DNA of 64,000 bases. Origin: Thuidium tamariscinum (Eukaryota > Streptophyta > Bryopsida > Hypnales > Thuidiaceae). Both the position numbers and the translations under genes were made by a program. Positions 1-64,000 of the stretch are shown here, piece by piece. The stretch covers positions 10,664,001 through 10,728,000 of the forward strand of contig OX344752.2 in the NCBI GenBank assembly GCA_947034885.2, given 5' to 3'. A model generated the notes under the pieces. The model saw only the letters and a list, made by a program, of their open reading frames with translations. It was not told where the DNA came from and did no database searches. Each line of letters starts with the position of its first letter. Positions within the stretch are counted from its first letter, which is position 1.

Positions 1-160
1 AACCCAAAAAAGCCTTGATTTTTAGATGTTGAAGGAGAGGCACTCGCTTCTTGTGACATTTCCCCTTCCTTTTACGGTCCTTGTCTCGAGCTGCCCTCTT
101 CTGTGGTGAAGTCAATGGTTTGCCTGTACTAGGCTGGGCTGCTCCAGTCTCATCCTCCAT
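1..160 (-). CDS. 5' end of an unidentified gene, running off the window
   Basis: An open frame starts with ATG at 160-158 on the minus strand and stays open for 53 codons to the window edge. The peptide is basic, with a lysine/arginine-rich patch (KRAARDKDRKRKGK) at about residues 22-35, which could be a nuclear localisation signal. I do not recognise the family. About 280 bases upstream lies a GC-rich CGCGGTCGCC-type array (about 440-730) plus a leader (405-530) homologous to the one in front of the kinase gene at 6.8 kb, so this is probably another TE-borne gene with the same promoter type. It is incomplete here, and coding status rests only on the open frame and the promoter context. Confidence 0.4.
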   Translation of the reverse strand, partial: MEDETGAAQPSTGKPLTSPQKRAARDKDRKRKGKCHKKRVPLLQHLKIKAFLG

Positions 161-404
161 AACTATTGCTACCTGAGTACTATGCTACTCTATGGTTAAC
201 TTAACTAATTGTTCTACGACTAAAATGTTCTTTTCTAAAAACCTAAATCCCTAGAACAAGCAAACTACACATTTACAAACCTATATGCATTTACAAAAAA
301 AAAATTTTATAAAAAAAAAGGCACATACTCATACATAACAGTATGCCAAGCATGTGCAGAGCTCGAGCGCAAAAATGGCAAATCCCGACATGAAGTATGG
401 AATC

Positions 405-730
405 CCTTGCTCACGGGCACGCAATCAGCCACATCTAAATGGGTGAAGGTCAATGCGCAAAGCAAGGGAGGTGGACTACGGGTCGGGGCGACTGCTTAAG
501 TACCCGCAATCGCCTAGGGCGCGTGCGCAAGGGCGACTGCGCATTCAAGGCGACCGCGAGTCCAGGAAGGTGCGCGTTCGTGGGGTGCGACCGCGGGTGC
601 GCGACCACGGGTGCGCGTTCGCGGGACAGGCGACCGCGGGTGCGCGACCACGGGTGCGCGTTCGCGGGACGGGCGACCGTGGGTGCGCGACCACGGGTGC
701 GCGTTTGCGGGATGGGCGACCGCGCCTTCG
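405..730 (-). promoter_or_regulatory. GC-rich CGCGGTCGCC-type promoter array, copy 1
   Basis: A sharply GC-rich island in AT-rich DNA. On the plus strand it carries repeated GCGACCGCGGGTGCG and GCGACCACGGGTGCG units (about 560-720). The flank at 405-530 is homologous to 6920-7040: both contain CAGCCAC, GGTGAA, CAATGCGCAA, CTGCTTAAGTA and GGCGCGTGCG in the same order. Read towards the minus-strand gene at 160-1, the array lies upstream, followed by a TACTTAAG box. I infer a promoter. Translated frames through it are low-complexity and are not taken as genes. Confidence 0.5.
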
Positions 731-2126
731 GGTTTGGGGCTTCTAGTTCTTTTGTTGTTTTAACACCTTCATTATCAAATATTATAGTCTTTCACTCTAT
801 AAGTGATATATTTTTTTTCCTATGCAACCTTTGATGATAATGTTTGTCATTTCTAATCAAGAGTGAAATAATAAAAACTTATGAAAATGTTTACATTCCG
901 TTTTAATGAAAGCAAATTCGAAGGAGCTCAAAATAGGCCCTGGCCATTTACTGGTTAATGATTAGTTCAGTGACTTCTACGAAGTTAGCATCCCCTAAAG
1001 TCGTGAAGTCCCAAATTTGTAAGAATTTTGTATGGTTGAAATCGAAAAATCCTTTGTGTTGTAACTTTCTATAATCTTTGAAGATAATAGTTCACCAAAA
1101 AAAAGATATCTATTTTCAATAATTTATTTCTGAGGAACCTCTCATGTATCTAGAAATGGTTTTGCAAGTAGTTAAAAAATAGTAGTCTTCTTCTATATTT
1201 ACGAAAAAAACAAATTTGATACTGTATTAAAAGGTTTTAAAACTATTCAAATTATATATGATAAGGGAAATAAATTGTAAATAGGCAAAGGTAGAAAATT
1301 ATTGTACATGCCAAAATGGCAAAAAAGTGTTGATGGAATAACATAATTGACCATCCCTATGGTTTAAATGATTTCTAAACAACATAGTTCAGTACTATCT
1401 ATCATTTTCTTCCTTCTTTGAAAATATTGCAAACAAAACAAAATAAAGGAATTCAATCTATAATAGTATATAAGATAAAGAAGTTAAATATACCATGAAT
1501 AAATGAATTCACATCCATTCTTCCAAAATGTAATAAACAAATTATTGTAAAGCATGATGACAAACTCCATTTCCTCATCCAAATATCCAATATGTCAGTA
1601 AGCCAATCTAAAATCATTAAAGAAAATAAAAAAATATAGTGCCTTTCAATATTTTCTTGGTTTCTCCCATTACAAATTTATAACTTCATTTTGACATTCA
1701 AACTTAACCAATTAGCTATTCATAAAAGGTAACAAAACCGAATATTTGGAATTAAATTTCGTTTCCATTCAAAATTTCTAAATTGAAATCTTGTACTTTA
1801 TTCAAGATCTATAGCAAAACTATCAAACATGGAATGGCACAAGAAACTTCTCCACACGTAAAGCCATTAACTCCTTAATGAAAAGGCGCCAAGGCCTATT
1901 TTGAGCTTCTTGGAATTTGTTGTAAATTGAAAAAATTGTCTACATTTTGACAAGTTCGACAACTTTCTTTTAATTAAAATTGTTCAAATTCTAATTCAAG
2001 TATTCAACATGTTAGATCTTTCAAAGAATTTTATGTTGTAGACCATTTATCGTAAGTTCAAGAAAGACTAGGGTGGCCCGTGCCGTTGCCACGGTCTAAA
2101 AGAAAAGAAAAAAATATTTTTATAAA
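731..2126. other. AT-rich non-coding stretch
   Basis: No open frame with coding character, no repeat structure and no RNA gene that I can recognise. Confidence 0.5.
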
Positions 2127-2425
2127 TGTATAAAAACTTCAAAATTCAATAACTTTCATTTCGTAGGTTGGAACACCGTGAATCAAAGCCCGTGCACCCC
2201 TCCTCGCCGAGGGATTTCCGACGGTACCAAACAGGCACCCGAGGGACTCACGGTCCGGGAGATCTCAACGTAACATATAGAAACTTCAAAATTCAATAAC
2301 TTTCATGCCGTATGTCAGAACACCATGAATCAAAGCCCGTGCACCCCTCCTCGCCGAGGGCTTTCCAATGGTACCAAACACGCACCCGGGGGACTCACGG
2401 TCCAGGAGATCTCAACGTAACAAAC
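2127..2425. repeat. Direct tandem duplication, about 149 bp x 2
   Basis: Two adjacent units share AACTTCAAAATTCAATAAC, then CATGAATCAAAGCCCGTGCA (CGTGAATCAAAG in unit 1), then CCCCTCCTCGCCGAGGG, then a GGTACCAAACA core and a GAGATCTCAACGTAACA end. Units span about 2127-2275 and 2277-2425. They differ at perhaps 10 percent of positions. Origin unknown. Confidence 0.75.
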
Positions 2426-2599
2426 ATCCAAACAAACAAACAGCCTATCTTCATAGGAGGGTTGACCGGTTTTGGTACACTTTGGCCATAGTACTCTTGA
2501 TTTTCCGGGAGTACTTTCAAAATACAAAAACAATTTTTAAAAAATATAAAAAATATAGGGAATGTATATTTCTTCTAGAAGAAGATATCCGATGAAGGA

Positions 2600-3780
2600 A
2601 AAGTGTAGAAAAGGTTTCTAAGTAGGTGAAGTGGTGAACTAGAAAAATACAAATGGCTCATGGAAATAGGCACTTTTATTTTTCAATTTGTAAAAAATAG
2701 GGAAATTGGCCAAATTGGATCTTAACATTTTTATAAAAACTATATATGTGTAAATTTTCAAATTTTATAAATCTTTTATTATCATTCCATAAATAGAAAC
2801 ATCTTCCCAGAAAATTGGAATCATTCTAATTATTTGGTATTTTCTATCATACATTCACACTATAATTCTAGAACTCTAGGTTTAGGGTAATATTTTTCAG
2901 ATTTATAATAAATAAAATTTGAAAATAAAATTAAAGTTTTCTTTGTGTATTAAGAATGAAGACTTAAATTAGTTTTGCCCTATCGGGAATTTGTCATTGA
3001 AAATTTTGAGTAAGTACATTATGTCCCCCTTTGCCCTTCAAGGATTAAGTATTGAATATTAGTTTCTTTTAAGCTTTCTTCATAAATTCATATTTCATAA
3101 TGATCGGAAATTTTTAATAGAAAATTCAAATTCTGAATACATGCACTAGTCAATCATGTCAATTCATCTCTAATTCATCTCTAATCTAAAAAATCACCTA
3201 AAAATCTTTGCACGTAAGGATTGAGGAGCAAAGAAATGGAGGATACAATTATCAAGGACTTTTTAGTTTCACTATACGGATAAAGGCTCATCATATTTTA
3301 TTTAATTACTACCAACTTGAACTCTTGAAGTGAATGAAGTCTCAAATGTTTGGGTCCTTTGTTGCTTGAAGTCCCATATCTCTTAAGTCTATTTTAAATC
3401 TTTAAGGATGTAAATTACTAGAGGAAAAAAATCCCTTATACTATAGAGTACTATGGACAAAAAAAACCTATAACATTTTGGGAATTGTAATTTTACTCAA
3501 TATTGTCTATTATTGGGAAAAAAAATTGCACACTAAAGGGCCAACAAACATGTCAATGTCATTGACTTCAAGCAATCAAGTGACTATTTAAAAATATGAC
3601 AAAATATTTTTAAAAAAAATAAAAATAAAAAATGACAAAATAATGAAAATCCTTTAACACAATTTAACAAGTAATTTGAACACGTTCACTTTCAACGACA
3701 CTAGTATGAGAGCTTGCAACAAAGAGCTTGTGAGCTAAGAGCCATGACTCCATGAGGCATGAGCATGAAATTTGTGAGCA
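2600..3780. other. AT-rich non-coding stretch
   Basis: Only short frames and A/T runs; nothing I can support. Confidence 0.5.
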
Positions 3781-3783
3781 TAT

Positions 3784-4880
3784 TAAAGGTGAATGCACGA
3801 AACACTTGTACTATTTGTTGCGTTTTTTTGGGTTGACCGCTTTAAGATGGCTCTAACTTTTGAATAAAAAACTAAGTGTCCAAAATAAAAAAACACTTCC
3901 TCGATATCTTGACTCAAATTATTATTCTTATTTCTTACAAATTAAAAAAAAATATTTGATATTTAAAATTCAATTTTGTTAATTTGTCACACTTTGACAT
4001 TGTGGGGTTTTTAGTACTATTTAGAACCCAGAAAACCGAATTTTGAGTTGAATATTTGAGTGGATATTCTATTAGTAGACTTGTAGCTTATCTCCAAAGG
4101 AATTATAAAAATAGTCATTTTTTGGATGTATAGAAGTCCACAAAGAGACCTTCTTTCTACTTGCTTTTTGAAACATATTAAACATTTTTTTGGTGATTTT
4201 CTTGGTCAAGCCTTATCACCAAAAAGTCTTCTCAAATGGCCAATTTTTAGATTTCATTAAATTTGTTTTTTCTATTTTTTACAAATTAAAATGTTGAAGT
4301 TGTATTTTTCTTCACTAGGATTTTGGACATAGAACACATAGAATTCCGGTGAAGAAAATACATACTTCAATGTTCTAATTAATAAAAAATAAAAAACATT
4401 TTTGAAAATAAAAATAAAAATTGGCCATTTGAGAAGATTTTTTGGTGATAAGGCTTGACCAAGAAAATCACCAAAAAAATGTTTAATATGTTTCAAAAAG
4501 CAAGTAGAAAGAAGGTCTCTTTGTGGACTTCTATACATCCAAAAAATGACTATTTTTATAATTCCTTTGGAGGTAAGCTATAATTCTACTAAAAAAACAT
4601 TCTCTCAAAATTTCAGCTCAAAATTCTTTTTTTGGGGTTCTAAATAGTACTAAAAACCCCTAAATTGGAATATGTGACAAAAAATTGGGGGCTATTTAAA
4701 AATAGTAAAATATTTTTTTTAAATCTTCAAAAATTCTAAATGATGTATAATAGTTATGAGTACCCATTTTTAAAAATTTGAATCATTTGGAGCTAAAAAA
4801 CATAAGTTATGGCTAAAAAACTAGTCACCACAAAACATGATGCAACACAGCAGTACAAGTGTTTCATGCAATCACCCATA
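3784..4880. repeat. Fold-back (MITE-like) element with long inverted arms
   Basis: The left arm (about 3784-4250) and right arm (about 4420-4880) are inverted copies. The inner parts match closely: CTTGGTCAAGCCTTATCACC on the left pairs with GGTGATAAGGCTTGACCAAG on the right, and TCCACAAAGAGACCTTCTTT pairs with AAAGAAGGTCTCTTTGTGGA. The outer ends pair CACGAAACACTTGTAC with GTACAAGTGTTTCATG. The loop is about 170 bp. I could not fix the exact termini or a target duplication. The 88-residue frame inside is just the hairpin being read and is not a gene. Confidence 0.7.
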
Positions 4881-5172
4881 AAGCCTGCGTAATATATTAT
4901 TTCCCCATACTCCCCAAAAAGGTGATCTTATGGACTTGATACAAACATGTCATATGACATTTCAACTCACAGTGAAGACAAATTTGACTCCAAGATAAAT
5001 TATATTTTAACTTTTAAAATACAATGCATGGAAGGCAATGGTATGTACACTTTGTTTTGCCAAAGAAAAATTTATATATTCGTGTATAGTAATACAAAAT
5101 GATAGGCTCACATTGTTGCCAACAATTTCTTCTAATAGCTCAACAATTTGCCTTCAACTAATGCATTCATCA

Positions 5173-6828
5173 CTACAGGGGGGAATCGCGCAATACAAAT
5201 GTTGGAGGCTTCATATACCATGGAGGCCCTAGGACCAAATTCACCACCTCTGTACATGTTGGTCTCTCCTTCAGATCTTCATTTTTGAGTTGGCCCACCT
5301 TCATAGCAAAATACCTACATGCATCCATCGTTGTGAATGTCTCTTTGTCAAAAGGATACATATCCCCAATCTTCATAGCTTCCACCAGCTTTCCAATAGA
5401 ATACGAGTCTGACTGCTTTGTATATTTATGCCTCGATTGCATAATTGGTATGCTTGTATCCGAATTAGGTGGTCCAAATGTATAAAACAACTCTGGAGCC
5501 ACCCACCATCGTCCCTCTTGTTGCTTCCGTGTCTCTTCCTTGGTAGGATATCCATAATGCGATGGGGCTTTTTCGTTTACACGGCTTGTAATTCCGAAAT
5601 CACAAATCCCAATGTTGATTATTTCATTTGAATAATCAGGATAGTGCAACAATACATTTCTCGGAGATAAATCGTTGTGTAGCACTGATGATTGGTGCAT
5701 GAGGTGAGTCACATACACCAAGGTCCATGCCAACTTTGCCTTATGCCTTCGAAAAAGGCTAACTTCCTTTTGTTTCTCTTCAGGAAGTTCTCTGATTCGA
5801 TGCACTTCGTGCCATTCAGTAGTTCGTGACACCAGCTTATCCACATTCAGTAAGTCACCCAAATGACCTCCATTCCACCACAATGTATACGCTTCCATGG
5901 TAATTGAGTTTAAGGCAAAAAACTTAATTAAGCCTGCATAATTTAAAGGGCATGCCAAGGCCTCTACGGACCGCTCCACCCGTTGATCACGCAAGTCCTT
6001 CGTTTTTGGCATTTTCCCCGCAAGAGCAATATTTGGTGGAATGGTATCTAGACCTGTTATTCGAACCTTTCGCACCTTTCCGTGGCCACCTTCACGAGAA
6101 AAACCACCGAGGGCCTCAACCTTTGCCGTGGGTGGAATCCATATGATACTCACTCCACCATCTCTTGCAAATGCAGCCTTCACAGCGTCATTTTTCCACT
6201 TGAAACCCCTCGATCCAAACTTTGACAATCTCTTGGACGCAGTATGCCACCACTCCATCTTCGCACGGAATTCCTTTGCCTCTTCATCTTCCACTCGTCC
6301 TGTGGTTGGTGCACGAAACTCTATCATCAATTTCTTGGTATTAAAAGTTACTGCTTGAATAGTATCAGTCATCCAATCACAAAATCTGGAATTGTACGTT
6401 AAGTCCACGTCTTTGAAGTCCTCTGATTCATAACACTTGCTTAAGATTCGGGCCTCCAAATCCCCTGTCAGCTTCTCCGTGCCTGTTCCAGCATCCCTCA
6501 AATAGTTTGCCTCCAAAAATTGTACACTTTTGCTAGCGTACCATTGAAGGCACACCTCGTATGCATACTTCGTATAACTTGAAGGAGGATATGTTGGATC
6601 CTTATCATGAGCAGACCTGGACTTCTTTTTCTTCAATCGAGCTTCATTCCCTGTTGTTTCGCTTGTAAATATAGGCTCTAGAAAGTGTTGTGGATCATCC
6701 AAATCCCAAAGGGATTTTCGCCTCAAGGTACTGGTACCCTCTGTGGGATTAGGCATTTCTGAGAATATTGGATGAGTATCCAAAACACCTTTGTGCCTCA
6801 CGTCGCCATCTTCTATTGGGTTGGACAT
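5173..6828 (-). CDS. Protein-kinase-like protein, probably TE-associated
   Basis: A 551-residue single-exon frame. The C-terminal half resembles a eukaryotic protein kinase: a glycine-rich segment at about 241-252, a possible ATP lysine at K272 (ALAGKM), a catalytic loop HNDLSPRNVLL at 384-394 (HND in place of HRD, with D386 and N391), DFG at 410-412 and an APE motif at 444-446, followed by a plausible aF helix (SDSYSIGK, 473-480). The catalytic aspartate, the magnesium-binding DFG and the APE glutamate are all present, so activity is possible. The N-terminal 240 residues have no domain I know and include a basic patch (about 66-71). No introns, no neighbouring transposase, and a GC-array promoter shared with other TE-like genes all suggest a captured or TE-borne kinase rather than a conventional receptor kinase. 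There is no signal peptide or membrane segment. The start is the first ATG after the leader. Confidence 0.7.
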   Translation of the reverse strand: MSNPIEDGDVRHKGVLDTHPIFSEMPNPTEGTSTLRRKSLWDLDDPQHFLEPIFTSETTGNEARLKKKKSRSAHDKDPTYPPSSYTKYAYEVCLQWYASKSVQFLEANYLRDAGTGTEKLTGDLEARILSKCYESEDFKDVDLTYNSRFCDWMTDTIQAVTFNTKKLMIEFRAPTTGRVEDEEAKEFRAKMEWWHTASKRLSKFGSRGFKWKNDAVKAAFARDGGVSIIWIPPTAKVEALGGFSREGGHGKVRKVRITGLDTIPPNIALAGKMPKTKDLRDQRVERSVEALACPLNYAGLIKFFALNSITMEAYTLWWNGGHLGDLLNVDKLVSRTTEWHEVHRIRELPEEKQKEVSLFRRHKAKLAWTLVYVTHLMHQSSVLHNDLSPRNVLLHYPDYSNEIINIGICDFGITSRVNEKAPSHYGYPTKEETRKQQEGRWWVAPELFYTFGPPNSDTSIPIMQSRHKYTKQSDSYSIGKLVEAMKIGDMYPFDKETFTTMDACRYFAMKVGQLKNEDLKERPTCTEVVNLVLGPPWYMKPPTFVLRDSPL

Positions 6829-6904
6829 TGCGTGTAATCGAAAGCTTCACCGTAGCTTTGAGGAATTTTATAGATCAAAATGACAAAAAAATCCCCCCAA
6901 AATT

Positions 6905-7245
6905 GAATAAAGGACCCCGGCCCACGGGCATGCATTCAGCCACTCCAAGGCGGGTGAAAGACAATGCGCAAGGCCGAGGCAAGATGGCGAATGCGGTCCC
7001 GGAGACTGCTTAAGTATCCAAAGTCGCCCCAGGCGCGTGCGGATCCAGACGCGACAGCGGGTAGGTGACCTCGGGTGCGTAGGGCGACCGCGGGTAGGGC
7101 GACCGCGGGTAGGGCGACCGCGACTGGGGGCGACCACGATTGGAGGGCGACCGCGGCTGGGGGTGACCGCGGCTGGGGGGCGACAGCGGCTGGGGGGCGA
7201 CCGCGGATGGGGGGCGACCGCGGTTGGGGGGCGACCGCGTTTGAG
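6905..7245 (-). promoter_or_regulatory. CGCGGTCGCC promoter array of the kinase gene, copy 2
   Basis: About ten copies of a unit close to GGGCGACCGCGG (plus strand) fill 7080-7240. Towards the gene follow a CTTAAG box at about 7010-7016 and a leader homologous to 405-530. The kinase ATG lies about 90 bp further on. The same order (array, TATA-like box, leader, gene) recurs before three other coding units in the window, which is why I call it a promoter. The 143-185 residue frames through the array are repeat translations. Confidence 0.55.
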
Positions 7246-7594
7246 GAGCTCCCTTACTCTGAAGAAAGAGCTTCCTCCACGCAAGGCCGGGAAGGAGGTG
7301 TTTATATCGCAAGGCAGTATCAAGGGAGTTGAGAATGAGAATGTGGTGGAAGTTTTGCTCGGGAAGGCAATTGTGCTGTGCACTGCCAAGTGTCGAGATA
7401 ATCCCGTGTCGTCGGAGCTGCAAGTGAAAAGTGCTCATCATGTTTTCAATCGAGTTTATGATGTCTACAACAAAAAACTTCTGAAGATGGATAAAATCGA
7501 GAAATGTCTCGTTGAAACTCGAACTTCAACCCTGCTGATAGAGCATTGCGGGACACTGGATGAAACCTATTTAGTAAATAGAATATTCTCTTAA
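7238..7594 (+). pseudogene. Unidentified coding fragment between two GC arrays
   Basis: The last 118 codons of a plus-strand frame leave the GC array and look protein-like: mixed composition, no low-complexity, ending in a TAA at 7592-7594. I do not recognise it. It begins inside the repeat array without a proper ATG context and is followed directly by another CGCGGTCGCC array in inverted orientation (about 7600-7800). It may be a captured or truncated 3' exon. Being flanked by inverted arrays it could itself be a small non-autonomous element. Confidence 0.3.
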
Positions 7595-7597
7595 GGG

Positions 7598-7805
7598 GCG
7601 ATCGAGCCTGGAATGGTAGTGTGTTCTGACGCAACTTGTGGCACTGGCGATCGCCCTTGAGGCGCGGTCGCCCCTTACCCGCGGTCGCCTTACTTTCAGG
7701 GTTTGCAAATTTTGTTAAGCTTCTTCATGCAGAGGGCTTGCCCCTTTGGTTCAAAATAAATAAATAAATTGTGAAGTGTGGTCGCTCTAAAGGCGGTCGC
7801 TTTAC
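7598..7805 (+). repeat. Short CGCGGTCGCC array, inverted relative to 7.08-7.24 kb
   Basis: Contains GGGCGATCGAG, GGCGATCGCCC, GGCGCGGTCGCCCC, CCGCGGTCGCC and AGGCGGTCGC, so 5-6 copies of the unit. No TATA-like box or gene follows within 1 kb. It may be a subterminal repeat rather than a promoter. Confidence 0.5.
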
Positions 7806-7844
7806 ATGACAACTAAAAATTTGTCATTAGGGAATAGTTTAATG

Positions 7845-8990
7845 TATTGTATCCTAGTTTTTTAGTAAATGGAAAATCTCATTGTACTAAAATCTAACAT
7901 TTAATAGAACAAAGCATTTGAGCCAAATGGAGTGAAGAATTAGAAGAGGTTATACCTTTGCCAAACTAATGCAAATCTTTGAATGCAATTCAATGAACAT
8001 TCTCCAACTATGAATTTTAAACCTCTAAGTGATTTGAATTTTGTTTTATCCATAATTGCTCTTTTGAATACAAGTAGTAGATTTTGAGGAAAAAAATGAA
8101 TTGAGGCACATATAGTTGTAGTATCCTATATTATGCTAGTTTGAAAAGTGGTGGAGGAAATTTCAAATTTTTCTACCATGAGAATTACCTTGCTATTAAC
8201 ATTTGAATTGGTTGAAATTCTTTTGAGGGCCGTGACATGTAAGAAAATCTGGAAGTTGCCCTTCATACAATCACATTTATATAAAACAATTGCCGTAAAT
8301 GGTGGTGCTTATTTATACCAATGTTTAGAGGCAATTGATAATATACTTGAGAACTTTTTAACCATTTGGAAGTGTATAACATTTTGGGAAAACATAGCAA
8401 GTAGATAGGAATATTGAATGATTTCAAAGACTAAGTTGTTAGTAGTTCAATTCTAGAATTGAAAATGCTAATTTCAATGGTTCAAATTTCAAAGAATTAT
8501 CCTACACATTATATTTTAATTATTGTAATAAATTTTGAATATTGAATTAAATGAAGAACTTTACAAACCATTGTACAATTTTTTATTTTTTATTTTTTGA
8601 ACAAATGGGAGATCTATTGCATCCCAAATCCCTCTTAAAACTCGTGACGGATGCTACTATATGAGCCTAAGAATGTGAGTCCCTAAGACTAGAAGACGAT
8701 TCACTTATAATATACGTGTCTGGATCATAGAAAAGAGATTTCTAGTACACTTATGTTATACACACTTATATTATAGGGTATATGTTATAAACACGTTGAA
8801 ATATTCTATAGTTGTGGCATACCTATTTATACTCTCTTGATCCATAATTCCATAAGTGATAATATTATATTTTCTTTACCTTGATAATCTCTGCATTTAC
8901 CTAGTTAGAACTTGTACGCTTATAATTTTAAGGAATTGTTAAAGTGTATAAGAACTTGTCCTATCTCAAAAAACTAAAGAGGATTGATAT
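7845..8990 (+). repeat. Long inverted repeat, left arm
   Basis: The segment matches the reverse complement of about 13165-14600 over its length with scattered differences. Examples of shared blocks are GATGCTACTATATGAG (8652-8667), CATAAGTGATAATATT (8852-8867), TTCTTTTGAGGGCC (8218-8231) and AATGCAATTCAATG (7983-7996). The arms enclose a GC promoter array and the coiled-coil gene. Precise termini and target duplication could not be fixed. Small frames inside are not supported as genes. Confidence 0.7.
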
Positions 8991-9640
8991 TAATTTGTAA
9001 AGGATAAAGGCAAGGATTAGAATAGAAGAAAATTCAAAATAATCCTTGATATTTTAATAAGATTATAACATATTGTTGGACAATAATACCATATACAATA
9101 CCTACGTTTTAGAATATTTAGATCCTAAAATTTTTCCACTTTGAATTTAGATTTTGTAATACTTTATTTTTGAAATGAATTTGCAAAAAATAAAATAAAA
9201 TATGTATTTGAAAAAATGGAAGAACTATTGCATTAAGATGAATCCAATATACAAAGCGGCCAAGCTTGAAAAGGGCCGAAAGGCTAGATAGAAAAGGAAA
9301 TTGAGCACTAAAATCCCCCCCTTCATGTTCCAAATGATGATATCATCAATCCTGTGACCAATAACTAAGGAATCTTTCAATATTTGATCTACGATTTCAC
9401 CCTAAAGAAAATAATGTTTTGTTCTCTCTAAATAGTTATTTAAGTAGAGGTTGATTTAAAGTTGACCCCTAACCTCAACTACTAATAGCTTAAAAATTTA
9501 ATTTTTTTCCGAGAATTCCAAAGGTGAGGTTATATCACTTAACATCTTTTGAATGAGTATTCCAAATAAGGCATCACAGAATTTAATGCATATGAGTTTA
9601 TGCACAACAAGAACCAAATTTTTTATAAAATAAAACAAAT
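8991..9640. other. AT-rich non-coding stretch
   Basis: Nothing supportable; the only frames are short and on the antisense of poly-A/T runs. Confidence 0.5.
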
Positions 9641-9644
9641 TATT

Positions 9645-10075
9645 GGATTGAATGAGGTTCCCAATGCAAACCTCTTTTGAAAAAGAGGGAAATTGTTGTT
9701 TTTTATGAAATGAGGTTTGCAATGTAAACCACGCCAAAAAAAGAGGGAATTGTGTTTTTGAAATAAATGAGGTTTCCAATGGGAACCACATCCAAAAAAA
9801 TGTGTTTTTGAGTGCAATGAAGTTCTCAGTGGGAACCCTTTAAAAAAAGGGGTTCAAGATAAATATGTTTTTGAACTAAATAAGGTTCCTAATGAAAACC
9901 CTTACTAAATAATTAAGATATTAGTTTTATAATTAAATGAGATTTCTGATGTGAACCTCTTAAAAGAAAATGCTCTTTTGAATTTAATGAAGTTATGATG
10001 GGAAACTTTCTAAAAAAATAAAAAAATATGTCTTAGAATTAAATGAGGTTCCCAATAGAAACCTCCCACAAAAAC
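9645..10075. repeat. Degenerate tandem repeat, about 55-65 bp units
   Basis: Roughly seven units built around AATGAGGTTCCCAATG followed by GGAACC/AAACCTC and an AAAAAGAGGG-type spacer, for example at 9651, 9710, 9767, 9820, 9880 and 10042. They are strongly diverged. The 64-97 residue antisense frames are repeat translations. Confidence 0.65.
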
Positions 10076-10079
10076 AAGG

Positions 10080-10900
10080 CTAATGTGCTTTTGGATTCAG
10101 GGTCTTTCACACCATAATCATCATATTCTAAAACCCAAAAAAGAAATTCATGTTTTATTATGCTCTTGGATGTTGATTGGGGGTCGTAAGGAAAACAAAG
10201 AAATGATGTGATTTTGTATTTACAATGGCTCTCAAATGTCACCTTCAACTTAAATAAAAAAACAATAAAGAATAGACATGCTTCTATATTTTTTTATGTA
10301 AGCAATATGGATCCAAAAAAGAAGGTTGAATAATACTTAGTAGTCCACTTGGTAGTTATTTTTATATAGAATACTTTTGCAACAATTTCTTTAGTTAGAT
10401 ATTTTTCCCACCAAATTAGATGGTGTACAACTTTGGACATCATTATTAATCTATATAAAATGAATCTCAGCTTCCTATGCTCAAAAATTACACACCAAAT
10501 ATTGGTGGAAATGTATACCATTGCATTTTAACTTATATAGGCATTCAATTACATTATTGAGCATTTAGCTTTTACATACTTCAGGTCATTACTGCACTAT
10601 TGTAGTTGAATTCATGATTTTTTTTTATTGATACTGAGATTTTTCTTTTCATTCCTACAATGCATTTTTCTTTCAAGCCTTTCATTGATTGTGTTATTTT
10701 TATATTTATTTTCTCATGGAATTTTCTCCAAATGAGCATTTTTTAGTTAATATGATTTCCCTTTTTATTTTTATAAACTTTTATTTTTTGAAAAAATGGG
10801 CATTTCCTTGTTCTTTTACACACCATTTCTTCCCATGAATCCTTTTTTTAGTTCACATCGGCTTCCTTTTCATTTCTACAACTATTTTTCAGAGGGCGAA
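10080..10900. other. AT-rich non-coding stretch
   Basis: No supported feature. Confidence 0.5.
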
Positions 10901-10929
10901 ATCCAAAATTCAGATTTCCTTGGTGAACA

Positions 10930-11325
10930 ACCTGTGGTCGCCCAAGTCAGAAGGCGGGAAATTCAGAAATAAATGACCTCGTAAAAGGACCCGCGGTCGC
11001 CCTACCCGCGGTCGCCACTGCTATGAAGGACCCGCGGTCGCCTTTCCCGTGGTCGCCCTTCGCGCACTCGCCTAGGCGCGGTCGCCCAGACCGCAAAACA
11101 GGTCCTTCAAAGGACCCGCGGTCGCCCTCGTGCGGTCGCCCTTCCCGCACTCGCCCCACCTGCAGTCGCCCTCGCACGGAACGCACGCGCCCCAGGCGAC
11201 ATCGGGTTTATAAGTGGTCGCCCCATCCGCATTCGCCCACTAGCAATTCCAGTGCTACACACTGCTCTGTCACCCGCTTCTCGTGGCTGACTGCGTGTCC
11301 AGTACTTGGTTTTTTTTTACTGTGA
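10930..11325 (+). promoter_or_regulatory. CGCGGTCGCC promoter array of the coiled-coil gene, copy 3
   Basis: About twelve units of ACCCGCGGTCGCC and variants lie at 10933-11175, followed by a TTTATAA box (about 11206-11212) and a leader at 11215-11300. That leader is recognisably homologous (inverted) to the leaders at 405-530 and 6920-7040, sharing GGCGCGTGCG, GCATTCGCC, CACCCGC and GTGGCTGA. The array, TATA box and start at 11404 are in the order expected of a core promoter. Confidence 0.55.
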
Positions 11326-11403
11326 TTGTGTGGTTCGTGCATCTATTGGGGCAGCTATTGTCGCATTTTGGTATTTTTTAATACCTCAATCTACTTCAAT
11401 CCA

Positions 11404-12801
11404 ATGGACGCCACCCGGAGGAACCGTAAAGCCAAAGGCAAGATGCAAAAAAGACAACGACACGTCCTTGTGGACTCTAATGTCGTGGCTCATGGAGGTT
11501 GGGAGAGGATCGAAGGCTTTTGAACCGCGACCACTTGTAGGGCATTTGTACAATGGTGCCACATCGATAAGCTTTTCCCCTATCATCGACACAAAATCCA
11601 CTTGAAGTCAAATATGGCAAATCTTCATGCTTGCACTCACGATGGATTTGTACAAAGATGTATCGAAGTATATCGATACTTGTACAAGACACGAAGTGTG
11701 CCTCGGAATGAAATTCCCTTGTTTCTGTGTGAGATGGTGTACGCGGAAGTTATTCTTCGACGAAGGGTGGATTGGAGCACCATTAAGGGAGCAAAGCTTG
11801 TCCAAAAACCGTCAACCAAGCACATTCCTAGGGCGGGTCCCTCCCAAAACCCACGTGAAGGTTTAGGGAAAAAGATTTTCATCAAGAATGAAGTTCCGAA
11901 CAATGAGTTCGTGTGGTCGGATCACGAAAGTAGTGAAGATGAGTTGATGGATGTTGGACTGCCACATGTGGGTGAGACATTGGCTAATTTGGAGCCTTTG
12001 GAGGAGGGGGAAGTGGAGGCGGGCCCCACGTTGACATTGCCTTCATTGGAAGGGATGCCAAGAATTGAAGGATCTGTTGAAGCTGCAAGTGTGGAGGCCA
12101 ACGAAGATATTCCATTGAACGACTTTGATAAAGTTCAATTGAAGAGTGTGCTTGAAGAGTTGGATAGAGCAAATGAAGAGAAAAGGACTTTGGAGGAAGG
12201 GGCAGTGACTGATACTTCTGATGATGTTCCAACCCTTCAAGCCCTCATTGAATCGGGACGAATTCAGTTGTCCAAGCAACATGAGCAAATCTTGAACTTG
12301 GAAGCATTCTATCTGAACTTCTCCGTTTCAGGGGGTGAAGGTTCTAGTTCTTCAACTAACAAATTTGTAGAAGAACGATTGGCTAAACTCAAGGAAGATT
12401 GTCACATCGAAGCTAACTGCTTGGAAAATGAAAAAAGATCTCTTGAAGGTGCACAATCAAAATTACGTGACCTTCAGAAAATGAAGGACAAAGCCCCTCT
12501 TGATCGTATTGTTGATATACAAGATTCTGAAGATCATGAGAGGCAACATGAGACATTGAAGTTGGAAGCAGAGGACCTAAAGAAGAAGTTAGCCCATGCT
12601 CTCGCATTGGAAAGTGATGTGGCCGGGGAAGTGGAGAAGAAGAAGATGAATTTGCTCAATGCACTGAATTTGAAGAAAGAGTACATGAAAAATAAATGGT
12701 GGGATTTTCCTCTTCAATCCAATTTGGATAGTGCCTACAAGGAGGCGAAGAAAGACTTGGAAGCTAAGAAAAGGCTAAAGACAGATGAACAAAGCAAGTA
12801 G
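11404..12801 (+). pseudogene. Coiled-coil protein gene with one in-frame stop
   Basis: The open frame from ATG 11602 (399 residues) continues upstream in the same frame to ATG 11404, interrupted only by a TGA at 11521-11523. The full product would be about 465 residues. The N-terminus is basic, the middle acidic (many E/D, about residues 120-230 of the intact part), and the C-terminal half is a heptad-like, Lys/Glu/Leu-rich coiled coil. I do not recognise the family. The TGA could come from CGA by one C-to-T change, as expected for a methylated transposon. Translation might restart at 11602. It sits between long inverted repeats and behind the shared GC-array promoter, so it is probably an element-encoded protein. 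No transposase domain is visible. Confidence 0.55.
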
Positions 12802-13164
12802 AGTGTTGTATGATCTTTTGGGGGGCTAGCAATGCTAGCATTTTTTGGAGGACTTATGACTTTTGTAAACATCTATATATAAAAAGGCTACTATTATTTT
12901 TTAGTATTATTTTGCAAACTTGGGGTGTTTCATTTCTATCATTGATGTGTATGGATGCAAAAGAATTCATATTCCTTTGTTTGCATGTTGATGGTTGTTT
13001 TTTAAACATCCAAAATGCTCATTCAATCTTTCAAAAAGCATCTCCATAAAATGCTCAATATGTAATATGTAGACATTTCAAATTTTTATGAAGAAAGTGT
13101 CCATATCTAAATTTCATAAAATAGATGTTTCTTTCAATTAATACATTTTTGTACATGCAACTTT

Positions 13165-14600
13165 CATATTCCTTTTTAGTTTTTAGGAATAGGATAATAT
13201 TTCATATGCTTCATCAATTTTCTTTAAATTATAAGCATACAAATTTAAACTGTGCATATTAGAGGTTATGAAGGTAAAGAAAATAGAATATTATCACTTA
13301 TGGATGACAGATTATAATGTTTGATCACGACTTCACGAGTGTGTTAAATTTACAAAACACATGCACAGTCTTACAATCCTCTTTTCATATGTTCAATTTA
13401 AAAAATTTGGTCACCGAAAAAATGAGATACAAACATTGGAGATGCATACATTGGAGACGCATAACCCCAATAAGTTTTGGGCTTTGAAATAAGTGCTCTA
13501 CAAATTTTCAAAATAAATTTAAAATGTGAATTTCTTAATTTGATTTTGTTACTAAAATGCTAGCATGAGAAGATAGAAATGCAAGTATGTAAGCCTTGAT
13601 TATAGATATAAGTAGGTATCCCACAACTATTGAATATTTCAATGTGTTTATAACATATGCACCAATAATATAAGTGTGTATAGTATAATCAAACTAGAAA
13701 TCTCTAATTATAAAAAGTTTCTATGATTTAAATACCTATACTATAGGTGAATAGTCTTGGGGATTCACATTTTTAGACTCATATAGTAGCATCTGTCATG
13801 ATCGTTAAGAGGTATTTTGATTAAGGGTTGTTAGGGATTTCCTAGTTTTCTAATCAACAAATGCACAATAAATTCTGTAAAGTTCTTCATTTAATTCAAT
13901 ATTCGAAATCTATAACAAAAATTGAAATATTAGATGCAGGATAATAATTACCATTGGAATTGGCATTTTCAATTCTATATAATTCAACTCTTAACAACTT
14001 ACTATTTGAAATCATTCTATATTCCTATGTACTGACATATATTTTCCAAAAATGTTATACACTTGTAGTTTGCCTAAAAAAAATTTCAAGCATCTTATGA
14101 ATTGCCTTTGAACATTGGTAATTTGGTATAGAAAAGAAACACCATTACGACAATTATTTTATACAAATGTGATTGTATGAAGTGCAACTTCCTAGGTTTT
14201 CATACATCACAAGGCCCTCAAAAGAATTACAATCAATTCAAATGTTAATATCTTGGCAATTTTCATAGTAGAAAATTGGTTAACTTTCCTCCACATCTTC
14301 TCAAACTAGTGTAATATAGGATCTTACAATTATATGTGCCTAAATTCATATTTTTTCCTAAAATCTATTACTTGAATTAAAAATAGCAATTGTCAAAACT
14401 ACCTGATTCAAATCACCTAAAGGCTTAAAATTCATTTTTGGAGTGTGTCCATTGAATTGCATTCAAATATTTGTATTAGTTTCACTATAGTATAACTTAT
14501 TTTTATTGTTCACCCCTTCTGGCTCAAATGTTTTTGGTCTAAATGTTCATTTCTAATACAATGGTGTTTGCCATTTACTAAAAGATATATGTATAACTTC
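13165..14600 (-). repeat. Long inverted repeat, right arm
   Basis: Reverse complement of about 7845-8990 (see the left arm). The matching blocks run in order from CCTAAAAACTAAAAAGG-like sequence at the inner side to TTTAGTAAATGGCAAA-like sequence at the outer side. Together the arms bound a segment of about 6.8 kb. Long terminal repeats of 1.1-1.4 kb would fit a MULE- or fold-back-type element, but no transposase is present. Confidence 0.7.
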
Positions 14601-15590
14601 AATTTTTAATTTTTAATTTTGCAACATTGAAGTAGCATTCTGCTCAAGTGTCTATTAACTACAAATTTTTTATGCAATAGTAATATTGCATTCCTTTAAT
14701 CCCTACAAGACTAAAACAGTTTTGACAATGGAGGATTTCAATCAATTGTATCCTTCCATATTTTTGGGCACATAGGTGTTATCATTTTTTAAAATTTTAA
14801 CTGTACAAAAGTAAAAATTATTATATCTAGCATGTATGGAATTAATTGTAGAACATTTCAATGGTTAGATCTTTACATTATAGCAATTCTTGATGATCAA
14901 CATCATGGGCCACAAACGTAGTTTTGGGAGAAACAAATTTATAAAAAGATGAATATAGATTTTTTAACCCCTTAGAAAAATTTATTTGGAGTCTAAAGAT
15001 AATTTAGTATTACCATATTGAAATTTGCTTCACCCTTAATTATTCCTAAAGATCTTTTGTTGAACATTTTTTAGATCTTAAATTATATGTTCTTGGAGTA
15101 TTATATTCAATAAAACCGAAATCCTTAATTATCCCTAAACTTCCATTGTCCCTCTACTTTGGAATGTTATTTATCTAGAAATATAATTGATATTTCAATT
15201 ACAACTTTAGAATGGAAGTTATATAGCAAAAAAAAAACCATTTACCTAAACCCTTAAATCATGAGAAGCCTACACAAAGGCTTCAAATAAGGATTAAACA
15301 CAAAATACTATGACATGAGATTGGATTCATTTTTATGGAAACCTCCTACTCATTTGACTTGGAGTAAAGTTCTTCTCAAATTGTACACAACATTGTTATC
15401 ATTTGGTCAATGCAAGCATCTTTACAATAAATACTTGTCCTTAAGATGCATTCAACATAATCCATTATTGCAACTAAATCCACATAAATTTTGGAGGCTA
15501 AGATATCCTCTTTAGGATACTATCTAATTGCTTAGATCAATGTCATTAAGGTCCATGTTAGAGCTAAAAAGGTAACTTAAATTTCTAATA
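14601..15590. other. AT-rich non-coding stretch
   Basis: One 66-codon frame at 15315-15515 has no supporting context. No feature supported. Confidence 0.5.
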
Positions 15591-15594
15591 TTTT

Positions 15595-16280
15595 ATTTGT
15601 AAATGTCCTTCTATTTCCACATTCTTGGATAAGTGCCATATTTTTTCAATTTTGTCTTCCCATTTTTCTTCAACTAATCTAAGTCTAATATTGAAATCTC
15701 AAAAATATTACATTCCCTTCTTTTTTTTAAAGTACTAGGGGGGGGTATCCATTGAATTTTAATAGAAACTCTATCTCCATAATGTTTTGGTAGTAGTTCA
15801 AGTATACATTTTGGGATAAGTATCATTTTTAAAAGTTCTGTCTTCCCATTTTTTTTTCAACTGATCGAAGTCTAATTTTGAGATCTCAAAAATATTACAT
15901 TTCCTTTTTTTTTAAAGTACTAGGGGGGGATCCATTGAATTTTAATAGAAACTCTATCTCCATAATGTTTTGGTAGAAGTTCAAGTTTACATTTTTGAAT
16001 AAGTGTCATTTTTTAAAATTTTGTCTTCCCATTTTTTTCCCCAATAATCTAAGTCTAATATTGAGATCTCAAAAATATTACATTTCCTTTTTTTTTAAAG
16101 TACTAGGGGGGGGGGGTTCCATTGAATTTTAATAGAAACTCTATCTCCATAATGTTTTGGTAGAAGTTCAAGTATACATTTTTGAATAGCTGTCATTTTT
16201 TAAAATTTTGTCTTCCCATTTTTTTTCCCACTAATCTAAGTCTAATACTGAGATCCCAAAAATATTACATTCCCTTTGTT
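15595..16280. repeat. Tandem repeat, about 185-bp unit, 3 complete copies plus a partial
   Basis: Each unit contains AAAGTACTAGGGGGG, then CCATTGAATTTTAATAG, AAACTCTATCTCCATAATG, TTTTGGTAG, GTCTTCCCATTTTT and CAAAAATATTACATT. The last block recurs at about 15699, 15887, 16069 and 16256 (spacings of about 182-188). It ends less than 200 bp from the left end of the giant MULE. The G-run length varies (6-11). Confidence 0.8.
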
Positions 16281-16458
16281 TCATATTGAGATTTGCTTCA
16301 CCCTTACAAGAAATTGCCATTGAAAACTTTGAAGATGACACATTGTATCTTATTAGTCCTTTAGGGATTAAGCATTTGAAATATCATGAAATTGAGGGTT
16401 GTCCTCCTCCATAATTGAGCTCTCATAGAACTCAACATTCCTAAGTAAAAGTATGATA

Positions 16459-16467
16459 TTTTTTATT
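16459..16467. repeat. 9-bp target-site duplication, left copy
   Basis: TTTTTTATT immediately precedes GGTGTACACT. The identical nonamer follows the right end at 50752-50760. Nine base pairs is the characteristic Mutator-superfamily duplication length. Its low complexity weakens but does not remove the evidence. Confidence 0.8.
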
Positions 16468-18715
16468 GGTGTACACTATTTCTCACCCTCCTTATAGCGG
16501 CTCATTATGAACTGGGTCCTTAATTGCTTCACAGTTTACAGCTTTGCGTGCCGGAGTCAGAAATTGTTCCCGGCTGACACGCAGGTGCACACCTGTAATT
16601 ACTATCTGACCTGCCCGCGGTAGAAGTAAGACCCTGCTGCCCAAAGGAAAAATGTACCGTTTCAGTCCCAGTGTTCTGGCAGGGACTGACACAAGCGGTT
16701 CTCCACTGAACCTGCCGTGGGAAGGGCTGGAGGGGCCTGGCATGGGGGTGAACCATGCCCTATCATGCGCATGTATGCCCATGCCCATGCCTGCTTGTTT
16801 TTTCATCACGAATTCAGCACTGATGCTCATTCCAGTGTTTCACTGCAGTCAGTTGGTCTATAGGCAACGGTTTTGGTCGGCTCATATTTTTGCTTGCTAC
16901 GGTCTACATGTTTACCAGGGTTGATCTGCCGGACATTGCGACATCGCGACAGACAGACGTCACGCAACGTCTAGTAGAGCCCTCGTGACGTCTCATTGAC
17001 TAAAAATCAAGTTGACTTAAAAATAAATCATTATAAATTAAGAATTTTGACATATATAAGTTGGGTTTCAATTAAGTGTTTCAATTTTATGAATACATAT
17101 TATATTCTTCATTTAGGTTCATAGTAATAGTAAGATTTTCATTTTTTTGAGCTGCTGAAAATGGACTTTCGCGACGAGGTGGGACGCCCTTCGTAACAAG
17201 TTGTCACCGTGACACGCAACATTGGACGTCGTACACGACACCCAAACCCAAAAATATGTTCGACAAGACAACCCTGATGTTTACTTTAAAAAATTAAAAA
17301 TTTTGTCCCGTTAAGTACTAAATTTATTCATAAATTATACTGAAACCATTCTTCTCGCATACAATGTTTGGAAAAAGGTGTCAATATCCTAAACCCATCA
17401 AACATTTGGAGAGACATATATAAATTTTTTTTATTACATTTAGAATTATATAGAGATAAATTTTCACATATATACATAAATATTTAAATGCACACGCATA
17501 TGTTTTTATCTGTCATGCGATTCACCCAATAAAAGAATGCATGCATGTATTTGTGTAAGGACTATCTAGGATACCAACTCATGGAAATCCATGACGGGTC
17601 AATCCTTTCTAACCCAAAAAATGCTCAAAATTTCCATTCCTATACCAACTAACATGAAAATATAAATAATCTGACTTCCTTCACATCCAACAACACCATG
17701 TCATCCGTAACTAGTATGCAAATGCATAGAATTCATTTCAAAATTTATGCCCACATACATCGCAACATTTAGCACCGTGGGAATTTTATTTCCTTGCACC
17801 CCTAATTTTTTTCCTTGAATTCATTTTCGCTTACCTAGAAGAAAGAGCGGTTTTACACACCCCATTGTTTTCTTCATCCACTTCCCTCTCCACAAGCTTC
17901 GGTGGTTCGTGCTAATTTTCTTGTTCTTGTACACCTCATGTTTCGTTCTTTATCAAATTTCACTTAACTTAACGATGATGTTTTAGTACACGCAACACAC
18001 ACCATTTTTGTGGTTCATCCATTTCCCTTTGTGCAAGCTTTTGTGCCTTGTGCCCTTTTATTTCCGGTTATTGGTCAATATATGTTTCGCCCTTTAAAAC
18101 ATTTCACTTATGTTAACCATAATGTTTTGAGGAACAACTACACACCCCATTTTTTTTGGTGATCCACTTCTCTTTGGGCAAGGTCTAGGGGCTTAGGCCA
18201 ATTTTTGGGTTTGTAGCCACCTTATGTTTTGCTCTTCTAAACATTTTCCTTCATCAAAATTGTAATGTTTGGGAACGCACTATACACCCCATTTTTTTTA
18301 TCCATCTATTTTCTTGTGTGCTAGGTTTAGGGTTCTGAAAAATTCTTGGATTTGTAGTCACCTTATGTTTCGGTTTTTAAGACATCTAGCGGGATGAAAT
18401 TTTAAAGTCTTGGTACACACTACACACACCATTTTTTTTATTTATCTATTTCCCTTTGTGCTAAATTATGTGGTTTATTCATTTTTGGTGTTTATGGGCA
18501 CCTCATTTTTTGTTCTTGAAGACATTTTGCTTTATTTAAACCGTTATCTTCTCGTATACAATTGCACACCCTATTTTTTGTCCTTCATCCACTTTCCTTA
18601 GTGGAACGTTTTGTGCTTTATGCAAATTTAATGGGTTTGGGTCACCTTCTATTGTGCTCTTTATAACATTTTGCTTCATTAGAACCAGAATGTTTGAGTA
18701 CACTCTATATATAGT
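16468..18715 (+). repeat. Left terminal inverted repeat of the giant MULE
   Basis: It matches the reverse complement of about 49490-50751. The outer 448 bp (16468-16915) is unusually GC-rich and nearly identical to the right end. The next part is AT-rich, and the inner part (about 17840-18715) is a degenerate minisatellite of about 120 bp units. It is longer than the right copy because of the hAT insertion at 16916-17276 and a segment at about 17545-18165 absent from the right copy. One CAGTGTTTC motif lies at 16833, 365 bp from the end, mirrored at 50378 on the right. Confidence 0.85.
16916..17276. mobile_element. 361-bp non-autonomous hAT element inside the left terminal repeat
   Basis: It begins CAGGGTTGATCTGCCGGACA and ends ATATGTTCGACAAGACAACCCTG (last bases shown as ACAACCCTG), giving imperfect inverted termini of about 22 bp. 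The 8-bp duplication ATGTTTAC flanks it exactly (16908-16915 and 17277-17284). The empty site is visible in the right terminal repeat, where ATGTTTAC occurs once. It has no coding capacity. Its terminus (AAACCCAAAAATATGT followed by CAACCCTG) matches the hAT end at 57447, so the element at 51-57.4 kb or a relative probably moved it. Confidence 0.92.
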
Positions 18716-19400
18716 ATACAATTTTTGCACACCCTATTCTATGGGATAGGCTACTAAGGGTGATGTACAGTTTGCTACCGTGGGAAATGTATGTCTTCTT
18801 TGTACATGGTGCTTATTTCTTTAGCATATTTTGGCTTAGGGTTTAGGCTTCAACAAGAAATACAAAAAATAAGAATACTAATTTCCTACTAATGAATGCT
18901 ACCAACCATGAATACCATATATTGACCAAAAATGACCAATTTAGTTCCGTACTACAATTTCACTTTGAATTTTTCATTGTACAAGGCTCTGGTGTACTTT
19001 AGAAGTTAATGAATTAAAGCAAATCTTCAATGCTAGCAATACCAACGTATGAAATTCCAAAGAATCTTGATTGTTTATTCGAATATGTACTCTATGAAAA
19101 CATGTTGCATACAAAAAATTACAAGTGTTACAATTACGCAATGAAAGATTTGATATTTCTCATGGCAACTTTTTCTTTCTAGTTTTAAGTAAAAAAATTG
19201 TTTGAATGATTTTGAAAACAATGTAAAAGACTAAATTCAATTCACATTTTCTTTTATTGACCGCTTGGAAATGGATTTCATCCTCCACGGTCTAAACAAC
19301 TACTACAAATCATGGTAATAGGTACTAAGGCAAGCTTCTTATTATTGTTGGGATAATGTATTTTTTGTGTTCTGGAATCCCAACTGAAGTGTTTCGTACT
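18716..19400. other. Spacer between left terminal repeat and gene A
   Basis: AT-rich, with one TTAGGGTTTAGG (about 18837) telomere-like motif. No coding frame. Confidence 0.5.
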
Positions 19401-20303
19401 GAAGAAAGCTTTGCCTTGCTTCGAGTGGAGGTTTGGAGTTCACCAACCCTAATCCGAACCCATGTGGAACTTCGAAAGTAGGCTTAGCTGCCATTTCGTC
19501 GACTAACGCAGAGCAGTGTTTTGATTTACGGATCGGAATGCTGCTCCCTGTTTTTCGACATTTCCCTTCGTTGCCTGCAGTAGCGCTTCCACGTTTCCAG
19601 CGTAGCGCTTCCATGCCTCTTCTTCATGATGTTTTGCTTTAGCAGGCACTTCAGCGAGTGACTTAAGTTGTCTCGTCAGGGGGGTAGGGTACTCAAGCAC
19701 TCCCGTAAACTTCATATAGCTCGTAAGACGTTCATCGGAGGCACAAATCATGAATACTCCAGCGGGCGCCGAATTGCGGAAGGACGTCTTAGCTTGTGCT
19801 TATCAAGACAGCAAGATTGGACACCCTAGTCCAAAGTGGACATCTTTACTGTCCTTATTTGCACAGGTTCTATTTCTGCCGATCCTCTTCTTCTACAGGG
19901 CTTCAGTTTTTTCACTTACTTGCATTGCATTTCCGGCCTCTGAGCGATGGAAGGGAAGGTTGAACGCTGTGGTCAAAAGTACTCCACCAGGGTTTAGGGT
20001 TTAAGGGCAGTAGTGGTATCGGGTACTGTAGGGTAACTTGTTTGTGTTCATAGGCATCGACAACTGCTTTTGCGTTAGCCATGTGGAATGACATTTGTTT
20101 CTGTAGGAGTTGTTTGTAATTTGTGTTTGTGCTGCGGCTGCTGCAATGAGCGATAGTGGAAGGTAAAAAACTGAGTTGAGGGCCATGAAAATTTGTGGTG
20201 GCTTTAGGGTTTAGGGTTCAATAAGAATTTTATAGCTCTTGCACTGTTCTTTAGCAACGTCTCTGCTGCCCAATCTAAGTGGGTAAGTTTGAATTCTTTG
20301 CAG
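19400..20303 (+). promoter_or_regulatory. Gene A leader with telo-box cluster
   Basis: Telomere-like motifs GGGTTTAGGGTTT (19988) and TTTAGGGTTTAGGGTT (about 20200) and the reverse type ACCCTAATCC (19447) cluster here. Similar clusters precede the other three genes of the element. A short coding-like stretch (about 19750-19868, ending TTGCACAG before GTTCTATT) resembles the equivalent region of gene C (about 48361-48230). It may be a first exon, but I could not reconcile the phases. CAGTGTTTT occurs at 19514. Confidence 0.45.
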
Positions 20304-23300
20304 GGTTGGATTCCCTTACCCAGACCATTACTTTTACTATCGGCCAGTGTTTCGTTGGGGTGAGCAGATAGGGTGGGCAAATTGGTTTACTGTTGTTGAC
20401 CTTCGAGAGGAGGTTCATTGCTCTTCCTGCAAAATGACAAAGCACACGCACACAACGATTGCTGCAGATGGTGCACTGAGGCATTTCGAAGGAGATGCAA
20501 CCACCCATGGACAGCCCGACAATTCTAAGGTATGCAGTGTCACGGTGCCTGGCTTCTGTGAGCCCCTCGTGCTTTCAGAACATTGTTATCTTTGGTTTAG
20601 GGTCCTTCCACGTTAGTGAAATGGCATTGCTTTGGAATAATTAGTCCATTTTTCTGAAATGGCTTTCCTTTGGATTAGCAGGCGGCCCCAACAATAGCAG
20701 GAGCTGAGGAAGAAAAGCGTGCATCGTTGAATGACGACTTTTGTCAAGCTGTCACCATCGACAGTCGAGTTTACAATGTCAATTACGGGTCAGCTGAAGA
20801 GTTTGCCAAGCTTTTGCACGAATGTGCCACGGACGCAGTTACAAACATACCACGCACTGTCGACCCTGTACGTTTTTTTTTCCAGTGCATTCATTGTGGA
20901 GACCAGACTTTCACAAGCAAGAACCGACTGAACCATCATCGGTTCATGTCTCAATGTCCTGCCGTGCTAGACGACACTGGAAACCCTAAGCGGATGTTGC
21001 CATATCCAGATCAAGGGTCAGGACAAGGCAAGAAATCTGAAATGATTCGGAAGGGGAAGGCCGTGGACGTGAAGACAAAGCTGGTCCGAAAGAAGGGCAC
21101 CAAGAGTGGGGAAGCTTCGGCTAAGGTCAGAGTGGAGCCTTGTAAGGTGAACAAGGAGGCTAATATGAGTCCGGGGGGAAATGAGCCAAGTCCTTCGGCA
21201 AAAACCCTGACAGCAGTTGTTGGGGACGGTAGCACACCAGCAGAGAAGAAAGCAGGCGAGGGAGGTGGTGTGCGCTTCTCTGAGGATACTACGTCATTGG
21301 GAGGACTCCGCAACACTACGGCCGGGAGTAATATGGAGGACAACACAAATGACAGTCAGAAAACTCAGCAGCTGGAAACGCAGGTGCAGGTCACACTGGA
21401 TGGGCAGGCTGTAGGAGGAACAGTGTCACAGATTGTATCGGAAATGAAGGCAAAGAAAACTCCTTCCGTAGAGTTAGTTGATACTATTGGGGATTCTCGA
21501 GTTCATAAAGCTACAAAGACGTCCATGACAGGGCAGAAGAAAAAGAATCAATCAAAGGGTGATTCCAAGCAAGGATCAGCATTGAATAGCATTGCGAAAC
21601 ACTGCACAGGACCGGACAAAACACCGCCGAGGAGACGACGCGTTCAGGTACTGCTCTCTGATAGTGAAGACGAGTCAACGCCGGACATTGAACCTACGAG
21701 TTCACCAGCACCCTTGACAAACCAGCCAGACGTGCCTAGCGAAATCCCAGACGAAGGACCTCCGTTGTCACCACATGACGTCTTTGAAGGTGTTATAGAA
21801 GAAAGGTGCGTGCAGCAGGAAGATCTCGCGGAACATGAGAAGGAGCCTACCCCTGCTGTCTTAGAACGTCAACGGTGCTCTACTCCAGCCTCTGAGCAAG
21901 AGCCAATGAAAGCCGCTGTATCTACATTGCAACAGTGTTCTACTCCAGCACGGACGCCGAAGACCAAGAAAGCCGCAGCCACTAGACCGCAGCAACGTAA
22001 GAAGGTAGCTAAGAAACCTGAAGAACAATCATCTCCAAGCCGGAAGCAGAAAGCGGATTCTGAAACTGTATTACATGCAGGACCACATTCCCCTACTGTT
22101 ACACCGGACAGGAAGCGAGCGAAGAGGGCTGATGACTTGGCGATAGTGGAGTGGACAGGTAATTACGAAGGAAACCATGCCTTACATCGTTATTGGCTCA
22201 CCGGTGTTGGTTCTGCAAAAACCAAAATGTGGCATCCTGAGTTGGCATATTGTACATCTGGTTGACTTGAGTGTTTAAATACAGAGGAGCAGGAAGCGAA
22301 GGCAGTTGCTTGTGTGAAGGCAGATGCATTGGCATTGTCACGCCATAGTCCTAAACCACCTGTCAATTGTGAGCCTCCATACTTGTACCACTTGGTGAAA
22401 ATCAGGCCACAGTTGTTAGACTGGGCGTGGGAGGGGCAGTCAAAAGTGCAGTTCTAGGAGCGGTTTGCTGAGTCTTGGAACTCAAAAACATTCCAAGCTG
22501 CAACCAAGGAGTGTGTCATGTGGTGGTCGTGTGAGGCTAAGGTATGACATAAATAACTTTCTTTTTGTGAAACAGATGTGATTCGTATCATGTTTTGTTG
22601 TTGCTCTCCTTTGCACTTCCAACCCGTATCCATTGTTTTATATTACAATTACTTTGTGCATGGAATGAAGTACCCTATGTTGGCTTGCATAAGTTTGGGC
22701 TCCTATAGGGCCAGTGATGTAGATCAGTGAAAATATATTTAACCCTTCATTTCATGCAGGAGGAGGATTACCCAGAATTTTTTGTAGCGGTTGGTGTAGC
22801 TGTGCAGTCCTTGTGCCACAGTGTAAAGTATGGAAAGGTCCCCCCGGACATCCCACTTTTTGGCAAGTACTTACAATACATGAGAGATCTTGAAGAGTAT
22901 GAGGAGAAATGTCAATCTCATGCCATTGAGTTGAAGGCGGAGTAAGAACGCTTTGTAGAAGATGCGGTTTTGGAATTCCGTCAAGCTACAGGAATGAAGC
23001 GTGAGGCTCTTGTGTGGGATTGGTGCCCCATTTGGTATGTTGTATCGGAGAGCAAGGAGTTGCTTGCAAAGCTGCCCCCGCCCCCTTGGCGGCATGATGG
23101 TAAATACTGACCTTTTCTTGTCTTCCATTTAACAGTTGTTTTAGAATGTGCATATTCATTCCTTCAGTGTTTCACTGTCATACATGTACTGTACCTGCGA
23201 AATATATAATGTGTGCCTTGCCACACAGATGAGGAGGCTGAGGAGGTTCGACGCATGATTCTAGCGAAACCTTTCACTCGAGTAAAGCCCGCAGCTTTTG

Positions 23301-24110
23301 TGCAAGTTTTGCGGATTGCACTCCAGAACGTCTTTGGTAGGTGGAGACAAATGACTTGCCCCATTTTTGGGCTCAGTCGTTCACTTCTTAGAACACTGTG
23401 CCATAGGCAAAGAGACATCTTGATAGCCCTATCAATCTTTGCATTCGAAGCACCTTATCGGTTTTCAGGTATGGCATCTTACGAGTGGGACGTGCTACAC
23501 GCATCTGTCATGAAGGACGCAGAACTCGTTAGCAAGGGAAAAGAAGGGCGAGTTCTGGATAACATCGTGCAGTGGCTCCAGCACGTACGGGTGCGCGCAT
23601 TACAAGACCTAGCACGTGATTACCCAGTGGCATTTAGGGTGTGTTGGATGACGACCAAACATGAACATTGGGGAGAGCAGGCAAAACATTGGTCTAAGTG
23701 CCTCCGATTCTGTGAGGATTTTGACTTGGGTTGGGTTCCGGGCACTGTGGCGCCTACATGGGCTTCTAGAGTGAAAGAGATCCGTACAAAAATCGTGGAC
23801 CTCATGAACTGTATGGAGATGGCTTGGACTGAGGATGAAGATTCAGTTTGGGCCAAATACCGTGCAAGTACTACACAGTGTCTGGAGGAAGCCAACAACG
23901 AAACACTGGAAGACTAGTCTGAAACACTAGCCCCGCAAAATTCATCCGATCCAGTGACCTCGTCGCACAAAGGAAAGGCATTACAAATTGATGACGCTTG
24001 CACCCAACCTCTCACCTAGACAATCTTCCCATCTCAGAGACAGCAACGGTTTTGGATGGGTTATCCTCCTTTGAAGAAGGTTCCAGTGTTTCGGTAGAGA
24101 GGAAACTATG
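20304..24110 (+). pseudogene. Paralogue A: zinc finger/ULP1-like cargo gene, truncated
   Basis: Exons by comparison with B and C: 20304-20529, 20682-about 22540, about 22760-23099, about 23228-24005, then a remnant to 24110. Exon 2 encodes the C2H2-like finger (CIHC at about 20891, then H and C residues ending SQCP) in a conserved block of about 110 residues. A basic, low-complexity linker follows. Stops interrupt it at 22263 (TGA), 22456 (TAG), 22943 (TAA), 23915 (TAG) and further on. The protease domain is almost gone: sequence encoding the linker joins directly to the KVPVFR...GNYEC region (about 24077-24115), losing the catalytic His and Asp. This paralogue is closer to C than to B in the finger block. 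It cannot make the full protein, though a truncated zinc-finger product to 22265 is possible. Confidence 0.8.
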
Positions 24111-25010
24111 AGTGCGATTTATTCATAGTGCGTATATGTTGCCGTGTATGTTTGTGTGAGGAAGACACCTATCTCCCTGTGCACTGCTTTTCTTAGTGGG
24201 TGCCTGACTATCTTTACCTTATAAGTTACTTGGACAACAGTATTGCTTCTTTGTATGGAGCTCTGACAGTCCGTTTCTGTCTGTGCAGGTGGTTATAATG
24301 TTTCACCACATTCTCTGTGGAGTGTTTCGCTTCAATGGAATTCCCTTTCACCATGTAGTATTTGTAGTGATTGGTAACGTTTTCTTGGCCAATAGCAGAG
24401 CATGATTGAACTGCTTGTGACGTATCTGTTTTAAACCACCTTATATATTTTGTACTACAATGTATGTAGAACAATTTATGGGTGTGTGTATAGCTAGGAT
24501 GGACTCCACATAATTGCGACATTCTGTAGAATTGCATACCAAGTCCAACCTAATGGATTGGAATATGATATGGATTGTTTACTAATTGAACTCAATGTTA
24601 TTGATGCTGTAGAAGGTTTAGTTTATCAATTAGATCAATGTAATTGGGACCTTGCCAAAGTAATTCTGTATATATATGGCAAGGAACTTTGTGTTATGTG
24701 AGAAGTAGGAACATATTACCATTTAGGACTAGCCTGACATTTACACGAAGTTGATGACGCATTGTGTGAGCTTTAGGGATCATTTTGTTCCTTCAGTCTC
24801 TAACTTCTAAACTTGGACTTGTATATGGTCATTGCACAATGGCAAGGGAGGGATCCTGTGGTCAATGTTTGTGTGTACCTTTGCTATATGCATCATTCAT
24901 GCATTCTAGTTCTGCCTTCTTTAAGTGAGGGTTCTATTATGACCTTAACGCATGGTAGTGAATGTCGACTGACTAATTTCTGCAGACCCTTTACTTGTTT
25001 TGTCGAAAAG
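24111..25010. other. Intergenic region between convergent gene A and the transposase gene
   Basis: No supported gene. CAGTGTTTC occurs at 24084 just before it, and the transposase 3' end faces it. Confidence 0.5.
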
Positions 25011-25013
25011 GTA

Positions 25014-25203
25014 TCTATAAATCAGTGTTCCACATCATTGCATGACTGGGCTGTACTTTCATTTATAAATCAGTGTTCCAAATCAATGCATGACTGGGTT
25101 GTACTTTCATTTATAAATCAGTGTTCCAAATCATTGCATGACTGGGCTCTACTTTCATTTAGAAATCAATGTTCCAAATCGTTGCATGCCTGGGCTCTAC
25201 TTT
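25014..25203. repeat. 48-bp tandem repeat, 4 copies
   Basis: Units of about 48 bp begin AATCAGTGTTCCA and contain TTGCATGACTGGGCT and TACTTTCATT, at about 25014, 25062, 25110 and 25158. In one frame they read as a 16-residue repeat, but there is no other sign of coding. Each carries CAGTGTTCC, a near-match to the dispersed 9-mer. Confidence 0.8.
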
Positions 25204-25615
25204 GATTTAGGATTATAGAGAAGCATCTCCAGTGTTTTGCAATCATAACAACGTTGACTTCGGAAGCGCGTACTAGTCATTGATTACAAACATGACTTGT
25301 TTCTGTGAAGACTATGCATAACGGTTCCTTCAAAATGAAATCATAGCATAATTAAAATGCAGTTCAGGAGTCCTTGAGTCTGCCATATCAAACATTGCTT
25401 AGAAGATTTGTTGCCTATGAAGTGCCTCATCATACAAGTTTGCAGGGAATTTGAAGAAAAGCAAAGTGTCACGACAATAAATTTTTTTTTTGCATCCCAC
25501 ATATGAAATGGTAAGGTGCTTCATCCTCAAATGCTCACATACAGTACAAGTGAACTGTACTCTAAGCGCTTGTGTGGAGAAAAGATGATGGCAATCAAGC
25601 AGGACGGTTGATGCC

Positions 25616-28600
25616 CTAAAGCAGCCTTCTAGATGCTCGTGATCTTCCCCCACGCTCCAGCATGTCTTTCAGGCGTCGCAGACGCATTCCCAGACCATCT
25701 TGCACTGTATGAAACACTGGATTCGATGTCGTGGGATGGATGTTACCTGACTCTATCTCTGTTTTTAGCAGCTTCAATTTTCCAAGTGATCTATTAAAGT
25801 CTGCTTGCAAGTGCTCCATCAGAGTCACATCCCCGTCAACAAACTCAAGCAGGTCTCTAGCTTGGACTTGTAAGTTGAAATGTGGGTCTACGTGCTGCCG
25901 TGACGATGGATCCAGTGTTTCAGGCGCCAGTGGCGAATGTGGAGAGCATGACATTGGTGTTGGTGTTGAAGGCTCAGGTTGTACTCTTCCAAGAGTAAGT
26001 AGATCCCTTGTTTCGGCTACAGCTTTCCCCTTCAGTCCTATGCAATACCTTGCGACAGTCCCTTCGGCTACTAGAGGATGAAGAAGCTGCAAGATCTTGA
26101 GCTTGTGTTTACAAGTGTTACCTTTCTGAGCATGGAGGCAGTTGCAGATAGCCCACAACTCACCTGGATTGTGCACAATATACTGCAGATGCCTATGGCT
26201 GGAGGATGTCACGTATGCTGGGCCCCCATTCCATTCTGGTAGTGTCACATCGCTGTCGGGAATGTCCCGTGCTCGGATAAGTGCAGAGACAACAATGTTT
26301 TGCTCCTTTTTATTGGTAACGAATCCATACCGCTTACGCACTTGCTCATACCAGTAGTGCGTGAGTACATCCCCAGTGAGTACGTGGATGCACCAATCAA
26401 CACGTCGACCTGTCAACCGACTCCTCTCAGCCTTTAGAATGGACTTCATGTAGCCATGATAGTTCTCTATTGCTGCATTGGTGTCCTGTCCAGCATAAGG
26501 GAGATTTCTGTAACCAACTACCCACATGTGAATTTTTGGCAACCACTACTTTGTCATGTAATCCCAAAATTCGTTTGCAGCAGGGTACAAAGTTTGAAGC
26601 TGCTGCAATTTTTGAATAGCCCACGTACTAGCATCATTTCCTGCCGGAGCATCACGGCCGTACATGATTGCTCCAAGGCCTTGAAGGACCTGGGCGCGTA
26701 GAGGTATGTCGTGTATCTTGATGCAAGCCTGTTTTTGCCATGCCCTATGCACGTGCCATAAGCAAAGGAAGATTGTAGTGGACGGCCATACAATCCTACC
26801 AAGCGTCAAATGAAATTAGTGAATGATTTGGGATGGACCTTCAAGTATTCTCTAAGGCAGTTTCATGTTACCTCCTACGGATGGCATGACGTTACTTTCA
26901 ATATTCATTCATGTGCATGACAAAAGTATTGGCAATCAGAAATCAATGTTACAGAAGTCATTTACAGCAATGAGTTGTTCAAACAAAGGGACCGAGTGTT
27001 TTGGTCCTACCGCAAACTATTAATCTCTCCCTGTGCACAGTCGACAATGAAGGCATTTGGTTTCCAAAGAGGGCTCTCCTTTTTCATGTTGTCATCCAAT
27101 GCCCGCATCCAAGGAGTCAAGTCCTCTTGAGCGGATCGCGATGTCACAATGAAGGCCACGGGAATGCCATTGTGCCAATCATCAAAGACCATGACAGTGT
27201 AAAGAGGAAACTGCATTCAGCAAACAATTCAGTATTGTAGAAGATCCGTGACACATGGACGAGGACCATGAACTTTGAATGACAACAGATGCTATGTCAC
27301 TTTCAAGAAATTGAAAACTAGAATCACTGAGAAGCAAAACAGTACCTTCTTTTCATTTGTGCCGAACGTGGCATCAATTGAAACTGCACTTTCATGTCCA
27401 AACTTCAGCATCATCTCCTGTTGCCACGGTGTCTGAATACCAATAGTGAATGGTATATTGGTAGGCGTGAGACCTCCTTGTACAACACTGCCTGTTTCTT
27501 GGTAGAAGAAAACAGTGCCCTTGTTTTCCTGCACCCACATGCGAACACTTTTGGCGTCTTCACTGTGCAGCATGTACGTCTCCCGTGCAACCTTAGTTGC
27601 CAAATTGCGGACGTCACGCTCGTGGAGGAACATATCCCTTGTAACCTCCTTCTTTTCTTGGAGAGCTTCTTTCACCACCGCTATATGTTTCACCATAATT
27701 TGTGCCACAATCATTCCACTCCTTAAAAGAGTGACAACAAATTCCTTTATTTCAGAGGACAGTTGCCAAGCAAGAGCACTACGATCACCACTATCATGTA
27801 AGCCATGACACTGCACCCGGTTCTCATTGACATGGTCTGCCTCATAAATGCAAATCTGAGTCACATGTGGAAGAAATAGAAGAGTTTTCACAGAGAATGA
27901 TGCCAAACAGCCACGCTTTAATGAGGCCCCCCATTTTTTCAAAGAATCACGCGGCTTAGGGTCCCTGTTTCTCGTTACAGAGGTAGTGTTGGAGTTATTT
28001 GTAGTGCTCCCAACTTCTCCTTCTTCCCCAGCGACAGTGTCCGTTTCCAGGGTTTCTTTGTCCGAGCTGCAAGTATTATGAAGCACTCCAGAAGAGTTCA
28101 ATGATAAAACAGTATCCACTTCCTGTTCGCCCTGATTGTTCACCCTTGGGCAGCCTTCAACCACGACTGGCACTGGTAAGGAAGTGGAAGTGAACCCACT
28201 TTTGGAGGCAACAGATTCAGTGTCACGAATGTGCTGTACTGCTGGATCATGGCTACTTTCCTCCACAGGAATAACATTGAGGTCAATCTCGACAGGAATT
28301 ACGTTGAGGTCCAAGTCCGAAGTTCCAGCCTTCACCTTTCTTGCCTTGCGTTGCGGTCGTTGAACACGCTTGCAGGGAACTGGATTCTTCTTTCGTACAG
28401 GCCACCTTTCCTTTGAGTCAGTAGGTGATACACAAGTGGTGCTAGGAGGATGAAGTGTTTCTTCTTGCAAGAGGTCTTCAGCTGGAGAATTCAAATCAAG
28501 TAGAAGTTGGAACTGACTGCAGTCTAATGTGCCACACTCGGATCTCTGTACTTCATCGCTTTGGGCTGAAGGGTCATGCAGCGATTTAGAGATGTCTGGC

Positions 28601-29992
28601 GCCGTGTCTCCAGTGTTACACCCTGTTCCTGGTAGTGTACATTGGAGTAAACCTTCTTCAACTATGACAACACTGTTTCTAGTGTGACTTTGATCTGCAG
28701 TTGTCTTCTTCGGCCTACCACGCTTGGGCTTGCACGTCTCCACTACTCCCGTCCCTGTAGTGATACCATTGTTTTCAGTATCCCTGTGATCAGCGGTTGT
28801 CTTCTTCGGCCTACCCCGCTTGGGCTTGCATGTCTCCACTGCTCCCGTCCCTGTAGTGACACCATTGTTTTCAATATCCCTGTGATCAGCGGTTGTCTTC
28901 TTCGGCCTACCCCGCTTGGGCTTGCATGTCTCCACTGCTCCCGTCCCTGTAGTGACACCATTGTTTTCAATATCCCTGTGATCAGCGGTTGTCTTCTTCG
29001 GCCTACCCCGCTTGGGCTTGCATGTCTTCACTGCTCCCGTCCCTGTAGTGACACCAATGTTTTGATTTTCACTCGGATCAACGGTTGTCTTCTTCGGCCT
29101 ACCTCGTTTTGGCTTGCACGTCTCCACTGCTCCCGTCCCTGTAGTGACATCATTGTTTTGATTTTCACTAGGATCAGCAGGTGTCTTCTTCGGCCTACCT
29201 CGTTTGGGCTTGCACGTCTCCACTGCTCCCGTCCCTGTAGTGACATCATTGTTTTGATTTTCACTAGGATCAGCAGGTGTCTTCTTCGGCCTACCTCGTT
29301 TGGGCTTGCACTTCTCCACTGCTCCCGTCCCTATAGTGGCCTTCTTCCTCCCTCTTCGACTCTTCACTGCATTTGGTTTAGGGTCACCACCCGCCATGAC
29401 ATTCGTGTCTTCGGACTGTGAATGTTGACTTGTAAGGGTACTTCCAAGTAAGACCTTCCGTCTGTGTTTCGGCAGCATGGACTCCGTCACTACCTTCACC
29501 TTTGTAGTATGATTTTCCGGACCATACTGGCAATGGTAGCTGTAGAGACAAGTGCACAAGATATAAGTCATTAAAACTTGATGAATTCTATGAATGCAGT
29601 GAATCAATGAAGCGAAATACTGGATAAAAATAGCAAAGTAGGAAAATGTACCGTGTAACATCCTTTGATGTAGTTGCAGTAGCCCTGGATGGTCCCTTGT
29701 CTTTTCCTGGTTTTGTGCGGATCTTCACATATTTGCAAGTCCCCCCCCCGGTGATGGTCTGCATCCCTTTGATGAAGTCTTCAAGCCTGTTTGTAGGAAT
29801 GAAACACTGCTGAGCCACCACTAGCTTTTTCTTCCGTTCTCCATGTGGTCCACGAGCCAACTGTGTCTCCCGCAATTCCCAAATCAAGTCGGATTTACTG
29901 ATGGGGCCTTCAGGCGGTCGTTGCACCAGTGTTTCGATACATTGAAGTTCCTCTCTGAACTGTTCTTTATACAAGTCCTCCCACAAAACCAT
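25616..29992 (-). CDS. MULE transposase (four exons, one in-frame TAG)
   Basis: Exons (minus): 29992-29652, 29539-27346, 27210-27011, 26795-25616. All junctions have GT-AG and the phases agree, giving 1304 residues if the TAG at 26548-26546 is ignored. Exon 2 has seven AT-hook units (KPKRGRPKK), then a catalytic-core start with the first Asp in SIDATFGTN. Exon 3 carries the second Asp (FIVDCAQGEINS). Exon 4 has a CLWHVH C/H motif, a likely catalytic Glu in NAAIENYHGY, and a SWIM finger (CNC...CKH). The TAG lies between the C/H motif and the Glu, so without readthrough the protein lacks the third catalytic residue and the SWIM finger. The 5' side faces a terminal-repeat-derived block (31.0-31.7 kb), and a telo-box cluster lies at 30.06-30.66 kb. 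The start is the ATG at 29992; an in-frame ATG at 30022 is the alternative. Confidence 0.85.
28690..29365 (-). repeat. Seven 96-bp AT-hook repeats in the transposase
   Basis: Seven tandem copies of a 32-codon unit, each with a KPKRGRPKK core and a TTGTGAVETC tail. The first two and the last three pairs are nearly identical, showing recent unequal duplication. RGRP cores are AT-hooks that insert into the minor groove of AT-rich DNA. The element's terminal repeats are AT-rich, so the array may set DNA affinity. Confidence 0.9.
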
Positions 29993-30029
29993 GACCCCTG
30001 AATTCAAGTAAGAGAAAGGCATTCAGACT

Positions 30030-30720
30030 AGGATGCATATGGAGGCACTCTTGCTTCATTCCACTATGGCAACTGATACTACTTGAAGCCCTAAACCGCC
30101 CACCCCAAAATCCTCACCCTAAACCCTAATGCTCAGTGAATCAGAAAGTAATGTCTCCTACATCCAGTTTGCAAAAGTTTCTGAATTCCTATTTAACTTC
30201 AGTGCACAAGACAGTGACTGTGATTACTGTAAACTCTAAGTCTGCACCTAGATTGAAATGCAATATCAGAATCAAAAACCCAGTGACAGTACAATTTAGA
30301 AACTGAACAGAGAACACCCTAATTCGGAATACAGTAATTGAGACAAAACATAGTAATTCAGGAGTTCAAACGTTGAACTGCAATGCAACAATTCTATAGT
30401 CCATGCACAACCGCAATATGGAAATTCATAGCAGAGCAAAGTGAAGCGCAACACAAGAATTCACGACATTCTGAAAGAAAACAACAATGTAGAAATTTCA
30501 ATTGCAATACCAGAATGCAGCACTTGTTTCTCCCAAAGCTGCGCCTTTCGCTCTATGGTAGAATAGAGAGTTCAGCGTACGAGCTTGTACCCCAAAACAT
30601 CACGGTGTAAGTGGTGAAGCGACGATACAATCCAGAATCACCGAAGGTGTTTACCCTAGCCGCCTTGAACCCTAACCGTCACACAGAACAACGTTATACA
30701 CGTTTGAATTGGCACTGAAC
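30030..30720 (-). promoter_or_regulatory. Transposase leader with telo-box cluster
   Basis: Contains CACCCTAAACCCTAATGC (about 30114), CCCTAAACCG (30089) and GAACCCTAACCG (30669). Telo-boxes in plant promoters are bound by TRB/Myb-like factors. AAAACACTG lies at 30862. Confidence 0.45.
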
Positions 30721-30999
30721 ACGAGGCTGTAACATTGCAGCCAGTACAAACTACGAGGCAACATACTCCATCATACATAACATGTATTATGATGATATGG
30801 ATGGGTCATTACAATTCATGCATTGGCCATGCATGAGGTGACTGGGCATGTAGTTTGCCTCAAAACACTGAATCTATGATTTCCTTTCTCTAAAAAATTT
30901 AAAAAAAATGAAAAAAACAATGAATCTAAATAAACATGAGTTCTAGAAAAAAAATATTGTGCCTACTCAAAGATCAACCAAAACAATGGGGGGTGTACT

Positions 31000-31700
31000 A
31001 AACGATTTTAGTTTAGGTAAAGTAGGTTGTCTCTAGGAACAAGAATTAAGTGTCGAAGACCTAAACAAATTGCCACGATTGTAAAGCTCATTGAAAGCAA
31101 AATAGATCCGTAAAAAGAATTTGGGTGTGCAAAAATTAAATTTAGCTTCTTCGAAGGAAATTGTTTCAAACAAAAATACACGACGTGTCCAAGAAATGAA
31201 AATCTCCTACATTCTTGAAGACCTAAGCCTTCTATATACCAAAATGAATCAAGGAAAGAAATGGGGTGTGCACAAAACAGTGTGGTTTACGAAGAGCTAA
31301 ATGTTTGGAACAATGAAATGTGAGGTGTCCAAGAACAATCAACGTACCACACCACGAAACCTTGCACAATATATAATGGACGACCAAAATAATTGGTGTG
31401 TGTAAAAAGACAATTTCTTTTACGCAAACCAAAATATCTTCATGACATAAACATGAGGGATAAAAGGACAATAAATTCCCACACTATCACACCATGTGAT
31501 GATGCGATGTATGCGGGCAAAAATGTTGATATTATTTCAACATGTTTGCATTCTAAGTACAGATAAGATGCTATTGTGAGATGTGAAAGAATGATTGAGG
31601 CTTTCTGTAATTCCCATCTTTACTGCTATGGAAATGAAAAGTCTAAGTACATCAAACTAGAAGTGTATGTGAGCATTTAGAATAGTTTAGGGCATGCAAA
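31000..31700 (+). repeat. Terminal-repeat-derived internal block 1
   Basis: About four copies of the 120-bp minisatellite (AAATGTGAGGTGTCCAAGAAC, ACCTTGCACAA and GGTGTGTG motifs), then a unique part GGGCAAAAATGTTGATATTATTTC that aligns with 41210-41240 and with the left terminal repeat at about 17.74-17.84 kb (inverted). It has the orientation of the right terminal repeat but lacks the outer end. It lies just upstream of the transposase gene. Confidence 0.65.
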
Positions 31701-32800
31701 AGTTCCTTCAGGCACTACAATTATCTTTGGACAATGCTACAATTTCGATTTTTGCAGTATAAATTGCATTCCTTCTTTTCGTAACCCATTCTATGGGTTC
31801 CATAGTACACTTCAAGTTTGATCTATGGCAATGACAAGGATGGCTACAATATTTTCAATCTAATAAATTCAGTGCCACTGCGTTGTCCTACTCATTCATC
31901 AAAGGAATTTAAGATGGTAATACTTAGTGCCATAGGTGACAAGGTACTTCTTCTTTATTGTTTTCATTCAAAAGTAGACCTTCATATTTCCCAGACGGCG
32001 TTCTGAGGTGCGTTCTATTCAATGGAACTTTATTTTCTTATAACTACATCGAAATCTTTGTAAGAGGGCACTTCCTACGAAAACAATCCTATAGGAAATG
32101 TTCAGTACGCCGAAGTGAAGGACTCCCTTAGCTTCATTTGTCCTGTGGTTTCATTTTCCAGAAATAATTATTCATAGTCTTTACAGAAACAACTGTTTGT
32201 TGTACTCATTGAGCACTACACGCTTTTAAGGTTAACACCGTCATAATTATGAAACATTAGAGATGCTTCTCAGTTGCCAAAGACTTGAATTACAACTCCA
32301 TCAATTATTTGGCTACAAAGAACTGACTTCTCCTTTAGCCGTAAAAAAGCTGTCATACTTGTGAAGGTGGGCATTGTTGTTGTCTTCAAACCAAGCTACC
32401 TCACTTGCAATGCCGCTCATTTGTCACACTGATACATTTGAAATGGACTACAACAGTAAAGTGGACGAAGATCTAGTATGAAAAACATCATTTAGAGCAA
32501 GAGAAAATCCAAGAAGCACTACATATTGAAAATCAACTGGATAATCCACTATTCTGGGTATATTACAGTATGCATTTGAAAAATGGCTTCATGTTAGTAC
32601 ATCTATTTGGGTTCTTCATATGACAACATCATAGAACGAAGATAAATTAACCTGAGAATGATACAATGAAGAATAAAATTTGGCTAACCAATCATTGTAC
32701 AAATTCAGGGAAAGAGAAGATAGTAGAGAACCAGAGAAACATTGAACACAATACGAAAAACTAGAATACAACTACAGAAAACTAAAAAGACACTGTAACT
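31701..32800. other. Intergenic region downstream of gene B
   Basis: No supported gene. A 62-codon frame (31818-32006) has no support. Confidence 0.5.
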
Positions 32801-35800
32801 TCACGTCTCTATGTGGAAAGCTGCATCCTTCACAGTAAAAACTACGGGGGATGCCTCGCCTAATACTGCATCATAGGTTAGACGAAACGGTCGCCCATAT
32901 GAGTCAGCAACTGAGTGATGACTGAGTTCATCTGCAACTGCAGCTATGACATGCTTCTGCATAATTGCAGGTTTTGCCTCCGCCATTACCTCAGAGCGGA
33001 AAAAGGCATCAGCCTGTGACATTTCAAGAGCAGGCTCATTGCCATGGTAGACTCGAATGTACAGCTCAATGAAACGAAGCACAAAGAAACCACACTCATA
33101 ATTCCCTCTTTGACGAAACACTGGAATCTTCTTCAACTCAGGCTGCAAGGTCAAGGGGGGGTTGTGTAGGAGTTGCCAAACCTTCCAAAGCCGACGGCCA
33201 AAGTCTTTCTCCACCAAATCTTTGTGCATACTTGCACTGTCCATGTGCAAGATCGATGTCTCTGTTAAAACAAGCAGTGACCAGTGCGCGGAATCAACGT
33301 ATGGAATCAGCACTTGCATTTCACGAGGGCAGTGTCTAAAAATTCGTGAGGGTAGAAGAAACTGTCGACCCCACTTCACAAGTGCCTCGTCTGTCTGTAA
33401 CTCCCACGATTTTCCAGGGGGGATTTGCATATAGGACGAGGCTATAAATAGCCGGCCTCGCGCCGCAGATGTTAGACTCCACCAAAGACGCCGGCAGAGA
33501 AGGTCCATCATATTTTGCCCAAGATATTTTCTAGCACTTCGTAGTTCTTCTACTTCAGTCACCTGTACTGGTATTGAGTCTTTATCCGCTCCAAAGAAGA
33601 GAATTGCACCTGCATCACGATCCCCTCTGCCATTCCTGCAAAAAAAGAGTTTTCTCGCATTCAGTCCCCTGTGTTTCCAAAAAAGAGTTTGAACACCACT
33701 GCTTAAAAACACAAACATAAGAAGGTAAAGATGAAAAGGTATTATACCTTGGCAAGGCCTCCATGAGTTCGTCTATCTCGAAGTGTTCATAGGTCTTCGG
33801 TATAGAAAGCTTAGAAATGCGTTTGTCGTCCACTAGGACAGTGGAAAGTGGGGGAAATGTTACAGTTTTCCTATTAGTAAGCCGACGCGCACTCTCGGGG
33901 TCAGAATCAACACTTGTAAGTTGTTGCACTTTGTCCTCTGTGGACTCGTCTTCCCCTGTATGTGAATCATCCTTAGCAGTGGAGGCATCCTCATCACCAG
34001 GAACCTTTATAGGTATGCTCGCTCTGGCCCCACACTTCACACCCATGTCATTTACAGAATCTGCACCTGACACCACACCTGAGTTTGGGTTAGCGTTGTC
34101 GAGTGCTATAAAGTCTACAGTAAGGCTTCGTGGAGTAGCTTCCACAAGGCAGAAGCTGTCTTGAACTGTAAATGACTCCTTGCAAACCAGCCCAACCAAC
34201 GTTGCCGGTGTCTCTGCGATGCTTTGGACACACATATTGAGATCTTGCGTACAAATGTCATCGATGTGCAATGCAGACGGCAGCTGAGACAGAGATGGCA
34301 GCTGAGACAAAGTGAAGGGCTCAACAGGAGTAGCGTTCACCGTAGTCTCCGAATTCTGCTGCGCTATTTTGACATCCTCTGTCACGCGACACTGCACGGC
34401 TGAAGTACGATACTCTGCCCACCTTGCGTCCTCATCCTCTTGAAATGCCACCTCCATTGAATTAACAAGCTCCAAGATCTTTTCACGCGTCTCTGTAACC
34501 TTGGAAGCCCATGTGGGCATACACTGGACATTTATCCAACCAATGTCAAAGTCCTCACGCATATGGAGGCACTTCGTCCAATACTGAGCTTGGTCTCCCC
34601 ACTGTTCATGAAACACTGTTGTCCAGCACGACCTGAAGGCAATAGGGTAGTCACACGCAAGATCCTGTAAAGCACGCAGTTGAACATGTTGCACCCACTG
34701 TAATATGTTCTCCATTACTCTATCTTCTTTTCCCTCACAAACAAGCTCGACATCCCTCATAATGGCCGTATGAAGCATGTCCGCCTCATATGACGCCATA
34801 CCGGAGAATTGGAAGGGAGATTCCAAGGTAAACACTGACAGGGCGTGCACAATGTCTCTCTGCCTTTGACAAATAGTTTTAAGCAAAGAACGACTGATTC
34901 CAAAAATGGGACACGTCAATTGCCGCCACCTGCCGAATATAGTGTGCAGGGCAATTCGAAACACCTGGATAAATGCCGCTGGCTTAATTCTCTTGAAGGG
35001 CTCTGCAACGAGAAGGCATCGAACTTCCTCAGCCTCCTCATCTGCAAAGTTGGTAAGCATTGTATTAGCCCCAGTTTTGGAAACGTGACACTAAAACACT
35101 GAGCTGGCATGAATGAAACACTGTAATTGTATACAGAAGATAAGTCATCGCTTACCATCATGACGCCAAGGCATGGGAGGCAGTTTCTGTAGTAGCTCTT
35201 TCTGCTCTGAGACAACATACCAGATGGGGCACCAATCCCACACGAACTGCTCACGTTTTCTTTGCGTTTGGTGTCGAAACTCTGTAACAGCCTCACGTAT
35301 GATGCACTCCTGTTTTGCCTTGAGCTTAGACACATGACATCGACATTTCTCTTCGTAATCTGTAAGATCTCTCACATACTGCAAGTATGTTCCAAGCAGT
35401 GAAATGTCTGGTGGCACCTCATTGTATTTCACACTGTGGCACAGGGATTTCACGGCTTGTCCAACAGCCAAAACTGTTGTACTGTAGTCCTCCTCCTATT
35501 ACAAATTGCCTTACAAGAAATTGTCAATCAATGTATACAAAATAAAAACTCTAAAATTCTGGTTTAAAAGAACAAACACCCTGAAACAAAAGGACCACAT
35601 GAAATTCATAGACTGAGGTCCAAAATATCAAAGAACCAAATGGATGTCCACTTACACAACAATTGAGGACAACAGAAAATCTGAACACATACAGAAGGGA
35701 ACTAATGACGTAAGGTAGTTAGCATTTTTCTTACCTTAGCTTCACATGACCACCACACAATGCACTCCTTTGTAGCAGCTTGGAAAGTCTTGGAGGCCCA

Positions 35801-38149
35801 TGACTTTGCGAACCGCTCCTTGAACTCAGCTTCAGACTGACCCTCCCAAGTCCAATCCAGCAGTTGTGGCCGAATTTGAAGCAAGTAATATACATTAGGA
35901 GGCTCCTGGAAGACTGGCTTCAATGGACTAGGGCTCTCTTCTGCCAACGTCGTTGCCTTCTTGCGAGCGGCCATCCTTACTTCTCGTTCTTCTCTATTGA
36001 GCTGCTCCAGTCGTGCAGCTGTGCAATTCGGGAGATTTGGATGATGCATTTTAGTTTTTGGCGTACCTACTCCACTAAGCCAATATTGATGCAATTCATG
36101 GTACCCTTCAAAACTCCCTGTCCACTCAACAATAGCCAAATCCGTAACCTTCTTTCTTCGTTTCTGGTCCGACTCCTCTGCGAGCGTAATAGAAGGGCTA
36201 CCCGAAACACTAGGGGGACGTTTTCTGCTTCGAGGTATTTGTTTGGGCTGAATCAACGGCTGAGCAATTGGAGAAGACTGTTGTACACATAGTGTCGCTG
36301 CAAAAGAATGTGGTGAAGTTCCTCTGACTATAGAAGGGCACGTTTGCTGAAGCGGGGCTGCCAAAGCTGGTTCCTTCAATTCCTGCACCTTGAGGGAATC
36401 TCCCGTTGTTATAGCTTTCACAGGTTCCCCCTCTCCCAGCGATGCAACGATCACAGCTACAAGTTCATCATCTTCTGCCCTGTGACATTCGTAGTTATCA
36501 TCACCACCCACAGAGAAATCTTCAAGTATACCTCCATCAGGTGAGTCCCCAGTGTTTTGAACGTCTTCAGAAGACACATCTCGGGTAGGGGATCCTTCGG
36601 CACTGTCAGAGGTTACCAGTACCCTCCGTTTACCCTTCTTTCCTGTCGATAGAAGTGGACCCTTGCCATGTTTTTCTAGTCCTTTTTGAAGAACTCCTCC
36701 CAAGGCACCCTTCAATTTCTTCTTGGATTTCTGACTGAACCCTTCCTTTGTTGTCTTCTCTGGCGGCACTTGAGCACTCCAGATTGGATCAGCCGTTTCC
36801 CGTGTACCCTTATCTTGTAACCGCACCGGCGAAGCAATGTCGGAGACACTTCCAAGCGGTGCGTGGCCAATGGTGTTACATTTTTCAAAGAGCGGCTCAA
36901 GCTCTCGTGTGTGTGATCGTAAACGTGACCTACAAATTGCAGTCTTGGAAACCACATCTTTTTTCTTCGTGGGCAGTGGTGTTTGAAAGTCCCTTGCGCT
37001 ATCTTCAGAGTCGCTGTCCTTGGCAATGCCTTGTGTTCTGCGTGTAGGTGCCACATCCTCACTGAAGCGCACGACCTTCTGCTGACGCCTAGTGTCACGC
37101 GGACTCTTTGGTAGAACCTGCTGCCCGCCTTTCCCCTCCTTCATCAACGCAGGCACCGTCTCCTTCGCAGACTTGGTACCCTCCTACCGGCCCTTCTTCG
37201 CTTTTTTGACATTGCCGTCTTTGGCAGCATCCACAATGGTCATTGCAGAGGATGCTCGCCTTGTCCTGCTTGGAATAGTATCTTTGGCAGCATCCACAAT
37301 GGCCATTGCAGATGATGTTCGCCTTGCCCCCTTTGGAATCGTGTCTGCACCACCCCTGGAGTGAGAAGCCTGCACTGTAACCTTGGTTGAGGCTGCTTGA
37401 GTGGAACTACTTATTTGGTGAGCCACCCTGGCCTCCACATCCACAGCCTTCCCCTTCCGCATCATTTTTGTAACCTTCCCTTGTCCTCTTCCTTGATCTG
37501 GGTAAGGCAGCAATCGCATAGGATTCCCTGTGTCATCCTTCATAGCAGGACACTGTGACATGAAACGGTGTCGATTCAAGCGCATTTTATTGGTGAATGA
37601 TGTGTCACCACAGTGAATGCACTGGAAGTAGTACCTGACAGGGTCTACAGCACGAGGGATATCAGTCGCTGCCTCCGTTGCGCACTCCTGCAACAGCCTG
37701 GCAAACTCTGATGCAGACCCGTAGTTGACATTATAAGAGCGGTTGTCAATTGTTACTTCCTGAAAAAAACCCTCAGTTGGTGCAAGAGGTTGTACTCTTG
37801 CACTTGATCCCGGAGGATCAACCTGCAAAATCGATCCTCATGTCAAAGACGTCACAATGTCTTCCTATGTAAGTAACAAAGCACATTGGACAAACACAGG
37901 GAACTAGAAAATGGAATTGAGACACTACATACCTTTGAAGTGCCTCCACCAGGAACACCCACAGATTTCAGCACCCTTCGGCCGTTGACCTCTCTGATAG
38001 TAACAGTTTTCTTGAGCTTTGCCATGTCGCATGTGCAGCAATAGAATTTGATGGAAATGCCTATACCACTGAACCAGTTAGTCCAGCCTACTTGTTGAAC
38101 CAAACGAAACACTGGTTCATAGTACAAGTAAGCGTCCACATATTGTACC
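32801..38149 (-). CDS. Paralogue B: zinc finger/ULP1-like protease cargo gene, one TAG
   Basis: Exons (minus): 38149-37933, 37822-35735, 35495-35156, 35041-33748, 33635-32801. Every junction is GT-AG and the phases agree, giving about 1590 residues. An upstream first exon is implied because exon 1 starts in mid-codon. The only disruption is TAG at 37186-37184. Exon 2 has a C2H2-like finger (QCIHCGD...NRHRFMSQC) and a long basic/acidic linker. Exons 3-4 encode a helical region conserved in all three paralogues. Exon 5 is a C48 (ULP1/SENP) protease: His in AHWSLL, Asp in LHMDSA, Gln in FRQRGN and Cys in YECGFF are all present. ULP1 enzymes cleave SUMO or related tags; the substrate here is unknown. 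Kaonashi-type MULE proteins pair ULP1 domains with transposons, and this fits. Confidence 0.8.
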
Positions 38150-38990
38150 CTAGCCCTACCACCAATCAGAAGAAGTATGATTAGTACCATTGAACTTCGA
38201 ATTTTAAACGACCCCTTCTCTTGATTTTGCTAGCTGCATGCCTGCATCATGACGAAGAGCTCTTTGTATTCCCTCCCTAGGCATATCTGAACACTAAACC
38301 CTAGGCGGACTTCAATTGATTAAGTGCTCTTGCTACGCCATGTCCTTGCAAGCATCCAGAACTGAATCACCTAACCTTTGTTTCTCCAAACTGAGACGCA
38401 TTTCAACGTTGTAAGACTAACGGAGTTGGTACTAAAACGTGCATCACTGTTGTGTCACGGAATGAGGACCGCCTGAATAACTGCGCTCTTGAATACAAGA
38501 AAGTCGACTAAGCTTTGACCACGCAGTCTACCGGGAAGACGTGCAAACGCAGCCCCTAATGTCGAACGCAACAAGTGCCGTGAAATTGAAATGCCTGAAC
38601 CCAACAGAAAATCGAACGCAAGAGTAGTACAAGATGGTGAAAAGAGAACCTGTGCGCCCGTGAGGAGTGAAGACAAAGGTGGAGTCGTTGACGATTCGGA
38701 GACCGCTCTTGAGTGGTTTCTGAAGCGATGGGCTTCACACGTGTCCCAAGCTCTGCAAAGGTAATGATTTCGCCCTGCAATTAGGAGCGCATTCAGTGTA
38801 AGAATATAGGCAAAGCGGTGTAAGCACCTAAACCCTAAGAAAAGGCAGCGCAAGCACTTGCCACCAACTACGTCCAAAATTTCCGTGTACTGAAGTAAGT
38901 CTCATTTGAAAGAACTATAGAAAGCAACGAGTGCACAGCAATTCAAGAAACCCAGAACTCGGAAGCCTACGACGTAGCCGAAACACTGCG
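38150..38990 (-). promoter_or_regulatory. Gene B leader with telo-boxes
   Basis: Contains CACTAAACCCTAGG (about 38290) and CCTAAACCCTAAG (38826). A partly coding-like stretch (about 38780-38648) ends GGGCGCACAG before GTTCTCTT, matching the equivalent splice-like site in gene A. GAAACACTG lies at 38106 (coding) and at 38980. Confidence 0.4.
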
Positions 38991-39249
38991 CCACCTTTTC
39001 CGTGCACTGTACGGAATGCCGTATGCCGTCTCATCGATCGACAAAAGTGGATTCATTGAGGCTCGCAGTTGTCCAGACCTCACTCCAAGGCGACGTCATG
39101 CATGCCGAGCGTGCCCCAGCCACCAAACACTCTAAAAACCGAATGTCGTTCTCAAACTTAGAGCCATCAAAAATTGAATTTCCCTATAAAATTTGGTTTA
39201 TGGCTGCCCTAACATTTGATTTCCATACAGTCCTCATATAAAAAATCTA

Positions 39250-41750
39250 AATGCATCACAAATTTCCAAGTTTTCTGCCAAACACTATGATTTTCTTAGA
39301 AAATAAAACATATATGTCAATGAAATTTATTTATTTTTTACGACATGAAAAAATAGGTCTCAGAGGAGACATCAAAGTATATTTATGACTACATATTCCC
39401 TATATAAGAGTGCCATAAATGTTCCGAGAGCATAATCTTTTTATTCCCCTATAGCACATTGGAATGATAAAGAGAAATCTATATGCTAAAAAATTCTATA
39501 TTTGAGGGTACGTGTGCATAAAAATGTAAAAGAAAGAAATGGGTTGCGTACTAAAAGTTTTTGAAGCAAAATGTGTGCAGGAGGAAGAAATGGGCACGCC
39601 ACTGAAGCCTGGTCCAAATGAAAACAGATCTCTGCAGAAAATGGTGTGTGTACTAAAATATTTTAATTGTCCTGAAGTAAAACGTTTGAAAGAGAAAATC
39701 ATGAGGTGTCGAGTATCCAACTACATATAGAAATTCCAAGTGCATCCACCCTAATATGAAGCGAGATGGATAACCCCCCAAAACGTGTATGTGTATAAAA
39801 AAAATTTGGTTTAGATAGAAGAAAATGTTTTAAGGAGCAAAATGTGACTAGTCAAGAAACACAGAAATGTCCCCCCCCCAAAAAAAAAACTTGAAAAGAA
39901 CAAAATAGATCAGTAGACCAAACGCGGTGTGTACATCGCCATCTTGGTTTATATGAAGGAAAAGGCTTAAAAATACAAAACATGAGTTGTAGAAGAACCC
40001 AGAAATTGCCTAAACCAACTAACATTTCATAAAGTAAGATGGATGACCACCTAAACCAGTGTTACTGCAAAAATGTTTTGGTTTCGATGAATCCAATGTT
40101 CTAAAGACCGAAACATGAAATGCTCTAGTACAAGAATATTCACAGACCACCTAACCTTGCAGACATAAAATTGGATCACCTAAAGAACTGGGTTCCACCT
40201 AACCTTGCAGAAAGAAGATTGTATCACCCCAAAAAATTGGTTCTGTAACAAAACATTGTGGTTTACGTACAGGTAAATGGTTGAAGGAACGAAATTTGAG
40301 GTGTGCTAGAACAAAAGAATTTGCACAAACCATGAAATGTTGCACTAGGGAAAATGACCCCCAAAAAAATGGGGTATATACTTTATAACCGAAAATTATG
40401 TTTTAGGATTACCAAAGAGTTTCAAGGAACAAAACAGGAGGTGTCAAAGACCACAAAAATTTCCTAAACAACGAAACCTTGGGTAAAGGAAAATGGATCC
40501 CTCTGATAAATGGTGTGTGCAGTATACAACAAAACACGAACCTTTACAGAAGTAAAACTTCTCCAAGGACTAAGCATGAGGTGACTAGAATCCAAAAAAT
40601 TTGCACGGAGCACAAATTTCATCACAAAGGAAAGTGGATCATCGAAAAAAATGGGTAGTACACTCTGAACCAAAACATTTTGGTTGTGATCAAGCACAGT
40701 GATTGAAAAAACAAAACACAATGTGTCCAAAAACCAAATTTTTTTTAACAGAGCTGAAAATTTGAACAAAGAAAAGTGGATCACCACAGAAATTGGGGTG
40801 TGTAGTGTGTACCAGAAGTCATAAACAGAACGGTTGAGATCAAGCAAAATGTTTTCAAGAATGAAATAAGAGGAGACCGAGAACATAAACAAATTACACA
40901 GACCACGAAACATTGCACAAAGGAAAATGGATGAACCCAAAAAATGGGGTGAATATTGCATACTGTGTAACCTACAATATAATGGTTTACTTAAGAAATA
41001 TTTCTTTAACAAAGAAACATGAAGTGTAGAAGAACTAAAAAATTTGCACAACCCACCAAACCTTGTGTGGAAGAAAATGCATTGAGGAAGAAATGGTATT
41101 TGTGACAATGCTATTTGTTATTTTTAAGCCAAAATTTCTTTGAAGAAAAACATAAGGGATGCAAGTAAAGAAAAGTTTCACAATACTAATTCTTGTGATG
41201 CATGTGGGCAAAAACGTTTATATTATTTCTACCTGTTTTCATCCTACTAACGGATAACATGCTATTGTTAGATGTGAAGAAAGGAAGATTTAAAAAATTC
41301 CCATCTTTGTTGGTATAGGAATGGAAGTTGTCTGTACTTCTTTTGCAAGAAAGGATTGACCCTTCATGGATTTTAATTTTTTGATATCATAGCTAATCCA
41401 TATATACATACATACATGCATGTACACATTGTTTTTCCTGGAGAATCAAAGAAAAAAGCAAAACATATGTGTGTGTGTATATATATACATATTTGAAATT
41501 CTCTATATATATCTTTAACTGTTTGATGGGTTCATTTCATTTGACACCTTTCTCGAAACACTGTATGCATGAAGAGAGGTCTTAATATTCAGGAAATAAC
41601 ATTTCTTGAGACTACTCGAATTTTTTTTTTGAATTCCTATTCAGGGAGACTTGTAGACCCAAATAGGGAAAAACATGAGCCGCCTAACCCTTGGTCACCA
41701 AAACCCTAGCCATTGTTTACATCTGACGGCAGTGAAACACTGGAATACAT
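39250..41750 (+). repeat. Terminal-repeat-derived internal block 2
   Basis: About 14 diverged minisatellite units of about 120 bp (39.53-41.17 kb), then sequence aligning with the body of the right terminal repeat: TGTTTGATGGGTT (41521), TTGACACCTTT, AAACACTGTATGCA, and CAGTGAAACACTGGAAT (41730). The outermost 365 bp, including the GGTGTACACT end, is missing. It lies upstream of gene B in the position the right terminal repeat has for gene C. Confidence 0.7.
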
Positions 41751-42588
41751 TTAGGGGGCGATGAAAGGTGTGTACAATGGTAGTGGTTTCTTGTACGCAA
41801 AAGTCTACAATGTCTATTTTTTTTTAAAATGTAGTCACATACATTATATGTAAACCTCATACCATCTAAATAAAACCTTGTGTCTATATGAGCCAACCTT
41901 TGCCTTGCTCTTAGGATCTCACGAAACGCTGAGTTTCGTGTCATGCACTAAGAAGGGGCGAGGTTGGGTTACTGGTATCTTGCTTGAATTAATGTAGAAA
42001 CAACTATGAAGTTAAAATAATGCTGAATTTAATGAGGGAAAAGTCCATGTGATATTCCAATACACAAGCCACATTGAAAGAATTCAATGCTGCGGAAATG
42101 CACTTAAAACAAAATATAGCCTTGCAGTGAAAGCAGGTGCCCCTCAATTGCTTAGTATACAGTGTTCTATAGTATATATGTACGATGGTTTAGTATTGCC
42201 ACGTTATAAGCAGTTCAATTATGTTTCACTATTAGCCACTGAAATGCGGTCTGTGACAATGAACAAAAAATAGTTGGCAGCCAACTCTCTCACACTGATA
42301 CACTACGCTAAAAAGAGTTGAAACATTAAAACACTATGCACAGCCACAAAGGATTTGGCAAACCACGAGACATTGAGGGCTTCCTGTCAAACAATTCTCC
42401 TTGGAAACTAAAAAAGTTCAACTTGCACTTACAAAACTCATCCGTAGTAAAAACGTTGTGTTCTCCACCCCAATATGCCAACAAACATACTAACACCTCC
42501 ACTACATATCCAGGTCGTCAGCTTTGTCCTCTACCAACTACGTTACCGAACTATGAGCTTCAAGAATTCATCCCCTTGATGATGGACC
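41751..42588. other. Region between internal block 2 and the 3' end of gene C
   Basis: AT-rich. A perfect CGAAACGC-TGAGTTTCG hairpin-like stretch is at 41930. No gene supported. Confidence 0.45.
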
Positions 42589-45500
42589 CTAGACTGCTCG
42601 AAACGGAGGCTCGTAAAGCCCACACTCCGAAGTGATGCTCAACTCATTTGCAATTGCACGGATGACATTCTTCTGCATAGCAGCAGGCTTTCGTGCACAC
42701 ATAACCTCAGCGCAGAACATTGTCTGAGCCTTCTGCACAGGCAAAGGGGGTTCATCTATATGGAAGAAACGAATGTACAATTCCATGAAGCGCAGCATGA
42801 AGAACCCACACTCGTAGTTGCCTCTCTGACGAAACATTGGCACCTTCTTCAAAGGGGGATTTCCAAACAAAGGGGGCTCATGTACAAGCTTCCAGACTTT
42901 CCATAAGCGCTCCGCATGCTCCTGGTGCTCCGACTTCCTATGCAGGTTTGCACTATCTAGGTGCATGAATGAGGACTCTGTTAAAATGAACAGGGAACAA
43001 TGTAAATTGTTCATATATGGCACCACCACTGTGAAGGTCTTTGGGCACTTCATATATATTCTTGAGGGGACAAGATATTGCCGACCCCACCTAACCAGTT
43101 CATCCTCCACCTGCGACTCCCAGGCTGGATGTAGAAGACCTTGCATAAGTGAAGAAGCTATGTAAACTTGGCCTCGTGCCTCTGTTGACAAGCTCCACCA
43201 AAGGCGATGACATAAAAGCTCCACGACATTCTGTCCCAGCATCTTTCTTCCCCTTTGCAGATCTTGGATTTGGTCTATTGGCACTGCCAGAGACTCCGAA
43301 TCAAATCCAAAGAAGTTGATAGTACTAGTAACTTTGTGACATGCAGCCTTTTTGTACACGTCATGAAATCAACAATCAGTAATCCAATTTTTTGGAAGTT
43401 AGTGTTTTGCATGGAATAGAACTGCAGGATAAGGAAAAGAAATAGAGTACCTGGGCAAGGCATCGAGGAGGTCATCCACCTTGAAATATTCATAAGTCTT
43501 CTATATAGAAAGCCTGGAGTCACGCGTCTCCATGCAATCAACCATGTTTTGGGGGGGGAATGTCACGCTTTTTGAATGCTCCACTCTCTGCGCACTCACC
43601 GGGTCTTCTGTAACCACCATGTCTTGCAGAATTTCCAGGTCGTCACTATCGTGAGTATCATCCTCTTCTTGCAAACAAATCTCTGGAGCTGTACTTGCTG
43701 CGGAAGCGAACTCAACAGTCATGTTTCGTGGAGTAGCAAGCATGGAAAACCCTTTTCCCTCGGCAGAATCTGGCTCTGTGCCTACCAAAAACCCCAAAGT
43801 CGTCGGCGTCTCTGAGATGGGCAAACCTTCTAGGTGGAGATCTTCGGTGCAAATGTCATCCATGCGTACTGCGTTCTGACCCTCCACTAGGTCCAACGAC
43901 TCATAAGATATGGGCGGCGCTTGTATCTCAGAGGGTTCCTGCAGTGTTTCATTCCCTGCTTCCGCAAAACACTGCAGAGTAGAAGCGCGGTAGTTCGCCC
44001 AAACTGCGTCTTCATCTTCACGAAACGTTGTCTCCATCGAATTTACAAGATCAATGATTTTCATACGGGTCTCCCTCACCTTTTTAGCCCATGTGGGCGC
44101 CATTGTATCTGCAACCCAACCCATGTCAAAGTCCTCACGAAAGCGGAGGCACCTAGACCAATACTTTGCTTGATCTCCCCAGTGTTCATGTAGGATTGTT
44201 GTCCAGCACTACCTAAATGCAACTGGATAATCCCGTGCAAGGTCTTGCAATGCACGCACACGGACTTGCTCAAGCCAATCCAAAACGCTATCCAAAACTC
44301 GTTCTCCCTTGCCCTCGGTAACAAGTTGTGCGTCCTTCATGATGGTAGATTGCAACAAGTCCCATTCGAAAGATGCCATACCTGCAAATTGATAAGGTGC
44401 TTCAAAGGTGAAGGCGAATACGGCTAGCATGATGTCTCTTTGCCTAGAGCAAAGAGTTCTCACAAGCGAACGACTGAGGCCAAAGACGGGACAAGCCATT
44501 TGCCTCCACCTTCCAAAGACGTTATGGAGGGTTATTCGCATCACTTGCACAAACGCTGTCGGCTTTATTCTAGAAAACGGTTCTTCAAGGATGATGCGCC
44601 GAACCTCCTCAGCCTCCTCGTCTGTAATGCAAATCCAAGTTCACATTAGGTAGTTTTCGTTCCACATCTTATTGTGACACTGTGACTGTGACAGTGTTTT
44701 CTCTTTAACACTGTGACATTATGACAGAAAGACAGTAATGCAATGAATAATGGCATAATGAAGTAATTCCTCCTACAAAGAACAGTGGCGGTTATCACTA
44801 ACCATCATGACGCCAGGGTGGCTGCGGTAGCTTTGCAAGTAGCTCTTTGCTCTCTGAAACAACATACCAAAGAGGGCACCAATCCCACAAAAAAGCCTCG
44901 CGTTTCATTCTCGTGGCTTGACGAAATTTAGACACAGCATCCTCAACCATGCGCTCTTGCTCTTTCTTCAAGTCAACAACATAGGACCGACATTTCTCTT
45001 CATACTCAGCAAGATCTTTAACATACTGTAAGTATGTCCCCAGCAATGAGATGTCTGGTGGGACTTTTCCATATTTCACACTGTAGCACAAAGAGTTTAT
45101 GGCATGGCCAACTGCCACAAATACGTCTGGGTAATCCTCTTCCTGTCAGAGAACAAAGGACGCAAAAAATTAGAGCGATGACATGCATGGAAGATTGGAG
45201 CGCGAGAAATCAATACCTCTGCTGTCGCAGATCTGCAACAGTGCACTTTCAACCATGCTGGAAATTGCCATAACACAAAAGAATGGACGCTCTTGGGAAG
45301 TGAAAAATAGAACCAAAATCAGACACTTCAGAAATTGTAGATTAGAAACAGAAACTAAGGTCAACATTATCTTACCTTTGCCTCACATGTCCACCACATG
45401 ACGCACTGCTTGGTTGCAGCTTGGAATGTTTGAGAGTCCCAAGAGTGTTGAAACTGGTCCTTAAAAGCTTCTTCTGATTGCCCCTTCCACACCCAGTCGA

Positions 45501-47765
45501 ACAACTGTGGCCTAATTTGAAGCAAATGGTAGATGTTTGGAAGCTCACAACTGATTGGCGGTTTAGGGCGGTGGCACGATTCAAGCAAAGCATCTGCCTT
45601 TACACGGGCAGCCATCCTGACCTCCCGCTCATCACGATTTAGACGCTCCATTCGTCCGGACGTGCAGCCTGCTAAGTCTGGATGATACATTTTTGTCTTT
45701 GGAGAACCCCGACCGCTTAGCCAGTATTGATGTAAAGCATAGTTACCTTCGTAATTTCCAGTCCACACCACAATCGCTGATTCATCAGCACTCTTTGGAT
45801 GCTTTTTCGTTGGCGAAACACTGGGCGAAAGTGGTTCTGGCATAGTTTCGGTTTTCAAACCTGCTTTTCGTTTCCGCATTGCAGAAGACTGTCCATGACG
45901 CTTTGAATCTGCCTCGCCACACTCTAGAGGTTTAGGCGCTTCGTCTTTCTTGGTTACAGGCTTCGGTGCTTCAGTAAAACACTGCGGAGGTTCAAATGTG
46001 GTGCATATTTGGGGCTGAGGCTTCTGTGGTACAGGAGAAGACTGTTGATCTTGTTGGACTATGGCAGAAGGGTCCAAAGCATCTTCATGTTGGACGCCCT
46101 CCTCTTCAAGAACACCTTCAACAGGAGTGTCTTCAATGAAGTCCATGTGCATCATCTCTTCAAAGGCATCGTCTTATGACACTGCGGGGTCTTTGGCCGG
46201 GAACTCCGTGTCCACATCCGCCATGCCTCCAGAACCCTGCTTTGTAGGTGACTCGTCCTTGCTTTCATCTGAGAGAAGTACACGGCATCTTCTTTTCTTC
46301 AGTGGTGTCACCTTTAGTTCTGTGCATTCCCCGGCAAGGACCCTTGATGTTGACTGAGTCCCTACATTTTGTTTCGATTGTTTCTTCTCCTTCTGCCCTG
46401 TTATATATGTTGTTGTTGCATCTGCCTGACTCCCAGTACCCCAAACAGGATCCAATGCTTCTCCAATAGGCTTGCTCTGAGCCTTCAACTTCGAAGCAAT
46501 TTCCAACGCAGTTCTACCCGCAAGCTGGACATCAGGGTCAAGTTCCAACGCAGTTCCACCCGCACGCTGTACAATTTTGTGGCAGTGTTTCAGAGTCGAC
46601 CGTAGTGGCTGATGGACGTTTATTTCTTTCCTCTTTGCACTCCTTGTCTTCTGGAAGTCCCTATCGGTACATGCAGTCCCACTCCCGGTCCTACTGTCAC
46701 GCGTCCCTTTCGCCGGTGTTAAATCATCGGAAAACCGCACAGTCTTCTGCTCCTGTGTACTCTGAGGTGCACTTGTCTTGTTATCAGCACCTTTGTTGTC
46801 ACAGCACTTTGACTGTTCTTTCCCTTTCACATTACCCGTATTGTCTCCCTGTACCGTCTTCTCTGTCCTTGCTCCACCACCCTGAGCAACTTCTGCAATT
46901 GTATTTGTCGATGGTGATTGTCTGGTTCCCTTCCGAATTGTAGTAGCCTCCTTCTTGGCCTTGAAGGGCTCCACTCTCACCTTTGTTGAAGCCATCGCAT
47001 CCTTAATGCCCTTGTTTGTGACAAGCTTCATCGCCACATCCACGGACTTCCCCTTCCGAATCATTTCGGAATTTTTTCCTTGACCTCTCCCTTGATCTGG
47101 ATAGGGCAACATGCGCAAAGGATTTCCTGTGTCATCTAACACGGCAGGACACTGTGCCATAAACCTGTGATGGTTCAATCGTTTTTTGCTGGTGAAGGTC
47201 TGGTCTCCACAGTGAATGCATTGGAAAAAATAGCGGACGGGGTCAACAGCGCGTGGTATGTTTGTAACAGCATCAGTGGCGCATTCCTGTATGAGCTTAG
47301 CAAATTCTTCTACTGAGCCATAATTGACGTTGTAAACATGACCATCTATCGTAAGAGCTTGACAGAAACCCTCGTTCACTGAGGCAGCCTTTCCTTCGGG
47401 AGCTGTCGTAGGTGATGGAGATGGTATCTGCTCCAAAGCAGCGCCATGTCAAAAACAAAGGAGAAGGTGGCCAGTACCAAAAGATAACAACATACAAGGA
47501 AGACTGAAGCCAAGAATAGTAGACTGAAACATTGCATACCTCCGACTTTGTAGCCTCTCCACCCTTCGCCGCATTTCCTTGCAGCTGCTTAAGTGCACCA
47601 ACTGTGCCAGTCGTTGTCTGCTCATGCCTTGTCATTTTGCATGAGCAATAGGGAGCCACCCCTTTGAAGTCAGCAGTTGTAAACCAATTCGCCAAACCAA
47701 TCTGGTCACCCCACCGAAACACAGGGCAATGATAAAAGTAATAGTCCGGGTAATGAAATCCAATC
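42589..47765 (-). pseudogene. Paralogue C: zinc finger/ULP1-like protease cargo gene, three stops
   Basis: Exons (minus): 47765-47540, 47427-45376, 45142-44803, 44621-43451, about 43345-42589. The finger block (QCIHCGDQTF...HHRFMAQC) and linker are like gene A. Stops interrupt it: TAA at 46176-46174, TAG at 44211-44209 and TAG at 43503-43501. The C48 domain retains His (LHCSLF), Asp (MHLDSA), Gln and Cys (RQRGNYECGFF); the Trp after His seen in B is Cys here. The protein also ends earlier than B. It lies next to the right terminal repeat and is transcribed away from it. The last acceptor site is uncertain. It probably makes no full product, but the zinc-finger part to 46174 is open. Confidence 0.8.
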
Positions 47766-48660
47766 CTGCAATGAATTCAAACGCGGGCACTTAGAGGGGG
47801 CTGTAGGAATACTTCTAGTTCACTGTGAAAGAAGGCGATGGTGGATCAATAATGAAAAATTGAAGTCAGTTGTAGAAGAAGGTAGCTTGACAATTGGAAG
47901 TGAACTCCCGAACCCTAAATTTTGACCTCCCTGAGTCCCTGGGTTCGTCATTGGAGTAGCCAAGCTTCAAGCGGGGATAGCACTGAATCCATCAAACCCT
48001 AAACACCCATCTCAAATGACTGAAGTACAAGAAGCAATGTGTAAGCCCTAAACCGCAGCTACACCCAAGTGCCTCCCTTCATCGGCATACGCAAACAAAA
48101 GACAACAGCAATGTTTTTGAAAACGCCCGGCACCCTAAGCTTCCATCTCTCAAACGGAATAGACATAAAATCCAAGTGACGATGAACAATGAAGCGGCCC
48201 ACAAAACAAAAGAATGTGAAAATTGAACCTCTGTAAGCGAAGCTGGTGGAGGTGCCCCGCTGCGGAATTGGAGGTCCAATGTCGCAGTAGTCTTGCGTAA
48301 TGGGAGCGAAGAACTCCCACACTCCAGCACCCCTTCCAGCGATCATGATTGTGCCCTCCATTTGAACCTGAAGATGGTGGAAGGAGCACTCGAGTACTTC
48401 TAAACCCTATGACTAGGCAGTGTAAGTGCTTCCTTGAAATGTTCCACTTCAGTTCTACACCACTGGATCCTAAGGAAGGAGAACTTGCACTACAAAGACA
48501 AGTGCACCACAATGAAACCATGAATCGAACGAGCGAAGAAGAGCACAGCAACAAATTTCGCAAAACACTACCGCTGTTGCAAATGGAATACAGTGATTGC
48601 CGTAATTGCATTGTTCTAACACAGCAGAAGGGTTTAGGTTAGGTTTGGAATAACCAAACC
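47766..48660 (-). promoter_or_regulatory. Gene C leader with telo-boxes
   Basis: Contains GAACCCTAAATT (47919), CAAACCCTAAACACC (47994), GCCCTAAACCGC (48045), CTAAACCCTATG (48400) and GGGTTTAGGTTAGG (48631). A coding-like frame starts at ATG 48361 (MEGTIMIAGRGAGVWEFF) and aligns with gene A at 19.75-19.87 kb, so it may be the first exon. Confidence 0.45.
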
Positions 48661-49489
48661 TCCATCCGAAGTAAGGGCAGGCCTTCCAGTACTGTGGAAA
48701 CGTTGCTTTTAAATACCCAACTAAGCAAAGCATCAAAGTGGATGAGGTTGATAATGTCTTTAACGATTTATTGAATTTTTTTTTTTTTTTTTTTTGAAAA
48801 GTTGGTTAAAAATTTTATGTATGGTCCATTATTTCTGAAGTGCTCAAAGAAACAAAAAAATATATAATTAAATTTAGGTTCTTAGATTGTGATGAAGTCA
48901 ATTATACAATTTTTTGGCTTTGAAATATGAGTAGTACATCATCATAAGATATAATAATTGCTATATTGTGAACTAGTACTCTCTAGGGTTTTAATTGCAA
49001 CAATGAGTTTTAACAAACAAACAATAGAGAAATAATTGATATTTATTGGAATTTCATGAAGAACTTGGGTCAAATATTTCACCAAATTTATATTCCACTG
49101 TCCTATGCAATACACCCTAAACCCTAAAGTAGTACGGATGAAAATGTAAAATAGCGCTATAGAACAAGGATTGGCCTTAGCATTTAAAATATACCTAAAG
49201 TTTCTACAATTTCATGCAAGGGAAAAAAAATTGAAAGTGCACTATCACATTGGGCTTACAGTTTCTGCAAAATGTTTTAAATCATGCAACATGAGGAGTC
49301 CAAAAACTAAAAAAATAGCGCAAAGCACTCCATGTTGACGAAAAAATGGGGTGCGTAGTGTGTACCAAGACAAATGGTGTAGGTAAAGCAAAGTGTTTTA
49401 GAGAACAAAACATGAGGTGTCCAAGTGCAAAGAATTTTTAAAAAGCAAGAAATTCTACACAACTAGAAAAGTGGATCCCCCCCCCCCCC
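48661..49489. other. Spacer between gene C leader and right terminal repeat
   Basis: Includes a T-run of about 20 (48778-48797), a telomere-like ACCCTAAACCCTAAAG (49118) and the first minisatellite units from about 49290. No gene. Confidence 0.5.
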
Positions 49490-50751
49490 CAAATGGTGTG
49501 TGTAGAGTGTACCGAAACACTAAAGTTTCGATGAAGCAAAATGTTATAAAGAGCACAATAGAAGGTGACCCAAACCCATTAAATTTGCCTAAAGCACAAA
49601 ACGTCCACTAAGGAAAGTGGATGAAGGAAAAAAATAGGATGTGCAATTGTATACGAGAAGATAACGGTTTAGATAAAGCAAAATGTCTTCAAGAACAAAA
49701 AATGAGGTGCCCATAAACACCAAAAATGAATAAACCACATAATTTAGCGCAAAGGGAAATAGATAAATAAAAAAAATGGGGTGTGTAGTATGTACCAAGA
49801 CATTAAAATTTCATCCCGCTACATGTCTTAAAAACCGAAACATAAGGTGACTACAAATCCAAGAATTTTCGAAAACCCCTAAACCTAGCACATAGGAAAA
49901 TAGATGGATAAAAAAAATGGGGTGTGTAGTGCGTTCCCAAATATTACAATTTCAATGAAGCAAAATGTTTAGAAGAGCAAAACATAAGGTGGCTACAACC
50001 CCAAAAATTGGCCTAAGCCCCTAGACCTTGCCCAAAGAGAAGTGGATGCATTCTTTTATTGGGTGAATCGCATGACAGATAAAAACATATGCGTGTGCAT
50101 TTAAATATTTATGTATATATGTGAAAATTTATCTCTATATAATTCTAAATGTAATAAAAAAAATTTATATATGTCTCTCCAAATGTTTGATGGGTTTAGG
50201 GTATTGACACCTTTTTCCAAACATTGTATGCAAGAAGAATGGTTTCAGTATAATTTATGAATAAATTTAGTACTTAACGGGACAAAATTTTTAATTTTTT
50301 AAAGTAAACATGTAGACCGTAGCAAGCAAAAATATGAGCCGACCAAAACCGTTGCCTATAGACCAACTGACTACAGTGAAACACTGGAATGAGCATCAGT
50401 GCTGAATTCGTGATGAAAAAACAAGCAGGCATGGGCATGGGCATACATGTGCATGATAGGGCATGGTTCACCCCCATGCTAGGCCCCTCCAGCCCTTCCC
50501 ACGGCAGGTTCAGTGGAGAACCGCCTGTGTTAGTCCCTGCCAGAACACTGGGACTGAAACGGTACATTTTTCCTTTGGGCAGCAGGGTTTTACTTCTACC
50601 GCGGGCAGGTCAGATAGTAATTACAGGTGTGCACCTGCGTGTCAGTCGGGAACAATTTCTGACTCCGGCACACAAAGCTGTAAACTGTGAAGCAATTAAG
50701 GACCCAGTTCATAATGAGCCGCTATAAGGAGGGTGAGAAATAGTGTACACC
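49490..50751 (-). repeat. Right terminal inverted repeat of the giant MULE
   Basis: Inverted copy of the left repeat without the hAT insertion and without the 620-bp segment. A C-run of 12-14 (about 49479-49492) marks its inner side. The outer end is AGTGTACACC at 50742-50751. The 112-codon frame at 50389-50727 is mirrored at 16492-16830; since it exists only as part of the repeat I do not call it a gene. Confidence 0.85.
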
Positions 50752-50760
50752 TTTTTTATT
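50752..50760. repeat. 9-bp target-site duplication, right copy
   Basis: TTTTTTATT, identical to 16459-16467 and immediately after the right end. Confidence 0.8.
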
Positions 50761-51010
50761 GAGGTTTGAAGGTTCATGATTTCTTGGAGAAAGAGCCAAT
50801 AAGGCTTGGTGGTGAAGGGGTTGGAAATACCTTTAAAAGCTTCTATGTGCATGAAATGGTAAATCACTTTGGAGTAACTATTGCTACATAGTAATTTAGA
50901 TGCTGCTTTTAATGAGAATGAAGTGGGATATAATGTGGAACTAGGAGGAATCTCCGAATCTCTCAAATAATACCTGTTACAGCTAGGTTAATAACTGTCC
51001 ACCTTGCTCA
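50761..51010. other. Flank between the MULE and the hAT promoter array
   Basis: Ordinary AT-rich sequence. I looked for an hAT left end (CAGGGTTG) here and found none. Confidence 0.5.
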
Positions 51011-51019
51011 GGCCAGCTG

Positions 51020-51600
51020 GTCCTGTAAGGCGACCGCGTGTACAACAACCGCGCTTTCCAAAAATTGAAAACCTGCAAAGGTGCGACCGCGGGTCAGGGG
51101 CGACCTCAGGTGCCAGAATTGCCGCCCGCCACCTCCATGCGCGGTCGCCCGTTCGGGGAGTGCGACCGCGCTTGGGGCGACCGCGGGTCAGGGGCGACCT
51201 CGGGTGCCAGAACTGCTGCCCGACACCTCCAAGCGCGGTCGCCCGTCCATGCGCGGTCGCCCGACCGGGGAGTGCGACCGCGCTTGGGGCGACCGCGGGT
51301 CAGGGGCGACCTTCGGTGCCAGAACCTAAACTGCCACCTCCATGCGCGGTCGCCCGTCCGGGGAGTGCGACCGCGCTTGGGGCGATCGCGGGTCATTTTT
51401 TGCAGTTCCTCACCCTGTCCCGCGGTCGCCCTTCCACGCGCGATCGCCCTCGTACGTGCGGTCGTCCTTGCAGGCGCCGTCGCCCCCATTACCCGCGGTC
51501 GCCCTGTTCACCCGAAGTCGCCCTGTACCCGCAGTCGCCCCTGTGGCAACAGAGTATAAAGCTGCAGCTGAAACACTGAGGGATTACCTTGCTTCAGTGA
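51020..51600 (+). promoter_or_regulatory. CGCGGTCGCC promoter array of the hAT transposase, copy 4
   Basis: About 20 units, in both orientations at 51030-51390 (GGGGCGACCGCGGGTCAGGG alternating with ATGCGCGGTCGCCCGTC) and in one orientation at 51419-51540. A TATAAAG box follows at 51554-51560 and GAAACACTG at 51570. The transposase frame begins about 220 bp downstream of the TATA box. Three higher-order units of about 110-120 bp (starting about 51075, 51170 and 51285) are visible. Confidence 0.6.
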
Positions 51601-51787
51601 TTAGACTCTAGCCTTGAACCTTCGAAAGAGGCTTCTTGCGGATGTTTTGGTTCATTGGAGGGCAAGAGCCTTGCTTTGAGGGGGTTTAAAAACCCTCTCA
51701 CAGTAGGTAGCATTGTCATAACTTTTTCCTCGTTACTGGATTCTTGGATCGATTTTTTGGGGGTGAAACTCATTGTGGATTCACACC

Positions 51788-54700
51788 ATGGTTGTCCCAG
51801 GTGGTGGTCAAGGTCGGCCCGATACGCGTAGGGCTACAAAAGATTGGGACCCTTGGCTTATACCATGCGTTCCAAATGATCAATCATCCTATTCTCGGAA
51901 ATGTATGTTTTGCGGGTGGAGCAAAGTCTTTGTGCGGAAAAGGGCATTTAGTCACTTTGGATATGGTGGCTCGGCAACAGCAGAACGTTGTCCAAAAATC
52001 CCTAGAAGTGCACGTGAAAAGTTTATGACTTGCGGCGGAAACGTTCCAAAAGTCATGAGCTTTGAAGAATTGTTTGAAACACCATTTGTGGGCAATGAGG
52101 CCATTGGTGCGGCACAATCCCTCATTCAAGAGGTAGAGGGTGGTGAGGTGGGTGGTTCTTCAAATCCAACGGGTCCAGCCGGCCCGACAAACCCTACCCC
52201 AGATTCAGTGGATTCTACTCCAAGTACGGTTGACAGAACAGGAAGCCGCCCTGTGGTTTCTCGTCAAAGAAGTATAGATGAAGCATTACAAATAGGCTTG
52301 AGACAAAAGTTGGATGCGACGTGGGCTTCATTTTTTTATGAAGCCAATATTGCATTCAACGTCACGCGACACCCTGCATTTATAAATGCAGTGAAGGAAA
52401 CTGCAGCAGCTGGAATTTTATATCGTCCACCAGCATTCAACGCGTTGCGTACCAGGATGATTGATGTGAAGAAAGAAGTTGTCCAAAAAATGGTCAATGA
52501 CCGGACAAAGAACTCTATTGCGCAATATGGAGCAACTATTTGTTCAGATGGGTGGTCAAATACCAATAGGCGGCCGCTGATGAATGTGATGCTCGTTTGT
52601 CCAGCAGGGGATGTGTTTTTGGGATCAGAGGACAGTACGGGAGCGAAGAAGGACATTGCCTACACGACAGCTTTAATGTCGAAGTACATAGACAAGGCCG
52701 GTCCTTCAAATATTGTGCAATTGTGTACAGACAATGCTTCAGTAATGATTGGAACTATGTCATGTTTGTTACTGAAATATCCCCACATGTACAAACAAGG
52801 GTGTGCGGCTCACATCTTGGATTTGCTTTTGGAAGATTGGGGAAAGTCTCAAACGATGAAGGATTTGGTAAGCGAGTGTAGGACAATGGTGAAGCATATC
52901 AAGAAATACCATTTCACTATGGCTTTGTTTCGGAAACATTCTCCAAAAAAAATGCTTAGGCTACCTACTTTGACACGGTTTGCCACCAATTTCCTTATGG
53001 TAGACCGCCTGCTCGATTGCAAACAAGCTTTATAAACCGTGGTTGCAGATGACGCTTACATGACCTTCGAGTTCAGTTTGCAGAATCGGACTAATGGAGG
53101 TACCATTAGGCGCAAAGCAATGGATGTTCGGCTAAACATTCATTCTGAAAGGTTTTGGTCAAAATGCAAGAATTTCGTGTTTATGATAGAGCCAGTACTC
53201 GTTGCTCTACGACACTTTGATGACAAAAAACCAGCAATGCCAAAAGCTTGGTTGATAATGTTCGAGTTGAAGAAACACGTGTATGCTCTCAAGGATCCTC
53301 CATTTCTTTTAGACCCTGTGGTTGCAACGCGTTACGAGAAGAAATTTGAAGCTCGTTGGAAGTTAATGCGAACGGACCTCCACTATGCAGGAGCACTCTT
53401 GAATCCGTTTTTGGCAGGAGTAGAAGAAATTCAAAACGATGGGGCGGCCAAAGCAGCTTTGAATCGAGTCATACGAAAACTAGCTCCATCATTAGGAGTT
53501 TCAGTGGTCGTGGCAATGCAAGAGCTTGTCCAATTTGAGGAGAAGACAGGGCCATTTGATCCCCGAGAAGAGGTTCTCGACATCACAGAGACCAATTTAG
53601 AACCTCATCAATGGTGGAATCATGTAGGCGGCGATGCTCTTCCGAAGATTGCAAAGAGAATTCTAGGGTTGACTTGTTCAGCATCTTCATGTGAACGAAA
53701 CTGGAGCATGTATTCATTCGTGCATAGTAAAACGCGAAATCGTTTGACCACAAAGAAGGCTCAAGATTTAGTGTACATTTATGCTAACTGCCACTTGGAA
53801 CGTCAAAAGCGTGGGTACAATGCTGCTCAATTTTATGAAAGGGTCCTCGTGGATGGAGACACTGATGAAGAGAGGGACGAGCCTATGCCTTCAGGATCGG
53901 AGGACGAGGGTTATTTTGATTTTATCGAAGATAATTTAGTTCGAAGAGAAGAAGAAGATCTCTTGCGCGATCACAATGAATGGGCAGATATGGTCCCACC
54001 TCCACCAAGTCCACCGCCATATCGATATGGAAACACATTTGCAAGTGGCAATGATGCGGAAGGTGTTGATGAGGAAGAACTTTTTCGTTCTCCAAAGCGG
54101 AACCCTGATGATGCGTGGGTCGGAAATTGGGGCACAGTTTCACCACGAACTGCGGCAAGAACACCTTCTGACAACAACGAACAAGCAGATAATCAAATGC
54201 CTGCCTCAGATGTTCAAGAAACATCTCCAGTACCAACATCTCCAGTACCAACACGTATTCCTTCAAGCAGAGCAATGAATATTGGAAACATTGCACCAAT
54301 CAATGCGGGAATTGAAGCAGAAGAAGAGGTGGATCACATTGAAGAGGTTGTAGAAGAAGTAACTCCTATTTCGGTAGCAATGAATTCACCGACCATACAA
54401 ACAACGGAGGCAGCTGAGTATGATTCAGATGCGCCACTGAATACCATCCTCAACCGTAGTCGGAACGTTTCCTTGACTCGAGGTGGACATACAGGGCAGA
54501 CTACAGTCAGAAGGTCAGTCACAACTCCTTCTATAAGGGGCCGTGTGCCCAGAGGGGAAGATACAAGCCAAGGTAGAGTCAGAAGATCGGCCCCTAGTTC
54601 ATCGACAAGGACGCCTTTAGATGGAGGTCCACTATCCAGCATCAATGAAGAAGTCCCCGAGTCCGCTCCACAAGCCACCCAACCAACTCCAGTGTCTGAG

Positions 54701-55171
54701 CCAAGAGAAATATCGTTGGAAGAACGACTACGCAACAGCAACAATAGAGACAGAAGTAAAAAAAGGCGCATTAGAAGAGTAGATGAAAGGACACACAGAC
54801 ATCCGAAGCGCGCAAATCAAATTGTGGAACCTTGTAGGCTTGGGGCAGGGTGCTCCACGCAAGCGGTCCAACAATCAAGCCAATCAATAGCGGTTCAAGC
54901 AGGTCCTGAATCTGTAGTTGATGGAATTATTGATGCAACGCGTCCCACAAAACGACTAGTCCAGACTGCGATTCCTGGTGGTCAAGATATAGTTGTGCGG
55001 AATTTGACCTCGGAGGTGGAAAGAGAAATACGACCAGAACCAATAACAAGAGAAGAGGACGAGAATGACAGCTCAAGCCACGATAGCGACACAGACGCTG
55101 GTTACGCATCGCGCGAAGATACGGACCCTGATGCTGACGAAGTGCAGAACGATTCAGATTTTTGTTTGTAA
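51788..55171 (+). pseudogene. hAT-type transposase, full length with one in-frame TAA
   Basis: One frame runs from 51773 to 55171, broken only by TAA at 53033-53035 (CAA to TAA would be a single C-to-T change). I take ATG 51788 as start; 51773 is possible. Order: a BED-like finger (CMFC...HFG...C, about residues 39-68 from 51788), the hAT catalytic core with CSDGWS and CTDNASVMIG, the GCAAHILDL block, and the C-terminal dimerisation region (CSASSCERNWS at about 53680). An unusually long acidic, proline/serine-rich tail of about 430 residues follows, which typical hAT transposases lack. There are no introns. The protein would be about 1128 residues. Without readthrough, the first product stops before the dimerisation domain. 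Confidence 0.85.
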
Positions 55172-56975
55172 CTAGATATTAGTCCAATTGTTTGGAAGGT
55201 AAATTAGTCCCACTGTATCTTCCAAAAATGTTTTTTTGAAAAGATTTCTAGCGGAAGTTTATAGCCTAGTAGTTTAGTACCTTACATATTGATATGTTGT
55301 AGCACCTTACTAGGCATTTTCATCGTATTTCGACATATTAACTTTGGGGTTATTTTATTATTTTCTAGCCTTTGGTTTAGTTGGTTAACCTCACAGATTT
55401 TTAACTAAGTATATTTCTACCCAAATTGCTCCAAAATTGCGTTTTGTAATACAAGTGCAATGTTTTTGAAATTTTTGTTGTCACATATGAAATGGTGAGA
55501 TATTCTTGTGGGATGGTTTCAGAAGATGTGGAGAAAATCTTCACCATGTACATTGCAAGATATTAACATTTGTACTAGCAAAACCCCTTTTTTTCCGGCA
55601 ATTGGCCAATTGCCCTTGACAAGGTGACATTAGTATAAAAAACACTCAAAATTGATGGTTATTCTTTAAACTCATATTAGAATCAAAGTGGTATGTATGC
55701 TCTACATTCTACAAATTTGTAATCATTTGGAATTGTTCAACATATGGGAGAAAAAACATTAAGTTAGAAACCAACAAAAAAATAGAAAATGCTTGAAAAT
55801 ACTAAGTTGTCAACAAATTATTTATAAAAATGACAAATGCCAATTACTTTAGTTAAAGTATTGTAAGAAACAATCTTCATCCAATGTTTCACTTTTTTTT
55901 CAAAAATATAAAAAATTGAATGGAATAAAGAATTTCAAACTTTTTTGGTAGAGTAGAGATTCTATAAGTACCCATTGACTACCCCAAACTAAAATTCCTC
56001 ATAACTTTTGACTCATGTATTGAAATGGAATGATTCAAAGGTTTACACATAGATAAAAATCTAATAAAGATATTTCAAATTTTTATTTCTTAATGTCACA
56101 ATTTCTAAAGAAGTTTTTTTTTGGTGCCCGGGCTACGCACAATTTTAAAGGAAACAACACGTCATGTCCTAACTTTTTGATCGTGTAGTCAAAAGGGATT
56201 ATATTGTTGGTCCTTTTCCCCTAAGTTGCGGGCACATGTTGTGTCAAAATTTCAAAGAAAAGAAAATTAAATTCAATAGGTAGTGAGATCCCTAGAAATG
56301 CAATTCGGGGCTTTACGGGTTAATGATTGTGTCAATTCAATTCAATACACCACAAACACAAAGGTCCTTTAGAGGCACACCCTCACACCCCTACAAGAAA
56401 AAAATTCAAAATGTATAATATATTGTTGTTATTTAAAATGAAAACTACAATGAAGTGTAGACCTGTAGTAATAATCAAGGATTGTAGTTTAAAAGGTCAC
56501 AATGCTATAAATAAACTTTGAAAATGGTAGTTATATTTTAAAACCATTCTATAAGGCAAGCTCGGTATACGCTTCAAACAAAATTAAAGTCTATTGGAAT
56601 TGTACATTATATAGGAAAAAGATTGTAGAGTACATTTTGAGAAGCGATAAATTGACCGGGGTTATGCTTGTAAAGCCCTTTCATCCCGTTTTTTTTAATC
56701 ATAAACTTTTTAGATTAGACTTGTAAACGGAGGGTTGAATGACTTCAAATCTCTTTGGCAATTTGGACACCATAGTGATTAAACATTATAATCTTTCAAT
56801 CCATAAGTGATATATGTTTTGTTCTCCTAAATGATCTCTGACATGTCTAGTTTGAATTAGAATGGTTACATTTAAAATTTTCTTTCTTAAAGCTCATCAT
56901 GAAGTAATTTTTTTCTTCACTTTAGAAATTAGAACAAATTCCTAGAAACTCCCCCAAAGGCCTTGAGCATTTAGG
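55172..56975. other. 3' non-coding region of the hAT element
   Basis: AT-rich, no gene supported. Confidence 0.5.
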
Positions 56976-56979
56976 GGTA

Positions 56980-57270
56980 AAAAACACCCGCGGTCGCCAT
57001 CAAAGATAGAGGCGTGGTCGCCCTGCACCCGAGGTCGCCCCTAACCAGAAGTCGCCCTTCTCTTGTACCCGAGGTCGCCCTATACCTGAAGTCGCCCTTC
57101 CATTGCACCCGCGGTCGCAAAAGAGACGCAGTCGCGTTGGATTTTTAACCCGCGGTCGCGCCTGAGCCCGGTACCCGCAGTCGCCTCTGCACCCGCTGTC
57201 GCCCTGAAAATCGGATGCGCGGTCGCCCTTACCAGAGACGCGGTCGCCCCACCCGTAGTCGCCCTGCCTC
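56980..57270 (+). repeat. CGCGGTCGCC array, subterminal to an hAT end
   Basis: About 14 units of ACCCGCGGTCGCC and variants (ACCCGAGGTCGCCC, ACCTGAAGTCGCCC, ATGCGCGGTCGCCC). No gene follows; an hAT terminus lies 180 bp away at 57447. Together with the 51.0-51.5 kb array this suggests subterminal repeats that may bind the transposase. Confidence 0.6.
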
Positions 57271-57447
57271 GCTTTCCACATCAGCGTGGACAGCCTGCCA
57301 CGTAGGCAAAAACTTCTTACTTCGCGGTAAAAAAATTTACCCTTGCGCGACGGGACGGGGTAGCGATAGGTTGTCTTATACGACACGCGACATCGGACGT
57401 CTAACACGACGCCGAAACCCAAAAATATGTCTAACAGAACAACCCTG
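57271..57447 (-). mobile_element. Right end of an hAT element
   Basis: The block ending GAAACCCAAAAATATGT then CTAACAGAACAACCCTG matches the right end of the 361-bp element at 16916-17276 (ACCCAAACCCAAAAATATGT then CAACCCTG). ATCTAAAA follows and would be the target duplication. I could not find the matching left end. Confidence 0.7.
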
Positions 57448-57455
57448 ATCTAAAA

Positions 57456-58930
57456 TACCATATAGTTTATTCATAGAAAGTTGGAATTATAAGTAATATA
57501 AGCCCCTTTTCTATTATCCCAAATTAAAAAATTATATAATAATAGCATGTCAAAAAAAAAAAAAAAGTAATAGCCCCCTTTAAAATAGTGGTTGGTTGCA
57601 CCTATATCCTTATTTTTTTAAGGCACTACCCCCCCAAGAGCGTGAAGGGACAACTAAGGAGAATGAGACATGAGATTGAAGACGAAGTTGTTGAAGAAAT
57701 TAGGCTTTTAGATTGAATTTAAAAGTTTCACATTCAATAGAAAACTAGGTACTGTATCCCTTTTGAAATATGTATACAATTTCTACAATCATGTATGGTT
57801 TTCATTGTTTTTAACATGGTTCCTCACTATCTATGGTGACTATATGTGTACAGTTTATAGGTTGTCTATAGAAGATAGCTCCGTCAGTTTCATGTTGTAG
57901 GTAGAGTACTGCAGTGGTAGAGGGAGGTTCATTGTAGCAGGACGGGGGTAGCCGGTTTCAAAAACTTTGATAGCCTACCAGAAAGTGACACGTGTATAAT
58001 ATTAAATAATTAATATATTTATTTGGAAAACCCCTTGTGAGTGACTATCCACTCTAAATACAACCTCCATGATCCACATCATTTAGTTGAAGGCAAGTCA
58101 TATTAGGTCTTTATTTTATTTTTTAAGGGGTAGATTGAAAAAAAATTAGTACTCCATGACAATTTAATTCACTATTTTAAGCATTGTTTTCTCTAAAACT
58201 TGATTTTGACATCTAAAATGGTTTCTATTGCTTTTGAAAACTACATAATTGAAGCTTTCCAAGCATCATTTCTAGTTTTTTTGATAAATTTTCTTAGTAC
58301 AGGAACACTCTACGCTTCAATGTTCTTCTATTCTTAGGTTTCTATGTCTTTTAAATATGTTTGTATTTGATATAAATTCCTTAATTTCTTTTCGAGAAAA
58401 TTAATGGTAAATCTCTTCAATTTTTTAGAATTCTCAAAGAAAACCTACATTGATTTATCAAAGTTACATTACTTTCTTATTGAAAATTGAAATGTTACTA
58501 GGTTGTTTCCACCCCTATAGTTGCATTGTCACCTTGGAGGACAAAATGGATTTTGAGTAAGTTCCTACAAGCTCAATTTTTGGTGAAATATTTTGAGGAT
58601 TTTCCATAAGATAGAAAAAATTATTAGCTTCGGAGACTAAAATATTTATTTCTATTAGCGTCCAAAAGTAAAAAACTTATATCATAATAAATCTAGAACT
58701 AAATTTGGTGGGGAAAAAAAATTCACAAGAACTTGAAATAAATCTTTTACAAATGAACTTTTATAGATTGCACTTTGTTTAATTAAAAAGTTTTGATTGA
58801 TTCTATTTGGGTTTGTGATGTGACAATTATGGAGCATCTTATTTTGTAGGCAAATAGAACATCTTTCAAAATAAACCAATACAAAATTTGTTTTTGAGCT
58901 CAATTTTCACATTTTTTCCAAACAAAAAGT
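57456..58930. other. AT-rich non-coding stretch
   Basis: No supported gene or repeat. Confidence 0.5.
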
Positions 58931-61900
58931 TTCACAAGCAGGGCATAAATTTGACATCCTGGGGGGGGTATTTTGCCTTCAAAGGTGTCCCTAGACACCC
59001 AAATCTCAAACAGGGTGTCCCTCAGGACACCCAAATTTTTTACAAGGGTGTCCTTTTGACACCCAAAAAATTCTGTAGGGTGTCCCCCGTACCTACGGCC
59101 CCACCCCTAGATTCTGAGCCGCACTGCCGCAGACTGGAGTACTGGACAGGGGCGGGGGCGGGGGCCGCGGCGTCGGGGCCTAGGCTGGCTCCCGCAGTCC
59201 CGCCACTCCGCGGCTCCGCCATCCCTAAGGCTGGTCGCCGGGGCCGCCTGGGCTGGGGGCCGGCAAGAGTGGGCCGCAGGCCCTAAACCGCAACCCTGCT
59301 GCCCCGCAGGCCCACACAGGTGGCACAAGCAGTGCCGCACTACTCCGCAGGCCCGCAGCGCTGCAGGAGTGCCGCACTGCCTGGCCTTGCTACGCAGGCT
59401 TGCGACTCCAGGAGCTGAGGAGTGAGGAGCCCGTACGCCGTACGGCACATGGGAGACAAGGGTCAAGGGGTATGCATTTTATTATAACTTAGTATTGTAT
59501 TTGTATCTTCTTTTCTTTGTGCTTGTTCTTCTCATGCTTTCTTTGGTGTGAAAATGTGTGAGTGAGGGTGTGTAGGAGTGCCTTTGGATATGGTTGTGAT
59601 GATTTTTAGTGACAAGTGTTTGCAATTGGTGTCAATTGATGAGTGAGTAGGTGCGTGGGTTTGGAAGAATGTTGTGTGTGAGATTGTAAGAAGGAAGTCT
59701 TGATGAGGTTCTTTTAAGCTTCAAATTTCAAGGTTTGTTTTGTGAAGTTTTCATTCCAAGTTTTGTTTAAACCACTTCATTCAAAGCTATGTTTTTTGCA
59801 TTGCATTTGAATTCGTGTTTTTAGCATTTTATTGGAAGTTATGTTCAAATTGTTAACCTTCTTGTGTGTACATTATAGAGAGGGCTAAGATTACGGAGAA
59901 GGGTAAGAAGAAGGAGAAGCAAGCAACCCTTGCAGGGTTCATTAAGAGACCTCGAGTGGATTTGAATGTTGGATCCAGTGAGGTGGATGGAGACAATGTG
60001 GAGATTCCCAAGGACAATGACCAAGTGGAAGAGAAGAATGCTAGGGTCCTTCAAGGGTGTGCCAATTATGAAACTCTACCGGAGGAGCAAGCACTTATGG
60101 ATATTTTGGATCATGAGGCAAATATGGGAGGACAAGGGAGTATGAAATCAAGAAATTATAGAGGTGAATGGAAATTCAAGTACCCTTGGGTAAGAGCTAT
60201 TGATGTTTTGGGACAAACTCGATTGAAATGTATTTTTTGTGAAAAATTTAGAGCAAGTGGACCTTGGGGGGTTGGAAAAGGATCAGTGAATTTACAGAAC
60301 TCTGGATTGCTCAAACACAACTTGAGCAACCAACATATCTATGCTCGTACTAGATGGTTGGGTTTGCAAGGAAAAATTGCAAGATCTATGGAAGCACATT
60401 TGGAAGAGGTATTGGACTCTAACAAGGTTAAAATCATTTTTTGCATGAAAATGATTTATTTCTTGGCTTCTTGTAGCATGCCTATATCTTTTTTTCCAAA
60501 TCTTGTGAAGTTTAGAAGATTCATGGATATGCCAAATGTTAGTGCAGTAGATGACTATGGAAGCTATGCAAATGCAATGTCTGGGAGGGAATTTCTACTA
60601 ACCATTGCTAGTGTCCTTGAAGACAAACTCACTGAGGAAGTTACAAATTCTCATTTTTTTCTATTATGGTGGATGAATCCACCGACAAGGCTTTGGAGTC
60701 ACATTTGATTACTTATGTCACTTATTTGGAAAATGATGGTATTGGCCAACCCAAAACCGAATTCCTTAACCTTGGAGGCATTCCAGATGGTACAACAGCA
60801 TCCATATTTGAAGCGTGGAAGAAGACTAGAATCAAATATGATTTGGATCAAACACGCCTTGTTGGACTTGCTATAGATGGGGCTGCAGCTATGGTTGGAG
60901 TGCACGAAGGTTTTGCAACAAAATTGAAGAGGGAGGTATTACATTTGTTCAGAACACATTGCATAGCCCATAGGGAAGCACTAGCTTCCAAAGATGCTGT
61001 GGAAGAAATCAGCCCTCTAGCCTCAGTGGAGAAGTTATCGAACAGATTATATGGATGGATTGGGAAGTCGTTTCTAAGAAACGAAGCATTGCAAGGGGTG
61101 TTGACTGTCATGGATATTGGGCGATTGAAAGTTTTGCATGTTCACAATGTACGGTGGTTGTCTATGGGCCAAGTAATGGAACGAATGGCATCAATTATGC
61201 CGGCTGTATTATCGCTTTTTGGTGGCCCAAGTGGATGTGGAGAATTATATCATGAGTTCCGTTGTTTTTCGGTTCTCTTTTTTATTCATCTTTTGGCAGA
61301 TGTACTTGGAGAGTTGAATATATTCAACAAGATTTTTCAGAAAGAGAACTTGGATTTGACCGATATTGGAGAAGCCATAGAGATTACAACACGGCCTTTG
61401 TCAAGAAAATTTTTGGTTGATGAAGATGAGGAGTTTGGTGCAAATACAAAGTTTGTGGCACATTTCTTGGACATTTCTCAAGGTGGTCAAATTCAGTTCC
61501 GAGACTCCACAGGAGTTGTGCATTCATATATATTGCATTATGCACCATTGCCCCATGCAGTTGAATTTGGTGGTGATGGCACCTTACACGGGTGTAGAGT
61601 GATTGCACAGGCTTATGTGCGCAAAGTGTTAAAGTCATTGTGACAACGATTTCTAGATTTGAAGATCTTCAATGCAGCTAAGCTATTTAGTCCCATTTCT
61701 TTTTCAGCAGATTTGACACTTCTTCACCGAAATGCTTCTTTATGGCTTAAAGTTTTTATTGAGCACTTCTGTACCAATGGAGGGAATTTTCTTGATGAGC
61801 GTGGTTTAAAATCCGAGCTTCGAGGTTTTTTGGATACTCTTCAAATTTCATGTGGTGGTTTGAAAATGCACCAAACTTAGATGGTGTACTCTTCCAATTT

Positions 61901-62387
61901 GGACTATATTGGAAGATATCCTCACATGTCCAAGCTGTGGCAAAGTATTCTTGTAATTCTTGCTAGCACAGCTTCTTGTGAGAGGGGATTTTCTATTCAA
62001 AATCATATTAAGTCTAATTTACGTTCTAATTTAGTATTGGAGACTTTGGAAGCAGAAATGAGAGTTGCAATGGCAAAAGTTCCTATAGAAGCCATTGACT
62101 CTGAACAAGTTTGGGTGAAATGGTGTGCCATGAAAGGTCGCCGCTTGTAGGTTTGTTTTCTTTTGTACGCTATGATATATAGTGACTCTTTTCATTTGTA
62201 ACAAAAAATATATATTGATATTACAAATTTTTCAAAATTGAGAATATTCTAACTAACCAAAAAAAATGTATGAAAAATTAGGGACACCCAAAAATTGGAC
62301 AAGGGTGTCCTTTTGACATCCAAAATTTTGACCAGGGTGTCCCCTAGAAATTTGGCTAGGGTGTCAAATTTATGCCCTGTTCACAAG
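58931..62387. mobile_element. Complete-ended hAT element, 3441 bp plus 8-bp duplications
   Basis: Terminal repeats are CAGGGCATAAATTTGACA (from 58939) and its perfect inverse TGTCAAATTTATGCCCTG (to 62379). The 8-bp duplication TTCACAAG is at 58931-58938 and 62380-62387. Subterminal GGGTGTCC/GGACACCC palindromic units lie at both ends (58983-59090 and 62281-62365). A GC-rich island lies at 59090-59460. It encodes an hAT transposase with three disruptions. Confidence 0.95.
59449..62150 (+). pseudogene. hAT transposase with a T-run frameshift and two stops
   Basis: A likely first exon, 59449-59469 (MGDKGQG), ends at GTATGC. It fits in phase with an acceptor before 59879, giving the main frame from 59879. 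A BED-like finger (CIFCEKF...HNLSNQH) is at about 60230-60340. The frame shifts by one base in the T-run at 60654-60660, just before the MVDESTD block that continues from 60666. The core has a second Asp in AIDGAAAMVG and an HCIAHREAL block. TGA at 61641-61643 and TAG at 61878-61880 interrupt the same frame before the C-terminal dimerisation region (STASCERGFS, about 61965), which ends at 62150. Other members of this type are normally about 700-800 residues, so this is close to full length. Confidence 0.85.
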
Positions 62388-64000
62388 GTTAACTTTGTTT
62401 CTTAGAGTAGTCTCACTATAGGGATGATTGGAATCAGAAGAGTTAAGAGTATTTTCTTGAATCCCGAAATTCATAGCATTTTCAATTTTGGAAATAAATT
62501 TATGAAAAATTTGCAATCCCCATATTTCCTACACAGAATAAATGTCCACCACCTCATATAGGCTAGATCACCATTTGCTTCAAAATTGCTTAAATGGTGG
62601 GCTATTGGTGCTGCTACCTTCAGTCACTGTCCTAAATGAGCCACCACCTACATGGGTTCCAGAACAATTTAAGAAAAAACAAATAGTTCCCTAGAGAAAA
62701 TTGATTCATAACTCAAGTTGTTGCTTTCTGAGTTCTCTACTTCCTGGCAATGAAACTCCCAACCACTGTCCATACATGTGGTTTGCAGGACAGTTTCAGA
62801 GGAAACGAGTAGTTCTGTAGAGAAAAGTGTTTCCTGACCCATGAAGTTATTGCGTTGTAACTGAAGTTCTCCACCTGCAAGCAATGAAACTCCCAGCTAG
62901 GTAGCACATCACATGAGTGAGGGCTTGACTGCCCATTTGGGAAAGGCCTCGGGTATGCAATTCTTGTACTATATGCAAGGGTCATCAGCATTAAAACGGC
63001 TTAGAGGATGGCTTTTGTTAAAATTATATCAAATTAAAAAGACCAAAAAGTTAGATGAAGGCCAAATTAAAAGAAAATTATATGTAGAAAATATTGCATA
63101 ACATACATTTTAGAAAAAAAGAAACTCACAATATATGAAGAATTGAAACACCTATGCATAGTTTTTTAAAATCCATACAAAATGTTCTCTCCAATTAAAA
63201 TTAAATTTTTATTAAAAATCCCCAAAAGTTGTGTAGCTCAACCTATGATACATGTATTAAAAAAACTCATATAAATGGGTTTTAAATGCTATTATTGTCC
63301 TAAAAAATATTCATTCCATATGTATAATTACATTTTCAGATTCCTTGTTAAAGGACCTACAAGAATTTCCTACAATAAAGCAAATTATATATTTTGTGAA
63401 TAGATTAAAATGCATTAAAAGTGATTATCATCAAGGCCATATAATATGAAAGTTATTTACCCAGGAAAAAGGCCAATTCTTTCAAGATAAAAGAACCACG
63501 GTATTGTGAAACAGGAACAAGCGATCAGAAAACTACTCTCACTTTTATTTAATTTTATTATATTGTGGCGGCCACAGAGGGCATCGTTATTACCAGAGCC
63601 GAATGTTGCCAAATTAAGGAAGTTTCTTATCTAAAAAATACAAAGCTACAGACTGCATATGGATTGCTATGTACACCAAACACAAAATGAATGACATGCA
63701 TGTATCGATCCTGCATGTCAAGAAAGTTGGCAAGGGTGAGTCAGTGATGTATTCCTTGCAAGCCTGTCGCTGAGTTCGGAGAGGCCTCAGCTCATGGTTG
63801 CAGAGCTTCGATCGTATTTTGCTTGCGCTGCTGCCTTGATCTAGAGTTCGCAGTACCAAACAAGATGGGTCCTTCCAGTCTTGCGGAAGAGTGATGGCAG
63901 GCTCAAGAAGGCACGAGCTTCATCCATCTTTTGCAAATCTATAGCACGGAATGTGCACACTGAATGATTTTGATCTTGTCCATACTACTTTTTTTTCTAC
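62388..64000. other. AT-rich flank with one tandem duplication
   Basis: A 134-bp direct duplication (about 62630-62895) is recognised by GCAATGAAACTCCCA at 62747 and 62881 and by GAGAAAA after TAGTTC at both units. Beyond that I see no gene to the window end. Confidence 0.55.

Follow-up and report, generated by a model that had tools for sequence, protein, structure and literature searches.

Why should one nine-letter word, GAAACACTG, recur so densely within a single transposon? A sequence-only reading of the window (the whole 64,000-nucleotide stretch analysed here, to which the coordinates refer) had taken it for a recognition motif of a transposon-encoded DNA-binding protein, specific to one element.

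The element and its genes

The word lies within a 34.3-kb Mutator-like transposon (16467–50752). Two features expected of a Mutator-like element (MULE) were found: a 9-bp target duplication, TTTTTTATT, on both flanks (8–11 bp in such elements), and terminal inverted repeats, here of 448 bp and 98% identity. Target duplications of 9 bp also accompany sibling copies, exactly at C8 and with one mismatch each at C11 and C2. Within the element lie a single transposase gene, T, and a second gene, U, in three copies, as follows (coordinates, strand, feature).

16467..50752, no strand: Mutator-like element, 34,286 bp, flanked by the 9-bp target duplication; ends GGTGTACACTATTT
16468..16915, +: left terminal inverted repeat, 98% identical to the right repeat; contains the motif copy at 16833
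20679..23917, +: U gene copy A (U-A), approximate; N-terminal exon 20679–22265, middle-domain exon 23210–23917
25616..30022, -: T gene, putative MULE-type transposase, approximate model
25616–26545, -: SWIM-like end of the T gene
27292–29724, -: AT-hook array of the T gene
32801..37837, -: U gene copy B (U-B); C2H2-like N-terminus 37184–37837, linker, middle domain 34383–35090, Peptidase_C48/Ulp1 32801–33772
42589..47448, -: U gene copy C (U-C); layout as U-B, interrupted by in-frame stops
50304..50751, -: right terminal inverted repeat; contains the motif copy at 50378

The strings DATFGTN, CLWHVHRAW and TNAAIENYHGYMK in T were picked out by eye against MULE transposase patterns, which they may resemble; a Pfam scan of element pieces returned AT_hook for T, plus SWIM below threshold, and no MULE domain. 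This copy of T is interrupted by an in-frame TAG at 26546–26548.

U consists of a C2H2-like N-terminus, a middle domain and a Ulp1-type end; U-A is without most of the Ulp1 part and keeps a short remnant at about 24052–24132. The Peptidase_C48 domain that marks Ulp1-carrying, KIU-like MULEs is present in an element gene: the Ulp1 part of U-B matched PF02902 with 24.2 bits (E 3.5e-5), above the Pfam cut-off of 20.7, and that of U-C scored 15.2 bits, below the cut-off, with His, Asp, Gln and Cys residues present in both. In twelve element pieces, ten scanned at E up to 1 and two with an E limit of 0.1, DUF1985 was not found; the U-C middle domain lay outside these pieces. Sequence searches matched no solved structure with the U N-terminal alignment, at E up to 1, nor with the Ulp1 exon, where the limit was 0.01; the middle domain gave a single chance-level match (E 0.64). 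Across the genome the Ulp1 part and the N-terminus of U have 54 matches each and the middle part 113, often as several pieces per gene; T occurs as widely as U. The locus C6:20137642 resembles the inverted repeat over 360 bp (an 85% match) and showed nothing else of the element; the surrounding 39 kb contain no GAAACACTG, and the matched part stops short of the motif position.

A ten-letter word spread along the element

We found 21 exact copies of GAAACACTG in the element, all between 16833 and 50386, so that the over-representation reported earlier stood and its count of 20 did not; the 8 copies of the variant AAAACACTG were recovered among 35 one-mismatch copies. The genome holds 3014 exact copies in 363.2 Mb, from which 0.28 are expected in 34.3 kb, an enrichment of ∼74-fold; the reversed word has 3239 copies, and no over-representation was found at the whole-genome level. 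A count of all 9-mers, as the sequence-only reading had proposed, placed GAAACACTG first in the element, one copy above the A/T run. Under a Markov model built on the composition of the element itself, 1.0 copies are expected, with a maximum of 4 over 100 simulations, in which complex 9-mers never rose above 9 copies. Allowing up to one mismatch, the window contained 63 matches compared with 20.4 in shuffles. As had been claimed, the window outside the element contains one exact copy, at 51570.

The word is longer and sharper than the 9-mer first described. The base preceding GAAACACTG is C or T in all 21 copies, and a pyrimidine-purine step precedes 28 of the 30 copies of AAACACTG in the element, giving the 10-mer YRAAACACTG. 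In a single-substitution matrix, degeneracy was confined to positions 1–2, any other change leaving at most 4 copies compared with 30. GAAACACTG as a whole word was not found in the literature searched. The 21 exact copies are listed below (coordinates, strand, location).

16833..16841, -: left inverted repeat
20345..20353, -: upstream of U-A; aligns with 38106 upstream of U-B
21596..21604, +: U-A coding; CG form in siblings C8 and C11, TG form in C2, decayed in C6
23165..23173, -: U-A noncoding; aligns with a TA form at 35092 in U-B
23900..23908, +: U-A coding; aligns with 43942 in U-C
24084..24092, -: Ulp1 remnant of U-A; homologous to 33115 (BLAST via the C8 copy)
25711..25719, +: T coding
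25913..25921, -: T coding; common to relative L049
29801..29809, +: T coding; common to L049, L054 and L048/L053
29927..29935, -: 5' part of T; missing from three aligned sibling copies
33115..33123, +: U-B Ulp1 exon (PVFR)
34610..34618, +: U-B coding; unrelated sequence at the same place in U-C
35115..35123, +: U-B, between exon blocks
38106..38114, +: upstream of U-B
38980..38988, +: noncoding
41555..41563, +: noncoding
41734..41742, +: noncoding
43942..43950, -: U-C coding
45815..45823, +: U-C coding
46583..46591, -: U-C coding
50378..50386, +: right inverted repeat

The copies are evenly spaced (KS P 0.95; mean spacing of single sites 1.6 kb) and show no orientation bias (13 on the + strand, 8 on the - strand). 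Coding blocks, which are approximate gene models, contain 11 of them against 9.8 expected, and no concentration at gene starts was found. These results agree with the earlier claim that copies occur in both orientations and in coding as well as noncoding DNA; the mirrored copies noticed 365 bp from the ends also proved real, as a single site within the inverted repeat.

The word in related elements, and its turnover

Outside the element's own family, 31 of 60 copies of CGAAACACTGG are found no more than 2 kb from one of 64 further clusters of T/U genes, with 0.10 expected. Corresponding values were 8 of 51 for CGAAACACTGC (0.08 expected), 15 of 93 for TGAAACACTGG (0.15 expected) and 8 of 96 for CAAAACACTGG (0.15 expected), the counts being taken among the matches listed for three of these four site forms. 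A reversed control word gave 0 of 100 (0.16 expected); because this zero is near its own expectation, it shows only that the mapping creates no matches. Because homology links some of the mapped sites of related elements, binomial P values for the association are overstated. YRAAACACTG occurs 25 times in 33.5 kb of eight relatives and twice in 85.8 kb of comparison DNA, and is absent from the 4.3 kb examined of one relative, L047. The same word is present in lineages whose T proteins share 41–51% identity in their longest alignments, the value for L054 being 76% over 215 residues. Neither of the outcomes that would have counted against the sequence-only reading was seen, namely equal density in unrelated sequence or absence from related elements elsewhere, and the motif is that of a T+U element superfamily in this genome rather than of one element.

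Between related copies, C>T changes amount to 3.7–8.7% at CG and CHG and 0.9–1.7% at CHH, which, judged from these substitutions, is the pattern typical of past CG/CHG methylation. In three compared copies, 16, 16 and 14 of 19 sites survive, with 15.0, 15.9 and 14.0 expected; because the sites decay at the neutral rate, these copies show no sign of present selection on them.

The site opens with one of exactly four steps, CG, TG, CA or TA. At this end, products of CG decay (TG, CA, TA) number 27 compared with 14 CG, and at the other end products of CHG decay number 16 compared with 41 intact, so that the former are relatively ∼5 times commoner (Fisher P 0.0004), even though cytosines in the CG and CHG contexts decay on average at about the same rate. 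This comparison disfavours CpG decay alone as the origin of the TG and CA forms, which siblings also share. A more speculative reading, which we regard as doubtful, is that an element protein reads methylated CpG: T would replace 5-methylcytosine on either strand of the YR step, and since YR would mimic methylated CpG, the site would survive deamination and form a deamination-proof address, best read when the element is silenced. The zinc fingers of Kaiso/ZBTB33 and Klf4 accept mCpG and TpG steps (PMC6222495); these animal proteins may serve as a model for the CG/TG/CA/TA tolerance, with no homology claimed. If this reading is true, an anti-silencing factor could find silenced copies, in a lineage outside the angiosperms of VANC.

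Which protein may read the word

The best explanation as a whole, to which we give a probability of roughly 0.6, is that a protein encoded by the T+U Mutator-like superfamily, likely U, recognises YRAAACACTG in DNA and acts in VANC-like anti-silencing. With many sites along the element, the protein (most likely U) could tag its own kind over the full length while sparing nearly everything else, and the bound protein would counteract the CG/CHG methylation that silences the element, as VANC does in Arabidopsis VANDAL elements. Active lineages would continually gain and replace sites, and silenced copies would lose them through ordinary methylation decay. We infer protein binding, the role of U as the binder and the anti-silencing effect alike, and U is weakly favoured over the AT-hook transposase as the candidate. 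In this form the proposed recognition motif of a transposon-encoded system stands, and its restriction to a single element is given up.

Short repeated subterminal recognition words, clustered near the ends, are known for En/Spm TnpA and the Ac transposase, and TnpA has also been linked to demethylation. The word described here would likewise be a short repeated site for an element protein, but its copies are spread over the whole element. VANC21 binds YAGTATTAY, and the motifs of VANC6 are AGTTGTCC/AGTTGTAC (PMC5735166). Both systems comprise a MULE that encodes a second protein beside the transposase; a short word, degenerate for C/T at some positions, that is dense in the element family and seldom found outside it; site turnover between related copies; and copies exposed, here probably in the past, to methylation at CG and non-CG sites. 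They differ in that VANC21 sites form tandem arrays in one orientation in noncoding DNA, whereas single sites in both orientations, exons included, occur here; VANDAL elements have no or degenerate terminal inverted repeats, whereas those here measure 448 bp; DUF1985 is marked on the VANC protein and was not found in the pieces scanned here; and the words of VANC21 and VANC6 differ, whereas one word is kept here across diverged families. Anti-silencing is known for VANC and here is predicted from sequence, and VANC belongs to an angiosperm, Arabidopsis, whereas this genome has a flagellar gene and is probably that of a seed-free plant. The C48/Ulp1 gene beside a transposase, with catalytic residues present, resembles the Ulp1-carrying MULEs that PMC13317346 describes in angiosperms (Kaonashi/KIU of Arabidopsis; melon, rice and grapevine). 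Compared with Kaonashi/KIU as described there, our element has a C2H2-like N-terminus on U, long inverted repeats, three U copies in 34 kb and a host genome with a flagellar gene.

Arabidopsis is where sequence-specific anti-silencing by a transposon was worked out; according to a review, it has been studied in eudicots. If the U reading is true, a VANC-like strategy with a different protein architecture outside angiosperms would be older or have arisen more than once, and a word constant across diverged families, rather than diverging per family, would be informative about the evolution of such addresses. The word's short length, precise definition and rarity elsewhere make binding and methylation dependence directly testable.

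The transposase T, with its MULE-like character and AT-hook array, might instead bind the motif as transposition sites or enhancers, leaving U uninvolved, which we consider unlikely. Each inverted repeat contains one copy, intact in 6 of 7 aligned sibling ends, and T is as widespread as U; however, the even spread of interior sites, with no concentration near the ends, disfavours subterminal transposase sites, and AT-hooks bind AT-rich minor grooves. Among the matches listed, a mapped site lies within 8 kb of 30 of 52 U-containing clusters (22 being without one) and of 2 of 12 T-only clusters (Fisher P 0.022), a comparison confounded by divergence because the T-only clusters consist largely of short fragments or of the T genes that have diverged furthest.

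A host transcription factor, chromatin or insulator protein whose binding the elements exploit is less likely again: sequence alone cannot separate an element protein from a host protein, but GAAACACTG is not enriched genome-wide, the motif does not gather at element gene starts, and, among the matches listed, roughly one in two CGAAACACTGG sites mapped beyond the family follows T/U clusters. Inheritance through duplication of paralogues, inverted repeats or tandem repeats would account for the shared pairs (the two inverted repeats, 24084/33115, 23900/43942 and 20345/38106), but is already contradicted for most copies and is very improbable as a general source. Only 2 of 15 aligned motif positions are shared across five lineages in the T region, from which we conclude that the motif arises repeatedly, and 4 of 15 across four U copies; none of the 21 exact copies falls in a tandem array listed for the window. 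The earlier argument that shared ancestry is not the source of most copies is borne out by these figures. Chance or base composition, for which no supporting point was found, can be dismissed given the 21 copies against 0.28 (genome rate) or 1.0 (element composition) and the recurrence of the pattern in relatives.

A recurring peptide such as PVFR was also considered and rejected, as the 14 copies in coding sequence are spread over all six frames and yield different peptides: ETL in four, QCF and VF in three each, KHC in two, and NTG and SVS in one each.

Structure and gene content of the element

The Mutator-like element is bounded at 16467-50752 by 448-bp inverted repeats that are 98% alike and is flanked by a 9-bp target duplication, TTTTTTATT. 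Sibling copies also have 9-bp duplications, exact at C8:13783509 and with one mismatch at C11:4357476 and C2:19371710. Duplications of 9 bp flanking inverted repeats are the signature of Mutator-like elements, and, as judged from sequence, 16467-50752 carries it.

Genes of the element (T, transposase; U, second gene); models are approximate
About 25616-30022, minus strand: T, with AT-hooks (Pfam) and MULE-like strings (by eye)
Plus strand: U copy A, with C2H2-like N-terminus and middle domain
Minus strand: U copy B, with C2H2-like N-terminus, middle domain and C48/Ulp1 domain
Minus strand: U copy C, with C2H2-like N-terminus, middle domain and C48/Ulp1 domain, below the Pfam cut-off

In the window copy, in-frame stops break the reading frames of T and U-C; U-B has one in-frame stop, which may fall in an intron. 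Within T, a 96-bp repeat (28687-29338, about 6.8 copies) codes for the AT-hook array KPKRGRPKKT, which aligns with siblings in several registers, so that copy number may differ. The U-A block (18723-23942) shares 78-81% identity with its counterparts in the C8, C11 and C6 siblings, where most other sequence is 91-97% identical, and 88-92% with the C2 copy; this divergence looks as if one U version had been swapped for a different one. Degenerate repeats of ~141 bp lie at 18000-18700, 40015-40990 and 49490-50047, and 86 bp just inside the left inverted repeat (16915-17000) recur at 92-99% identity in at least 30 further places.

A sharply defined motif shared by T/U elements

The window contains 22 copies of the 9-mer GAAACACTG, with 21 lying within 16833-50386, where the sequence-only reading had counted 20; its single exact copy outside the element and its eight one-base variants (eight AAAACACTG copies) were both recovered. 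The genome total (3014 in 363.2 Mb) predicts 0.28 copies in the element, and a Markov model of the element's own sequence predicts 1.0, with a maximum of 4 in 100 simulations, none of which gave any complex 9-mer more than 9 copies. GAAACACTG is the element's top 9-mer, followed by an A/T run with 20 copies. The base 5' of it is C or T in 21/21 element copies (P 3e-7), and a pyrimidine-purine (YR) step precedes 28 of the 30 AAACACTG copies (CG 10, TG 11, CA 5, TA 2; P 9e-16), giving the refined motif YRAAACACTG. Its 28 sites are evenly spread, with 14 in coding blocks. Across five lineages with one representative each (50.4 kb), substitutions were tolerated only at positions 1-2, any other change yielding at most 4 copies versus 30; the 102.8 kb of comparison DNA took in a C6 sibling stretch with one motif copy, a bias against the contrast. 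Strong enrichment was also seen for the telobox-like CCCTAAACC, with 12 copies in the element and enrichment in siblings too. Some copies (L021-L030, which are C8 and C2 copies, and L047) have repeated GC-rich words around GGCCGTCGA/GACGGCCTC that do not rank among the most frequent in the window copy.

Genome searches returned 78 matches for T and 54 for U, mostly paired; the U N-terminus gave 54 and the U middle part 113, often as several pieces per gene. The motif had been proposed to be element-specific; however, YRAAACACTG was also found in the T region of 7/8 related elements outside the discovery family (the element and its siblings), at 25 copies in 33.5 kb, compared with 2 copies in 85.8 kb of comparison DNA that includes eight loci chosen for containing GAAACACTG. 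The relatives include two groups of 93-99% identical copies (L045/L046/L047 and L048/L052/L053). The motif thus belongs to a superfamily of T/U elements.

Copies of YRAAACACTG in the T region of eight relatives
L045: 2; L046: 2; L047: 0; L048: 7
L049: 2; L052: 4; L053: 6; L054: 2

Recurrent origin and genomic distribution of the sites

Consistent with the earlier proposal that descent is not the source of most copies, an alignment of the T region from eight sequences in five lineages (omitting L046, nearly identical to L045) placed the motif at 15 distinct positions, of which 2 were common to more than one lineage. Similarly, among U-A, U-B, U-C and the C8 counterpart of U-A, 4 of 15 positions were common to at least two copies, one of these to U-A and its C8 counterpart only; BLAST by way of the C8 copy added a further homologous pair, 24084/33115, that this alignment missed. 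Selection for a putative binding site would be expected to keep the word constant while its positions shift, as seen here, and we favor the reading that the motif is bound by an element-encoded protein, probably U.

We also counted how many sites outside the discovery family lie no more than 2 kb from another T/U cluster (64 clusters, fewer where the first sites of the genome were listed). For CGAAACACTGG, with all 75 genome sites taken in and 15 belonging to the discovery family, 31/60 sites lay near clusters (0.10 expected), distributed over 21/64 clusters; the values were 8/51 for CGAAACACTGC (0.08 expected; first 53 of 110 sites), 15/93 for TGAAACACTGG (0.15; first 100 of 157) and 8/96 for CAAAACACTGG (0.15; first 100 of 180), although related elements share some sites by descent, as with four N-terminal exons that carry one at the same end, and binomial P values for these comparisons are therefore overstated. 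The reversed control word gave 0/100 (0.16 expected; first 100 of 156 sites), a zero that equals chance expectation and rules out a mapping artefact, nothing further. With a smaller anchor set, 27/60 CGAAACACTGG sites lay within 10 kb of 52 clusters. Among the sites listed, a mapped site lay within 8 kb of 30/52 U-containing clusters versus 2/12 T-only clusters (Fisher P 0.022).

Methylation, decay and comparison with VANC

Between the window copy and C8 and C11 (27.5 kb), C>T changes amounted to 3.7-8.1% at CG, 4.4-8.7% at CHG and 0.9-1.7% at CHH. Plant-type transposon methylation leaves a C>T pattern that is high at CG/CHG and low at CHH, and the pattern of the element copies is of this type. 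Of 19 sites present in most of these three copies, the window copy retains 16, C8 16 and C11 14, against 15.0, 15.9 and 14.0, in that order, expected from context rates. Survival as expected indicates neutral decay, which argues against present function in these copies, so any selection would have acted in active lineages. Elsewhere in the genome, one locus has four exon matches, above cut-off, to a Radial_spoke gene, which argues for motile sperm; taken with the CHG-type decay, this would make a moss or other seed-free plant the likely host.

CG and CHG cytosines decay at about equal average rates in the compared copies, whereas the motif's CG end was decayed in 27 cases and intact in 14, versus 16 and 41 for its CHG end (Fisher P 0.0004, counting sites as independent and CHG as a single class, with 28 of the 41 intact from the window copy). 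Because of this contrast, and because most TG and CA forms are common to siblings, the variation at the YR step looks like tolerance in recognition. Each of the four YR steps offers a methyl group or a methylatable pyrimidine on both strands. The zinc-finger readers Kaiso and Klf4 accept both mCpG and TpG (PMC6222495, excerpt), as does the glucocorticoid receptor (PMC8421226, abstract), leading to the bold reading that the putative binding protein recognizes methylated CpG. A preference for the flexible YR step alone accounts for the CG, TG, CA and TA forms equally well.

By analogy, the T/U motif system would act like VANC, the anti-silencing protein of Arabidopsis VANDAL elements, although several defining features of VANDAL/VANC are missing from it and it is therefore not classed as a member. 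In the excerpt of PMC5735166, VANC21 targets YAGTATTAY at dense, tandemly repeated, mainly noncoding sites in a single orientation, VANC6 motifs are AGTTGTCC and AGTTGTAC, and the words vary from family to family. RdDM counteracts VANC at the same regions (PMC10398659, excerpt), and part of a review (PMC13317346) describes Ulp1 in some VANC genes and own-kind recognition by such elements. The excerpts of PMC12859917 and PMC6446971 mention VANC in Arabidopsis and do not mention mosses; among the matches listed from openly licensed literature, titles and abstract beginnings described no VANC-like system in a seed-free plant.

Outside the element, tandem arrays on words like GGGCGACCGCGG lie at 569-724, 7079-7246, 51134-51540 and 57016-57195. 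Just to its right, 51767-55171 contains hAT-type transposase reading frames (DUF659, Dimer_Tnp_hAT). A protein-kinase-like (PF00069) reading frame of 557 codons lies at 5173-6846.
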